64,000 nucleotides of DNA, taken from assembly GCA_963681505.1 (NCBI GenBank), contig OY811972.1, forward strand, positions 8,257,257 to 8,321,256, in the 5' to 3' direction. The notes under the pieces were generated by a model. It worked only from the letters and a program-made list of their open reading frames with translations. It was not told the origin of the DNA and did no database searches. This document shows, piece after piece, positions 1 through 64,000 of this stretch. Positions within the stretch are counted from its first letter, which is position 1. Each line of letters begins with the position of its first letter. Position numbers and translations under genes: made by a program. This DNA is from Eunapius fragilis. Its lineage: Eukaryota; Porifera; Demospongiae; Spongillida; Spongillidae.

Positions 1-2013
1 ATTGTGTGGTTCACCAAGATGCTTAAGGCTAAGGTCATCAATTGCACAAAATTATTGGTTCTATCTTTACAAATTATATGTATTATATGAGCAGCACAAA
101 GTGACCTACATGTACATGCTTTAAAGTCAAGAGACACTTATGTCCTCTACAACTTCTTTCTTACGCACTGGAAATTAGTCTGTCCATCATGGAGTTACAG
201 TGGCCTGAATTTTTTAATTACTTGGACATTTTTATTGCATGCGTCAATTTAGATGCTCCTTCTTAGAAAATGTTTATAATATGCACCAGGTCTCTTTTCA
301 CTGCCATGACCCCATATATTGGTAACACACACTTTGCACAATTCTTAACCACGGCACAAATTAACCCAATAGGTTTTTTAACTATTTTTAACTACATGTA
401 CTTGTTCACAGTTGTGAAATTTACCATATATCAAACATACATGTGTCTAAACACATGTATGTTCAATATCAATATCTACACAATTTACTAAGTGTCCATA
501 CATGTACATGTACTTGGTGAACACACACTAATACAATTATTGCTGAAATATGGTGAACACAAATATTCCATTTGTGAGCGTTCACCAATTATGAAATAGG
601 CTGTGTTCACATGTGTATATGTGCTACATGTATGTATGTATACATGTAGCACAATTGAATTATCTGGCCAATGCTCAAAAATTGTAACATTATTAGGCTG
701 TTTGAAGAATTATTAAGTTGGAGTAATTATTAAGCCTACAGGTGTAAAAGTCAGGTGCATCATTTGTGTTAATGTCAGTTATGTACATTTGTACAATTAT
801 TAATTACTAGGCAGTATTCAACAATTGTGTAACATCACCACAGTCCATGTGTTCACTAATTATTAGGCTGTGTGTCCCAATAATTAAATCTACAAGTCTT
901 CTAAGTACAACACTCACACGAATACAACTTGTGAACTATGGACATGTATTGGTGAACATGGCCTAAAAATAAATTCTTTTGCCTATTAAAATTGCACACA
1001 CAACTTGTAAGTGTTCACCAATTGTTTATGAATTGTAACAAATTATTAGCTCAGTTAATCAATTGTGAGCTATAATTAAGCCTACACGTAAAATATTGTA
1101 TGTAGACCAGACTTGTGTATAGTTACTGTGTTCAATAATTGTGTACAATACATGTGTTCTCCAAATAGTGTAAATGTGTTTGACAATGTGTACAATTACA
1201 GATACCAATTAACTTAAGAGACAGATAGTAAGAAACTTTCTCATGATGTTTATAAATAGATTGCTAATTTTCATAAGCATATACTGTAGCTGAGTTCCAG
1301 AGTGGATTACACATTTGAGACATTAATATCCAATATCCAAGGTTTGCTGGCTAGCTACATGTACATGTAGTTCAAATGTTACTTTGTGTCGTATGTGTAC
1401 AAAATAATAAAGATGTAATGATGTAAAGGAGTTGTGTACAATTATTATGATACTGTGTTGAAATCATGATTTCTATATGCTGTATTGGGATAAAGTTTAA
1501 TCACTGTTTAGAGCCACAATTTTTCTAGTTATAAATGGTTTATTATTATTTTTGACTTTTTAATATCACTGCAGTCCCACACATCAAAGTGATGAACAAA
1601 GTGATAAGATAATTACCCAATCCTACTGTGTTCATAATTATCAACTATTATTGGAAATACATGTTATTAAGTTTCATCAATTATAAATTACTGGGGCAGT
1701 GTTCACTATTTGTGATAAACAATTCTTAAAGGCTCATCCATTATGAATGTAAATTTAATATGTCAATATTAAGCAATTATTAGTTCACACACTTAACGTG
1801 TGCAAAATTATTTAGACAATCTTCACCAGTTTACCAGTTGTTAAACTATTGGGTCAATGTTAGTTCACAAATTACATGTACATGTACTGTATGATGCATA
1901 TTAACACGTCACACTACTAGACTATAAACAAATAAACAAATGTAAAATTATTTAGCCAATTTTTACCAGTTGTGTACAGGTAAATGTACATGTGTACAGT
2001 CGTTAGGTTTAGC
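1..2013. repeat. AT-rich degenerate repeat block, left flank
   Basis: No gene is seen. The block is built of diverged copies of a phrase like TTCACCAATTGTGTACAATT, mixed with TACATGTAC palindromes. It is paralogous in the same orientation to about 50,225-52,700; for example positions 1-120 match 50,232-50,350 closely. Parts recur inside the left flank itself: about 919-1,250 matches about 4,120-4,440. ORFs here are short and chance-like. Confidence 0.75.
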
Positions 2014-2044
2014 TCACATTGGCCAATAATGTCTAGGCCAAAAA

Positions 2045-2281
2045 ATGAATGTACTATGTAATATTACTTTCTTCACTCCTATGGCAATAGAAACATCAGG
2101 AGTGTATGGCCAAAAAACAACTGATTTCCTAAAAGAGCTGGGACATCGGTTGAGGCAAGTGTCAGGAGAAGCAAACTCTTTCCAATATCTTGCCCAAAGG
2201 CTATCTGTTGCCATTCAGAGAGGCAATTCAGCTTCAGTAATGGGGACAATGAATGGGGATGATGAAGGGTTTTTTGTATGA
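2045..2281 (+). pseudogene. 3' remnant of a LINE with restriction-like endonuclease (C-terminal piece)
   Basis: The 78-codon frame contains MAIETSGVYG and, near its end, QRGNSASVMGT. Both match the C-terminus of the longer LINE endonuclease at 46,592-47,248 (VAIETSGALG and QQGNAASVMGT). Nothing upstream of residue ~12 matches, so this is a 5'-truncated scrap lying in the AT-rich repeat. The catalytic core is absent. The family assignment rests on similarity within this window. Confidence 0.6.
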
Positions 2282-2289
2282 TTTAGTTC

Positions 2290-4750
2290 AATCGTATACA
2301 TGTATATAATTTGTTGCAATTAAAGAAATGTATATTTTTCTTAAAATAATATTTTGTTCTTTGCATAGTGTTACTGATGTACATGTACATGTAAACACCA
2401 ACACATTAAATTCAATTACCCAATCCTACTGTGTTTACCAATTATCAGCTATTATTAGACATACACATGCACACTTGTACAATAGTACACAATGTACCAC
2501 ATTGTTAAGCTTATACATCACTGTGGCCATTTGTGTAAAATACAATTCTTAAAGGCTCACCCTTTATGAATTCAATGTTAAGCAATTATTAAATTACTGT
2601 GTGTAACAATCTTCACCAGTTTACCAGTTGTTAAATTATTGGGTCAATTTCGACAAATTACATGTACATGTACTGTAAGAAGCTTGCATATTAACACCTC
2701 ACACAACTAGACTATTAACAAATAAACAAATGTAAAATTATTTAGCCAATTTTTACGAGTTGTGTACAGGTAGATGTACATGTGTACAATCGCTAGGTTT
2801 ACTGTAGCTCACATTGGCCAATGTCTAGGCCAAAAAACCAGGGTATTAAGTGACATTCATAACATTGTATTATAAGTATTGCTAAACACCACCTTGGTCA
2901 ATGTGCTTGGGTTCACGTAAGATTATTGGGTCAAATTGTGTGGCATGTATGTATGTTATAATGTATGTACATAAAATACATGTACAAATGGCTCACATGT
3001 GTTGGGCCAAAGTTCACAAATTGTGTGTATAATTAGGTTGTGTTCAGTGATCAATACATGTAATATTGTATGATTATTACAATACATCGTGTGGTTCACC
3101 AAGTGTGTTGAATGATTCATGCACTTAAGGCTAAGTTCACCAATTGCACAAAATTATTGGCTCAATGGGGTTACAAATAATATATATTGGTAACACACAC
3201 TTCGCACAATTCTTAACCACGGCAAAAATTAATCCAATAGGTTTTTAACTACATGTACTTGTTCGCAGTTTTGAAATTATTTGTAAATATTGAACACACA
3301 ATGGTGTCTAGACATGTATGTTCAATATCTAGACAATTTTTAAATAAGCCTCCATACATGTACTTGGTGAACATACACAAATACAATTATTGGTGAACAC
3401 AGCCTAAATATTCCATTCTGAGCGTTCACTAATTATGGAATAGGCTGTGCTCACAATTTGAAGACCATGATATTTTAATTTGACTGTGGACTATGGTTCA
3501 AACATTGTCTTAAATCATTGTGTGTGTATGTTAATGTCAGTTATGTACATTTGTACAATTATTAATTACTAGGCAGTATTCAACAATTGTGTAACATCAC
3601 CACAGTCCATGTGTTCACTAATTATTAGGCTGTGGACCCCAATAATTAAATCTACAAGTCTTCTAAGTACAGCAGTTGTGGACAATTATTATCAGACTGT
3701 TTTGTATGTGTTCATCAATTGTAACAACTATAATGTGCTTGGGTTCACCAATTAGGGAGACTTCACTGATTGTGTAAAATTATTGGACCAATGTTTACAA
3801 ATTGTGTGTATGTAATTAGTTCACCAACGGTGTATTGTACAATTATTACAATAAATTATGTGGTTCACCAATTGTGTTAATGCTAAGTTCTCCAGTTGTG
3901 GAAAATTATTGCTTCTACATGTACATGGTGTGTTTACAAATTATATGCTATTGGTGAACACAGTTTACATAATTGTTGACCACAAGTACAAGTTAGTTAA
4001 CCCAATAGGTTTTCAACTGAATATGCTAAATGGTAAAATGATGAACCTGAACATGTAGTACAGTTTAGTGAATTCAGCCTCATCATTTAACATACATGTA
4101 CTTGGTGAACACTCACAAATACAAATGTGAACTATGGACATGTATTGGTGAACATGTCTAAAAATAAATTCTTTTGCCTATTAAAATTGCACGCACAATT
4201 TGTAAGTGTTCACCAATTGTTTATGAATTGTAACAAATTATTAGGCTCAGTTAATCAATTGTGAGCTATAATTAAGTCTACACATAAAATATTGTATGTA
4301 CACCAGACTTGTGTACAGTTACTGTGTTCAATAATTGTGTATAATACATGTGTTCTCCAAATAGTGTAAATGTGTATGACAATTTGTACAATTACAGGTT
4401 CCAATTAACTTAAGAGACAGATAGTAATTGTAGTGCCTTTTAGTTGTGAGTATGTATCTGCTGCTGTGTATCGTATAATAACTTTGGAATTTGATTATCA
4501 AACAAACTAATTATTTGGGTGTGTTCACCAATTCCAATGCATCACATGTAGACTGTGCTAATCATTTGAAAACTGTTTTCCCAAATTCTGTAAAATAGCA
4601 TTAACCCTTCACTACAATGTAGGGTCACCAAATCTGCATAATAAAGACACATGTACATGTATGTTTATCAACTGCAGGTAATATTAGTTTATCCAACCAG
4701 GGGATGTATTATCACTAATATGCTAAATGTAACGATCAGAGCACAAAGGA
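2290..4750. repeat. AT-rich degenerate repeat block, continuation
   Basis: This is the same repeat family as 1-2,013. The phrase GTCTAGGCCAAAAAACCAGGG at 2,822 recurs near 49,960 and 53,215. No coding exon, RNA gene or promoter is recognisable. The 73-80 aa ORFs lack any domain signal. Confidence 0.7.
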
Positions 4751-4759
4751 AAGCTTATC

Positions 4760-5290
4760 AAAAAACTGACATTTCCGGTAGCTAGGGTCATCGAAAGTAG
4801 AAGATTTGTTTCAGGTTTAAACTTAATAATCAATATTAAAACAAACATCATTTGAGTTATCATTTATTTCTGAATTGTACTCACCAAAATAGTCTCGTAG
4901 ACCAGACAGACCTACACCGTAATTCAGTGATGAAGTTGGGTGTGGCCCGACTAGGCACAGCGATCGATATACATGTACTTTACTGGCTCTGCTCACCAAG
5001 TGTGTAGCTTTATTGGGCCTACAGTATGTTTACCAAATGTGTACAACTATTAGTCCCGTGTTCTCCAGTGAGTTGCGTGAAAATATCAGACACTCGACTC
5101 AAACTCAATCCTTCATAGCTATAACAATACCCGGCGGATGTACCAGGAAGCATGCAGGAAGACAGGCACAAACAACACACAATATTAGCGCCAAGAGGTC
5201 TTACCTGCAATGGAATCCCATCCTTTAGAAAGCACTCCCGCTGTTAAAGAGCTCCATCATAGAGTAAACAGCTGCAGATCCCTGTCTAAT
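4760..5290. repeat. Segment paralogous to 55,255-55,461 plus 59,131-59,520 (uninserted copy)
   Basis: Starting at GGTAGCTAGGGTCATC, this stretch aligns with 55,258 onward up to ACTGGCTC, then with 59,131 onward up to CCGCTGTTAAAGAGCTCC. It therefore carries the empty site for the 3.66-kb insertion at 55,462-59,122 (about 4,983-4,997) and for the fold-back element at 59,375-59,490 (about 5,240-5,252). No gene is seen. Confidence 0.8.
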
Positions 5291-5316
5291 TAATTTTTTT
5301 AAATAATGATATTATT

Positions 5317-5852
5317 AACAGCAAGTTACCTGCAAGTATGGTGGCGATGTGGTAACTCGGCATAACATGATTAGGGACATCTTGGTGGAGACATGTCGTC
5401 GGGCTCACATAGGGGTTAAGGTGGAAGTCGGCAACAACCTAAGTAGAGACCACAGTAAGACCCGTCCAGCTGACATACTTCTTCCTAACTGGTTTTTGGG
5501 CAGAACAGCAGCATTAGATGTGTCCATCACCTCACCGCTAAACCCTGTTAATTTGTTGGAAGCGGGAGTGTCGGCCACAGCTGCTGCCCAGGCCACTGAG
5601 TCTAGGAAACACCACGCCAATAACCCCAAGTGCTCAGATCTAGGATGGGTATGTGTCCCTATGGTAGTTGAAACATATGGAGCTTGGGGAAAAGAAGCCA
5701 CTGCCATTATCTCCTCTGTAGCCTCTAGACTTGCCACCTCCATGTGTCGGCCAAAGTCCATCGTACTTAATGAAATCTATGGCCGACTGAATCTCCACCT
5801 GGTCAGGGCTAATGCTACAGCTATCCTCTCTAGGATAGCTCGTGTACTGTAG
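5317..5852 (+). pseudogene. LINE 3' fragment: zinc-binding tail and restriction-like endonuclease domain
   Basis: The open frame starts near VTCKYGGDVVTRHNMIRD, the end of a CCHC/CCHH-like tail. It continues into a nuclease-like core: RPADILLPNW, then ALDVSITSPLNP, then ESRKHHANNPKC, and GWVCVPMVVETYGAWG. The same order is present in the minus-strand LINE at 27,546-28,043. RPADI...DV is typical of the restriction-like endonuclease carried at the C-terminus of some non-LTR retrotransposons, where it nicks target DNA. There is no reverse transcriptase upstream, so the copy is 5'-truncated. The frame is intact to a stop after ILSRIARVL, suggesting a fairly recent insertion. The 3' tail probably extends to about 5,940. 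Confidence 0.75.
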
Positions 5853-6428
5853 AGCTGTACTTTGTATTTAATCAGTGTTGTTTCTGTATATTCATGTCAA
5901 TATCTGAACCTGCGTCAGCAGGTTCAATATAGGATTGATTGAGGAGTCATGAATGTCATTAAAAATTTTCAGTTGCGTCGCGAGGGACAACGAAGAAACG
6001 GATAGCTTTTCTCTTTGCAGCAATCGAACGACAACACCAAGATCTACGTTTTGGTGCTAGTTTCATGTCATAAAACTATGCGCTTCTAGACCAACTAAGA
6101 ACCTGTTTCTCGTGCCCACGCCCAAAAAAATTGTTGGTCGTCTTCTTCTTCTTCTTCTTCTTCTCCGTCAAGTATAACTCACGCTAGGAATGGTTTTAAA
6201 GAACGGCGATAGTACCAATCGCTTCAGAATTTACCGGCGCGGTGCCCCTTAAGGTAATAAAGAAGCTACAACGAAAAAGTACTATATACGGTATGGGTAT
6301 ATTACTTTGTTCTAAATACAGGAGTATCGATAATTTTAGGCAGTATAAATACTCCAACAGGCACACAATTTATTTTGGTGTCAGTTTAGTCGTTACTTAT
6401 TTTGGCTAGTGAAGTTGTTTTTCTAAAA
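5853..6428. other. Intergenic; (TCT)n microsatellite at 6,141-6,164
   Basis: After the LINE tail the composition becomes less AT-rich. A run of eight TCT units occupies 6,141-6,164. The last 60 bases before the next ORF could be its leader, but no clear TATA box is seen. No gene is visible. Confidence 0.6.
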
Positions 6429-6863
6429 ATGCCTTCGCGTAATCGAAAGAAGAGAACGAAGCAACGAGGGGAATACCTCCAAAAGCAAGAAGAGAACAAG
6501 GCTAAAGCCCGAGAGCGCTACAAGGCCGACCCTGAAAAAAAGAAGGCCTCTGTACGCGAGAGCTACAAGGCCGATCCTGAAAAAAAGAAGGCCTCTGTAC
6601 GCGAGAGCTACAAGGCCGATCCTGAAAAAAAGAAGGCCTCTGTACGCGAGAGCTACATCGCAAATATTGAACCTAAGCGTGCTGCTAAAAGGCAGCGATA
6701 TGGAGAGGACCTCGAGGAGAACCGTGCTGCTAAAAGGCAGCGATATGGAGAGGACCTCGAGGAGAACCGTGCTGTTAAAAGGCAGCGATATCAAGAGCGC
6801 GTCGAGGAGAACCGTGCTGCTAAAAGGCGGATATACAGGGGTAATTCAGCTACCATTAATTAA
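6429..6863 (+). CDS. Lys/Arg-rich tandem-repeat protein, probably the N-terminal exon of a mobile-element gene
   Basis: The 144-residue frame begins at the first ATG (MPSRNRKKRTK). After about 25 residues it has three near-perfect 15-residue repeats of the form SYKADPEKKKASVRE, then about four 13-residue repeats of the form RYGEDLEENRAAKRQ. The whole protein is strongly basic and probably helical; it resembles nucleic-acid-binding tails. Nucleotide identity between units is very high (6,530-6,650 and 6,690-6,790), so the repeats are recent or homogenised. A good donor-like site (ACAG|gtaatt) sits at about 6,839, just before the stop, so this may be a first exon rather than a whole gene. I associate this repeat type with large sponge proteins carrying PIF1/Helitron-type helicases. 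That is recollection, not something shown here; no helicase is visible downstream. Confidence 0.55.
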   Translation: MPSRNRKKRTKQRGEYLQKQEENKAKARERYKADPEKKKASVRESYKADPEKKKASVRESYKADPEKKKASVRESYIANIEPKRAAKRQRYGEDLEENRAAKRQRYGEDLEENRAVKRQRYQERVEENRAAKRRIYRGNSATIN

Positions 6864-7456
6864 GGCAGCTAGAATGAGTCGGTATTGGAAGGGTCGTAGA
6901 ACTACCACTACCACTACCACCCAAAGGTATGTTATAGCATGCAGTATGTACCATTTAAAATCTCTAAGGGCTGCTATGCACGTGGCTCATGGCTTCCTGT
7001 CATGCACACATTAACACTCTTGTATGCCTGCATGACATATTATCAGATGTACAGTATGGCTTCCTACACGGGATGTTCCCTGGTAAAGGTCAATGTTTGT
7101 ACAAAAGGTTATTTGTACATGTACATGCATCTGTGTCTGTTACATTGTAAATGTGATGTGCAATAAAGGACTATACACATGTGTGTACTAGTGTAATTGC
7201 ATTTTCAGAAATTTAATTAACAAGTCTGTCATGCGCATCCAACCCTTGCATGCAGCCGATTATCAGATGTACAGTCAGGCTTCCCACAAGTAAAAGTTCC
7301 CCATGTACATGTAAAGGGTACAAAAGGTAATTTGTGTCTCTCACATTGTTTTAAAGGTCCACTACACATGTGTGTACAGAAAATTGAGTTGTATGAAAAT
7401 AAAATAATTCACGTTATGCGCAGTTGGTAAAATGTTTTGATACATGATAAGGCATT
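6864..7456. other. Non-coding stretch with internal near-duplication
   Basis: The segment around 7,030-7,180 (TATTATCAGATGTACAGTATGGC ... CACATGTGTGTAC) partly recurs at 7,258-7,380, suggesting a local tandem duplication of about 225 bp. A possible AATAAA signal lies at 7,162. No coding signal is seen. Confidence 0.45.
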
Positions 7457-7690
7457 ATGTGTGGTAAAATAAAAGTACTGCAACCCTATCTTCTCCCATA
7501 TAGTTACTCCCTGTTTGAGCCCAACTCTCGCACACTAGCAGAGTATGGAGTGAGTCTTGAAAAAGCAATTCTTAGGGATAGTGAGCTTCTGAGTGATGTA
7601 AACAATGCTTTCTGCAATAGCCATCCATTGCTAGCTCAAAAGGTTGTTACAAGATCTGCCCGTGCAGCAGTAAGATTAGTGCAGCGCTGG
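7457..7690 (+). CDS. Partial conserved-looking exon, unknown function (possible Helitron-type ORF piece)
   Basis: The frame reads LLPYSYSLFEPNSRTLAEYG, then EKAILRDSELLSDVNNAFCN, then HPLLAQKVVTRSARAAVRLV. It has balanced composition and looks genuinely coding up to about 7,690, after which the same frame enters GC-rich repeats. A donor-like gtaaga follows GCAGCA at about 7,670. I recall similar segments in sponge proteins that also carry the YKADPEKKK repeats found 600 bp upstream. If right, the two could be exons of one element gene; that link is inference. No catalytic motif is visible. Confidence 0.4.
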
Positions 7691-8055
7691 ACCCACGGCC
7701 ACCGCCAGCAGAAGCCCCGCCACCGCCTGCAGCAGCGCTGGACCCACGGCCACCGCCAGCAGAAGCGCTGGACCCACCGCCTGCAGCGTTACCCCCGCTG
7801 ATGCTCCCCCCAATGCTGCCCCCAATGCTGCCTCCGCCTTTTTTACTACCCCCGCCACCCGCATGGCCTTACCCCGGGGGGGGGGAGGGGGAGAAGAAGA
7901 AGAGGAAGAGGAGGCGGCAAAACTATTTATTTTATCAAAAAACAACTACACTTATCTCTATTAATTTTATTGTTATTGTAACATTAATTTTACATACGTA
8001 TTTATTAAAGTTATATTGTAACTTGTGGTCGGAGCAATGCACAAAGCGTTCGTAA
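7678..8055 (+). CDS. Proline-rich frame ending in a basic run and a hydrophobic segment, doubtful
   Basis: A second frame (codons from 7,678) gives Pro/Ala-rich repeats (LDPRPPPAEA repeated) and LPPMLPPMLPPP. A Lys/Arg cluster (EKKKRKRRRQN) follows, then a hydrophobic stretch (INFIVIVTLILHTYLL), ending at 8,055. The nucleotide sequence is a short GC-rich minisatellite, so this may be repeat expansion that happens to be open. It is out of frame with 7,457-7,690. The tail could be a membrane anchor if translated. Confidence 0.25.
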   Translation, partial: SAALDPRPPPAEAPPPPAAALDPRPPPAEALDPPPAALPPLMLPPMLPPMLPPPFLLPPPPAWPYPGGGEGEKKKRKRRRQNYLFYQKTTTLISINFIVIVTLILHTYLLKLYCNLWSEQCTKRS

Positions 8056-8144
8056 GGTATAGACATTTTGTCCATTGCACATCGTTCCTCATCACATTAC
8101 AGTTATGAAGCTTCGTTGACACGGAGAAAAAAAAACTTATGAAA

Positions 8145-8439
8145 CAAGTAAATAAAAACCTTCTCTAACGAGAAAGTTGGTGGGCATATAGGATTGACAA
8201 TGTTGGTGTAAAAAGCACGGAAACAAGTGTGACAGAAATGTTACTGGAAAATTGAAATAGGCCTATATTTAGCCCATTTTCTCAGGCGTGCGCTGCCTAA
8301 ATGTGACTGGGCTAAATATAGGCCTATTTCAATTTTCCAGTAACATTTCTGTCACACTTGTTTCCGTGCTTTTTACACCAACATTGTCAATCCTATATGC
8401 CCACCAACTTTCTCGTTAGAGAAGGTTTTTATTTACTTG
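8145..8439. mobile_element. Fold-back (MITE-like) element, 295 bp
   Basis: A near-perfect inverted repeat runs from CAAGTAAATAAAAACC at the left to GGTTTTTATTTACTTG at the right, with arms of about 130 bp around a loop at 8,276-8,315. It has no coding capacity. Palindromic structure this perfect indicates a non-autonomous fold-back or MITE element. Target-site duplications were not obvious. Confidence 0.8.
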
Positions 8440-8839
8440 TAATAATTAATAATTAATAATAACAGCAAGACAAAAATTATTCAGCATTTAGGTAGACCTA
8501 GCATTTTGGGTCATTAGATGTAACTGCATGTATGTACCTTATAATTCTTTGTGGCAAGCTTAAGCCATGCAGTAACTCGTGAATTCGAAGTGAGTTGTTG
8601 ATGGCCTGGTTCGTTATCTTTTACGCTAACGTAAATGTGTTGAGACTTAATTCTGAGTCATCGTTGAGGGTTTTGATACACACTTCAGCATAAGTGTGTA
8701 CATAGCTAGATTATAACCAATGGAGTCACGGTCTCACTGTCTTCACTAGAGATGTGAATCACGCCCTATAATAATGGTTGGATCAATAGAACATCAACAG
8801 AACATCTTTAATAGCCATCCTGGCCACGAAGCATCTGCC

Positions 8840-8913
8840 TAGTTGGGCGTAGCCCGACCTTCGCGTATTGGCGTATTTCAGCCAATACGCGAAGGTCGGG
8901 CTACGCCCAACTA
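8840..8913. mobile_element. Short perfect hairpin element, 74 bp
   Basis: TAGTTGGGCGTAGCCCGACC at the left is answered by the exact reverse complement ending at 8,913; the arms are 33 bp and the loop is about 8 bp. Flanks CATCTGCC and TATCTAGC share 6 of 8 positions and could be an eroded target-site duplication. Probably a tiny fold-back MITE. Confidence 0.65.
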
Positions 8914-8949
8914 TATCTAGCTCCTGTCTTCATGACCGCTTTAATTTAA

Positions 8950-9300
8950 TTTCTCTCCCTGAAGTTGTCCACTGGCTTGGTATCATCATTATGGGGTGTA
9001 CCACTGTGATGGAGGGAAACAATTACTGAAGGTTATAATAACAGCAGCAACAATTCAATACATGAATACAAATATAAATGCTAATCTCCTCATGCAGCCT
9101 CTTGGCTGTCAGTGATCCCCTATGTTATGGGTGTAGAGGGTTCCTAAAAATACTGCCATTGGCCTGTGTTATTGGGGAACAAACCTGTATGTCCCTGGGG
9201 GTAGTACCAGGGAATTTCACCAGACCTTCAGGACAGGGGGTGAAATCTATAGGGTTCTGTTGGGAAAAAGGGAAAGTTTGTGAGTGGGGGTAGCTGTAGG
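8950..9300 (+). repeat. Repeat shared with 44,031-44,200 and 44,950-45,150
   Basis: Positions 8,950-9,117 match 44,031-44,199 and positions 9,120-9,310 match 44,952-45,150. Relative to the 44-kb copy this copy lacks about 750 bp carrying a LINE reverse-transcriptase tail. It is probably a deleted LINE copy; the short ORF at 9,078-9,293 has no coding signal of its own. Confidence 0.6.
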
Positions 9301-10660
9301 GACATGAGGGCAGGGATTCTGTGGTTCTGGTGTTGTTAGTGGTGGTGGTGAGGTGTGGGAGGCTTTCTGGGTACAGTGTTGGTTAATTTGGGTGGTGCCT
9401 GGGATTTGGGGGTTTGTGTGATCAACTTGGTGGAACCAGGTCTCTAGTCTTGTGCATGGTTTTGGGTCTCAGGCAGGCGTCTGGATACAATTCTCCCTTT
9501 TTGTGTTCTTGGTGATACATGTACCTGCCGATTTCTTTTTTTTTTCTTTTTTCTTTCAGTTCATCATGACCAGCTCTACCTATCATCTGGTCATCCTGCA
9601 AGCGGATGTCCACTTGTTTTCATCTTCTTCGACGAGTTGTCAGCCGCGTGCATCAAGGGCTTCCTCAATGAAGGTTTGGTGATGGCACAGCAATGTAGCT
9701 GTGTTCACCAATTGTTTTAACCAAATGTGTACCAATAATTAGGCCAGCTTTTCTGTCCACGTATTTTCACCAAATGTGTACACTTGTTGGGACGTGCTCA
9801 CTAATTGTGTACAAGCATTCACTAATTGCAAAATTACTGGCCCATTTCTACCAACACTTAATTTTGGAGCCACAAAACCTTCAAACATAATGTGACCTAC
9901 TGATATGAGCATGCACACAATGTCATGTACATACATGTAGATATACATGTACCTTTGGCACTCAAAGAATTACACTATGTAAATGTAGGAAGTAGGCGAT
10001 TTAATGCAAAGTACAAAGTTATGGGAATAATTAAATATTCAGTGCATGGGAGAGGCTGAAACTGATATTAACCTATTTTGTTTTCAGTCACAGAAACCGT
10101 AAAAGGAATAGTCCTCCGCTCAGTGTGCCTTCAGCCCCACCCACAGTCAGCGGGACCTCCTAGGATACATGTATGCATGCTGTAATCCGTAAATGTTGGG
10201 GTGATGCTATTCCACACCACATAGCTCTGTGGGACACCTTAGTGCACTTCATCCACCATGTGCTAGCTTCAGAAGTCAGCAGTGGGCTAATCCTGAACAT
10301 TCCCAGCCAAGACCAGCTGATATAATGTATTTGTGCCAAAGATCAGTTATATTTTTCAAGTGATATTCACAGCTTGCAGGTGTCACTCCACCTTAATAAG
10401 CATGAACTTGATTAGAGCTAAGCCAGACACCTGTAAGACGTGTCACCTTATTGATAGTGTATTAAAAGTACTATCATTTTACTGACACACAAAAAGTTGT
10501 ACAGATATACTGGTTGCATACATTATATTTTGGGACCAAATGTGCTAACAAGAATACTAGTTATCATAATGGGCTAAATTGTGAAACGTTCACATGTTAC
10601 TGCACACTACCTACATCACAAGTCTGAAACAGTGTTTGCTAGCTACTACAGTAATAGTTA
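9301..10660. other. Intergenic region 3' of the minus-strand gene
   Basis: Holds a GT-rich stretch (9,300-9,420), a poly-pyrimidine tract at 9,534-9,558, AT-rich repeat phrases at 9,700-9,950 like those of the left flank, and single-copy sequence at 10,000-10,660. The last part should hold the 3' UTR of the Death-domain gene. I see no canonical AATAAA on the minus strand close to the stop. Confidence 0.5.
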
Positions 10661-10923
10661 TCACATTCGCATTTTTGTAAGGACGCCCACCAGAGTAGAC
10701 CAGGTCACAGGCTTTACACCCATGCCCTGAAGCCATCGTTGGAGAATGGCCATGTTGATTCTCTCTGCATTCCGTTGGTGTTCCATCTCCAATGCTTGCA
10801 CAATGGCTCCATTGGTATCATTCAGTAGAAATATACCAAAATTTGAATACCTTACACCAACTTCTACAGCTACATTGACCTTCCTAGCAGACAAAGATAA
10901 TAGTTCTGGCATGGTGGGTGTTC
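10661..10923 (-). CDS. Terminal exon: Death domain
   Basis: The acceptor TTTGCCCCTCCTCCAG precedes the exon at 10,923. The exon continues the reading frame of the linker exon in phase 1, encodes 87 residues (the first codon split with the linker exon) and ends TGA. After an N-terminal SLSARKVNVAVEVGVRYSNF comes FLLNDTNGAIVQALEMEH, then INMAILQRWLQGMGVKPVTW and STLVGVLTKM. This is the six-helix Death-fold pattern, with the hallmark helix-5/6 run W-L-x(7)-TW-xx-L-xx-L. Its position at the C-terminus of a GTPase protein is as in DAPK1. The domain appears full length (about 80 residues). No truncation is seen. Confidence 0.75.
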
Positions 10924-10956
10924 CTGGAGGAGGGGCAAACCATAACCTATTCAATG

Positions 10957-11250
10957 ATTATACACAACATGTGGTCCTATACACTACATGTGGCCCTCTA
11001 TGCACAATATGTGGCCCCCTATACACAACATGTGGCCCCCTATACACTACATGTGGCCTCATATACACTACATGTGGCCCCCAATACACTACATGTGGCC
11101 CCCTATACATTGTACACTACATGTGGCCCCCTATACACTACATGTGGCCCCCTATACACAACATGTGGCCCCCTATACACAACATGTAGCCCCCTATACA
11201 CAACATGTGGCCCCCTATACACAACATGGGGCCCCCTATACACAACATGT
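10957..11250. repeat. 21-bp minisatellite in the last intron
   Basis: About 14 copies of a 21-bp unit (ATACACAACATGTGGCCCCC plus T), varying ACAACATG/ACTACATG. Because 21 is a multiple of three, several frames stay open and mimic a repetitive protein. It lies wholly within the intron between the linker and Death-domain exons. Confidence 0.85.
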
Positions 11251-11274
11251 ATACCAATCACTACAGCTACTAAC

Positions 11275-11352
11275 CTTCCAACTGTGGTACTATTTGGACC
11301 ACTAGCTCTGACAATAGCTGGGAAGAAGAGGAGGCAGCCATGGAAGTAGACA
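11275..11352 (-). CDS. Linker exon between GTPase/COR and Death domain
   Basis: Bounded by acceptor TCTCTTGTAG and donor GAAG|gttagt, 78 bp, entering and leaving in phase 1. It reads VSTSMAASSSSQLLSELVVQ and IVPQLE. It is a Ser-rich linker followed by an amphipathic helix leading into the Death domain. Phase compatibility with both neighbours is the main evidence. Confidence 0.65.
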
Positions 11353-11810
11353 CTACAAGAGAAAGGAAAGGTTACCCATCATGTAGCCACACCTTCTACA
11401 TGTAATACCTCAACAAAACAAAGGCAGACATGGCTATGTTCATCACATACATGTAAGATGTTTCCTACCACTACCATCAATAATATATCTCATCCTACTA
11501 GCAAATCATTATCGGGTTTAGGAACTAGGTCATGATTCACTATTATGGGCCAACATGTACTTGGGGTATGCATGTCGAGTTAGAATGAGAAACCTGTCAG
11601 AACAATGGCTGTGTATCTAGTTGTAGCAGCGGATGAATTGTTTCAATGAGGGGATGGTTCATATGTCATAACAGACTGGCTCTGAACATGGAATATGTAC
11701 ACTAAACTTCATCTACTACACTTATCTAAAATAAGATATATGCAAAAGGAGGAGGGAATTGTCATTACATATTTGTACAGATGAGGCCGGAGAGGCTCAA
11801 ATTAACATAC
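11353..11810 (-). other. Intron
   Basis: 458-bp intron between the GTPase exon donor (AATG|gtatgt) and the linker exon acceptor. AT-rich; no further element is recognised. Confidence 0.6.
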
Positions 11811-13867
11811 CATTTGAATATTTTCTTTCCTCTGCAATCCATACAGTGTGATTAGAGGTAAGGTCCATGTCGGTAGAACAGCTGGTACATGATGCCAGGT
11901 TAGGGTCACTATCATATGGTGTGGCCACACCTTTGCAAGATTTATTAGAACAGGCAAAGCCATCTTTGAGGAGCTTCAAACTATGATAACGGAGAACATC
12001 ACTACATTTTTTAATTCCATCATATATCAGCTTTCGTATTCTGGGACAGGCTGTGGGAACGTCTCGTGCAGAATCAAGGTGCACCTCTATGAATAATGAG
12101 GAATCAATAATGGTGAATTGGGCTGGAAACTTTCTACATTTGAAAGACACGCAGTTCCTATAAAGACAAACTAGTACTTTATTCACCTCTAAAACTGAAC
12201 ATTCTGTCTGAATGGAAGAAACTAAGCAACTGAACAATCCAAATGGAACAAGATCATTTTGGAGGTGCAATAGGAGAGGTTGTGCTGATGCATTATGTCG
12301 TCTGATGCTCTCAGGACTAAGAGGGTCCAAAAGAGCTGGCATCAAGTAGTCACCACCTTCCAATGGAACCATAATGAAGAGGTGGCACATGAGGGCAGTG
12401 AAATGCTCTACATTAAATACATCATCCAAAAAATGCTTCTCGAAGCGATTAACATAAAGAAAATCTGTGCTGACAATACCATGGTCCCTGAACTTAGAGC
12501 ACCATGCATTCTTTACACCAGCAATGCCCACCACTTCACCTCCAGCCAGCTCATGTTTACATTGGACTAGGTCTGAGATGATGTTTAGGATAACTTGGGG
12601 ATCACAGAACACTATGTTGCGAAGAGAGGGTACATTATGGTACCATAGCAACAGGTTATATTTGACCATGTGCAGGAGAGCTGCTTCTAGGGCTTGCTCA
12701 TCCATACCTAAGCTCCGTGCCAGCTGAAGACATCTATGAAGGCTGATAACACCTCTTACAGCTGTGTGCTTTATCTGCATCTCTAGACCAAACCACTTTA
12801 TAGGCAGGGAAGGAGTGGCGTCATCATTGCAGTGATCTACTATTGCATGCCTTAGCTCACCAGCTACCTTTTGGTCATAGGAATCAGGGTTTGCACCATT
12901 TATATCCCAGATTACGTCCACACCATTCTTGCATATCAGGTACTCTGAATTCACCATTTGCTTGATGACATCACCTTTTCCCCCCTTCGTCTCAGAACAC
13001 TTATCCTCCTCATCGCGGTGAGTTCCTACTATAAACAAATGAGGACGAAAATCTCTGGCATGTGCAGCTCTAACACACTGCTCCAACACCTGCTTGTGGG
13101 AAGATGGAGACTTGTACGGATTTCCTACTGGTTGACTGTCCTTTCCGTAGAAATAGATCATAGGGCAGTGGTTGAGACTGTCAGAAAGGTTTATAGCATA
13201 GAGAACAACAGAAACATCTTGAACAAAGACTGGTAAGAGCTCAAGAAACTGGGGCTGACCACCACTGTCAATGAACTGGACCAATCTAACGTTTAACACT
13301 TTCTTACTGCTTATGTTTTTGAATGCTTCTATGAATAGACTATCTACTTCTCCAGTAGCTGGGTTATCAAACACGTCATGGTCACTATGATGCCCTGCTT
13401 CCAATGGTTCTAGGGTAGATGGTTTAGGAGCTGTCTTAGCTGGTTGAGAACTTTTATTAGTGAGGTTCTCTGAAGCCATTGGAAGTGATGGAGGTTGAGG
13501 TATCTGGGTTTTTGTAGGTGTAGGCTTCAAATGGTATGCACTTGCAAGGACCTGCATCAGCTTAGCCTCATCAATAACCTCCCACCTACCTGGATCATTC
13601 TCATCCACACCTGCTAGTATGGACTTGACAGAGCCAACAAATGCCTGTACTGGGTTATCTGCCAGTCCTGTGCTAACACGACCGGTGGATTTATCATTAC
13701 CATCTGGTAGGAGGAGCCTCTTGAGGTGGGTCTTCCCCACACCTGCTATCCCAAGCACCAGGCATTTGATAATCGATATATTTACTGAACCTTCCTTCAT
13801 AGCTTCTTCATACAATTTTGCTGCCTCTGATAGAGATAGAAAATCATATTTACGCAAAAGCAACGCA
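11811..13867 (-). CDS. Large exon: P-loop GTPase (ROC-like) with COR-like C-terminal region
   Basis: About 685 codons, counted from the codon at 13,863. Residues 1-30 are a helix (EAAKLYEEAMKEG). Residues 31-45 carry the Walker A motif GIAGVGKT (38-45). Residues ~110-175 are a Pro/Ser-rich insert. Residues 190-230 carry the G3-type motif IDSGGQPQFLELLP (Asp199). Residues 270-285 carry a G4-like FIVGTHRDEED. From about 352 (LPIKWFGLEMQIKH) begins a winged-helix, COR-like region containing GVISLHRCLQLARSLGM and YNLLLWYHNV. The C-terminal 130 residues include a small Cys-rich patch (CSNKSCKGV...CTSC) that may bind zinc. GTP hydrolysis or nucleotide-gated oligomerisation is the expected activity. 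The donor at the 3' end leaves phase 1, matching the linker exon. The 5' acceptor CTTCAAG requires a phase-2 donor upstream. Confidence 0.8.
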
Positions 13868-14824
13868 CTTGAAGATCAATATTTCATCATCACTGCATGG
13901 GATTATGTGTCTCTTATCATCAGATCTTAAGTGTGTTTGGCCCAATAATACCTCACAGTTGCCACTTCATAAGGGTGGTAAGGGTTGTTACATTTTATGT
14001 ACTTCATATTACATCATCAATTAGAAAGTGCTCATTAAATTACCATATATTGCACAATAACTAGACACACTTAGAATATTTCAGGACATTTCAGTCTATT
14101 TGTTTTAAATATGAGGAAATAACCAGCCGCATGCCTGGGTTGATTGCTACTGAATGGAGCTTTTTATAATAGACATCCAGTCCTTGGTATATTGTAACAA
14201 CTGGCCCTATGCCCTGCTGGGAGAACCATTTCCATCATGTCACCATAATGCTTTGCTCAACTGCAATTGATATTTATGCATTACACAGCAAACCCATGGA
14301 TTGTTCATTATGCAACTCAATTTTTAAATATGAGATAATGTAGTTGCACCATCACTGGTACACTTAGTGGGATGAAATTTTAAAAATTTGAGCACAGTAT
14401 CATTAGCTACGTTTCATTAATTTTTATTGTTGCAATGATGACAACCAACCAGTGTGATGACCATCTCCCTACATGTGCATTCGTCATTGGGCTGGTGGGG
14501 TGGCTACAATTCTAACTGTTGTACATGATCCTCCCATCAAGTGTGAAATGGTACACTTCCCTCTAAATTTATTGTTACATTACCCAAACTAAGCAGAGTT
14601 ACAAACAAATAACTCAAAGGTAAAATACAAAGACAACTGGTCTGACCCATCAGAAGCCAACATATTTAGAGTCAGCTGAGTCACTTCTCAATGCAATTGA
14701 AAAAAGAAGTGTTTGCTATATGTACATGTACTGTACAAGTAACAGGACTACAGTGTACATATACATAAAACTAAGCTCCAATGCAATATACAGGTCTAAA
14801 CAACAGGTGACATGGACAACTCAC
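13868..14824 (-). other. Intron, possibly hiding a short exon
   Basis: The NHR exon leaves phase 1 whereas the GTPase exon needs phase 2, so a small exon of length 1 modulo 3 may lie here. I could not identify it by eye. Confidence 0.4.
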
Positions 14825-15107
14825 CAGCAAGCTGCTTTCTCTGCTGATCAAGAGCACTTTTATCAGCCATGACATAAAGGGAACTTCCCCCACTCCAAGG
14901 TGTCGGTGGTCTTAGGGATACCTTCACACACTGACCATACAGGTCCACCAAACCATACACACCCATGGGGACAGTGCAGGGAAGTGTGACCATGTGGGCA
15001 CCATTAATGAAGAGGTGCAAGGTACCAGAGTTTGTGTACAGCAGTCCAACTGTGTCCCCAACCTTTAGGTCATGGAAATTGATTTCATCAGGCAGTTGAT
15101 CCACTTC
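14825..15107 (-). CDS. NHR domain, third exon
   Basis: Acceptor ATATCACCAG, donor GCTG|gtgagt. It reads EVDQLPDEINFHDLKVGDTV, then GLLYTNSGTLHLFINGAHM and MGVYGLVDLYGQCVKVSL. The series VGDTVGLLY...GTLHLFING...VYGLVDLYGQC corresponds to the C-terminal beta strands of the Neuralized homology repeat (G-x-L-x-x-x-x-NG and the YG-VDLYG-C signature). After the domain comes a charged segment (DKSALDQQRKQLAG). The conserved Asn-Gly and Asp-Leu-Tyr-Gly residues are present. Confidence 0.85.
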
Positions 15108-15474
15108 CTGGTGATATTAATACATATGTAAGTGAACGTTACAGATACATTCCTGACGTACAGTAGAGGTGGTAAGAACTACGGAAGGTATGATAATTTT
15201 TAGAAACCTCTTATAATACTTTTTGTGATTTGTATAAACCTTTTTCATGTGTCTGAAATAGTGTATTGACATTGTAGCAGCATTAACTACAATTGTAGCC
15301 TAAACGGATGATGTAGCATTACATTGTAGCTAATGCTTGACTTCCACACAAGAATACATTAACTCATCAAATCCTCATGAACATTTGTATTCATGCTTAT
15401 ATAAATTCACACCATACAATACATACATGTAATGTACATACAAACACATGTACATGAACTAAACAGTGTCATAC

Positions 15475-15651
15475 CTGCCCTCCTGCATACAGAGCTAAGG
15501 ATGGTTTGCCATTAACTGATGATGTCACAATAAAACTTTGTCCCAACAACTGCTTTACATTGTCCACAGAAACCACCTGTGCTGTACTTTGTGTAGTGAC
15601 TCCAATGGACAGAGAGCCACTCCATTTGGAGTCCACCTCCATAATCTCCAC
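15475..15651 (-). CDS. NHR domain, second exon
   Basis: Bounded by acceptor CATCAATAG and donor GCAG|gtatga, phase 0 at both ends, 177 bp. It reads VEIMEVDSKWSGSLSIGVTT, then SVDNVKQLLGQSFIVTSSVN and LALYAGGQ. The W-S-G-S-L-S-I-G-V motif is the NHR core strand pair. The phase joins both neighbouring exons without a break. Confidence 0.85.
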
Positions 15652-15841
15652 CTATTGATGTGTAATCAGTATGCATTGTAAAATACCAATTGTATGAAAT
15701 ATGCACACACTTGCAGTGTTAGCAATTGCCAGAATTGCATGTATGCATCTGTACACATGATGTACTAGAAAGGCACCAACAGGATAAAATAAAGCCACAC
15801 AAAATCAGATACATGTATACTGTACCAACATATAAGATATT

Positions 15842-15859
15842 CCCCCCCCCCCCCCCCCC
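15842..15859. repeat. Homopolymer C18
   Basis: Eighteen consecutive C residues on the plus strand inside an NHR intron (G18 in the transcript sense). Potential i-motif/G-quadruplex and a likely site of length error. Confidence 0.9.
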
Positions 15860-16101
15860 TCACAAACCAAGAATAGTAAACATACATGTAGATGAGTGCA
15901 GATATATTTACACAAGCGAAATGAACATTGTAACATGTACAGTATAATTCAATGTCACCCCAAGGTCAATTGTATACCCGGGTGTGTAATCTAAAGCAGC
16001 CAAGATAACATGCACGAAAGTCACAACACTCACAACTGAGGCACCACATGTCAGTGAGGGACAACAGTATGTGGTGACAATGTCTAAACCTGTCATCTCA
16101 C

Positions 16102-16237
16102 CTGAAAGATGACATCACTAGGAAGAGGAGCAGAAGTAATCACAATGCCTCTTGAGTTGTTATTAAATCTGCAGGCCACTTGTCCTCCATGTTCAAGTCT
16201 GATATTGTCACCATGTGTGGAGGCAAATGTGACCAAC
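16102..16237 (-). CDS. NHR domain, first exon
   Basis: Acceptor CCCTCTCAATAG, donor TCAG|gtgaga, 136 bp. It reads LVTFASTHGDNIRLEHGGQV, then ACRFNNNSRGIVITSAPLPS and DVIFQ. THG-x-NI-x-L and GIVIT-x-x-PLP are the opening strands of the NHR (normally FH-x-x-x-G-x-NI-x-L and GIVFS-x-RPL). The 3' end is phase 0 and joins 15,651. The 5' end needs a phase-2 donor, which the last ankyrin exon does not provide. Confidence 0.8.
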
Positions 16238-16509
16238 CTATTGAGAGGGAATATTGGAGGGAAGAGAGAGGGGAGGAGATAGAGTGGAGTGTGAAGGATC
16301 ATGAATACATTTGGTGGTACAAATGTTTACTCTTTGTGTTCCACTGGCTGCTTTATCTGTTAACAGACAAATATACATTTCATAATGACATGTACTCCAG
16401 ACCAAACACATAAAAATCATATACCATGGAAGCACACATCTCCTAATTCAAAGGCAACAACAGTGCTCCTCCCCATACTTGTAGTATCCTGACCTCTTAT
16501 CAAGATTAC

Positions 16510-16750
16510 CTGTAGCTACCACCATTATGTTGGGCCACACAACTAGATGATCTCCAAAACTCTAACTCCCGCTGCACACCTCGGTTGATCTCTAAGTGCT
16601 CACACCATGCATGTCTGGACCACAGCAAGACATACAAACTCCTAGTCATAATCCTAGACATCGGCCCCAAAGCCAACCCCGTGGAAATAATCTTGCCAAC
16701 CAAAGTAGCAATAAACCGTGCATTCAGATGCGTGGCTACCCCAGTGATTA
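16510..16750 (-). pseudogene. DIRS-like retrotransposon fragment (RT / RNase H junction)
   Basis: The minus-strand frame reads VATHLNARFIATLVGKIIST, GLALGPMSRIMTRSLYVLLW and QRELEFWRSSSC. The L-GKIIS...ALGP...TR-LY...EL-FW series is typical of the connection between reverse transcriptase and RNase H in DIRS-type elements. It is cut at 16,750 by the fold-back insertion. It is the only DIRS piece here lying in the gene's own orientation. Confidence 0.65.
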
Positions 16751-17231
16751 CCCGGGTGAAAAAATACACGTAGTAACGCGTTATTACGCGTGAAAATGGG
16801 ACATAAATAACGCCAAAACACGCGATTTTCAAGATGATTATCTCCTTGATTGTGCAATACAATAGAGTTGAATTTTGCCTATACACAAAGCGGTCCAGTG
16901 TGTATAAAGTTCCAAAGACTGGTTGGTTTGGCATGCATCGTTCCGAAGATATTCACATTCAAGTACGAACTTGATTTCGCGGGAAAGTATACAAAAGCCC
17001 GCGAAATTAAGCTAGTACATTGAATGTGAATATCATCGGAGCGATGCATGCCAAACCAACCAGTCTTTGGAACTTTATACACACTGGACCGCTTTGTGTA
17101 TAGGCAAAATTCAACTCTTTTGTATTGCACAATCAAGGAGATATTCATCTTGAAAATCGCGTGTTTTGGCGTTATTTATGTCCCATTTTCACGCGTTATA
17201 ACGCGTTACTACGTGTATTTTTTCACCCGGG
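16751..17231. mobile_element. Fold-back element with CCCGGGTGAAAAAA termini, copy 1 (481 bp)
   Basis: Begins CCCGGGTGAAAAAATACACG and ends with the reverse complement TTTTTTCACCCGGG. The arms of about 210 bp are near perfect around a central 16,950-17,020 loop that itself holds GCGGGAAAGTATAC...CCCGCG. Flanked by TA/TA. Near identical to 21,539-21,996. ORFs on both strands of the arms are palindrome artefacts. Confidence 0.85.
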
Positions 17232-17872
17232 TATTGACAAAACTCAGATTTTAAAGCATATGATTTCAAAATGGATTTTCTTTTCTGATGTCTCTGAGTT
17301 TAAGCATAGCCAAATACATAATTAATATATATAAATTATACTGTTACAAACATACCATACAAATAACACACACACACTATAATTCAAGGACGAAGGCAGA
17401 CAAATCATGGGCCTGCAAAGTCTGAGCATTTTGCCTCATTAACTTAACCAACAAATGGCAATGTACAGCTCATGTAATGAAGTTAATGAAGGTTGACGGT
17501 TGTCTGCAGCAGACAACTAGTACTTTTCAGACTTCTTATTGAAATCAGTTATGTTAGACGTACATTACATGGAGGTCACAAGTGAGTCACACAAGCAAGT
17601 AATTACATGTAAACAAGGGTTATGCAAAAGCACCTCACAGTACAATGTGGTCAACAGTGATACAGTTATAGATGATACATGTTGGTCTGGCAAAATGTAC
17701 ATAGCAAATAATCAAGCATAGTTATGGAATTATGACTTATAAAAAAGGTTGATATTATAGGGATTATTTAACTTGACACATCTGACATATCTGAGTATCA
17801 AACATCACACCAGCACACACATAAGGTTGCTATGTACATATACATGTACATGCACACCTAACCTAACCTAAC
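17232..17872 (-). other. Intron
   Basis: Intron sequence between the last ankyrin exon and the NHR exons. Single-copy and AT-rich, apart from a short CTAACC repeat at 17,858-17,874 next to the donor. No gene on either strand is credible. Confidence 0.5.
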
Positions 17873-17953
17873 CTTGCTCCTGTTAAGCTTCAGTAGTTCA
17901 ATTATTTCCTTGTGACCCTTCTTCACTGCTATGTCCAGGGGTGTGCTCCCATC
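17873..17953 (-). CDS. Ankyrin exon 12 (C-terminal cap)
   Basis: 81 bp, phase 0/0, acceptor GGTCTTCAG, donor CAAG|gttagg. Reads DGSTPLDIAVKKGHKEIIEL then LKLNRSK. It has the TPL-x-x-A and GH-x-x-I-x-x-LL ankyrin core but is six codons shorter than the others, lacking the final GA-x-VN turn, as expected of a capping repeat. Confidence 0.85.
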
Positions 17954-18696
17954 CTGAAGACCATACATGTACATGTACATGAGTGATATACATGTACTTA
18001 TGCATGCCATCATGTGAGAATGGATATCAATACACCTGCATTTCTGCTAATACTAATACACTGTAGGCAATGGACAGAAAGTTGTGTTTTTGATTACATG
18101 ATATTCTTACCACACGCATCTATTATCGAACCACTTCTGAAAGAGAAATACTAAAACAAACATGCGCTGAAGTAAAAGATGTGTCTTGATTGTACTTAAA
18201 TTCTTTTCTTGAGTTCAAACACATACAACACAATATAATTATTTGATGCTGCAAAGGACTGAAAGAATAAAAATAATTCACAAGACCAAACAATAAAGAA
18301 AATTATGTTACCCATAGTAACCACATGTACATGTGTCTCCTGAGGTTACAGGAGTCTTAACAATGTAAATTTGAATACACCTAAATTGTGGCAAATAAAA
18401 TATTGTGACCACATCACTTGTGGAATAAAACTCTATTCAAAGCCCATGCAGTGTACATGATGTAACCATAAAAATATACATATACAGTAGGTCCAACATT
18501 GAATGTGTCACTAAGATTACATAATTCCACAAAACAGGAAGTGTGTAAAAAAATTTCAAAGGTAACAATAAGAGTACTATACTACATCAATATACATGTA
18601 CATGTATCCTGTAACATGTCCACTAACTCCCTCACCACACCACATCCCTCCATACGCTCATTAGTTCACACCCCGTCACATCTAAACATTACTTAC

Positions 18697-18798
18697 AACA
18701 GATCTTGCTATATTCACTCCGGCACCAGCTCCCAACAAGGTCTGTACTACATCATGATGACCCTCCTGACTTGCCACATACAGTGGAGTTACATTGGT
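18697..18798 (-). CDS. Ankyrin exon 11 (102-bp type)
   Basis: Phase 0/0, donor GTT|gtaagt. Reads TNVTPLYVASQEGHHDVVQT then LLGAGAGVNIARSV. It differs from its sisters by Val at the last codon (others Asp or Asn). It is followed on the plus strand by a retained intron homology block (18,800-19,060). Confidence 0.88.
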
Positions 18799-19089
18799 CT
18801 GGTAAGGAACAAAGGCATCAGTGACACACATACATGTAATAGGAGAACAGTTTGAAAGTGAATATGAAAATGAGTGAATGAGACAAGTAGAGGGAGAAGG
18901 TGCATATTGTGAGGGTGTAGAAATGACAACATCACCAGATCAGCTTTTATGTGCCACAGTATGTACACTGTACATACATGTCCCCTAACTCCCTCACCAC
19001 ACCACATCCCTCCATACACTCAATAGTTCACACCCCGTCACATCTAAACATTACTTACACATGTAGCATACTGTAGATGACCATGGCCA

Positions 19090-20310
19090 TTAATTTCCCT
19101 GAAACGTTTTAATCTTTAACTGAGATAAATTTGGGGCTCTTTACATTAAAGTATGCCATAAAACTTTCTATGGGCAGATGTTTGGAATTCCAATTGGGCA
19201 CCTGATGACTGACCAGCGTCCATCAAAGGGTGGTAGAGACAGCATGTACAGTTTTGGGTGGATGTGCTATGTGCCCCAGAGTGGACCGTTGATTTAATAT
19301 GGGAAGGGTATGTGATACCGTTCTACTTCAAACCTATGGCGTATACAAGGACAAATCTGCAGTAAGCGTGGGTGAACACATGATTTGTGGACCTTGCTGT
19401 TGCTGAGCTGCTCAGTGGGGGTTACGTCCAGACAGTAAGTGCTAGACCGTATATTTGCAGCCCGCTGTCAGAAGAAGCTTACAATATTAACCTGTGTCAT
19501 ATGAACCAGTTAGTACAGAAACCGAAATTCAAGTATGAAGACTTGGGTATTGCCATGATGCTTTTCAGATCAGGTGAGTATATGATTTAAAGTCAGGTTA
19601 CCACCATGTGGAGGTGGTGGAAGTGCATCAAAGTACTTGGGTTTAAGCTTATACGACCCTTGGTTAAGCTATGGCGATCTAAGGGGTTAAAAGCAGATAT
19701 GTACCGGACAATGGCATATGTGCAGTTAAGGGTAAGATAGAGGCCAAAAAGGCCAGTGCATGGGTGAGGGATGCTCTTGAATGTGCGGGTTTGGTTGTGC
19801 ATGAGGGTAAGTCAGTTGGTAGCCGTCACTTAGCACAGCGTGGTTGAGATTTGATTTGGACTAACCCACAGTTCTACAGGAAGGGAATTGGTGGTGGTGC
19901 TTAGGGTACTGGACTCCATTGCACACAAGCTGTGTAATATGAGAGTACTGGTGGGTAGTCAACAGCCACACTTGCAAACAGAATTGTTAAAGATTGTTAT
20001 ATTATATGTTAATACTTATGTGCACACCATGTGCTGTTCATTTTAACTGTTATGAGATTGTTCCTTAGCTCAGGAAGAGCACTTTTATGTGTGAGCAGGA
20101 TACATGTAGCAAGGTTTTTTATTACAGAAAGCATGACCATAAATATAACGTCTAGCAAGACAGATCAGTACAGGGAGGGTTCCTCCCTGGTAGTTGATTG
20201 TACAGGAACACCTACATACCTGGTAGCCATGATGGAGAGATATTTCAGCATGGGTGGTTTGTGTACACAAGAGCAAGGCAAAGTGTTTTGGGCAAAAGGT
20301 GTGTAAATCA
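19090..20310 (+). pseudogene. DIRS-like element remnant A (RT, RNase H and recombinase scraps)
   Basis: Order on the plus strand: RT start (WVDVLCAPEW...VDLIWEGYVIPFY), then AVAELLSGGYVQTVSARPYI, then HMNQLVQKPKFKYEDLGIAM. RNase H (TGRELVVVLRVLDSIAHKLC at ~19,870-19,960) and tyrosine-recombinase core (SMTINITSSKTDQYREGSSL, 20,130-20,300) follow. Stops and deletions break every domain. Opposite in strand to the host gene. Confidence 0.75.
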
Positions 20311-20532
20311 GGGGGAGGGGGGGATCAGTGTAACGATCTGTGATTAGTGTGGGGAACGGAATCGCTTCATTGTGCACAAACACAGTTTTAATACACGTTA
20401 GAGCTGCTGGACTACAGCAATTTTATTAATGGTACATGTAGCCTTTTGCCACTGCATCCTTATAACATCCCTCCATACCCTCCATACCCTCATTAGTCCA
20501 TATACATCTCTCCACAACTAAACATCACTTAC

Positions 20533-20634
20533 ATCAGATCGTGCAATATTCACTCCAGCACCAGCTCCCAACAAGGTCTGTACTACGTCATGATGACCCT
20601 TCTGACTTGCCATGAACAGTGGAGTTGCATTGTT
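20533..20634 (-). CDS. Ankyrin exon 10 (102-bp type)
   Basis: Phase 0/0, donor TGAT|gtaagt. Reads NNATPLFMASQKGHHDVVQT then LLGAGAGVNIARSD. Paired with the 99-bp exon at 24,002 as one duplicated module. Confidence 0.88.
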
Positions 20635-20934
20635 CTGGTAAGGAGAGAAGGAACAAAGGCATCACAGATGCACATTAGAAGGGAGAACAGTTTGAAAGTG
20701 AACACTGTATCTACACCATCTATTGCAAAGGATGTACCACTATGTACTGATAAGGTATTACAAAGGATGAGTGGTGTACATGTATCTACACCCCACACCA
20801 TCTATCTGCTTTGATGCCACCACTTCTTCAGTTCCCTCCACTGATTATTTGAACACACTCCTCATAAACTGCTTATCTAACCAACAGCACAAGTATCAAT
20901 TCTCTTCATATTTTATAAATCTACAGGTAAAGTA

Positions 20935-21400
20935 CAGAGTGTGGATGGAGAACATGTGTACATCTGCTCTTGTTCTAAACATACATGTAGTTGAAAAAGT
21001 TTTATTCCTACACATCAAGGGTTGTGATAACCTGTGCTTGGTTGGTACACTTTTATCAATCACCTGCCCCTTAACTGAGATAAATTTGGGGCTCTTTACA
21101 TTAAGGTATGCCATAAAACTTTCTATGGGAATTTCAATTGGGTGAAGCGTCCATCAAAGGGTGGTAGAGACAGCATGTACAGTTTTGGGTGGATGTGCTA
21201 TGTGCCCCAGAGTGGATCGTTGATTTAATACGGGAAGGGTATGTGATACCGTTCTACTCCAAATCTACGACGTATACAAGGACAAATCAGCAGTCGGTGT
21301 GGGTGAACACATGATTTGTGGACCTTGCTGTTGCTGAGCTGCTCAGTGGGGGTTACGTCCAAACAGTAAGTGCTAGACCGTACAGTATGTGAGTGTTAGC
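20935..21400 (+). pseudogene. DIRS-like element remnant B (RT amino-terminal part)
   Basis: Carries the same leader and RT start as remnant A: ...GWMCYVPQSGS, VCDTVLLQ shifted frames and DLAVAELLSGGYVQTVSARP, with frame breaks near 21,150 and 21,310. It stops at about 21,400 and is followed by the CCCGGG fold-back copy 2. Confidence 0.6.
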
Positions 21401-21538
21401 GAGTCAACTTGTTTGTAACATGTACATTGCAATGACAACATTTAGAACTTACATTCTGAACACATGTACATGTGGCATAAAGTATAAAATAAGAGGTCAG
21501 TGATCTCCAATATGGGATAAAAACTTAACCCGGGTGAA

Positions 21539-21996
21539 AAAATACACGTAACGCGTTATAACGCGTGAAAATGGGACATAAATAACGCCAAAACACGCGA
21601 TTTTCAAGATGATTATCTCCTTGATTGTGCAATACAATAGAGTTGAATTTTGCCTATACAGAAAGCGGTCCAGTGTGTATAAAGTTCCAAAGACTGGTTG
21701 GTTTGGCATGCATCGTTCCGAAGATATTCACATTCAAGTACGAACTTGATTTCGCGGGAAAGTATACAAAAGCCCGCGAAATTAAGCTAGTACATTGAAT
21801 GTGAATATCATCGGAGCGATGCATGCCAAACCAACCAGTCTTTGGAACTTTATACACACTGGACCGCTTTGTGTATAGGCAAAATTCAACTCTATTGTAT
21901 TGCACAATCAAGGAGATAATCATCTTGAAAATCGCGTGTTTTGGCGTTATCTATGTCCCATTTTCACGCGTTACAACGTGCATTTTTTCACCCGGG
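21539..21996. mobile_element. Fold-back element with CCCGGGTGAAAAAA termini, copy 2 (458 bp)
   Basis: Same termini and arms as 16,751-17,231. Flanked by AA/AA. The flanks (GTGGGATAAAAAC ... CATGTTATTACATTG type) correspond to 37,360-37,400, where no element is present, so insertion followed duplication of the intron block. Confidence 0.85.
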
Positions 21997-22090
21997 AAGA
22001 CCCTTATGTTATTACATTGTTAATACAGTCCTATTGAATCATTAACGTCAGCCCATGCCTATACGTTATGCACTTGGGCCTGACACACCT

Positions 22091-22928
22091 GTATTGGTCT
22101 GTGTGCTGTGTACCATTCCAGCCTATTGGAGTATTGGTCTGTGTGCTGTGCACCATTCCAACCTATTGGAGTATTGGTCTGTGTGCTGTGTACCATTCCA
22201 GCCTATTGGAGTATTGGTCTGTGTGCTGTGTACCATTCCAGCCTATTGGAGTATTGGTCTGTGTGCTGTGTACCATTCCAGCCTATTGGAGTATTGGTCT
22301 GTGTGCTGTGTACCATTCCAGCCTATTGGAGTATTGGTCTGTGTGCTGTGTACCATTCCAGCCTATTGGAGTATTGGTCTGTGTGCTGTGTACCATTCCA
22401 GCCTATTGGAGTATTGGTCTGTGTGCTGTGTACCATTCCAGCCTATTGGAGTATTGGTCTGTGTGCTGTGTACCATTCCAGCCTATTGGAGTATTGGTCT
22501 GTGTGCTGTGCACCATTCCAACCTATTGGAGTATTGGTCTGTGTGCTGTGTACCATTCCAGCCTATTGGAGTATTGGTCTGTGTGCTGTGTACCATTCCA
22601 GCCTATTGGAGTATTGGTCTGTGTGCTGTGTACCATTCCAGCCTATTGGAGTATTGGTCTGTGTGCTGTGTACCATTCCAGCCTATTGGAGTATTGGTCT
22701 GTGTGCTGTGTACCATTCCAGCCTATTGGAGTATTGGTCTGTGTGCTGTGTACCATTCCAGCCTATTGGAGTATTGGTCTGTGTGCTGTGTACCATTCCA
22801 GCCTATTGGAGTATTGGTCTGTGTGCTGTGTACCATTCCAGCCTATTGGAGTATTGGTCTGTGTGCTGTGTACCATTTCAGCCTATTGGAGTATTGGTCT
22901 GTGTGCTGTGTACCATTCCAGCCTATTG
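22091..22928. repeat. 40-bp minisatellite, array 1 (about 21 copies)
   Basis: The unit is 40 bp (GTATTGGTCTGTGTGCTGTG followed by TACCATTCCAGCCTATTGGA). Copies differ by only a few point changes (CACCATTCCAACC at two places). Forty is not divisible by three and the unit has no forward stop, so all three plus frames stay open for about 290 codons. These are not genes. Lies in the intron between ankyrin exons 9 and 10. Confidence 0.95.
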
Positions 22929-23158
22929 TGTCTTATTAAGATGGTGTGCACAGGTGAGGCTACACCAATGGTGATGTGATAAGGAACTGTGAGGATACCA
23001 TGTAAGGCATGTGGAGGGAGTATACAGCTTCTATGCTGCATGATCATTTCACCATGTCACTTTATTCATATGGTCAAGCAATATCCTAATCCCAGCGGTC
23101 ATGGAAGATAATTAAAAGTGATGCAGCCAATGAATAATAAACGATGCAGCCACAGTTA

Positions 23159-23190
23159 GGGAGAAGGGAGGGGGAGGGGGAGGGGGATGT
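23159..23190 (+). repeat. G-rich quadruplex-prone tract
   Basis: GGGAGAAGGGAGGGGGAGGG and further G runs: five or more G tracts in 30 bp. A longer version occurs at the paralogous place 39,971-40,016. Confidence 0.7.
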
Positions 23191-24001
23191 TCCAACATTG
23201 GGGTATGGGATTTTGCCCCAGAACAATCTATTTCCCTATACAGATGGGTTTTGGTCATTGTCCCACCACTCAACAACATCATTCATCCCCTCCATATGCT
23301 CATCTGACTTTGGACATTTCATTGGTATAGAAATTACATCTTGAACACATGAACATGTGACATAAAGTATAAAATAAGAGACCACTGATGTGCAATGTGG
23401 GATAAAAATATCAGCCACTAAGAAGGCACATGGTAATGTAACAGTAAATACTATTACATTTACATGTGTAGGATTGTATCATTACTGTGCAGTAGGTTGC
23501 TCCTTGTACAGTACCTATGCTTGTACTTTTGCTTGTACCTGGCTACATTGATGTGGATAGACATGTAAATGCTTTGACATTATATTTACCTGTGTAACAA
23601 GTACACGTACAGTTCAAAATCTGTTTGTACATGTACCTAAATTCAGAGATAATTATCTCTGCAAAATTTAAACATACAATGTACATGTACACACATGTAC
23701 ATGTACATCAAATGTACCTAACATTTATAACATTAATGGCACATAATGATCCAGATATGATAGAGATACATATACAGCCTTTAACTCATGATTAGGGCAT
23801 AATTGTCTCATGTACATGTACCTGTACATGCATGTTTTAAATATGACTCATGAAAACATGGCACAGAATGAAACGGTTCTGGTTAAAATAAAAAGATACA
23901 CATGTTATAATTTCCCCAAAACGTTTTATTCTAAATCATGTTAAAGTACCAGTACATGCTGACCACTACATTGTAAAAGGAGCAGGTCATTTCATACCAA
24001 C

Positions 24002-24100
24002 CTTATTAGCCTGATTGATATCAGCTTCTGCTTCAATGAGTTTCTTTACTACTTCAAGGTGTCCATTGAAACTTGCAATTAACAAAGGAGTCCAACCATC
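24002..24100 (-). CDS. Ankyrin exon 9 (99-bp type)
   Basis: Phase 0/0, acceptor CTGTTAG, donor TAAG|gttggt. Reads DGWTPLLIASFNGHLEVVKK then LIEAEADINQANK. A canonical 33-residue repeat except Glu for Gly in EAEAD (usual GA-x-x-N turn). Confidence 0.9.
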
Positions 24101-24714
24101 CTAACAGAAGAAATTACAACATCACAAGATCAGCATTATACACCTTTACGTGTACACAAATGTGTCTGTCTCTAGTTAACTGGAACCTGAAGGGATGTGA
24201 TGACCAAATCCATTGACCAGACCAAACAAGGTCCAAGTACAAGTATCATCATGTCACCATGTCCCTTTATTCATATGGTCAAGCAATATCCTAATCCCCT
24301 ATAACCACAGGATCCATTCAACATGGCATGTAGGATCACATTCCACAAAGGCATATCATTTAGTGTGGAGAATGGCATCTAAATGATCACATGTACATGT
24401 AATCCTTATATATAGCTCCACCTACATGTGTGCTATTGTGCTGTATTAACTGAACCTCTGGCTGGGCAATAACTAAGGTGATATGATGGCAATGGTACAC
24501 GTATTTGATTGTTAATGTTTATTCCAAAAGTGACTTAATGTATTGTACAAAAATAACATGGAATGATCAGAACGTATGTGATAGAAATGAAATAAGGACA
24601 CCTATACCCCACACCAACTACATTTATCTGCTTTGATGCCACCACCTCATCAGGACATTGCTTATCTAACCAACTGCACAAGTATCAATTCTCTTCATAT
24701 TTTATAAATCTACA

Positions 24715-25930
24715 GGTAAAGTACAGAGTGTGGATGGAGAACATGTGTACAAGCTGCTCTTGTTCTAAAAATACATGTAGTTTAAAAGCTTTATTCCTAC
24801 ACATCAAGGGTTGTGATAACCTGTGCTTGGTTGGTACACTTTTATCAATCACCTGCCCCTTAACTGAGATCAATTTGGGGCTCTTTACATTAAGGTATGC
24901 CATAAAACTTTCTATGGGCAGATGTTGGGAATTCCAATTGGGTGATGGCTGACCAGCGTCCATCAAAGGGTGGTAGAGACAGCATGTACAGTTTTGGGTG
25001 GATGTGCTATGTGCCCCAGAGTGGATCGTTGATTTAATACGGGAAGAGTATGTGATACCGTTCTACTCCAAACCTATGGCGTATACAAGGACAAATCAGC
25101 AGTCGGCGTGGGTGAACACAGGATTTGTGGACCTTGCTGTTGCTGAGCTGCTCAGTGGGGGTTACGTCCAGACAGTAAGTGCTAGACCGTATATTTGCAG
25201 CCCGCTGTCAGAAGAAACACTTGGTACTTAACCTGCGTCATGTGAACCAGTTAGGACGAAATTAGTATGAAGACTTGAGTATTGCCATGATGCTTTTCAG
25301 ATCAGGTGAGTATATGATTCAAAGTCGGGTTACCACCAAGTGGAGGTGGTGGAAGCGAATCGTAAGTACTTGGGTTTTGATGGACCATGCATGTATGTGT
25401 TCACTAACCTTATGCCAGTGCATGGGTGAGGGATGCTCTTGAATGAACTGTAAGTACTTGGGTAATGATGGACCATACATGTACAGTATGTATTCACTAA
25501 ACTTATGCGACCCTTGGTTAAGCTGTGGCGATCTAAGGGGTTAAAAGCAGATATGTACCCGGAAAATGGCATATGTGCAGTTAAGGGTAAGATAGAGGCC
25601 AAAAAGGCCAGTGCATGGGTGAGGGATGCTCTTGAATGTGCGGGTTTGGTTGTGCATGAGGGTAAGTCAGTTTGGTTCCCATCAATTAGCACAGCGTGGT
25701 TGGGATTCCATGCAGACCTGGAACGGGGCTGTGTTTTGGTTCCAGAAGCTAAGTTGGCAGCGTTGCGTGCCATGTTGTAGATCACTGGGGTAGCCACACA
25801 TCTGAATGCAGGGTTTATTTAAGTTTGTACATGTACGTCTTGCTGTGGTCCAGACATGCATGGTGTGAGCACTAGAGATCAACCGAGGTGTGCAGTGGGA
25901 GTTTGAGTTAAGAAATCCACCTGGCACTCT
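24715..25930 (+). pseudogene. DIRS-like element remnant C (RT)
   Basis: The best RT copy. VDVLCAPEWIVDLIREEYVI then PFYSKPMAYTRTNQQSAWVN lead into FVDLAVAELLSGGYVQTVSA, with STAWLGFHADLERGCVLVPE and AKLAALRAML at 25,690-25,780. The catalytic YxDD region is deleted or scrambled around 25,330-25,520, where a 110-bp piece (TACTTGGGT...GATGGACCAT) is duplicated. The RNase H-side tail at 25,800-25,930 is frameshifted. Confidence 0.75.
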
Positions 25931-26061
25931 TAACTCCAACTGGATTCAATCCAGAATGGTACATGTACATTAAGCCTCTTTTACTGCACCCTTAAACCAC
26001 CCCACCATACCCTCATTAGTCTATATACATGTACATCTCTCCACAACTAAACGTCACTTGC

Positions 26062-26163
26062 ATCAGATCTTGCTATATTCACTCCAGCACCAGCTCCCAA
26101 CAAGGTCTGTACTACATCATGATGACCTTTCTCACTTGCCACATACAGTGGAGTTGTATTGAT
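26062..26163 (-). CDS. Ankyrin exon 8 (102-bp type) with GC donor
   Basis: Phase 0/0. Reads INTTPLYVASEKGHHDVVQT then LLGAGAGVNIARSD. Its donor is TGAT|gcaagt, a GC-AG border instead of the GT seen in all sister exons; such donors are usually weaker and can be alternatively used. Confidence 0.85.
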
Positions 26164-26653
26164 CTGGTAAGGAGAGAAGGAACAAAGGCATCAAAGATGC
26201 ACATAAGAAGGGAGAACAGTTTGAAAGTGAATATGAAGAAGTGAAGTGAATGAGAGAAGTACAGAGGGAGAAGGTGCATGTTGGGAGGGTGTAGAAATGA
26301 CAACATCACCAGATCAATTTGTATATGATGTTTTGCAACATGTTTACTGTACAGGCTGGTACACATGGTATGTGGTATTAGGGTAAGGACTGAGGTCACG
26401 GGCCTTGACCCACCACAGTGAGTAGGGTAATTAATAATATTCTACATCTCAAGTGCCAGCTGAGGGGAAGGGATGTACATGTACATACCATTAGACCATC
26501 CATCCATACATATCGACCTACATATACAATCTATCCAAATGTTGTCCTGACATGGTGATTCGGTAAAATGGAATGCGGGGACAGGGATTAAAGAGATGGA
26601 GCAATGTTTTTTATTACTATGTATTAGATGCTCTTGAATGTGCGGGTAATGGA

Positions 26654-27034
26654 GTATTGGTCTGTGTGCTGTGTACCATTCCAGCCTATTGGAGTATTGG
26701 TCTGTGTGCTGTGTACCATTCCAGCCTATTGGAGTATTGGTCTGTGTGCTGTGTGCCATTCCAGCCAATTGGAGTATTGGTCTGTGTGCTGTGTACCATT
26801 CCAGCCTATTGGAGTATTGGTCTGTGTGCTGTGTACCATTCCAGCCTATTGGAGTATTGGTCTGTGTACTGTGAACCATTCCAGCCTATTGGAGTATTGG
26901 TCTGTGTGCTGTGTACCATTCCAGCCTATTTGAGTATTGGTCTGTGTGCTGTGTACCATTCCAGCCTATTGGAGTATTGGTCTGTGTGCTGTGTACCATT
27001 CCAGCCTATTGGAGTATTGGTCTGTGTGCTGTGT
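26654..27034. repeat. 40-bp minisatellite, array 2 (about 9.5 copies)
   Basis: Same unit as array 1, with extra variants (CCAGCCAATTGG, CTGTGAACC, TTTGAGTATT). Lies in the intron between ankyrin exons 7 and 8. Left flank ATGCTCTTGAATGTGCGGGT is shared with array 3, showing that the arrays are paralogues of one locus. Confidence 0.95.
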
Positions 27035-27431
27035 CCTTGTGTCTTATTAAGATGGCGTGCACGAGTTATGTGAAAACGGGCTGTGAGGATACCATATAAG
27101 GCATTGGGGTATGGGATTTTGCCCCAGAACAATCTATTTTCCATTCATCACCTCCATATGTTCATCTGACTTTGGACATTTCATTGGTATAGAAATTTCC
27201 TTTTTGAACACATGTACATGTGACATAAAGTATAAAATAAGAGACCACTGATGTGCAAAGTGGGATAAAAATATCAGCCACTAACCAGGCACATGGTTAT
27301 GTAACTATAAATGCTATGTTATGATTTTTACATGTTGTAATTTCACAGAAACGTTTAATTCTCAATCATGTTAAAGTACCAGTACATGCTGACCAATACA
27401 TTGTAAATGGAGCAGATTATTTCACACCAAC

Positions 27432-27530
27432 CTTATTAGCCTGATTGATATCAGCTCCTGCTTCAATGAGTTTCTTTACCACTTCAAGGTGTCCTTGGAA
27501 ACTTGCTGTCCACAATGGACTCCGACCGTC
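27432..27530 (-). CDS. Ankyrin exon 7 (99-bp type)
   Basis: Phase 0/0, acceptor TTGTAATAG, donor TAAG|gttggt. Reads DGRSPLWTASFQGHLEVVKK then LIEAGADINQANK. A complete canonical repeat. A LINE inserted about 30 bp upstream of its acceptor (transcript sense) at ~27,560. Confidence 0.9.
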
Positions 27531-27545
27531 CTATTACAAGAGTGA

Positions 27546-28098
27546 TCAATGTAAATTACCAGTTACTAGGGTGAGGTTCAGTCTCTGGTAGATGCTTGAA
27601 ATGGCTTTTGACTTGCTGCACTGCAACTGCAAAGCCAGACGGGCAGCCAGTCTAGAAATGGAACCCTGAGCTTCCGCACTCCAACAACCATACGTCTCTA
27701 CTGCCAAGGGTATGCAGACCCAACCCAACTCTGTGCATTTGGCGTCATTGGCATTGTGCTTGCGCACTTCAGCCTTTCCAGCTGCTAACCCACTTCTGGC
27801 TCCCGCTTCATTCAATGTAATGGAGTTAAGTGGAGAGACCACTGTTAGGTCAAAAGCAGCTTGCTTCCCAATCATCCAGTTGGGCACTAGGATGTCTGCC
27901 GGCCTACTGAGCGAACTTTCACCCCCATACCCATGACCTACCTCAAGCTGACCACCCAGCCTTGCCCTGTGACAAAACTGGGCAAAAACATCTCTTAAGC
28001 TGTTGTGGCTCAACACCACATCACCACCCCCTTTGCACGTCACAGCATGATGCCCAAGAGGATCCAGCTGGTGGTCAGGGTAGTAAGGGCAACATAGC
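27546..28098 (-). pseudogene. LINE 1: zinc-binding tail and restriction-like endonuclease
   Basis: Downstream half of a minus-strand LINE split by a hAT element. Reads CCPYYPDHQLDPLGHHAVTC (C-x2-C-type zinc tail, partly in the frame before 28,043), then GGGDVVLSHNSLRDVFAQFC, SRPADILVPNWMIGKQAAFD and ELGWVCIPLAVETYGCWSAE. The nuclease has the same motif order as 5,317-5,852. The frame is open to the stop near 27,546. The LINE probably runs 31,110 to ~27,560 in total. Confidence 0.8.
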
Positions 28099-28099
28099 T

Positions 28100-29416
28100 C
28101 AGGCGCTGATCCAGGATTATAGGAGGGGGGGTGGCTAGAGGGTAGGGGCCAGCAATCCTCAGCAAGGGGGTCGGGGGGAGCGTTGTAAGCTCCCCCAGCG
28201 GGGTCTGGGGCTCTGCCCCAGACGCCAACGCTAGTTTTTTTACTTCATCCCGCTCAAAACGCTACACAAAACTACTGTAAAAAAAAAAGAAATTATATCA
28301 CAAACTAAGCCTTATACCTTGCATGTACTATACGGGGGATTTATCGTCAAAAACCCAGTGAATCATTATCTCGCCCTTTCTGGCAAAAGAGCTTCTTGAA
28401 CCTATACGCCCAATTGCTGAATGCTTACAAGGAAGACTGCAGGAAATGTACTTAGGTTTCAAGAAGATAACTGAAATCATGAAGCATTACAAAACATTCA
28501 GGGAAAATGTACACACTGACCACAATAGAATATATGGTAAAGCAGTGCTTTTGAGCACAGAAATAGGTAGTGAAGATGAAGAAGGAATGCCTCGAGTAAT
28601 AAGAGGACGGCAGGCGAGACCAAATCCAGAAGTTGCTTCTGCATGTGATTATTGGCGTGTTACAATCACTATTCCCTTTTTGGATTCTATTATAAGTGAA
28701 ATGGAAAGTAGATTTGCTGAAGACAAAAGGGCACATTTTGAACTTTGTGCACTCATACCTGAGGTTATCAGAGAACAAGATGTGCAAGCAACATGTAACA
28801 TTTTGAGTTCAAAGTGGAAACATCTGTTACCTGAAGAAGGCAACTTTGGGGGTGAGCTCGCCAGATGGAAAGTTCATTGTAATGGTATTTTTGGAGAAAG
28901 AAGTATTACGGAACTACTCTGCCAGGATGCTGATCCAATATTCTTTCCCAATATTTCATGGTTTGATTTTCCACTATCGGTGACCAAATATGCCAAACAT
29001 TTACACAAATGCACCATAGAAAGTTGTGTAGTGAATCAGTGTTGAATGAATAAATCACAACATTCATATGATGTTTTTGTGTAAATGATTGACATATTTG
29101 GTAACTTAGTATTATCATGCAGTTTAAAGATGTGCACTGGCAACTATATGCTTACATTGATTTTTCTTTTGTGCTATGTACTAGTCACAATTATTATACA
29201 TGTATCAAAATAAACATCTGATCACACAAAAAAACAAACAAAGCATCATCATCTTTTTTTCACCCCTAAATTGAAGCTGTTGAACAGAAGTATAATGCTA
29301 TTAGCCCTCAAACAGAAATTCCTGATAGTTCTCAATCAGTATTTTAGTAAATAATTATTTGAGGAAGGGGGGGGGGTGGCTAGCCACCCTATCCACCCTC
29401 TCTGGATCAGCCCCTG
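28100..29416 (+). mobile_element. hAT-type transposon with 5-bp target duplication (TAGCT), inserted in LINE 1
   Basis: Ends are CAGGCGCTGATCCAGG at the left and the inverted CTCTGGATCAGCCCCTG at the right. Flanks are TAGCT on both sides (28,095-28,099 and 29,417-29,421). Removing the element and one TAGCT rejoins the LINE coding frame without a shift (GMDTSSQL into CCPYYPDHQL). The subterminal sequence has a second inverted stretch GGGGGGTGGCTAG/CTAGCCACC. Length 1,317 bp is too short for a full hAT gene. Confidence 0.9.
28362..29045 (+). pseudogene. hAT transposase fragment (ZMYM/THAP-associated type), internal region
   Basis: 228 codons are open from 28,362 (no ATG at the very start; the first ATG is at 28,446). 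It reads AKELLEPIRPIAECLQGRLQ, then ACDYWRVTITIPFLDSIISE and MESRF, then DADPIFFPNISWFD. YWR-x-x-x-x-IPFLD...ME-RF is typical of the middle part of ZMYM1-like hAT transposases. The N-terminal DNA-binding and catalytic Asp region and the C-terminal dimerisation domain are missing, so this copy cannot be autonomous. Confidence 0.75.
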
Positions 29417-29421
29417 TAGCT

Positions 29422-31110
29422 GTGATGATGTGTCCATCCCAAGCCAACATTTTAAAGCAACCTGGAACTTGTCTGGATCCAAGCTAAGATTAATACCTCT
29501 TGATGGAATTACGGCTAGCCATGAGGAAGCATGACACGATGCAACTGAAAGAAGACGAGCACGGTTGGTCGGGGTGGAGATGAGGCACAGCTGGTCAAAT
29601 TGATGGTCATCAATTCTGGATGATAAGTCTTTTTGACTTGAACAGGGCTCCAGAAGAGACTCTTCAGAGATGGAATTTGCAGGTGGAACCAAGCTATTGA
29701 ACAAGGTGACAGCTTGTAAGGCGAACTCATCCAGTGGAGCTGAATAACCTGCTTTGTTTACTGAGGCCAGATAAACAGCCGAGCAATGTAAAGCCAACCT
29801 ACGGAGGCCTAGACCACCCCTGCTGAGGCTCAGCTGAACTTGAAGCCACTCAGAGTCAGAGGGATCAATTGCAACAGTGTCACAAAAGTGACGACGAACC
29901 TCCGCATCAAACAATGATGCTAGGCCTTCTGACACAAGGGCAGGTGGAGTGGAGCGAGCTAAATGGACCAGCTTACAAAAGGTGGCACAATGACGTAAGA
30001 GAAGGAGTGCAATTTGAGGATCCACTGAACCCACCTCTGACATCTATTGACCGCCTTGGCTCGCTTTTGAGCGAGGAACTTGGCACAAAATATTGCATCC
30101 CCAATAGGAGCACCCAGGATCTCAAAGTTAGGCTCATGAAACACCTTTATGTCCGCTGGAAAGTCCTCCATGGCCCCTCGAGAAAAGAGTTCAGAAAGTC
30201 CTCCATGGCCCCTCGAGAAAAGAGTTCACACTTGGCCATATTGATATATAGCCCCAAGGAGGGACCAAACTGCTGAATTAGGTGGATAGCATGTTTCACT
30301 GCATCCTTGGGACCTGCCAGAGTACCGTCATCAAGGTACCACATATTAAACAAAAGTTCGGAACATTCACTGTCTGCCGCAATGGACCGGACAAGCTTAT
30401 GCAGAAATAGAGAGAACAGGAGAGGACCCAAAGGATCCCCCTGCTGAACTCCCCGCTCTGACCCAAGAGTACCCGTGGAGTGCCACAGGGTGGGATGCTG
30501 CCCATAGTACCAAAAAACCCACCAGAAAAGTTCTGTGAAATGGGTTGCACACTCCTCTAGGAGGGCTTTTCGTGAAACCTCATTGAATGCATTCCTCAGG
30601 TCTACCTTACATGCCACAAAATCATCATCCTCCCAGTGATCCCTAATACACTGGCACAGACCATGTACCAACTTTTCCGCTCCTGCTGGACGAGCCACGC
30701 CAAGCTGAAATGGGCCAAAAAACTCAGAAGCCTAGACTCTAGCCATGGTACAGAGACAATTTCCCGTTAAGTCTTCTAAGAGCCTCTCCAACAGCAATCG
30801 GGCATACGTCCTGTGGAGACCCCTCTTCATTTTTAATCAAGGCTGTGAGTGAGCCACCACCTAGATACATGTACTTGGCTACCTTGGCTGGAGCTCTACC
30901 TCCTGCTAGGATGTTTACCACAGCCCTGAGTGATGCACAGATGGGGGTTGCCAGGTGGACTTCGGCAGCGTCAATGAGGTGCTGTATTCGCAGACCTGAG
31001 GGGCCACTAGCACTATCTCTAGGAAATTGATGAAGGACCGACAAGTCTGGGGGCAACGTGAAACCTTCTGATGGTAATGTGACTTCCGGACTTGATGGAA
31101 CTGGATCCTT
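29422..31110 (-). pseudogene. LINE 1: reverse transcriptase (frameshifted)
   Basis: In transcription order: LHQFPRDSASGPSGLRIQHL (from 31,056), CPIAVGEALRRL, then RT core VDLRNAFNEVSRKALLEECA, SERGVQQGDPLGPLLFSLFL, and catalytic box MWYLDDG (30,330-30,350). Thumb and C-terminal part (VQLSLSRGGLGLRRLALHCS, HASSWLAVIPSRGI) lie at 29,430-30,040. The YLDD box is intact. The frame is broken by a 35-bp tandem duplication at 30,160-30,229 and by another break near 30,700-30,740. The 5' end is truncated. Confidence 0.85.
30160..30229. repeat. 35-bp tandem duplication inside the LINE RT
   Basis: AAAGTCCTCCATGGCCCCTC ... occurs twice, offset by 35 bp (30,160 and 30,195). Because 35 is not a multiple of 3 it shifts the RT reading frame, explaining why the downstream half is in another frame. 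Confidence 0.9.
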
Positions 31111-31135
31111 GGGATGCTTCTATAATTACATGTAT

Positions 31136-31192
31136 ATCAATCATGATGGCCCTTCTCACTTGCCACAAGAAGTGCAGTTGAATTGCTCTGGT
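31136..31192 (-). pseudogene. Ankyrin exon 6 relic (102-bp type, truncated)
   Basis: Reads SNSTALLVASEKGHHD and then meets a TGA. The second half of the repeat is gone and LINE 1 begins within about 30 bp. The acceptor-side sequence (ATTACCAG) is still recognisable. The relic is most simply explained by the LINE insertion and associated deletion. Confidence 0.7.
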
Positions 31193-31292
31193 AATGGGAA
31201 AAAGAACAGGCAGTGGAACCCCAGGTCCAGAACGACTCAAAGAGGGTAACAGAACCCCAGGGTGGTGCTCAGAAGCATAATCAGGTCCAAGA

Positions 31293-31411
31293 TCATAGAG
31301 AAAATAAAGCGTATTCATTGGGACTAAGTCAACTATCAGTTTTCATAGCAGTTGCTATGAACACTGATGGTTTCTTTAGTTACCAATGTATACGCTTTAT
31401 TTTCTCTATGA
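31293..31411. mobile_element. Small fold-back element, copy 1 (TCATAGAGAAAATAAAGCG termini)
   Basis: Left end TCATAGAGAAAATAAAGCGT, right end is its reverse complement. The inner part AGTTTTCATAGCAGTTGCTATGAACACTG is also palindromic. A second copy in opposite orientation lies at 32,388-32,580. Confidence 0.8.
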
Positions 31412-31849
31412 CCAAGCTGCGAAATTACTCTATGATAATTCTCTGGTTATGTACTTGTACTAGTATGTGGTTATGCATGGGTCATCTTTTTTTGTATCAG
31501 ACAACATTTAGCGATTAGACGGATGTACCCATCAGATATGATATTAATTTAAGTGTGATTAAGGGGTTTGAATTTGCAAAAAATAATATAGTCCAATGTT
31601 TTTGAAAAAAAAAAAACTCTAATAACAAGTACATGTACATGTATGATGGTGTGAAATTATTGTTTATAACTTTGAGATAAAAAAATCAAATATAACTTTG
31701 ACAAAAATGGAAAAAGATTGCCACCAATCACATTATCCGCTTATGTTTATCAATAGACATTAAATGGAACATGCAAAATTATGGAAACTCAACGTGTATA
31801 GATTAAAATTTATTTGATTTTAGAAAAGTAACCTCTATAATGCAGCTGT

Positions 31850-32060
31850 TGTTCACAGTGATATCAGGACAGTTGCTGATACCATGAAAGGCAAAACCTT
31901 GTGTACTTTAACTGGGGGGGCTGAACTACTCAAGGCTTAGCCCATCTTGGCTGAGCTATTAGGAATGCACAGTTTGGTAGCCGGTGGTGCTAATACAAGT
32001 GTGCTCAATCGGCTATTGAAGAGACATGGCTGCTGGTGGTTATAGTGAGCCGAAAATGGC
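31850..32060 (+). pseudogene. Divergent tyrosine-recombinase C-terminal fragment
   Basis: Reads PILAEELGMHSLVAGG-like (GMHSLVAGGANTSVLNRLLK) and RHGCWWL before a stop. This is the box II H-x-x-R region of a YR element, but with Val at the Arg position, and it differs clearly from the HSLWAGG copies nearby. It is probably a second YR element family or a more diverged copy. Confidence 0.5.
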
Positions 32061-32387
32061 TATGGGATATAAGTTCCCACCCAAATTTCGTCATTACATG
32101 GTGTTTAGAGTGTCATGGGGGGGAGGGGGGGGCAAGGATATAAGGGATAGAGCTGTGTTTGTTGACATTGCAGGGATTTATCTGACCCACCATGTACCCA
32201 AGGTTTTTTATTACTATGTACTGATAAGGTATTGCAAAGGATGTACTTTTGGGCTTACCCACTCGTAAAAACCATATTGGATGGTACCACTTTTTATAGT
32301 TAATTGCACTTCTCACCAGTGGTGCAGGCATGATCCTTCAATGTGTGGAAATCAGTTTGTGTATTCCGTTGTTTATACATGCAACAA

Positions 32388-32580
32388 CAGTACCAGCTCG
32401 ATCACAGAGAAAATTCGCAGCTTGATCATAGAGAAAATAAAGCGTATACATTGGTAACTAAAGAAACCATCAGTGTTCATAGCAACCGCTATGAAAACTA
32501 AGTTGGCTTAGTCCCAATGTATACGCTTTATTTTCTCTATGAGCGAGCTGCAAAATTTCTCTATGACCGAGCCGGTACTG
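32388..32580. mobile_element. Small fold-back element, copy 2 with outer arms
   Basis: The core 32,426-32,542 equals copy 1 in reverse orientation. Outside it a second, more diverged inverted pair (CAGTACCAGCTCGATCACAG and the right-hand CTATGACCGAGCCGGTACTG) extends the palindrome to 193 bp, so the core may be the shortened form. Confidence 0.75.
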
Positions 32581-32699
32581 TATTACTACAATATGAATTG
32601 ATTGCACACAAATGAATTCTGGCATTTGACATATAACTTCCATGGTTGACATAACCCACCCATGCCCAGTTGCCTACCCACCCATCATAAATAAATCCC

Positions 32700-32960
32700 T
32701 GCATTGTACATATAGGTGGCACACCATGTGCTGTTCATTTTAACCGTTATGTACACAAAAGCGTCTTGCAAGACAGATCAGTACAGGGATGGTTCCTCCC
32801 TGGTAATTGCTCGTACAGGGACACCTACTGTACATACCCGGTAGCCATGATGGAGAGATATTTCAGCAGTACACAAGAGCATGGCTAAGTGCTTTGGGCA
32901 AAGGGTGCGCTGTGATAGTGTAAATCAGGAGGGGGGGGGTAACGATCTGTGATTAGTGTG
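32700..32960 (+). pseudogene. DIRS-like recombinase scrap D
   Basis: Contains KTDQYRDGSSLVIARTGTPT-like sequence (AAGACAGATCAGTACAGGGA at 32,770) and MMERYFS, frame-broken. It is the same region as 20,150-20,300 and joins the intron block before ankyrin exon 5. Confidence 0.6.
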
Positions 32961-33118
32961 GGGAAAGGAATCACTTGATTGTGCACAAACACAGTTTAAA
33001 TACACGTTAGAGCTGCTAGACTGTACATACATGTAGCCCTCTGCCACTGCATCCTTATAACATCCCTCCATACCCTCATTAGTCCATATACATCTCTCCA
33101 CGACTAAACATCACTTAC

Positions 33119-33220
33119 ATCAGATTTTGCTATATTCACTCCAGCACCAGCTCCCAACAAGGTCTGTACTACATCATGATGACCCTCCTGACTTGCCACA
33201 TACAGTGGAGTTGCATTGTC
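33119..33220 (-). CDS. Ankyrin exon 5 (102-bp type)
   Basis: Phase 0/0, donor TGAT|gtaagt. Reads DNATPLYVASQEGHHDVVQT then LLGAGAGVNIAKSD. It is the only 102-bp-type exon that keeps the consensus Asp at position 1. Confidence 0.88.
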
Positions 33221-33839
33221 CTGGTAAGGAGAGAAGGAACAAAGGCATCACAGATGCACATAAGAAGGGAGAACAGTTTGAAAGTGAATATGAAGAAGAG
33301 AAGTGAATGAGAGAAGTACAGAGGGAGAAGGTGCATGTTGGAAGGGTGTAGAAAAGACAACATCACTAAGGTCATGCATGGGCTTTGACCAACCATAATC
33401 TACATGTACATGTATCAGTACTGATAGGGTAATTAATAATATTCAACACATCAAGTGCCAGCTGAGGGGGAGTGGAAGTTTACATGTACATGGAAAGTAC
33501 ACCATTAAACCATCCACAGAGATGTACAGAGATGTATAGAACTGTAGGCATGTCAAGCTGCATGCTGTGTGTATGATCAGCTGCTTAAGATATACATGTA
33601 TGGCTGCTGATGGTCATACAGTGTAGTCAGCCAAGAATGGCTATGGGATATAAGTTCCCACCCAAATGTTGTCATTACATGGTGTTTGGAGTGCCATGCA
33701 TAAATATTTAGATGTTCACTTATTTTTAATTTGACACTGAAATGTTGTCCTGACATGGTGATTGGATGAAATGGAATGCCACATGGGGGGCAAGGATTTA
33801 AGAGATGGAGTTATGTTAGAAGACATTGTAGGTGTCCTA

Positions 33840-35370
33840 ACGTACACATCATGTGCTGTTCATTTTAACTGTTAGATTGTTCCTAAGCTCTGGAAGAGCA
33901 CCATTATGTGTGAGCAGGATACATGTACATGTAGCAAGGTTTTCTATTACTATGTAATGGTAAGGTATTGCAAAGGATGAGTGGTGTATCTACACCCCAC
34001 ACCATCTATCTGCTTTGGTGCCACCACCTCTTCAGTTCACTCCACTGATTATTTGAACACACTCCTCATATATTGCTTATCTAACCAACAGCACAAGTAT
34101 CAATTCTCTTCATATTTTATAAATCTACAGGTAAAGTACAGAGTGTGGATGGAGAACATGTGTACAGACTGCTCTTGTTCTAAACATACATGTAGCTTAA
34201 AAGCTTTATTCCTACACATCAAGGGTTGTGATAACCTGTGCTTGGTTGGTACACTTTTATCAATCACCTGCCCCTTAACTGAGATAAATTTGGGGCTCTT
34301 TACATTAAGGTATGCCATAAAACTTTCTATGGGCAGATGTTGGGAATTCCAATTGGGTGATGGCTGACCAGTGTCCATCAAAGGGTGGTAGAGACAGCAT
34401 GTACAGTTTTGGGTGGATGTGCTATGTGCCCCAGAGTGGATCGTTGATTTAATACAGGAAGGGTATGTGATACTGTTCTACTCCAAACCTACGGCGTATA
34501 CAAGGACAAATTAGCAGTCGACGTGGGTGAACACAGGATTTGTGGACCTTGCTGTTGCTGAGCTGCTCAGTGGGGATTATGTCCAGACAGTAAGTGCTAG
34601 ACCTTATATTTGCAGCCCACTGTCAGAAGAAGCGCTTGGTGCTTAACCTGCGTCATGTGAACGAGTTAGTACGGAAACAGAATTTAAGTATATGAAGACT
34701 TGCGTATTGCCATGATGCTTTTCAGATCAGGTGAGTATATGATTTAAAGTCGGGTTACCACCATGAGGAGGTGATGGAGGCACATCAAAGTACTTGGGTT
34801 TTGATGGACCATCTAAACTTATGTGACCCTTCGTTATGCTATGGTGATCTAAGGGGTTAAAAGCAGTGATGTACCTGGACAATGGCATATGTGCAGTTAA
34901 GGGTAAGATAGAGGCCAAAAAGGCCAGTGCATGGGTGAGGGATGCTCTTGAATGTGCGGGTTTGGTTGTGCATGAGGGTAAGTCAGTTTGGCTCCCATTG
35001 TTGACGTATGTATGCGGAATGGAGCCTGGATGAATCCCCGAGGGAGGAGAACCAGCTTGCTGATTACTTCAGTGGATTTGGACGACTGGCAGTTATATGT
35101 TGGGGCCTTTAGGCCTGTGGGGTCCACATACATGTACATACATGTAACATGTATATGTACCATACATGTGTAGATCTATTCACAGATAATTAAAATGTTC
35201 AGAACCCATCTGTTTAATGGATGGAGTCCTTAGTAGAGAAGACAGAACAGTTGGGTATGGACCCAAGTGTATTTGGCATGCATAGTCTGTGGGCAGGTGG
35301 TGCCACTGCTGCAGTGAGGGCTGGTGTGGCCCATCACTTATTCAAGAGGCATGGCCACTAGAGGTCACAA
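33840..35370 (+). pseudogene. DIRS-like element remnant E (RT to recombinase tail)
   Basis: RT start at 34,400-34,640 (LLSGDYVQTVSARPYICSPL) and the RT tail region at 34,880-34,990. At 35,013-35,110 an RNase H end reads REENQLADYFSGFGRLAVIC in one frame and SVDLDDWQLYVGAF in another. The recombinase box GMHSLWAGGATAAVRAGVAH and HLFKRHGH lie at 35,270-35,360. The N-terminal half of the recombinase is missing. Confidence 0.75.
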
Positions 35371-35731
35371 TCTGTCAAGGATGGTTATGTAAAGGATGCT
35401 CTGGAAACTCGTTTGTCGGTTACTAAGCAGTTGGGAATATAACTCCCAACTGGTCAGCCCGTTCTTTGTTTGTCTATTGTGTCTTATTAAGATGGTGTGC
35501 ACAGGTGAGGCTACACCTACATGTATGGTTATGTGAAAAGGGACTGTGGGGATACCTAGCATCATAGTTCAATACGATTTAAAACGTGACAATGTTGATG
35601 ATATAAATGTATGTGTTGTGGGCAGCAATTTTATTAATGGTACATGTAGCCCTCTGCCACTGCATCCTTATAACATCCCTCCATACCCTCATTAGTCCAT
35701 ATACATCTCTCCACAACTAAACATCACTTAC

Positions 35732-35833
35732 ATCAGATCTTGCTATATTCACTCCAGCACCAGCTCCCAACAAGGTCTGTACTACATCATGATGACCCTT
35801 CTGACTTGCCATAAACAGTGGAGTTGCATTGGT
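35732..35833 (-). CDS. Ankyrin exon 4 (102-bp type)
   Basis: Phase 0/0, donor TGAT|gtaagt. Reads TNATPLFMASQKGHHDVVQT then LLGAGAGVNIARSD. Almost the same as exon 10 (20,533), suggesting gene conversion or recent copying between the two. Confidence 0.88.
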
Positions 35834-35879
35834 CTGGTAAGGAGAGAAAGAACAAAGGCATCACAGGTTTACATGTACA

Positions 35880-37260
35880 TGCAATATAATGCCCAGCCTA
35901 TATGGCTTAGCCCTTCAGCTGTTAGGTTGGTGTATTCAAATGTGAGTGATACTGGCTATTGGGGGTATACAGTGGAGCATGGCGGCCTGCATGTTGCACA
36001 GGGTAGCTGGTTGCCAGGAGAAGCAGCCCAGAGTTCTACGGGAAGGGAATTGGTGGTGGTGCTTAGGGTACTGGACTCCATTGCACACAACCTGTGTAAT
36101 ATGAGAGTACTGGTGGGTAGTCGACAGACACACTTGAAAACAGATTTGTTAAAGATTGTTGAGGTGTGTATGCTGAATGGAGCCTGGGTACACATACAAG
36201 TAGATGTACATGTACCACAGATGAGTTTGGAGATAACTAGAATGCTCAGTTGGACAGGATGGATGCATTCACAGTTCACTGGGGTTAAGAGAATAATTGG
36301 TTGTGCCCACCACCAGGGCTGGTGGTTAGAGTGATTAGACATGCAGAGGTGCTACCAACCACAGTGCTAAGCAGTAGAGCTGCTAGTAAGTACCTGGGTG
36401 CCTTCAAGAGATGGAAATCAGGGTTGTGCATGAGGGTAAGTCAGTTTGGTTCCTGTCACTTAAGCACAGCATGGTTGGGATTCGATGCAGACCTAGAACG
36501 GGGCTGTGTTTTGGTTCCAGAAGCTAAGTTGGCAGCGTTGCGTGCCATGTTGCAGATCATCGGGGTAGCCACACATCTGAATGCAGGGTTTATAATACTG
36601 CCACTTACAATCGAAGTCAGAGAAAAAGTAGAAAGAAATGACTATTTAGCTAGCACTGTTTTGATGAAAGCCAATATCCCACAAAATATCCAATATGATG
36701 TGAATTCAAGTTGATATGAGCAGCATAAAGTTATCCTTAATTCAGGATTTCCATCCTAATTAAAGGATGGAAATAGATTGGGGCAGGAACCATCATTGTC
36801 TGATGTCAGACTGTTAGTAGTATGCCTGGTGGCATTTGCTGGTTTTATGCATTGTGATGAGTTGTTAAAATTGCAGTGCTCTGATATTGCATTTGGCACA
36901 GAAAGCATGACCATAAAAATAACATCTAGCAAGACAGATCAGTATTTCAGCATGGGTGGTTTGTGTACACAAGAGCATGGCAAAGTGTTTTGGGCAAAAG
37001 GTGGGCAGTGATTGAGTAAATCAGGGGGTTGGGGGGGTGGGGGGGATCAGCTACACAAGACTTAGTGAGTTGCTACTAGAGAAGACAGAACAGTTGGGTA
37101 TGGACCCAAGTGTATTTGGCATGCATAGTCTGTGGGCAGGTGGTACCACTGCTGCAGTGAGGGCTGGTGTGGCCCATCACTTATTCAAGAGGCATGGCCA
37201 CTAGAGGTCACAATCTGCCAAGGATGGTTATGTAAAGGATGCACTGGAAAATGGTTTGTA
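35880..37260 (+). pseudogene. DIRS-like element remnant F (RNase H and tyrosine recombinase)
   Basis: RNase H: SNVSDTGYWGYTVEHGGLHV, then AQGSWLPGEAAQSSTGRELV and NMRVLVGSRQTHLKTDLLKI (35,930-36,160). Recombinase: SLSDVRLLVVCLVAFAGFMH, CDELLKLQCSDIAF and MTIKITSSKTDQYFS (36,790-36,990), then HSLWAGGTTAAVRAGVAHHL at 37,122 onward. The expected H-x-x-R Arg is Trp, and a TAG stop replaces the following Trp codon. The RNase H frame is the best preserved in the window. Confidence 0.8.
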
Positions 37261-37666
37261 ACATGTACATTGCATTGACAACATTGAACATTTAGAAATT
37301 ACATGTACATGAACATGTGGTATAAATTATATAATAAGTGGCCACTGATCTCCAATGTGGGATAAAAACATAATTGTAAGAACCTCATGTTATTACATTG
37401 ATAATACAGTCCTATTGAATCATTAACATCAGCCCCTGCCTATACACTATGCACTTGGGCCTGACACACCTGAGTAACGTGCACACTTCTTTAATCTCAA
37501 TAGCACACCTTTTGTGTACATGTATGTGTTGTGGGGGGAGGGGGTGGGGAGCAATTTCATAATTTTTATTAATGGTACATGTAGCCCTCTGCCACTGCAT
37601 CCTTATAACATCCCTCCATACCCTCATTAGTCCATATACATCTCTCCACAACTAAACATCACTTAC

Positions 37667-37768
37667 ATTAGATCTTGCTATATTCACTCCAGCACCAGCT
37701 CCCAACAAGGTCTGTACTACATCATGATGACCGTTCTCACTTGCCACATACAGTGGAGTTGTATTGAT
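37667..37768 (-). CDS. Ankyrin exon 3 (102-bp type)
   Basis: Phase 0/0. Reads INTTPLYVASENGHHDVVQT then LLGAGAGVNIARSN, donor TAAT|gtaagt. Paired with 40,396 as a module; the module is nearly identical to 26,062-27,530. Confidence 0.88.
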
Positions 37769-38258
37769 CTGGTAAGGAGAGAAGGAACAAAGGCATCAAA
37801 GATGCACATAAGAAGGGAGAACAGTTTGAAAGTGAATATGAAGAAGTGAAGTGAATGAGAGAAGTACAGAGGGAGAAGGTGCATGTTGGGAGGGTGTAGA
37901 AATGACAACATCACCAGATCAATTTGTATATGATGTTTTGCAACATGTTTACTGTACAGGTTGGTACACATGGTATGTGGTATTAGGGTAAGGACTGAGG
38001 TCACGGGCCTTGACCCACCATAGTGAGTAGGGTAATTAATAATATTCTACATCTGAAGTGCCAGCTGAGGGGAAGGGATGTACATGTACATACCATTAGA
38101 CCATCCATCCATACATATCGACCTACATATACAATCTATCCAAATGTTGTCCTGACATGGTGATTCGGTAAAATGGAATGCGGGGACAGGGATTAAAGAG
38201 ATGGAGCAATGTTTTTTATTACTATGTATTAGATGCTCTTGAATGTGCGGGTAATGGA

Positions 38259-39736
38259 GTATTGGTCTGTGTGCTGTGTACCATTCCAGCCTATTGGAGT
38301 ATTGGTCTGTGTGCTGTGTACCATTCCAGCCTATTGGAGTATTGGTCTGTGTGCTGTGTACCATTCCAGCCTATTGGAATATTGGTCTGTGTGCTGTGTG
38401 CCATTCCAGCCTATTGGAGTATTGGTCTGTGTGCTGTGTACCATTCCAGCCTATTGGAGTATTGGTCTGTGTGCTGTGTGCCATTCCAGCCTATTGGAGT
38501 ATTGGTCTGTGTGCTGTGTACCATTCCAGCCTATTGGAGTATTGGTCTGTGTGCTGTGTACCATTCCAGCCTATTGGAGTATTGGTCTGTGTGCTGTGTG
38601 CCATTCCAGCCTATTGGAGTATTGGTATGTGTGCTGTGTACCATTCCAGCCTATTGGAGTATTGGTCTGTGTGCTGTGTACCATTCCAGCCTATTGGAGT
38701 ATTGGTCTGTGTGCTGTGTACCATTCCAGCCTATTGGAGTATTGGTCTGTGTGCTGTGTACCATTCCAGCCTATTGGAGTATTGGTCTGTGTGCTGTGTA
38801 CCATTCCAGCCTATTGGAGTATTGGTCTGTGTGCTGTGTGCCATTCCAGCCTATTGGAGTATTGGTCTGTGTGCTGTGTACCATTCCAGCCTATTGGAGT
38901 AGTGGTCTGTGTGCTGTGTACCATTCCAGCCTATTGGAGTATTGGTCTGTGTGCTGTGTACCATTCCAGCCTATTGGAGTATTGGTCTGTGTGCTGTGTA
39001 CCATTCCAGCCTATTGGAGTAGTGGTCTGTGTGCTGTGTACCATTCCAGCCTATTGGAGTATTGGTCTGTGTACTGTGTACCATTCCAGCCTATTGGAGT
39101 ATTGGTCTGTGTGCTGTGTACCATTCCAGCCTATTGGAGTATTGGTCTGTGTGCTGTGTACCATTCCAGCCTATTGGAGTATTGGTCTGTGTGCTGTGTA
39201 CCATTCCAGCCTATTGGAGTATTGGTCTGTGTGCTGTGTACCATTCCAGCCTATTGGAGTATTGGTCTGTGTGCTGTGTACCATTCCAGCCTATTGGAGT
39301 ATTGGTCTGTGTGATGAGTACCATTCCAGCCTATTGGAGTATTGGTCTGTGTGCTATGTACCATTCCAGCCTATTGGAGTGTTGGTCTGTGTGCTGTGTA
39401 CCATTCCAGCCTATTGGAGTATTGGTCTGTGTGCTGTGTACCATTCCAGCCTATTGGAGTATTGGTCTGTGTGCTGTGTACCATTCCAGCCTATTGGAGT
39501 ATTGGTCTGTGTGCTATGTACCATTCCAGCCTATTGGAGTATTGGTCTGTGTGCTGTGTACCATTCCAGCCTATTGGAGTATTGGTCTGTGTGCTATGTA
39601 CCATTCCAGCCTATTGGAGTATTGGTCTGTGTGCTGTGTACCATTCCAGCCTATTGGAGTATTGGTCTGTGTGCTGTGTACCATTCCAGCCTATTGGAGT
39701 ATTGGTCTGTGTGCTGTGTACCATTCCAGCCTATTG
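38259..39736. repeat. 40-bp minisatellite, array 3 (about 37 copies)
   Basis: The longest array, with variant units (TGTGCCATTCC, GGAGTAGTGG, GTGTGATGAG, GTGCTATGTA) scattered through it. It ends at CTATTGTGTCTTATTAAGATGG as in arrays 1 and 2. All three plus frames are open (up to 504 codons) for the reason given for array 1. Confidence 0.95.
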
Positions 39737-39970
39737 TGTCTTATTAAGATGGCGTGCACAGGTGAGGCTACACCAATGGTGATGTGATAAGGAACTGTGA
39801 GGATACCATGTAAGGCATGTGGAGGGAGTATACAGCTTCTATGCTGCATGATCATTTCACCATGTCACTTCATTCATATGGTCAAGCTACATGTATATCC
39901 TAATCCCAGCGGTCATGGAAGCTAATAAAAAGTGATGCAGCCAATGAATAATAAACGATGCAGCCGCAGT

Positions 39971-40016
39971 TAGGGAGAAGGGAGGGGGGAGGGGGAGGGG
40001 GGAGGGGGAGGGGGAT
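39971..40016 (+). repeat. G-rich quadruplex-prone tract, longer paralogue
   Basis: Repeats of GGGGGA/GGGGGGA over about 45 bp. Corresponds to the shorter tract at 23,159, so the tract length has changed since duplication. Confidence 0.75.
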
Positions 40017-40395
40017 GTTCCCACATTGGGGTATGAGATTTAGCCCCAGAACAATCTATTTCCCTATACAGATGGTTTTGGTCATTGTACCACCACTCAA
40101 CAACATCATTCATCACCTCCATATGCTCATCTGACTTTGGACATTTCATTGGTATAGAAATTACATTTTGAACACATGTACATGTGGCATAAAGTATAAA
40201 ATAAGAGACCACTGATGTGCAATGTGGGATAAAAATATCAGCCACTAAGAAGGCACATGGTTATGTAACTGTAAATGCTATATTATGATTTTTACATGTT
40301 GTAACTTCCCCGAAACGTTTTATTCTAAATCATGTTAAAGTACAAGTACATGCTGACCACTTCATTGTAAATGGAGCAGATCATTTCATACCAAC

Positions 40396-40494
40396 CTTAT
40401 TAGTCTGATTGATATCAGCTCCTGCTTCAATGAGTTTCTTTACTACTTCAAGGTGTCCATTGAAACTTGCTGTCCACAATGGACTCCGACCGTC
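40396..40494 (-). CDS. Ankyrin exon 2 (99-bp type)
   Basis: Phase 0/0, acceptor TTGTATTAG, donor TAAG|gttggt. Reads DGRSPLWTASFNGHLEVVKK then LIEAGADINQTNK. Full canonical repeat. Confidence 0.9.
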
Positions 40495-41019
40495 CTAATA
40501 CAAGAGTGATCAATATAAATTACCAGTCCGTTGTGTTTTACAAGTAATAGTTGTGCAAGTACATCTACGTACATCTACACACAGTTCAATTTAAGTCCTA
40601 ACAAATGATTACGCATGCTACAGTTCATAATGTGTGCAGATAGTGGACCGTCTCCTCTGTTGACTGACCTGGTTAGTCAGCTGAAGTAAATTTGCCAAAC
40701 AATGTCTGGCTGACACAACTAAATGCATAAATTCATTAACTAAGTCAAATTGATATGTACATGTGTACATGTAAATTGAACAAATTGTGTTGTTAAGTGG
40801 TCTAAGTGGGGTTTGTGGTATATTAGGAAGCTCTTGCCATGGATACTATGCAATGCACTAAGAGATCTTACTTGCATGTGGCATTTGTGGCTGGCATAGA
40901 CTATCAAAGAAACACTTGAGGTATAAATAAACCTCAGTGTTGATAGCTGTTGTATGATAGTTATGTAACACACTTACCACCACTTAGTAATATAAGCCGA
41001 GTTAAAAAATAAATATGGC

Positions 41020-41310
41020 TCTTTGTGTACACAAGAGCATGGCAAAGTGTTTTGGGCAAAAGGTGGGCAGTGATTGTGTAAATAAGGGGGGTGGGGGGTG
41101 GGGGGGATCAGCTACACAAGACTTAGGGAGTTGCTACTAGAGAAGACAGAACAGTTGGGTATGGACCCAAGTGTATTTGGCATGCATAGTCTGTGGGCAG
41201 GTGGTACCACTGCTGCAGTGAGGGCTGGTGTGGTCCATCACTTATTCAAGAGGCATGGCCACTAGAGGTCACTATCTGCCAAGGATGGTTATGTAAAGGA
41301 TGCACTGGAA
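41020..41310 (+). pseudogene. DIRS-like recombinase tail G
   Basis: Carries VYTRAWQSVLGKRW-type shifted leader, then SELLLEKTEQLGMDPSVFGM, HSLWAGGTTAAVRAGVVHHL and the same TAG after RHGH as in remnants E and F. Truncated on the left. Confidence 0.7.
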
Positions 41311-41399
41311 ACTCGTTTGTAACATGTACATTGCAATGACAACATTGAACATTTAGAAATTACATTTTGAACATATGAACATGTGGCATAAAGTATAAA

Positions 41400-41560
41400 A
41401 TAAGAGGTTGAACAAAGGCATCACAGATGCACATAAGAAGGGAGAACATTTTGAAAGTGAAAATGAAGAAGAGAAGTGAATGAGAGATGTACAGAGGGAG
41501 AAGGTGCATGTTGGGAGGGTGTAGAAATGACAACATCACCAGATCAGCATTATATGTGGC
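41400..41560 (-). repeat. Ankyrin intron block lacking its exon
   Basis: GAACAAAGGCATCACAGATG through GGGTGTAGAAATGACAACAT matches the intron that lies next to every 102-bp exon (for example 33,238-33,365), but here the exon side is replaced by sequence like 21,480. It marks a lost exon copy. Confidence 0.6.
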
Positions 41561-41640
41561 AATAGTACATGTAGTTCAATATTCGGTAACTATGCCTGTT
41601 GTTATGGGGTATTTCAATTTTACTTATTACGTGGCGCACA

Positions 41641-41673
41641 TACACACACACACACATACACACACACAAATGC
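41641..41673. repeat. (CA)n microsatellite
   Basis: Interrupted CA/CACATA run of about 32 bp in the intron between ankyrin exons 1 and 2. Confidence 0.85.
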
Positions 41674-42212
41674 ACAACAGGTCTGCATTTAGAATGTGGA
41701 GTGTTTTTCCACTCTCATTATGAAGGTAGGGCTGCAAACACAGTTACAGTATCCAGTATAGAGGAGTCACATTTAATCTGGTATAAAGGACTTTAATTAA
41801 TTAGTTAATTAGTTATGCTTTATCAAATATGCCATATTAGACAGCTCACCCTCCATGGTAGTTTTCAACCACTGGTTTACATAATAAGTAGTCTCCCCCT
41901 AACCCTATTTTAGTCAAGGTAAAAGCTGATCTTAAAGTATGCTGGAAAACAAGACTGAAGAATATATGTACATTGTACATGTAATCTGATGTAAATAGGA
42001 AACTCTATTTCTAACTAATATTGTAAACCTTCTTTTAAGATTGTGTCAACAGTCAATGGATGATCAATGAATATCTATACCACATGACATTGACAACCTG
42101 CATGCATACGTTGTACATTGCACATAACATTACATCATTTCTAAGGTGAACAAATTTAAAGTGGTCAAGGATATGCAGACCACTAAATGGAGCAGATCAT
42201 TTCATAACCAAC

Positions 42213-42311
42213 CTTATTAGCCTGATTGACATCAGCTTCTGCTTCAATGAGTATCTTTACTTCATCAAGGCGTCCATTAAAACTTGCTATCAACAATAGA
42301 CTCTGACCTCC
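42213..42311 (-). CDS. Ankyrin exon 1 (99-bp type, divergent)
   Basis: Phase 0/0, acceptor CTATTAG, donor TAAG|gttggt. Reads GGQSLLLIASFNGRLDEVKI then LIEAEADVNQANK. It lacks TPL (has SLL) and has Arg for His in the GH motif, as often seen in an N-terminal cap repeat. Confidence 0.85.
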
Positions 42312-43433
42312 CTAATAGAAGTGATGTATTTGTACCTACAGTAATTACTACAAGATGTCCACTGTGTATACATGATATGCACAACTCATTTATTTCCATA
42401 TGCATAATGGAAACTGTTGACGTTACTCTATAGTGGTTTTTATTTCTCACAAATCACATAGGTACTAGTACATGTATGCTGATTTTTAATATACCAACAA
42501 ATCACAAGTACATTTAATAAATACAGAAATGATATTAAAATCATTTCTGTTTACACTATTATACTTTCTCCCTCTTATCATTTATCTTTCATTACTAATT
42601 TTCATGTAGCCAATTCATGATGATCCAATGTATTCATTTTTAGTCCTTCATTTGTGTGTACAAAAGGTTTTCATAAAAAATCATTTGACCAATCACAAAG
42701 GAGGAATGATCAATCAAGGTGATTTCCCATAATGAATCATATGAAAATTCTAACATTTATACATGTGCAATTGGAAGTGATTTCTTTGTTATATTAAGAA
42801 ATCCTATTTAAATGACTTGTCAGTGATTCAAATTACATAAATGTACTAGGCACCTGTATACTAGGCACCTGATAATGTTGAGCTTGGCCATTATTTTTGT
42901 AATGGCCCAATGTCTCAATTCACTCATCATCAGGTGAAGGCTTCGACTACACTCCACAATTGTATTGTCAAATGAGCACATTAGATATCGACCATGCAGG
43001 CACTCAGCGGCATAGCTATTCCCTACAGAAACAAGTTTTATATACGAAACTGATCAATTTGTTTTTGCGCGTGGTTAATGAGGAGGTTTTTGAGATTAAA
43101 AATATAACCACACAAAAGAAGAAAACTTGAACAGGTCCATTCCACATGGTAATCATCAAATGAATGCACATACATGTAGACCAGCTCAGGTTTTTAAACT
43201 CAACCACCTATTTTTAGAACGTCACACAAGTGATGAAAACATGATGACGATTTAAACGGATGAAGCTAAAAGGCATACAGAGACCTTGAAGGTAACCAGA
43301 TAAATATATAAATTAATATGTCGTGACCGCATTAAAGGTGTTATCCAGCCTAATAATGGCAGGCCGAGACAGCAAGTGATCCATTTCCTACTCTATAATC
43401 TATGATAGTGCAGAACATAACGAGTGCCTATAC
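42312..43433 (-). other. Intron
   Basis: AT-rich, mostly single-copy. Contains the tandem phrase CTAGGCACCTG (42,847 and 42,862). No repeat family from elsewhere in the window and no extra ankyrin exon are seen. Confidence 0.5.
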
Positions 43434-43499
43434 CTCAATAGTTCTGTTCATGTCATCACTCTTGGAGGGTGCTCTTGTATCCGTTGGTTGGGCTTGCGT
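43434..43499 (-). CDS. N-terminal exon, second of two duplicated 66-bp exons
   Basis: Acceptor CTACGAAG, donor TGAG|gtatag, phase 0/0, 22 codons. Reads TQAQPTDTRAPSKSDDMNRT then IE. Ser/Asp-rich and probably disordered. The sister exon at 43,577 is about 85 percent identical. Confidence 0.6.
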
Positions 43500-43576
43500 C
43501 TTCGTAGTTGGTGGAATGAGTGTGAGTTAATACATGCATTATCAGATAATAGATGCAATTTGTAACGCAAAGCTAC

Positions 43577-43642
43577 CTTAATAGTTCTGTTTACGTCATC
43601 ACTCTTGGAGGGCGCTCTTGTATCCTTTGGTTTGGCTTGCTC
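43577..43642 (-). CDS. N-terminal exon, first of two duplicated 66-bp exons
   Basis: Acceptor GCACTGTTAAG, donor TAAG|gtagct, phase 0/0, 22 codons. Reads EQAKPKDTRAPSKSDDVNRT then IK. Tandem exon duplication of this kind suggests either inclusion of both or mutually exclusive splicing. Confidence 0.6.
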
Positions 43643-43717
43643 CTTAACAGTGCATGGGTGCGGTAAGTGGATCGATGTGGTATTAGTAATAGATGATAAA
43701 CATCTATAGTCGCATAC

Positions 43718-43726
43718 CTGTCCCAT
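43718..43726 (-). CDS. Putative start exon (MGQ)
   Basis: ATGGGACAG|gtatgc gives Met-Gly-Gln and a phase-0 donor that fits the next exon. MG at the start could allow N-myristoylation, but the following context is weak. Another ATG 5 bp upstream would give an incompatible phase. Confidence 0.45.
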
Positions 43727-43806
43727 GTCATTATTTTCGTGTCTTCTGGGATCTCAGTTCTAGCAAACGACTACATGTAGAACACGCCGATCACGAATTC
43801 GATTGC

Positions 43807-43818
43807 GACGTCACGTGA
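43807..43818. promoter_or_regulatory. CRE / E-box overlap upstream of the ankyrin gene
   Basis: GACGTCACGTGA combines a CRE-type core (GACGTCA) with a CACGTG E-box about 80 bp upstream of the putative start codon. Both cores are palindromic. Location fits a promoter, but function is inferred. Confidence 0.4.
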
Positions 43819-44159
43819 GTTCTACCGTGTGATTTATACATATTCGTGTGGGCGAGGCAACCAGCTGCAGCATCTCATCTAGGACATTATATAATTACTA
43901 ACTACTGTGACGTCTTCTGTTGCATTATCATCACTTGGTCCAATGGACTATTTCATTTAAAACAATCATCATCTTTGATTTTAACAAAGTATAACATGTC
44001 TTTTATAATCTTCAGATTTTGTCTGCTATGTCTCTCCCTGAAGTTGTTCACTGGCTTGGTATCATCATTTTGAGGTGTACCACTGTGATGGAGGGAAACA
44101 ATTACTGAAGGTTATAATAACAGCAGCAACAATTCAATACATGAATACAAATATAAATG

Positions 44160-44425
44160 CCAATCTCCTCATGCAGCCTCTTGGCTGTCAGTGATCCCCT
44201 CTGTTGGTTTGGGCTTCCACCTGGAGTCCAACAAATACCAGGCTGCATTGAGATGGTGGCTGGGATTGAACACCTCAGGTGGGGTCATGTGCCCTTTCTG
44301 CCCCAAAACCACCCTTGATTCCCTTGGCCACCATGCAGTGACCTGCAGACATGGAGGAGATGTGGTTATACCACACAACCTCTTGAGGGACATTATTGCT
44401 GACCTTCGCAATTTATTTAGCTACA
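44160..44425 (+). pseudogene. LINE fragment: end of RT and zinc tail
   Basis: Reads ASWLSVIPSVGLGFHLESNK, YQAALRWWLGLNTSGGVMCP and FCPKTTLDSLGHHAVTCRHG then GDVVIPHNLLRDIIAD. It matches LINE 1 segment by segment (ASSWLAVIPSRG..., HHAVTCKGGGDVVLSHN). The endonuclease is lost after about 44,425. A shorter deleted copy lies at 8,950-9,300. Confidence 0.75.
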
Positions 44426-46283
44426 GTTATTCTAAGTATCTTCATATCTTTGCAAACCTCACCGGGCAGTTCAGCTTAGCTACTAGAAGCAAGCATATCT
44501 GTTTCCTTCAGTGCCCTGAGTTACATGTACATAATTGTAAATTCATAGTACCCCAGTACAGGTGGGTAATAACATTTCACTACATAGTAGATAGCAACAA
44601 CACCACCAATATTATTCAAGCACCATTACTTACCAGGTATACAGTAATTATTCAAGCACACACATTGTGGTCTACTCATGATCTAGCATAAGTGTCAGCA
44701 GGCCATTACACATGACCACCAGTCCCCAGACCATTCCTTCTCCAGAGAGTGCCCGATTGCACTCCAGAAGGGCAATACAGTCTCTGTATTGGGCCCACAC
44801 CACACGTAACATGTAATCTATATAGTGTATCCCTATGTATCCCTGTATATGTACATGGTGTAAACTCATACATGTAATTTGGAGTGGGGAGATCAACATC
44901 TGTTGGCCTCCCATGATAATCCTCTCCACCCTTGGGATCTTTGGCAGCAGTGTTATGGGTGTAGAGGGTTCCTAAAAATACTGCCATTGGCCTGTGTTAT
45001 TAAGGGAACGAACCTGTATGTCCCTGGGGGTAGTACCAGGGAATTTCACCAGACCTTCAGGGCAGGGGGGTGAAATCTATATGGTTCAGGTGGGAAAAAG
45101 GGAAAGTTCGTGAGTGGGGGTAGCTGAAGGGACATGAGGGCAGGGATTCAATAAATAAATAAACACAATAGAGTCAAAAAAATAATACACCATAAATTGT
45201 GGCTCAAAACAAGATTAAACTTTATCCCAATACAGCATATAGAAATCATGATTTCAACACTGTATCATAATAATTGTACACAACTCCTTTACATACATGT
45301 ACATATATTGCATGTATATAATTACACTAACCCTTTAAAGGCCAAGGGCATAATTATATGCATGACAATCTGTTCTCATGACATTGTTATACATGTAAGT
45401 CATGTACATCTTGCTATTCAAGGCTTGTGGATGTCTCTTTCAACTCTTCTGAATTAAAGCATGTTAATAGACTGCATGGTGTGAAAGAGCTAGGATGCAA
45501 CTGTGGTTGATGAGGTAAACATGTACACCATGCTAGACTCCATTGTTAAGAGGGAGGATTTGGGAGTTGTGATAAAGAAGCAGTGTGGGGACTGTGCTTA
45601 CAAATATAGTAATAATTTGCATCACTTTGTGCAAATTACTACTGCACAACATAAACTGTTAACACTGTACTCCCAGGTCCACAGTAGGTTTGCACATTTT
45701 TTATTGGAGGAGAGGTGATATGTTGGTTTAGTGCATGGCTGTATATGCAAGTCAGCAGTTACCATGGGTACATGTGTGATTTGTTAGTTCTAAATGTGCA
45801 GACTGAATGCATATTCCACCTCGCCGGTACCAGGATTTAATAATTCATGATGTGGCTACTTACCATTTGATTGGCACTTCGTTCAATACCATGCAATAAG
45901 ATACACATCAGGTGTTCATAGGGAATACAAAAATATGTAATATTAATTAAAATAATATTTGCAGTGTTACTGATGTACATGTACATGTAAATACCAACAC
46001 ATAAATTTAATTACCCAATCCAACTGTGTTTACCAATTATCAGCTATTATTAGACATACACATGCACACTTGTACAATAGTACACAATGTACCAAATTAT
46101 TAAGCTTATAAATCACTGTGGCCATTTGTGTAAAATACAATTCTTAAAGGCCCATCCATTATGAATGTAAATTTAATATGTCAATGTTAAGCAATTATTA
46201 GTTCACACACTTAACGTGTGCAAAATTATTTAGATAATCTTCACCAGTTTACCAGTTGTTAAACTATTGGGTCAATGTTAGTT
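44426..46283. other. Repeat-derived non-coding region
   Basis: 44,950-45,150 repeats 9,120-9,310. 45,170-45,300 is an inverted copy of about 1,410-1,500. 45,940-46,280 is a direct copy of the 2,340-2,640 repeat. No gene is seen; short ORFs at 45,197 and 45,503 lack support. Confidence 0.5.
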
Positions 46284-46435
46284 CTTTTTTTAAATAAATG
46301 AATACAAGGTATACTAACATACACAAACATTAGGGCAAACAAACAAGACATTAATCATTTCTGCCTGCTGAGCAGGACAGATCGATGGTATGACCATCTA
46401 GAGCCACAAAGACACATGATTGCAGAACGTACACA
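46284..46435 (-). mobile_element. Very short LINE 3' end, minus strand
   Basis: From the A-rich 3' end (TTTTTTTAAATAAATG on plus) to ACACATGATTGCAGAACG, this is the reverse complement of about 54,047-54,270, the tail of the LINE at 53,750. About 150 bp remain, extremely 5'-truncated, flanked by the repeat phrase GTTAGTTC...CACAAATTACATG. Confidence 0.75.
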
Positions 46436-46591
46436 AATTACATGTACATGTACTGTAAGAAGCATATTAACACCTCACACTACTAGACTATAAACAAATA
46501 AACAAATGTAAAATTATAAACAACAATTACAACTAATGACTATTTATATTTCATACGATCATGGATATATTAATTACACACTCTATACAAA

Positions 46592-47257
46592 TTACACACT
46601 ACTTGTGGTGCCCATTACAGAGGCAGCATTGCCCTGCTGGAGTGCAATGGACACTCTTTGCAGAAGGAAAGGGAGAGACTGGTGGTCATGAGTGATGCTC
46701 TGCTGACGCCTGCTGATATCCGTGAGCAAACTGAGAGCATCAGGGCCAAGGGCACCTGAGGTCTCTATTGCTACTGGGACAAAATGGTGAGATTTGGACA
46801 GCAGAGCATACTTCTCCTTCTTCCTGGCTTCAGCAGCTGTGGCTACAGCTCTAGCTTCCCTTGTGGCATCAGACATGTATGAGGCTGCAAAGGTGTCCAC
46901 ACAAGTAAAGTCCCAAACAAGACACTGGCCAGACTTCCATGGGGCAATGGAACAACCATCAGGTCGCTTGCCATCTGATCTGCATAGGCCAATGGGCTCA
47001 AGTGTTGATGGTACGTTTATTGCTGCCAGTGACCTATGTATAATGGCATTGATAGCAACATGCCTTGAAAAACGACCCTGACTTTTAATGCAGCTGAGCC
47101 CATGAGTAGCGAGGGCATCAACATGACCTCCACAGTGGTGGCAGATGTGGGGTTGACAAAGTGGCGTACCCAGACAAAGACCAACAGCTATCCTGGTTGT
47201 GTGATCATCCATTCGCAGGCCTAGGGAAGAGACAGGGAGGGCATGCAACCAGGCCCC
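46592..47257 (-). pseudogene. LINE 2: zinc tail and restriction-like endonuclease
   Basis: Reads LHALPVSSLGLRMDDHTTRI, CHHCGGHVDALATHGLSCIK, then KRPDGCSIAPWKSGQCLVWD and SKSHHFVPVAIETSGALGPD. The C-x2-C-x7-H-x4-C zinc motif and an RPDG...W...DF nuclease core are intact. It belongs to a different LINE subfamily from LINE 1 (RPDG instead of RPADI). Interrupted upstream by the hAT element at 47,263; the reading frames on either side of that insertion differ by one base. Confidence 0.8.
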
Positions 47258-47467
47258 AGACTCATAGGCGTAGGAAGGGGGGGGCTGAGGGGACTATAGC
47301 CCCCCCACTTTTAAATGTGTGGGGGCTAAGCCCCCCCACTTTTATTATTGAGTATGAATAATTAATTATTGCGGTATATGTACATGTGACACGTGCTTCA
47401 TGGCGACAAAGCGAAAGATAGTAACAGGCACGTAATAATAATATCAAGGCCGTAGACAAGGGAGGGC

Positions 47468-47469
<2 letters not shown>

Positions 47470-47509
<40 letters not shown>
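47470..47509 (+). repeat. Homopolymer G40
   Basis: Forty consecutive G residues in the hAT element at 47,263-48,606, matched in inverted sense by the C34 tract at 48,445-48,478. Exact lengths are unlikely to be reliable in assembled sequence. Confidence 0.85.
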
Positions 47510-47663
47510 CTTGAACCCCCCAAAAGTTTCCTTGAGAGAAAACATTAAATTGTTATCCGTATCTCGTATAAGTAGAATTAACTACTTACAGCTGTTATCT
47601 TTGATAGCGGTCGATCGTGAGTAGAGTATAGTCCACAGCATGGACTCTATCTCTGCAGAAAGC

Positions 47664-47785
47664 TAGTCTCGTACCCAGACCCACCATGACGTAAGCGTTT
47701 ATCGCTTACAGTATAAACACTACGATAGTGTTTATACTGTAAGCGATAAAACGCTTACGTCATGGTGGGTCTGGGTACGAGACTA
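47664..47785. mobile_element. Fold-back element, TAGTCTCGTACCCAGACC family, 122 bp (inside the hAT)
   Basis: Termini TAGTCTCGTACCCAGACC and reverse complement. The 9-bp duplication GCAGAAAGC lies on both sides (47,655-47,663 and 47,786-47,794). The interior is a different perfect hairpin (CATGACGTAAGCG...). 9-bp target duplications are typical of Mutator-like elements. Confidence 0.9.
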
Positions 47786-47846
47786 GCAGAAAGCATCATC
47801 CGAACAATAGAAGACATTTTGCTGAGGTTATCCTTTCACTTCAGAA

Positions 47847-48086
47847 TTGTCGTGGACAGTGGCTAGTTCAATGGCAGGCTGTAAAACAGGTGTATCAACT
47901 ACTATACTTCAAAAAGAGCATAGAGCTTTGTATACCCATTGCTATGGCCATGCTCTGAACTTAGCTGTTCAAGACGCAGTAAAGGCAAATGTAATCCTTC
48001 GTGATACATTAGACACTATCGAAGAAATGACAAAGCTGATCAAAAAATCTCCGCGGCGGCAAGTGATTTTTGAAAAGGTCAACTAA
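47847..48086 (+). pseudogene. hAT transposase fragment (ZMYM-like)
   Basis: Reads SMAGCKTGVSTTILQKEHRA, then LYTHCYGHALNLAVQDAVKA. The Y-x-HC-x-GH-x-LNL-x-x-x-DA motif is characteristic of the catalytic region of ZMYM1-type hAT transposases. The frame is cut upstream by the fold-back insertion and downstream by a stop at 48,084. Confidence 0.75.
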
Positions 48087-48444
48087 CTAAAATATATAGC
48101 AATAGCATTCGTAGCTATACCGTATAGAGCCGGGTAATTTTCTGCATTTAATGTTAAGATTTTGCTAACAACAAATAAGGAAAAGATTAAAGCGGCTGGG
48201 GCTTCGCCCCAGACCCCATTGGTGGAGCTTACACTAACAGCGCTCCCCCAAACCCCCTATCTGAGCTGGAGGGGGCACGACCTGTAGTGTATTTGCCTAT
48301 AAGAAACAATCACTACGCCTCACACCATATCACCAAAAACTCTAACCCCCGCACTGACGTGATCACACCTTTTACTAATTTACTAACTAACAGTTCAATG
48401 TTCCAAACGCCCTGGCCTACTGCACGCATCCCCAGTTTTTATAG

Positions 48445-48478
<34 letters not shown>
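48445..48478 (+). repeat. Homopolymer C34
   Basis: Thirty-four C residues near the right end of the hAT element, followed by TTCTACGGCC. It pairs in inverted sense with G40 at 47,470. Confidence 0.85.
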
Positions 48479-48611
48479 TTCTACGGCCATGCGTTTTGTT
48501 AGTCTCGCGGGCCATGACGTATATTACGTCATGGCACATAAATGACCACGCCCACTTATCAAGTTCACTTCAGCCCCCCACTTTTAAATACGTTCCTACG
48601 CCTCTGAGACT

Positions 48612-49893
48612 CTTTAGTGGCTGCAGCCAGTAACCTGGCACGAGACCTGCAGTCAGAGGCACATGCAGGAGCTGATCATATGTCTCTTCCACATGAGGGA
48701 GGTCCCATGCCTTTTGTCTGGAAGATGAAGGAGAGACAGGAGGTGGATAGTTGTGACCCTCTCTCCACTGAGTAACAGCAGCATCAACAGCTGTGTATGG
48801 AATGTCAGAAAACCGGGCAGGCAAAATTTGGTTGATGAGGTTGTAGGAACCAGCAGCGGAGGCCAAGAAGGCAGACGGTGCAAGCTGAGAAGCTCTACGA
48901 ACCCCAATACCACCAAAACAGACTGGCAGAGTAGCCTGGGACCAAACTGACTCACAAGAAAAATCGATATTCAGAACCTCACTCAGAGTGCTGCGCAATT
49001 CAGCATCATAAACAGCCAAGCACGGAGATGAGAAACAAGGAGCTGTCCTGAGGATGTACAAAATCTTAGGGATGGCAAATGAGTGGCGGAGCAGAATCAA
49101 GGCATCCTGGCTGCTCAGGAGACTGAGGCGAGATTTCATTTTCCTGAGAGCTTCCACTTTATCAAGCAATGCTTCATCAACAGATGAACCAATTGGTGAG
49201 CCCAGCAAAGTAGCAGTGTTGGGCCTGACTCTACAAAGGTCAGGTGCCAGGTGTAAAAGAGCAAGACCAGCTTGATCTGCACAGATGAGTTCTGATTTGT
49301 GATGGTTAAGCTCCAGACCAACGGCAGCAGCTTCTCTTTCAATCATCTTAAAATCATCACATACATCTGCTTCATTGCCACCTAAAGTTGCATCATCAAG
49401 GTAGAATATACGAAATTCAGAATGTAACATCTGTGTCAAGGGAAAGATAACAAGGCAAAACAACAAAGGACCAAGAGGGTCACCCTGTTGTACCCCTTCA
49501 GCAGAACTGATGATGGTGTCATGAAAAAAAAGGGAAGAAGAGGTTGAATAGCAGGAGTAGATAAAGGGGAACAGCTCAGGGGTGTGTAGCTTAACAGCTT
49601 CAAGCATTTTATCTCTCCTTATGCTATTAAAAGCATTCTTGAAGTCTAGCTTGAGGATGACATGATCTGGATGTAGGTTAGCAAGGTAACGTCTAGCTGA
49701 GTGGGCAGCAGCTTCTGCACCCAGCGGAGTACCATACCCAAGTTGAACTGGGGATAGTAAAGCACCCATGCGCTCCATAACTGCCATGCTAGCACACTTA
49801 GCAGCTAGACGACGAAAGGTACATCCCACTGCAATTGGTCGCAATCCCCACCATCTCTTTTTTTCAGGGCTACCAATGATGCACCGAACAAAA
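48612..49893 (-). pseudogene. LINE 2: reverse transcriptase
   Basis: A long open frame: LRPIAVGCTFRRLAAKCASM, VQLGYGTPLGAEAAAHSARR, VILKLDFKNAFNSIRRDKML, SSAEGVQQGDPLGPLLFCLV and catalytic FYLDDATLGG (49,390-49,420). It continues through NHHKSELICA, LGSPIG and VCFGGIGVRRASQLAPSAFL. No stop occurs between 49,893 and the hAT insertion. The N-terminal part (and any zinc fingers) is truncated at about 49,893, where the host repeat phrase GCCAATTTTTACCAG resumes. The empty target phrase is seen at about 1,947. Confidence 0.9.
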
Positions 49894-49899
49894 ATGTGC

Positions 49900-52800
49900 C
49901 AATTTTTACCAGTTGTGTACAGGTACAATCATTAGGTTTAGCTCACATTGGCCAATAATGTCTAGGCCAAAAAACCAGGGTATTAAGTGACATTCATAAC
50001 ATAACTATTGCTGAACACCTGGTCAATGTGCTTGGAATCATGTTCATCAATTGTATCAACTATAACGTGCTTGGGTTCACCACTGATTATGTAAAATTAT
50101 TGGGTCAAATTGTATGGAATTATAAACTACATGCATTAACATGTATGTACACAAATACATGTACAAATGGCTCACAAATTGTGTGTACATGTACATGTAC
50201 ATGTATGGTTGTGTTCAGTACATGTACATATATTGTGTGGTTCACCAAGATGCTTAAGGCTAAGGTCACCAATTGCACAAAAATATTGGTTCTATCTTTA
50301 CAAATCACATGTATAATATGGGCAGTGAAAAGTGACCTACATGTACATGTTGGGCATATTATTTAAAGTTTTCATATTCAAAGAGACACTTATGTCCTCT
50401 ACAACTTTTTTCTTACGCACTGGAAATTAGTCTGTCCATCATGGAGTTACAGCGGTCTGAATTTTTAATTACTTGGACATTTTTATTGCATGCCTCAATT
50501 TAGATGCTCCTTCCTAGAAAATGTTTATAATATGCGCTAGGTCCCTTTTCACTGCCACGACCCCATATATTGGTAACACACACTTTGTACAATTCTTAAC
50601 CACGGCACAAATTAACCCAATAGGTTTTTTAATACTATTTTTAACTACATGTACTTGTTCACAGTTGTGAAATATACCATATATCAAACATACACGTGTC
50701 TCAACACATGTATGTTCAATATCAATATCTACACAATTTACTAAGTGTCCATACATGTACTTGGTGAACACACACAAATACAATTATTGCTGAAATATGG
50801 TGAACACAAATACATGTATTCCATTTGTGAGTGTTCACCAATTATGAAGTACGCTGTGTTCACATGTATATGTGCTACATGTATGTATGTATACATGTGT
50901 TTAGACACATGTATGTTTGATGTATGGTAAATTTCACAACTGTGAACAAGTACATGTAGTTAAAAATAGTTAAAAAAACCTATTGGGTTAATTTGTGCTG
51001 TGGTTAAGAATTGTGCAAAGTGTGTTACCAATATATGGGGTCGTGGCAGTGAAAAGGGACCTAGTGCATATTATCAACATTTTCTAGGAAGGAGCATCTA
51101 AATTGACGCATGCAATTAAAATGTCCAAGTAATTAAAAATTCAGACCACTGTAACTCCATGATGGGGAACACAAATATTCCATTTGTGAGCGTTCACCAA
51201 TTATGAAATAGGCTGTGCTCACATGTGTATATGTGCTACATGTATGTATGTATGTATGTATACATGTAGCACAATTGAATTATCTGGCCAATGCTCAAAC
51301 CTTGTAATATTATTTGGCTGTTTGATGAATAATTAAGTTGTAGTAATTATTAAGTCTTCAGGTGTAAAAGTCAGGTGCATCATTTGTGTTAATGTCAGTT
51401 ATGTACATTTGTACAATTATTAATTACTAGACTGTGTTCAACAATTGTGTAACATCACTGCAGTCCATATGTTCACAGCTAATTATTAGGCTGTGTGTCC
51501 CAATAATTAAATCTACAAGTCTTCTATGTACAGCAGTTGTGGACAATTATTATCAGGCTGTTTTGCATGTGTTCATCAATTGTAACAACTATAATGTGCT
51601 TGGGTTCACCAATTAGGGAGACTTCACTGATTGTGTAAAATTATTGGACCAATGGTCACAAATTGTGTGTATGTAATTATTAGGCTGTGTTCACCAACAG
51701 TGTATTGTACAATTATTACAATAAATTATGTTCACCAATTGTGTTAATGCTAAGTTCACCAATTGATTGATTGCTTCTACATGTACATGGTGTGTTTACA
51801 AATTATATGCTATTGGTGAACACACAGTTTACATAATTATTGACCACAAGTACAAGTTAGTTAACACAATAGGTTATCAACTGAATATGCTAAATGGTAA
51901 AATGATGAAACTATACATGTAGTACAGTTTAGTGAATTCAGCCTCATCATTTAACATACATGTACTTGGTGAACACTCACAAATACAACTTGTGAACTAT
52001 GGACGTGTATTGGTGAACATGGCCTAAAAATAAATTCTTTTGCCTATTAAAATTGCACGCACAATTTGTAAGTGTTCACCAATTGTTTATGAATTGTAAC
52101 AAATTATTAGGCTTAGTTAATCAATTGTGAGCTATAATTAAGCCTACACATAAAATATTGTATGTACACCAGACATGTGTACAGTTACTTTATTCAATAA
52201 TTGTGTACAATACATGTGTTCTCCAAATAGTGTAAATGTGTATGACAATGTGTACAATTACAGGTACCAATTAACTTAAGATACAGACAGCAAGAAACTT
52301 TCTCATGATGTTTATAAATAGATCGCTAATTTTCATAAGCATATACTGTAGCTGAGTTCCAGAGTGGATTACACATTTGAGACATTAATATCCAATATCC
52401 ATACATGTACAGTAGTTCAAATGTCGTATGTGTACAAAATAATAAAGATGTAATGATGTATAGGAGTTGTGTACAATTATTATGATACTGTGTTGAAATC
52501 ATAATTTCTATATGCTGTATTGGGATAAAGTTTAATCACTGTTTAGAGCCACAATTTTTCTCGTTATAAATGGTTTATTATTATTTTTGACTTTTTAATA
52601 TCACTGCAGTCACACACATCAAAGTGATGAACAATGTGATATGATATGAATCTTCCAAATCTTAAGGTAAAGTTCCATTATGTACATGTTTAATAACCCA
52701 ATCCTACTGTGTTCACAAATTATCAGCTATCATTAGTTATAAAGTTTCATCAATTATAAATACACTAAATAGTAAATAAAGCACGTTCAAAATATACACA

Positions 52801-53740
52801 AATGAAACCAACAAATAATAAAAATGATTAAGAGATAAACGATAAAGATATTCAAGCATGACATTCAGGCAAAGATAGTGGTCAATTATAAATAACTGCA
52901 GGGCAGTGTTCACCATTTGTGATAAATAATTCTTAAAGGCCCACCTTTTATGAGGATAATTTTGTTTAGCAATTATTAGTTCGCAAATTACTGTGTGTAA
53001 AATTATTTAGACAATCTTCACCAGTTTACCAGTTGTTAAATTATTGGGTCAATGTTAGTTCACAAATTACATGTACATGTACTGTAAGAAGTATATTAAC
53101 ACGTCACACTACTAGACTATAAACTGTAAAATTATTTAGCCAATTTTTACCAGTTGTGTACAGGTAGATGTACATGTGTACAATCGTTAGGTTTAGCTCA
53201 CATTGGCCAATAATGTCTAGGCCAAAAAACCAGGGTATTAAGTGACATTCATAACATTGTAATATAAGTATTGCTAAACACCACCCTGGTCAATGTGCTT
53301 GGGTTCACGTAAGATTATTGGGTCAAATTGTGTGGCATGTATGTATGTTATAATGTATGTACATCAATACATGTACAAATGGTTCACATGTGTTGGGCCA
53401 AAGTTCACAAATTGTGTGTACAATTATTAGGTTGTGTTCAGTGATCAATACATGTAGTATTGTATGATTATTAGAATACATTGTGTGGTTCACCAAGTGA
53501 ACCACACAATGTATGATACATGTATGTAAGGCGTGTCTAAGTTCACCAATAGCACAAAATTATTGGCTCAATGGTTAAAAATTATATATATATTGGTAAC
53601 ACACACTTTGCACAATTATAACCACGGCAAAAATTAACCCAATAGGTTTTTAACTACATGTTCACAGTTGTGAATGTAAATATTGAACACACAATGGTGT
53701 CTGTTCAATATCTAGACAATTTATAACTAAGCCTCCATAC
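49900..53740. repeat. AT-rich degenerate repeat block, right flank
   Basis: Paralogous in direct orientation to 1-3,350 (for example 50,232 to 1, 52,290 to 1,230, 53,215 to 2,822). It contains an extra inverted duplication at 50,430-51,170. No gene is recognised. Confidence 0.75.
50430..51170. repeat. Inverted duplication within the right flank
   Basis: The segment 50,440-50,725 (CATCATGGAGTTACAG ... CACATGTATGTT) recurs as its reverse complement at 50,890-51,165 with a spacer of about 165 bp. The left-flank paralogue (about 190-660) has only the forward arm, so the second arm is derived. Confidence 0.8.
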
Positions 53741-53744
53741 ATGT

Positions 53745-54285
53745 AACAGACAGAAGAGCTATTTGATGTCAAAGTGTTCAATCCTTTTGCCAAGTCTTAT
53801 GTGAAAGAATCATTGACCCAATGCTATCGTTTAGAAATGGACAGGAAACGTGCCTATGAAGCCAGTATTCGTGAAGTAGAGCTTGGTTGTTTCACACCAC
53901 TGGTGTTTTCTACTTCTGGTGGATTAGGTCCTGCTGCCAAAACCTTCTATAAGAGGCTTGCATCACTTTTTGCAGAAAAGCACGATCAGCCATACAGCCT
54001 AACCCTTTTTTGGCTTCATGCCAAATTGAGCTTTTCATTGCTACGTTCTGCAATCATGTGTCTTTGTGGCTCTAGATGGTCATACCATCAAGGGCACATG
54101 CTCCCCACTAGACTCTGCCATTGATCTGTCCTGTTCAGCAGGCAGAAATGATTAAAGTCTTGTTTGTTTGCCCTAATGTTTGTGTATGTTAGTATATCGT
54201 GTATATGTAATTGATTGTTTGTACATGTGTATGGATTATTTGGATTAATTGTAAAAATAAATAAATAAATGAATAAATAAATACA
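53745..54285 (+). pseudogene. LINE 3 (3' end): nuclease-like domain and A-rich tail
   Basis: Reads DVKVFNPFAKSYVKESLTQC, KRAYEASIREVELGCFTPLV, FSTSGGLGPAAKTFYKRLAS and AKLSFSLLRSAIMCLCGSR, ending at 54,124. A 3' UTR ending AAATAAATAAATAAATGAAT follows. The V-FNPFA...REVE...FTPLV-ST-GG-GP pattern is a PD-(D/E)XK-like domain seen at the C-terminus of reverse-transcriptase elements in many aquatic animals. The family name is uncertain. 5'-truncated. The tail is shared with 46,284-46,435. Confidence 0.75.
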
Positions 54286-55250
54286 TGTACTTGATCAACA
54301 CACACAAATACAATTATTGCTGACCTATTGGTGAACACAGCCTAAATTTTCCATTTGTGAGCGTTCACCAATTATGGAATAGGCTGTGCTCACAATTATT
54401 AAGCCAAATTGAAGACAATGATAGTTTAATTTAACTGCGGACTATGGTTCAAACATTGTGTTAAATCATTGTGTGTGTGTGTGTTAATGTCAGTTATGTT
54501 CATTTGTACAATTATTAATTACTAGGCAGTATTCAACAATTGTATAACATCACCACAGTCCATGTGTTCACTAATTATTAGGCTGTGGACCCCAATAATT
54601 AAATCTACAAGTCTTCTAAGTACAGCAGTTGTGGACAATTATTATCAGGCATATGTTCATCAATTGTAACAACTATAATGTGCTTGGGTTCACCAATTAG
54701 GGAGACTTCACTGATTATTGGGTCAATGGTCACAAAATGTGTGTATGTAATTATTAGGCTGTGTTCACCAACAGTGTATTGTACAATTATTAGGGAGACT
54801 TCACTGATGGTGTAAAAATGTTCACAATATGTTAAAGTAAAATGTATGTACATATATACAAATGGTTCATACATGTATGTATTTTATCAGTGTTCACAAA
54901 TTGTGTGTGTGTGTTATAATTACGCTGTGTTCAGCAAATACACGTAGAGTATTATTACAATCAATTGTGTGGTTCAACAAGTGTGTTGAATAATACTTCA
55001 CCAATTGTGCAAAATTATTGGCTCAATGGTCACACACACTTTGCACAATTCTTAACCACTGCACAATTTAACCCAATAGGTTTGTAACTACTTGTTCATA
55101 GTTGTGAAATTTACCATAAATTGAACATACATGTGTCTCAACACATGTATGTTATATCTAGAAACAATTTACATAACACAGGCATGAAAAACACATCAAA
55201 CACAGACAGGTAAGGCTTCTGAGAATGGCTCTGGCATTCGCTCTATATTA
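54286..55250. repeat. AT-rich repeat block, continuation
   Basis: Direct paralogue of about 3,360-3,830 with internal rearrangement. No coding signal. Confidence 0.6.
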
Positions 55251-55640
55251 AAGTGAGGTCGGTAGCTAGGGTCATCAAAAGTAGAACAATTGTTCCAGGA
55301 TTAAACTTAATAATATTAAAACAAATCATCATAATGGAGCTTTTATTTATTTTCTGAATTGTGTTAACCAAAATAGTCTCGTAAACCAGACCAATACATC
55401 GTAATTCAGTGGAAGTTGGATGTGGCTCGACTAGGCACAGCGATCAATATACTGGCTCAGCCAGGCCCGTTAAGAGCGGCACGGAGGCCCGGGGTATTTA
55501 CATTAACGAGGCCCCACACCCATGCCAAGCATCACATTTTTTGACGATGATTCCCCCAACCCCCCAATTGTAGGAATAGTATTTTCTGGACTCGGAGGCC
55601 CCTTTACACCCTGAGGCCCGGGGTATCCCAGCAAAAAGTT

Positions 55641-55736
55641 CTTGCGCAAGACTTGCCCAAGATCTTGCCTTCTTGGGCAAGTCTTGCCCAAGATTACTCA
55701 AGATCTTGCCTTCTTGGGCAAGAAATGTGTAATTAC
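55641..55736. repeat. Left CTTG-N2-CAAG palindrome array
   Basis: About five copies: CTTGCGCAAG, CTTGCCCAAG, CTTGGGCAAG, CTTGCCCAAG and CTTGGGCAAG. Two copies of ATCTTGCCTTCTTGGGCAAG mark a local duplication. Mirrors the right array at 58,826-59,053. Confidence 0.8.
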
Positions 55737-56237
55737 AAGATACTTTGATTTCTGCATGAGAGCATAGGGCAAGAGGGTACTCATTAATTTGCTACCCATT
55801 TTAGTCAAGTTTCTTCATGTATAGATTACACTGATGCAAATTACATTCATAATGTCAAAACAGCATATAACATATCAAAGTACAACTTGTCAATAAATCA
55901 AGTTGTCTAGTGCTTTTCATAAACGTCATTTGGCAGATAAACTATTATATCGATCATGAGTGAACATGAACCCCACCTGCATACAATTAACATGTAATTA
56001 ACGCTAGCCAATATGCACATATAATAGTACTAATTCGAATTCATTTCACACGAGCCATGTTGCTTGTATCGTGCTGCCATCCTTTCTGGTACAGAAAGAG
56101 CGGGGTTCCTTAGGTACTCTTTGTACCGTTTTCGGTTTCCACCAGTGTGATCACTCATAATATAACCGGCAAGCTCAAATTTTGCGAAAACAATTTTTTA
56201 CGCGTAAAAATTTCGTACCACGTGCTAGCTTGTAATC

Positions 56238-56331
56238 ATGCCGCCAAAAGTAAAGCGTACAGTGAAACCTCCACCAAGATACCTACATGAGAACATTGAA
56301 ATTGCTGTCGATGACAAACGAGCTGATGATC
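56238..56331 (+). CDS. Putative first exon of the element-borne gene
   Basis: ATGCCGCCAAAAGTAAAGCG starts MPPKVKRTVKPPPRYLHENI followed by EIAVDDKRADD; donor GATC|gtaagt. A short basic N-terminus. It leaves phase 1, which does not fit the next candidate exon (57,791), so an exon is missing or the pairing is wrong. Confidence 0.4.
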
Positions 56332-56878
56332 GTAAGTTTTCATCTTATGGCACCGCGTACGTGTACAGAGCCTAATAATGTGCACTTAAAAGTGTTAGCG
56401 TTATAACGCGCGCATATGGTAGTAGTACGTACATGTCATACACACATGTGCATTTCGACGTTTGACAAGGCTGGCTATTGGCCGTTTCAATATATATAAT
56501 TATAGCAACGTAGATGGAAAGTTGTTTATGATCACAGCGCGCACGAAAGGGCTTCATTATATATCACAACATACCGCTTGTTACAGTGCATGGTACGCCT
56601 CTGAGCGAGGCAGAGTTGGATAGTGGCGGCGTTTAGCTAGCCTTTCATCAACTCTCGTACGCGTGAAATAAAAAACGCCCACGCTATTATATTTCAATAG
56701 ACCTTATGTCTACGTCATCACGCGCGTCTACATGTACAGTTGTATGTTTAGAGAACAGTAGAGAATACACTTGCAAGACATCATCACTCTCAACGGATAA
56801 AGGGAATATGTCACCCAGGATGACTTAAAGGGTCTATAAAGGAACAAGTTATTCTTCTGTCATTTCAAGCGTTTTAAG
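56332..56878. other. Intron / spacer of the element-borne gene
   Basis: CpG-containing, more GC-rich than the surroundings (GCGCGC, ACGCGCGTC). No exon is recognised. Ends at the 7-bp duplication TTTTAAG (56,872-56,878) that flanks the fold-back element. Confidence 0.4.
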
Positions 56879-57728
56879 CATAGATATTATACGGAAGGGA
56901 TTGGAAACGGATCACGTGATGCAATACATAGCATAGGCTGGTTTACGGCCTGTCACTGTAGGATCAATTAACACGTTTGCCACTGCGTTTCAGATACTTT
57001 TTCGAAGAAAACTGGTCGTTGTGTATAGTTTGAGGCTTTTTCCTTTATTCTGTCACTTGCTTAAGAGGTATGGATATTAGTAGATATGTTTTTATGACTG
57101 TAAATGATTTTAGACCCGAGTTTTTTTAAAGACCCGCGTTCCGTGTCTTTGCGAAGCCTTTGTGGGCGTGTAGGAAACGTTAGCGTTGTCATATTGGCTA
57201 CTTTATTATAGAATCGAGTGGAGCTTTGTGAGACAAATCGAACTGGCTAGGTATTATCTCAAAAGCTCTTGGCGCACTTTAGATGCCCACAACCAGTCTC
57301 ATGTCAAAATCTTTATTGCCAACTTTTGTACGAGTGTACAACACGCATTCAAGATAATACCTAGCCAGTTCGATTTGTCTCACGAAGCTCCACTCGATTC
57401 TACAATAAAGTAGCCAATATGACAACGCTAACGTTTCCTACACGCCCACAAAGGCTTCGCAAAGACACGGAATGCGGGTCTTTAAAAAAACTCGGGTCTA
57501 AAATCATTTACAGTCATAAAAACATATCTAAAAATATCCATACCTTTTAAGCAAGTGACAGAATAAAGGAAAAAGCCTCAAACTATACACAACGACCGGT
57601 TTTCTTCGAAAAAGTATCTGAAACCATAGATATCATCCGCCATTTTATTTTATTTTTCCTGCATTGATGGAACCTGTTGATTGGTGTTAAAGACTTCCGT
57701 TTCCAATCCCTTCCGTATAATATCTATG
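56879..57728. mobile_element. Large fold-back element, 850 bp, with TTTTAAG target duplication
   Basis: Left end CATAGATATTATACGG, right end CCGTATAATATCTATG. Arms are interrupted once (left 56,915-56,985 and right 57,624-57,690 differ) and then near perfect (56,990-57,270 against 57,345-57,622). TTTTAAG is found on both sides. The 75-codon ORF inside is palindrome-derived. Confidence 0.85.
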
Positions 57729-57790
57729 TTTTAAGGGTACTCCGTATCCATCCAGTTAGAATAAGAAAGTACTTGTTCATTCTCATACAG

Positions 57791-57859
57791 CGGATCCAAG
57801 CCCCCTATTTCCAAAAGACTCTGCATCTGAGGGAAATGTTCAGTAGTGATAACAAAGTG
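57791..57859 (+). CDS. Candidate exon of the BEN gene
   Basis: Acceptor TTCTCATACAG, donor AGTG|gtatgc, 69 bp. Phase 0/0 reads RIQAPYFQKTLHLREMFSSD then NKV. It joins the next exon in phase 0. Its link to the first exon is unresolved. Confidence 0.5.
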
Positions 57860-57912
57860 GTATGCAATTAAATGTTATTACAGTATAATTGAACTGACAT
57901 CATTTTTACCAG

Positions 57913-57990
57913 GACCATGCAAGGCAGAAACAGAAAACTAAGTCCTCATCCATTTCACAGAGCCCCAGTGATGAAGAAACAGAAATGCAG
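57913..57990 (+). CDS. Linker exon of the BEN gene (copy a)
   Basis: Acceptor TTTTTACCAG, donor GCAG|gtatat, 78 bp, phase 0/0. Reads DHARQKQKTKSSSISQSPSD then EETEMQ. A charged Lys/Ser/Glu-rich linker, probably disordered. Confidence 0.6.
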
Positions 57991-58045
57991 GTATATTATA
58001 ATCAGGAAAGGTAAATATTATTACAGTACAACTCAACATGCAAAG

Positions 58046-58105
58046 CAGAAACAGAAAACTAAGTCCTCATCCGTTTCACAGAGCTACAGTGATGAAGAAA
58101 CACAG
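58046..58105 (+). CDS. Linker exon of the BEN gene (duplicated copy b)
   Basis: Near-duplicate of copy a, 115 bp further on: QKQKTKSSSVSQSYSDEETQ, donor ACAG|gtatgt, phase 0. The acceptor is ambiguous (GCAAAG or ATTACAG). It could be an alternative to copy a. Confidence 0.45.
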
Positions 58106-58160
58106 GTATGTGTAATTTAAAATGTTAGAACATTAATTAAATATCAATTTTTTTAACCAG

Positions 58161-58214
58161 GACTATGCGAAAGGAAAACAGAAAGCTAAGCATATGGTTA
58201 TTTCACATGAAAAG
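58161..58214 (+). CDS. Linker exon of the BEN gene
   Basis: Acceptor TTTTTTTAACCAG, donor AAAG|gtatag, 54 bp, phase 0/0. Reads DYAKGKQKAKHMVISHEK. A third, more diverged member of the same exon family (D-x-A-x-x-K-Q-K). Confidence 0.6.
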
Positions 58215-58332
58215 GTATAGCATTTGTAACTTCCATAGCATAAAGCACACTAACTGCATTGAATGTAAATTTTACTAAGAGAGTAGGGTTAGGGTTAGGT
58301 AGCACATTTTTAAATATATATTTCTTTCACAG

Positions 58333-58517
58333 AAGGATGGGGTCAATCTGCTAATGCTAAATGTACCAGATCCTGTTAAGTATGGTCTTGCGTTGCTGGA
58401 TTGTATCTTCAGTGAAGATGAACAAGCAGAATGCTGTTACGAAAACTCCACCACAAGCAACATGCAGTTTGTCCACAAAACCTCCTTTGTCGTCTACAAG
58501 GGTGAAGCAAATTGAAG
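58333..58517 (+). CDS. BEN domain, N-terminal half (with one-base frame break)
   Basis: Acceptor ATTTCTTTCACAG, donor GAAG|gtacaa. Frame 1 reads KDGVNLLMLNVPDPVKYGLA then LLDCIFSEDEQAECC. Frame 2 continues VTKTPPQATCSLSTKPPLSS then TRVKQIE. The pattern YGLALLDCIFSEDE is the helix-1/2 signature of BEN domains, which bind DNA or mediate chromatin contacts. The two halves are out of frame by one base near 58,425-58,440: either a real inactivating indel or a sequence error. The second frame joins the final exon exactly. Confidence 0.7.
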
Positions 58518-58569
58518 GTACAATATTTGAACTCAGCATTATGAAATGGTTATACTTATCCATTTATAG

Positions 58570-58691
58570 AATGTATTGACAAAAAGTTTGGGAATGGATC
58601 AGTGACAGCACATGATTTGGAGATCTGGAAATCCCTCAATCAAAAGTGTAGGGACAAGCGGAAAGAGGAACTGAAAAAAGAAAAGTTGTGA
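58570..58691 (+). CDS. BEN domain, C-terminal half and stop
   Basis: After a 52-bp intron, reads ECIDKKFGNGSVTAHDLEIW, KSLNQKCRDKRKEELKKEKL and stop TGA at 58,689. INQKCR-type ending (here LNQKCRDKRK) is the typical BEN C-terminus. The protein ends immediately after the domain, as in many BEND proteins. Confidence 0.75.
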
Positions 58692-58825
58692 ATGTGAGTA
58701 GGCTTTCGCTGAGGAAAGTGCATGATGTGTGAACACACAACATTGCAATGTGCATTGAAAGCTACAATATCATGATGATTTGAAAAAGGTATTTGTGTTG
58801 AGTCAATGGGAATGGGCATTAATAC

Positions 58826-59053
58826 TCTTGGACAAAATCTTGGGCAAGTCTTGCTCCAGCTCTTGCACAAGATCTTGGGCAAGTCTTACACAAGATCTTA
58901 GGCAAGTCTTACACAAGATCCTTTGCTGGGTCCGCAAGATTTTGGCAGCCATAATCTTGGCATCTTGGGCAAGTCTTAGGCAAGTCTTGGACAAGATCTT
59001 GGGCAAGTCTTAGGCAAGTCTTGCCCAAGATCTTGGGCAAGTCTTGCGCAAGA
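58826..59053. repeat. Right CTTG-N2-CAAG palindrome array
   Basis: About sixteen decamers of form CTT(G/A)NNCAAG, separated alternately by T and AT, giving 11- and 12-bp steps. It contains an internal copy of the element end (CTTTGCTGGG at 58,921). Most common core is CTTGGGCAAG. Confidence 0.85.
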
Positions 59054-59130
59054 ACTTTTTGCTGGGATCTTACCCTGCTTACGCCCCCCCCCCCCCTCCC
59101 CCCCTCTCTCTCTACGGCACTGGGCTCAGT

Positions 59131-59374
59131 TCACCCAGTGTGTATCGTTATTGGGCCTACAGTATGTTTACCAAATGTGTACAACTATTAGTCCCGTGTT
59201 CTCCAGTGAGTTGCGTGAAAATACAAGACACTTGGCTTAAATTGATAGTTATAACAATACACATGTATCAGAAGCAGGCGGAAGTCAGGCACAAACCACA
59301 ACCTATATTAGCGCCAAGAGGTCTTACCTGCAATGGAATCCCGTCCTTTAGGAAGCACTCCCGCTGTAAAAGAG
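59131..59374. repeat. Right-flank paralogue of 5,000-5,250
   Basis: TTATTGGGCCTACAGTATGT through CACTCCCGCTGTAAAAGAG aligns with the left-flank copy with few differences. No gene. Confidence 0.75.
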
Positions 59375-59490
59375 TAGTCTCGTACCCAGACCCACATCGC
59401 AGCTGCGGATGGAATACATCACCGCCTACTACTCGCGTAGCGGTGATGTAATCCATCCGCAGCTGCGATGTGGGTCTGGGTACGAGACTA
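59375..59490. mobile_element. Fold-back element, TAGTCTCGTACCCAGACC family, 116 bp
   Basis: Same termini as 47,664-47,785, interior hairpin entirely different (CATCGCAGCTGCGGATGG...). The 9-bp duplication GTAAAAGAG lies on both sides (59,366-59,374 and 59,491-59,499). The left-flank paralogue at about 5,240 has a single GTTAAAGAG and no element. Confidence 0.92.
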
Positions 59491-60047
59491 GTAAAAGAGC
59501 TCCATCAATGTAAACAGATCCAACCGCTGCATCATTTGCACTTTACAACGTGCAAATTTACGGTCAAAAAGTATTAATAATTGCATATTATAATATTCAC
59601 CCTCATATACCTGATTAGACATGTACGTACACACAAACTACACATAAGTCAGCAAATGCAGTCCTCGTGTGCGCTCCCGGACAATGTTCCAAGGTCCAGC
59701 CTCGTTAGACTTCCGTGGTTTGAGAAAAAAAAAAAGATCCACATGGTCCTCCATTATAATAATATAACACTCTTCGGAGTGGCTCTGGCATTCGCTCTAA
59801 TAAAATATTACGCATTCGCTCTAATAAAATGGGCTATTCCATAAAATAATTGTACACCCCTACTGATGACCAAAAAAGTTGTCCAGAGGGGGTCCAATGG
59901 TAATGTCCTAGGGGAATGTTCTATTGCAGGGAGATATGTCCAGAGGGGGGTCCAATTGCAATTATTGGCAATGACCTATATCTAGGGGTGTCGCACAGTG
60001 AGATTTTTGTAAATGGTAATGTCCTAAGGGGTATACTACATCAGGTT

Positions 60048-61860
60048 GTATCCAGAGGGGGTTCAATTGTAAAGTCCTAGGGGGGTATACAACATCAGGT
60101 TGTGTCCAGAGGGGGTTCAATTGTAAAATCCTAGGGGGTTATACTACATCAGGTTGTGTCCAGAGGGGGTTCAATGGTAATGTCCTAGGGGGGTATACTA
60201 CATCAGGTTGTGTCCAGAGGGGGTTCAATTGTAAAGTCCTAGGGGGGTATACGACATCAGGTTGTGTCCAGAGGGGGTTCAATTGTAAAGTCCTAGGGGG
60301 GTATACTACATCAGGTTGTGTCCAGAGGGGGTTCAATTGTAAAGTCCTAGGGGGGTATACGACATCAGGTTGTGTCCAGAGGGGGTTCAATTGTAAAGTC
60401 CTAGGGGGTTATACTACATCAGGTTGTGTCCAGAGGGGGTTCAATGGTAATGTCCTAGGGGGGTATACTACATCAGGTTGTGTCCAGAGGGGGTTCAATT
60501 GTAAAGTCCTAGGGGGGTATACAACATCAGGTTGTGTCCAGAGGGGGTTCAATTGTAAAGTCCTAGGGGGTTATACTACATCAGGTTGTGTCCAGAGGGG
60601 GTTCAATGGTAATGTCCTAGGGGGGTATACTACATCAGGTTGTGTCCAGAGGGGGTTCAATTGTAAAGTCCTAGGGGGTATACGACATCAGGTTGTGTCC
60701 AGAGGGGGTTCAATGATAATGTCCTAGGGGGGTATACTACATCAGGTTGTGTCCAGAGGGGGTTCAATTGTAAAGTCCTAGGGGGGTATACGACATCAGG
60801 TTGTGTCCAGAGGGGGTTCAATTGTAAAGTCCTAGGGGGTTATACTACATCAGGTTGTGTCCAGAGGGGGTTCAATGGTAATGTCCTAGGGGGGTATACT
60901 ACATCAGGTTGTGTCCAGAGGGGGTTCAATTGTAAAGTCCTAGGGGGGTATACAACATCAGGTTGTGTCCAGAGGGGGTTCAATTGTAAAGTCCTAGGGG
61001 GGTATACGACATCAGGTTGTGTCCAGAGGGGGTTCAATGATAATGTCCTAGGGGGGTATACTACATCAGGTTGTGTCCAGAGGGGGTTCAATTGTAAAGT
61101 CCTAGGGGGGTATACGACATCAGGTTGTGTCCAGAGGGGGTTCAATGATAATGTCCTAGGGGGGTATACTACATCAGGTTGTGTCCAGAGGGGGTTCAAT
61201 TGTAAAGTCCTAGGGGGGTATACTACATCAGGTTGTGTCCAGAGGGGGTTCAATTGTAAAGTCCTAGGGGGGGTATACTACATCAGGTTGTGTCCAGAGG
61301 GGGTTCAATGGTAATGTCCTAGGGGGGTATACTACATCAGGTTGTGTCCAGAGGGGGTTCAATTGTAAAGTCCTAGGGGGGTATACGACATCAGGTTGTG
61401 TCCAGAGGGGGTTCAATTTTAAAGTCCTAGGGGGGTATACGACATCAGGTTGTGTTCAATGATAATGTCCTAGGGGGTTATACTACATCAGGTTGTGTTC
61501 AGAGGGGGTTCAATGATAATGTCCTAGGGGGGTATACTACATCAGGTTGTGTCCAGAGGGGGTTCAATTGTAAAGTCCTAGGGGGTTATACTACATCAGA
61601 TTGTGTCCAGAGGGGGTTCAATTGTAAAGTCCTAGGGGGTTATACTACATCAGGTTGTGTTCAGAGGGGGTTCAATGATAATGTCCTAGGGGGTTATACT
61701 ACATCAGGTTGTGTCCAGAGGGGGTTCAATTGTAAAGTCCTAGGGGGGTATACTACATCAGATTGTGTCCAGAGGGGGTTCAATTGTAAAGTCCTAGGGG
61801 GTTATACTACATCAGGTTGTGTCCAGAGGGGGTTCAATGATAATGTCCCAGGGGGGTGTC
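60048..61860. repeat. 54-bp minisatellite, about 33 copies
   Basis: The unit is GGTTGTGTCCAGAGGGGGTT, then CAATTGTAAAGTCCTAGGGG, then GGTATACTACATCA. Variants alternate in a higher-order way: AATTGTAAAG, AATGGTAATG or AATGATAATG, combined with ACTACATC, ACGACATC or ACAACATC. 54 is a multiple of 3, so ORFs of 83-160 codons appear on both strands (NPLWTQPDVVYPPRTLQL on minus); one-base losses in the G run break them. No coding evidence. Confidence 0.92.
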
Positions 61861-61962
61861 CTACACAAGGATGTGAAGTCATGTCCAGAGGTGTACCCCA
61901 TGTACACTGTACAACGAATCGAATTGATACGTAATACAAACTGTGATGAAATGGAAGTATAG

Positions 61963-62105
61963 ATCAGATCAATTACAATGAATGGATAGCAAAATTAATA
62001 TCGGATAATTTAGTAAATCAAGGCATGTGCAATCGTGGCTCTAGAGTGAAATGGAGAAGGATGGAGATTGAAGATGGAGCAGGGCTTCCATACCTGCCAG
62101 AATGA
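61963..62105 (+). CDS. Possible terminal exon, unknown protein
   Basis: Acceptor-like GGAAGTATAG, then an open frame DQINYNEWIAKLISDNLVNQ, GMCNRGSRVKWRRMEIEDGA and GLPYLPE with stop TGA at 62,103. Residue use looks protein-like and unlike the surrounding repeats. No upstream exon is found because the minisatellite intervenes. Could be the last exon of a gene or an element. Confidence 0.3.
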
Positions 62106-63579
62106 GTTTCAGCACAGCTTATCTTGTTTCTCTTTTGTATTTATTATATTTTTAGTACTGTAGCTTCTGTAGTTGTTTGTGTGTATTGTGTGTTATTCTC
62201 TTGTATCTTGATATGTTTATATAAGCAATAGTATTCAAGATTAACCTATTCTGATTATTAATTTGCATACCTAGGGTAAAAGCTACATATTACCAATATG
62301 ATTTAATCTGGGCTGCTTTTAGTTTTGAATAGTTGGCTTGAATTATCTACACTAGCATGCTGTTAACATCACATTACTTTTAAATAAAAGGTATTTATTA
62401 TGAGTAAAAATAAAATAAATCTTAATTTTATAAACTTAACAAAAATTGTAGTCAACACAATTTCCTGTGTGTTCATTGTGAAACACCTGGTATGAAGGTA
62501 AAGGAAAGTAATGTTACATAAAAGAACTGCCATTTGTTGTGTTCTTAATGTTGATACAATACAGTAACAGACAGGTTCGGTTCAATACTCTTCTCTAGTT
62601 ATATAGGCAACAATTATTAACAAAAAAGGTAGCAAAAGAATCTATCCAGAAAAGTACAGGATCTGCTTGCTGCATTTGACTTTTAAAAGTTCACCTGCAC
62701 CTGAAGAGAGAAACAAAAATATAACCACATCTAAAAAAATGAAGTGGAGTGCCCTCAATATGTATGCATTTTAAAAGGTACAATTCACTTACCCTAACCC
62801 TATGCAACGTGTTAAAGCTACAAATTTTGTACTGTACACTGTGATTGGCAATAACTTCAACATCAAGACCCAGATGATGAACCAGGACATAACAATAGAG
62901 AAATTTGCAATAGTCTCAATTTCATTATTCTGTTCCGCTATTACAACTTTAAGTTGCAAGCTTTATCTATCGTCCTTTTCAGTTTGAATTACAGTGTTCT
63001 AGCATGAATTTGTTTCCTTAAAAATATTGAAATAGAATTGCAAAAATGTTAACTTCCAAATAATGCTATTTGTCTTTAGTGGCTATTGACACATGTTTAA
63101 TGCTTAATCTCCAGGAAAAATCCTTATATAAGGATGCCATTATCCTTAAAAAGGATCATCTTTTACATTGCATATTTTTGCTAACCAAGCAAATAAATGC
63201 TATTGGTCAATTGTATACTGATTAGCCTCTATAACAAACTTTAAATGATGTCAATATGATCAATGTCCATGTGGTAAAACAGGGAGGAAGTGGCACATCC
63301 TAATAATGATTGACACCATCCTTAAATAAGGATCACAACAGTAGAGATTATTGACCATAAAAAAATAATGGTTCTAAACCTCTTGATTTTCTGTTGATCC
63401 AGCTATACTCACAACCTGATTCGTCGAAGAAAAACTTTGCGGTTAATAAGTTATGCTTATTTACACCATAACACTTCAAATTAATATCAAGCATTTGCAC
63501 AATGACGCATACTGGTGTAGATGCTCTCTTATGCTCAAACGCCAGTGTGCATCACGTACCCTAGCCTCACCGAAACCAC
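62106..63579. other. AT-rich intergenic region
   Basis: No domain-bearing ORF, RNA gene or known repeat from the window is seen. It contains the three palindromes at 63,120-63,333. Confidence 0.5.
63120..63333. promoter_or_regulatory. Three ATCCTTA-type palindromes
   Basis: ATCCTTATATAAGGAT at 63,120-63,135 is a perfect 16-bp palindrome; ATCCTTAAAAAGGAT is at 63,142-63,156; ATCCTTAAATAAGGAT is at 63,318-63,333. Repetition of one dyad within 215 bp suggests a dimeric protein-binding site. Confidence 0.4.
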
Positions 63580-63981
63580 GTGCACTGCATGTGGTTGTCA
63601 GCCGCTGCTCCATTGAACAGTGTGCTTTCTAGTCCTACCATTGAGTACAGTACCATGTACAATGGGCACTGGGTGAGGGGGGGGGGGGGGGTGTATGGGA
63701 GATCTAGGAAGCGTTGGCAACAATATGTGTTCGAGCTTAGCCCCAATTCATCATACTCGAGGAGACTACACCATTGCCTAGGTTTACTGTTGCTGTCATT
63801 TGACGAATCATGCAGTGCTGCCGCTTTGGTCACCATAGGCCTACATGTATGCCATCCATCCGCTATGAGGAACTACATCCGTCACTTTCTGTGGCTCCCT
63901 CGGTATCTAAGCAGGGTTGCTAAACTTGACGCTTTCGAGTGCATGCAATCGCTTCGATCTTTGGAAGTAACTGGCCAGTAA
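63580..63981 (+). other. Open frame of unknown status at the right edge
   Basis: 133 codons open, with a G12 run in the middle (VRGGGGVYG). Balanced composition at the end (MRNYIRHFLWLPRYLSRVAK, LDAFECMQSLRSLEVTGQ). The opposite strand is also open for 89 codons. No family is recognised. It may be a coding exon whose remainder lies outside the window. Confidence 0.25.
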
Positions 63982-64000
63982 GTGAGTGTAGATTGTCGAC

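Follow-up and report, generated by a model that had tools for sequence, protein, structure and literature searches.

A sponge locus with single-repeat ankyrin exons, a Neuralized domain and a Roc/COR-like GTPase as a candidate ROCO-type sensor gene

DAPK1 carries ankyrin repeats ahead of its Roc-COR module, together with a kinase and a Death domain. Other described proteins surround the same GTPase with different partners. In the portion of PMC5094078 drawn on here, the anemone protein NG3 combines Roc/COR, Death and TIR, and in TIR_2 proteins of Strigamia maritima and Crassostrea gigas that otherwise resemble NG3, a 'neuralized' domain replaces the kinase and SH3 domains, wording that implies retention of Roc/COR. 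A set of Aplysia TIR/COR proteins is labelled NHR, ROC, COR, Death and TIR in the Fig. 6 legend of PMC9334734, from which the bearer of the NHR is not readable. According to the excerpted text of PMC4565672, the endosomal traffic of Notch ligands is where LRRK2 and NEURL4 meet; their binding requires the ROC domain and partly the WD40 domain and maps to the part of NEURL4 that contains NHR3-4. The RG (ROC) and TN (impaired GTP binding) mutants stabilise this binding, and GS and RL do not. Exon shuffling is reported for brown algal LRR-ROCO genes, in which 72-bp, phase 2 exons of one repeat each precede Roc-COR (PMC11378527). The fungal NLRs het-d and het-e carry near-identical WD40 repeats with hypervariable contact sites (PMC12222747).

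We analysed a stretch of 64,000 nucleotides from the sponge Eunapius fragilis (the window), in which the minus strand encodes, in frame, 11 ankyrin exons followed by three NHR exons, a Roc/COR-like exon, a linker and a Death-like exon (Table 1). As in the DAPK1 group, ankyrin repeats (11 Ank stretches) lie before Roc-COR, provided that the model represents one gene. The comparison with DAPK1 drawn in an earlier note on this DNA is supported, the ANK, Roc-COR, Death order of DAPK1 being matched here by ANK, Roc/COR-like and Death-like parts; stop-masked scans gave no kinase here, and an NHR sits between ANK and Roc. The same note knew of no described family with such an order, a claim that we do not uphold: Neuralized-bearing NG3-like proteins precede it, and the domain order is not wholly new. 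Those relatives have Neuralized in common with the sponge gene but carry TIR_2, whereas Pfam gives no TIR here; compared by description only, the quoted portion of PMC5094078 does not mention an ankyrin array for them. The Aplysia proteins are comparable in the NHR, ROC, COR and Death labels of the PMC9334734 legend and differ in their TIR and, in some, LRR. What looks new is the ankyrin array, with its near-identical repeats, one phase 0-0 exon per repeat and contact-biased changes in one repeat type. The brown algal genes likewise place one-repeat, single-phase recognition exons before Roc-COR (PMC11378527), but the sponge exons are 99/102-bp phase 0 ankyrin exons and are joined to an NHR and a Death-like part. 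The fungal repeats can be likened to this array, although het-d and het-e are NLRs without Roc-COR or NHR (PMC12222747). In the LRRK2-NEURL4 complex, as far as the excerpt of PMC4565672 describes it, ROC and NHR come together as two proteins in trans, whereas here they lie in one chain. We give about an even chance to the reading that a single animal gene here encodes an intracellular sensor of the ROCO type whose recognition array is exon-swappable.

The predicted product has 1,395 aa, from a proposed ATG at 43726 to the stop codon at 10661. The model contains 18 GT-AG introns and one GC-AG intron, and none of the 19 junctions breaks the reading frame; the five from NHR1 to the stop codon are all GT-AG. 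Because the exon ends were chosen by hand, the open frame is support rather than proof. No exon of the model, including the 2,016-nt Roc/COR-like exon, contains a stop. The first exon and the two 66-nt exons N2 and N3 are plausible but weak: the codon score of N2 falls in the top 1.7% among random windows, while that of N3 is not distinctive (10.6%). Searches for RNA families returned none at the gathering score, and none was found for tRNA.

Table 1. Positions of the model exons, motifs and repeats within the window
Feature	Coordinates	Strand	Basis or remark
Proposed first exon ATGGGACAG (M-G-Q)	43718..43726	-	ATG then GT donor gtatgc, phase 0; weak, without profile
Proposed 66-nt exon N2 (EQAKPKDTRAPSKSDDVNRTIK)	43577..43642	-	Phase 0-0, weak acceptor; resembles N3
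Proposed 66-nt exon N3	43434..43499	-	Phase 0-0, weak acceptor; resembles N2
Ankyrin exon A1, 33 aa	42213..42311	-	Gene model
Ankyrin exon A2, 33 aa	40396..40494	-	Gene model
40-bp minisatellite, 37 copies	38255..39736		Intron A2-B1
Ankyrin exon B1, 34 aa	37667..37768	-	Gene model
Ankyrin exon B2, 34 aa	35732..35833	-	Gene model
Ankyrin exon B3, 34 aa	33119..33220	-	Gene model
Broken B-type ankyrin exon	31140..31181	-	First part of repeat, then unrelated sequence with stop
Ankyrin exon A3, 33 aa	27432..27530	-	Gene model
40-bp minisatellite, 9.6 copies	26650..27034		Between exons A3 and B4
Ankyrin exon B4, 34 aa	26062..26163	-	Gene model; GC donor (gcaagt)
Ankyrin exon A4, 33 aa	24002..24100	-	Gene model
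40-bp minisatellite, 21 copies	22091..22928		Between exons A4 and B5
Ankyrin exon B5, 34 aa	20533..20634	-	Gene model
Ankyrin exon B6, 34 aa	18697..18798	-	Gene model
Final ankyrin exon C, shorter	17868..17953	-	Pfam Ank E 1e-4; donor ambiguous in GTTAG repeat
NHR exon 1 (profile 1-44)	16102..16237	-	Neuralized E 1.6e-8
NHR exon 2 (profile 44-85)	15475..15651	-	Neuralized E 9.1e-5, slightly below cut-off
NHR exon 3 (profile 95-147) and linker	14825..15107	-	Neuralized E 3.4e-9
Roc/COR-like exon	11811..13826	-	COR-A E 4.5e-6, Roc E 0.2
Putative Roc G1, GIAGVGKTH	13726-13752	-	Motif string
Putative Roc G3, DSGGQ	13255-13269	-	Motif string
Putative Roc G4, THRD	13009-13026	-	Motif string
COR-A region	about 12328-12804	-	Pfam COR-A
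Cysteine cluster in Roc/COR-like exon	11875-11958	-	
Linker exon, phase 1-1	11275..11352	-	Gene model
Death-like terminal exon with stop codon	10661..10923	-	Custom Death profile; without Pfam match

On the spliced model, Pfam Ank matches with E 2.9e-78. The repeats fall into two types, A and B, and the block of exon A, 40-bp minisatellite and exon B occurs three times, with a longest alignment of 1,080 bp at 96.4%. Five of the eight variable residues of the B repeats fall on ligand-contact positions (7 of 34 positions; P 0.0035), which we take to be those known from DARPin design; the A repeats show no such bias (P 0.32 for all four, P 0.15 for A2-A4). Pooled pN/pS is 0.95 for the B exons and 0.77 for the A exons, values that relaxed constraint would also give. 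Since each exon holds a single repeat in phase 0-0, repeats can be gained, lost or skipped without a change of frame. The broken B-type exon was excluded from the model and from every repeat count; no second part of it was seen by a DNA search that also missed its first part.

The NHR that the earlier note placed between the repeats and the GTPase is borne out by Neuralized profile matches on three exons. Singly these exons score 35.0, 22.8 and 37.2 bits, as against 111.9 bits (E 3.3e-32 to 1.1e-30) for the spliced product, so that the splicing of this part checks itself, and a sequence search matches the domain to PDB 2e63 with E 2e-12. In the exon that follows, three strings that we take to be G1, G3 and G4 mark a candidate Roc GTPase, with a generic AAA_16 match (E 0.18) on its P-loop; the Pfam Roc match is below the cut-off. 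COR-A is covered over the whole profile but scores 27.1 bits, short of the 35.3-bit cut-off, its E value changing to 1.3e-5 on the spliced model, and the COR part has no match in a PDB sequence search.

The C-terminal Death domain of the earlier note fares less evenly, as the exon matches nothing in Pfam or in a PDB sequence search, whereas a custom Death profile favours it. This profile was built from ten sequences, presumably of the Death domains whose names we assigned to them, and Pfam recognised all ten as Death. Against it, the ORF of the Death-like exon came first of 2,787 ORFs, the spliced query added, with E 0.03; known Death domains used singly gave E 1.2 or worse. None of the 4,375 shuffles scored, of 5,000 made, reached the real score, but the margin is small, with a best shuffle of 10.8 against 10.9. 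With hhalign the P value was 0.0038 (0.22-0.91 for five shuffles), yet the probability was only 3.6. Helix 6 seems to be missing, and a search for an additional terminal exon to supply it gave no convincing candidate. AlphaFold predictions from single sequences of the Death-like and Roc/COR exons had pLDDT of 57.3 and 37.4, too poor for use. The proposed architecture is partly confirmed: on one strand, between 43726 and 10661 and in the proposed order, ANK, NHR and, below its cut-off, COR-A have profile support, and the Death part found no Pfam match.

Stop-masked Pfam scans covering 0.7 to 64 kb on the minus strand, which a domain split into small exons could escape, gave no kinase, TIR, NACHT or NB-ARC, in agreement with the earlier note on the absence of a kinase, and a reverse transcriptase was the sole other domain accepted as real. 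Matches to FlhF_N (best E 1.2e-7, reaching the cut-off) and DUF6066, both with coordinates in the 40-bp minisatellite arrays, were set aside, as were DUF1902 (E 0.0016) and DUF2278 (E 0.043) in the ankyrin part and AAA_16, DUF1344, YniB and DUF6419 at E 0.08-0.18. We also considered the TRADD-N receptors of Amphimedon, as far as the part of PMC8195603 at hand describes them; Pfam listed no TRADD-N here. Viral and prokaryote contigs, among which one would not expect an animal gene, yielded no relatives of the Roc/COR exon or the NHR product; the B-exon DNA pattern had no match in the viral contigs, the only set searched with it, and PADLOC gave no result for the Roc/COR and Death-like exons.

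The gap between exon C and the first NHR exon bears on whether this is one gene. The frame of exon C can continue to a stop at 17860, and that of NHR1 is open upstream as far as its own ATG at 16302, which makes it possible that an ankyrin-array gene ends at or near exon C and that a separate NHR-Roc/COR-Death gene begins near 16.3 kb. The gap contains a palindromic repeat, and the junction can be solved in frame in more than one way, the one-gene form requiring the second GTTAG donor or an additional exon (a 26-nt candidate found by eye and 80 loosely defined ones fit). We nevertheless consider two genes unlikely: an in-frame one-gene junction does exist, an acceptor-like pyrimidine-rich stretch ending in AG lies directly before the NHR1 domain, and the ankyrin repeats would otherwise stand alone, other domains not having been found in the stop-masked scans. 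It is also conceivable, though somewhat unlikely, that the product serves as a ROCO scaffold in the cytoskeleton or in trafficking, comparable to LRRK2 or DAPK1, instead of as an immune sensor, its C-terminal helices not forming a Death domain. The lack of a Pfam Death match fits such a scaffold, as does the LRRK2-NEURL4 meeting point in endosomal traffic given in the excerpt of PMC4565672, but the rank of the Death-like exon's ORF under the custom profile argues against it, and repeated block duplication of the array would be unlike a fixed scaffold.

A real gene in decay, with drifting ankyrin exons in a pseudogene or weakly used paralogue, would account for the near-neutral pooled pN/pS, the broken B exon, the single GC donor and introns that hold repeats and a piece of reverse transcriptase. 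In four of the 15 B pairs the exon is also less alike than the surrounding aligned stretch. In the other 11, however, identity is higher in the exon than over the aligned stretch containing it, and the stop-free model exons, the long Roc/COR-like exon among them, and the contact-site bias of the B repeats also speak against decay, which we regard as unlikely.

Under the one-gene sensor reading, a single transcript would encode an ankyrin array that binds a protein ligand, an NHR that may contact the Roc GTPase and restrain or tune it, by analogy with the NEURL4 NHR3-4 region and LRRK2 ROC in trans, and a Roc-COR module that would act as a nucleotide-dependent dimer switch responding to GTP. 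The C-terminal Death-like helices may then recruit a partner by Death-fold contact, leading to a cell-death or inflammatory output in an immune role. Gain, loss or skipping of repeat exons in frame would allow fast evolution of recognition. In its most specific form, which we hold to be improbable, the product is an animal ROCO receptor in which an array of interchangeable one-repeat exons, varied by duplication and perhaps combinatorial splicing, precedes an NHR that gates Roc in cis. Such a receptor, able to alter its binding surface through whole-exon gain, loss or skipping, would parallel the brown algal LRR-ROCO genes in an animal and would unite the NEURL4-LRRK2 contact in a natural fusion. 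If this is true, the one-chain NHR-Roc link would allow the contact between LRRK2 and NEURL4 to be tested as a switch within one molecule, and the sponge gene would test whether exon-built recognition before ROCO switches arose repeatedly.

Between 43.7 and 10.6 kb, the minus strand carries ankyrin exons, three exons of a Neuralized-type domain (NHR1 to NHR3), a Roc/COR-like exon of 2,016 nt, a short linker exon, and at the end a Death-like exon. This supports the domain order that the earlier note had described. Eleven ankyrin exons are intact, with a single repeat each, and a further one is broken. The exons run A A B B B A B A B B C, where C is the shorter last exon, and all type A (33 codons) and type B (34 codons) exons are in phase 0 at both ends. 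Splicing yields a model of 1,395 residues with a single, terminal stop.

Profile searches support these domains to different degrees. In Pfam, the ankyrin repeats match at E 2.9e-78 over 11 stretches of the model, and the Neuralized domain reaches 1.1e-30 when the full model is searched and 3.3e-32 when the NHR is searched alone; the NHR also matches solved NHR structures in the PDB (E 2e-12 and 1.3e-7). These two assignments of the earlier note are supported by profile. The COR-A match spans the entire profile at E 4.5e-6 to 1.3e-5, under the curated cut-off, and Roc is represented by three motif-like strings and a Pfam E of 0.2. The proposed Death domain has no match in Pfam and none by sequence among solved structures. 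A custom profile was built from ten Death-domain sequences, all of which Pfam calls Death. It places the ORF of the Death-like exon at the top of the 2,787 six-frame ORFs that are 15 residues or longer (E 0.03, against 0.28 for the next-best unrelated ORF). The score of 6.7 to 12.8 bits is well below the 19.0 to 60.7 bits that known Death domains reach when each is left out of the profile. Single known Death domains reach it at E 1.2 at best. The profile match spans H3 to H5 of the exon by our reading of its helices; the exon does not encode H6, and no convincing candidate for it came up downstream.

The multi-domain animal locus is real, and it is probably one gene. From NHR1 onwards, none of the five junctions before the stop breaks the open frame, and joining the NHR exons restores an unbroken Neuralized profile match. 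The weak point of the one-gene model is the step from exon C to NHR1. This step works through the second of the GTTAG donors or, alternatively, through an extra exon, either one of 26 nt read by eye or any of 80 candidates from a loose search. Two observations count instead for separate genes: exon C can be read on in frame until a stop at 17860, and upstream of NHR1 its frame stays open as far as an ATG at 16302. Codon usage was scored after training on the Roc/COR exon and ranked against random windows. All seven ankyrin exons tested (of eleven) fall in the top 1.5%, NHR3 is clear at 1.3%, the linker exon is modest at 4.7%, and NHR1 (14%), NHR2 (12%), and the Death-like exon (6.5%) are weak.

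Repeats and other features of the window
Feature	Coordinates	Remarks
40-bp minisatellite	22091-22928, 26650-27034, 38255-39736	between A and B ankyrin exons only, in all three A-B blocks; ~97-98% internal identity
Reverse transcriptase-like ORF pieces	27546-31119, 44089-44691, 46592-47293, 48570-49928, 5319-5852	
Palindromic repeat, ~480 bp	16750-17231, 21528-21996	copies match in both orientations, resembling a small mobile element
Tandem array, 54-bp unit	60012-61865	~35 copies
Direct repeats near the window's two ends	1-4427, 50232-54792	five stretches, 85-93% identity
Plus-strand ORF	6390-6863	two 45-bp tandem arrays; charged residues abundant

RVT_1 is matched in Pfam near 30.5 kb (E 8.3e-16) and near 49.5 kb (1.3e-17), and the remaining reverse transcriptase-like pieces were judged by eye. 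The direct repeats are perhaps a long mobile element or a segmental copy.

The ankyrin array may change by whole exons. A block of exon A, minisatellite, and exon B occurs three times; the minisatellite core has 52 matches over the window, every one of them on the plus strand and within the 1-kb bins that the three arrays occupy, and the minisatellite may promote unequal exchange. The B exons share 89 to 98% identity, and the longest aligned stretch around them joins B1 with B4 (1,080 bp, 96.4%). In 11 of 15 B pairs the exon has a higher identity than the aligned stretch that contains it, and in four a lower one, so some constraint acts on these exons. Eight of 34 residues vary among the six B repeats, and five of the eight lie within a set of seven contact positions of designed ankyrin proteins (P 0.0035); the bias is missing from the A repeats (P 0.32 and 0.15). 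With pooled pN/pS at 0.95 for B and 0.77 for A, there is no proof of diversifying selection. One B exon, near 31.2 kb, is broken off past its first part; its second part was not seen, a weak negative given that the DNA search also missed the first. With both ends in phase 0, this exon could be lost and leave the reading frame intact. A 44-bp piece at 41410-41453 is 97.7% identical to the stretch directly preceding exon B3 and has no B exon after it, which suggests a lost repeat.

ROCO proteins form three groups, of which the DAPK1 group is marked by a Death domain and has its kinase in front (PMC6337361). Unlike that group, the sponge gene lacks a recognisable kinase, as the earlier note had held, and is therefore not filed as a DAPK: stop-masked Pfam scans that covered 0.7 to 64 kb of the minus strand, and that domains split into small exons could escape, gave no kinase, and reverse transcriptase was the sole further domain taken as real. 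The core of the gene is already glimpsed in other invertebrates. Anemone NG3 combines a kinase with SH3, Roc/COR, Death, and TIR domains; a neuralized domain replaces the kinase and SH3 in a centipede and an oyster, wording which implies that Roc/COR is kept (PMC5094078). An Aplysia TIR/COR figure names NHR among its domains (PMC9334734), the Neuralized repeat is one of the SPRY-like domains coupled in eukaryotes to NACHT NTPases or Death-superfamily domains (PMC8195603), and non-bilaterian animals have Neuralized domains without the RING of true Neuralized (PMC2770060). Also described are brown algal ROCO genes in which each exon is one LRR, with shuffling (PMC11378527), and fungal NLRs with hypervariable contact sites in near-identical repeats (PMC12222747). 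Passages of two sponge papers (PMC12909245, PMC6208332) contain no ANK-NHR-Roc-COR-Death protein, nor was one found described in the text of the open-access literature among the matches listed, mainly as titles and abstract openings. The claim that no described family has this order is not supported as stated; the exon-built ankyrin array in front looks new.

LRRK2 binds NEURL4 through its ROC domain and partly WD40, and the binding maps on NEURL4 to the region holding NHR3-4 and is stabilised by the RG and TN mutants and not by GS or RL (PMC4565672). An NHR adjoining Roc in one chain suggests, by analogy, that a contact of this type could form in cis. We infer a protein in which the ankyrin array would bind ligand, Roc-COR would act as the switch, and the Death-like end would provide the output.
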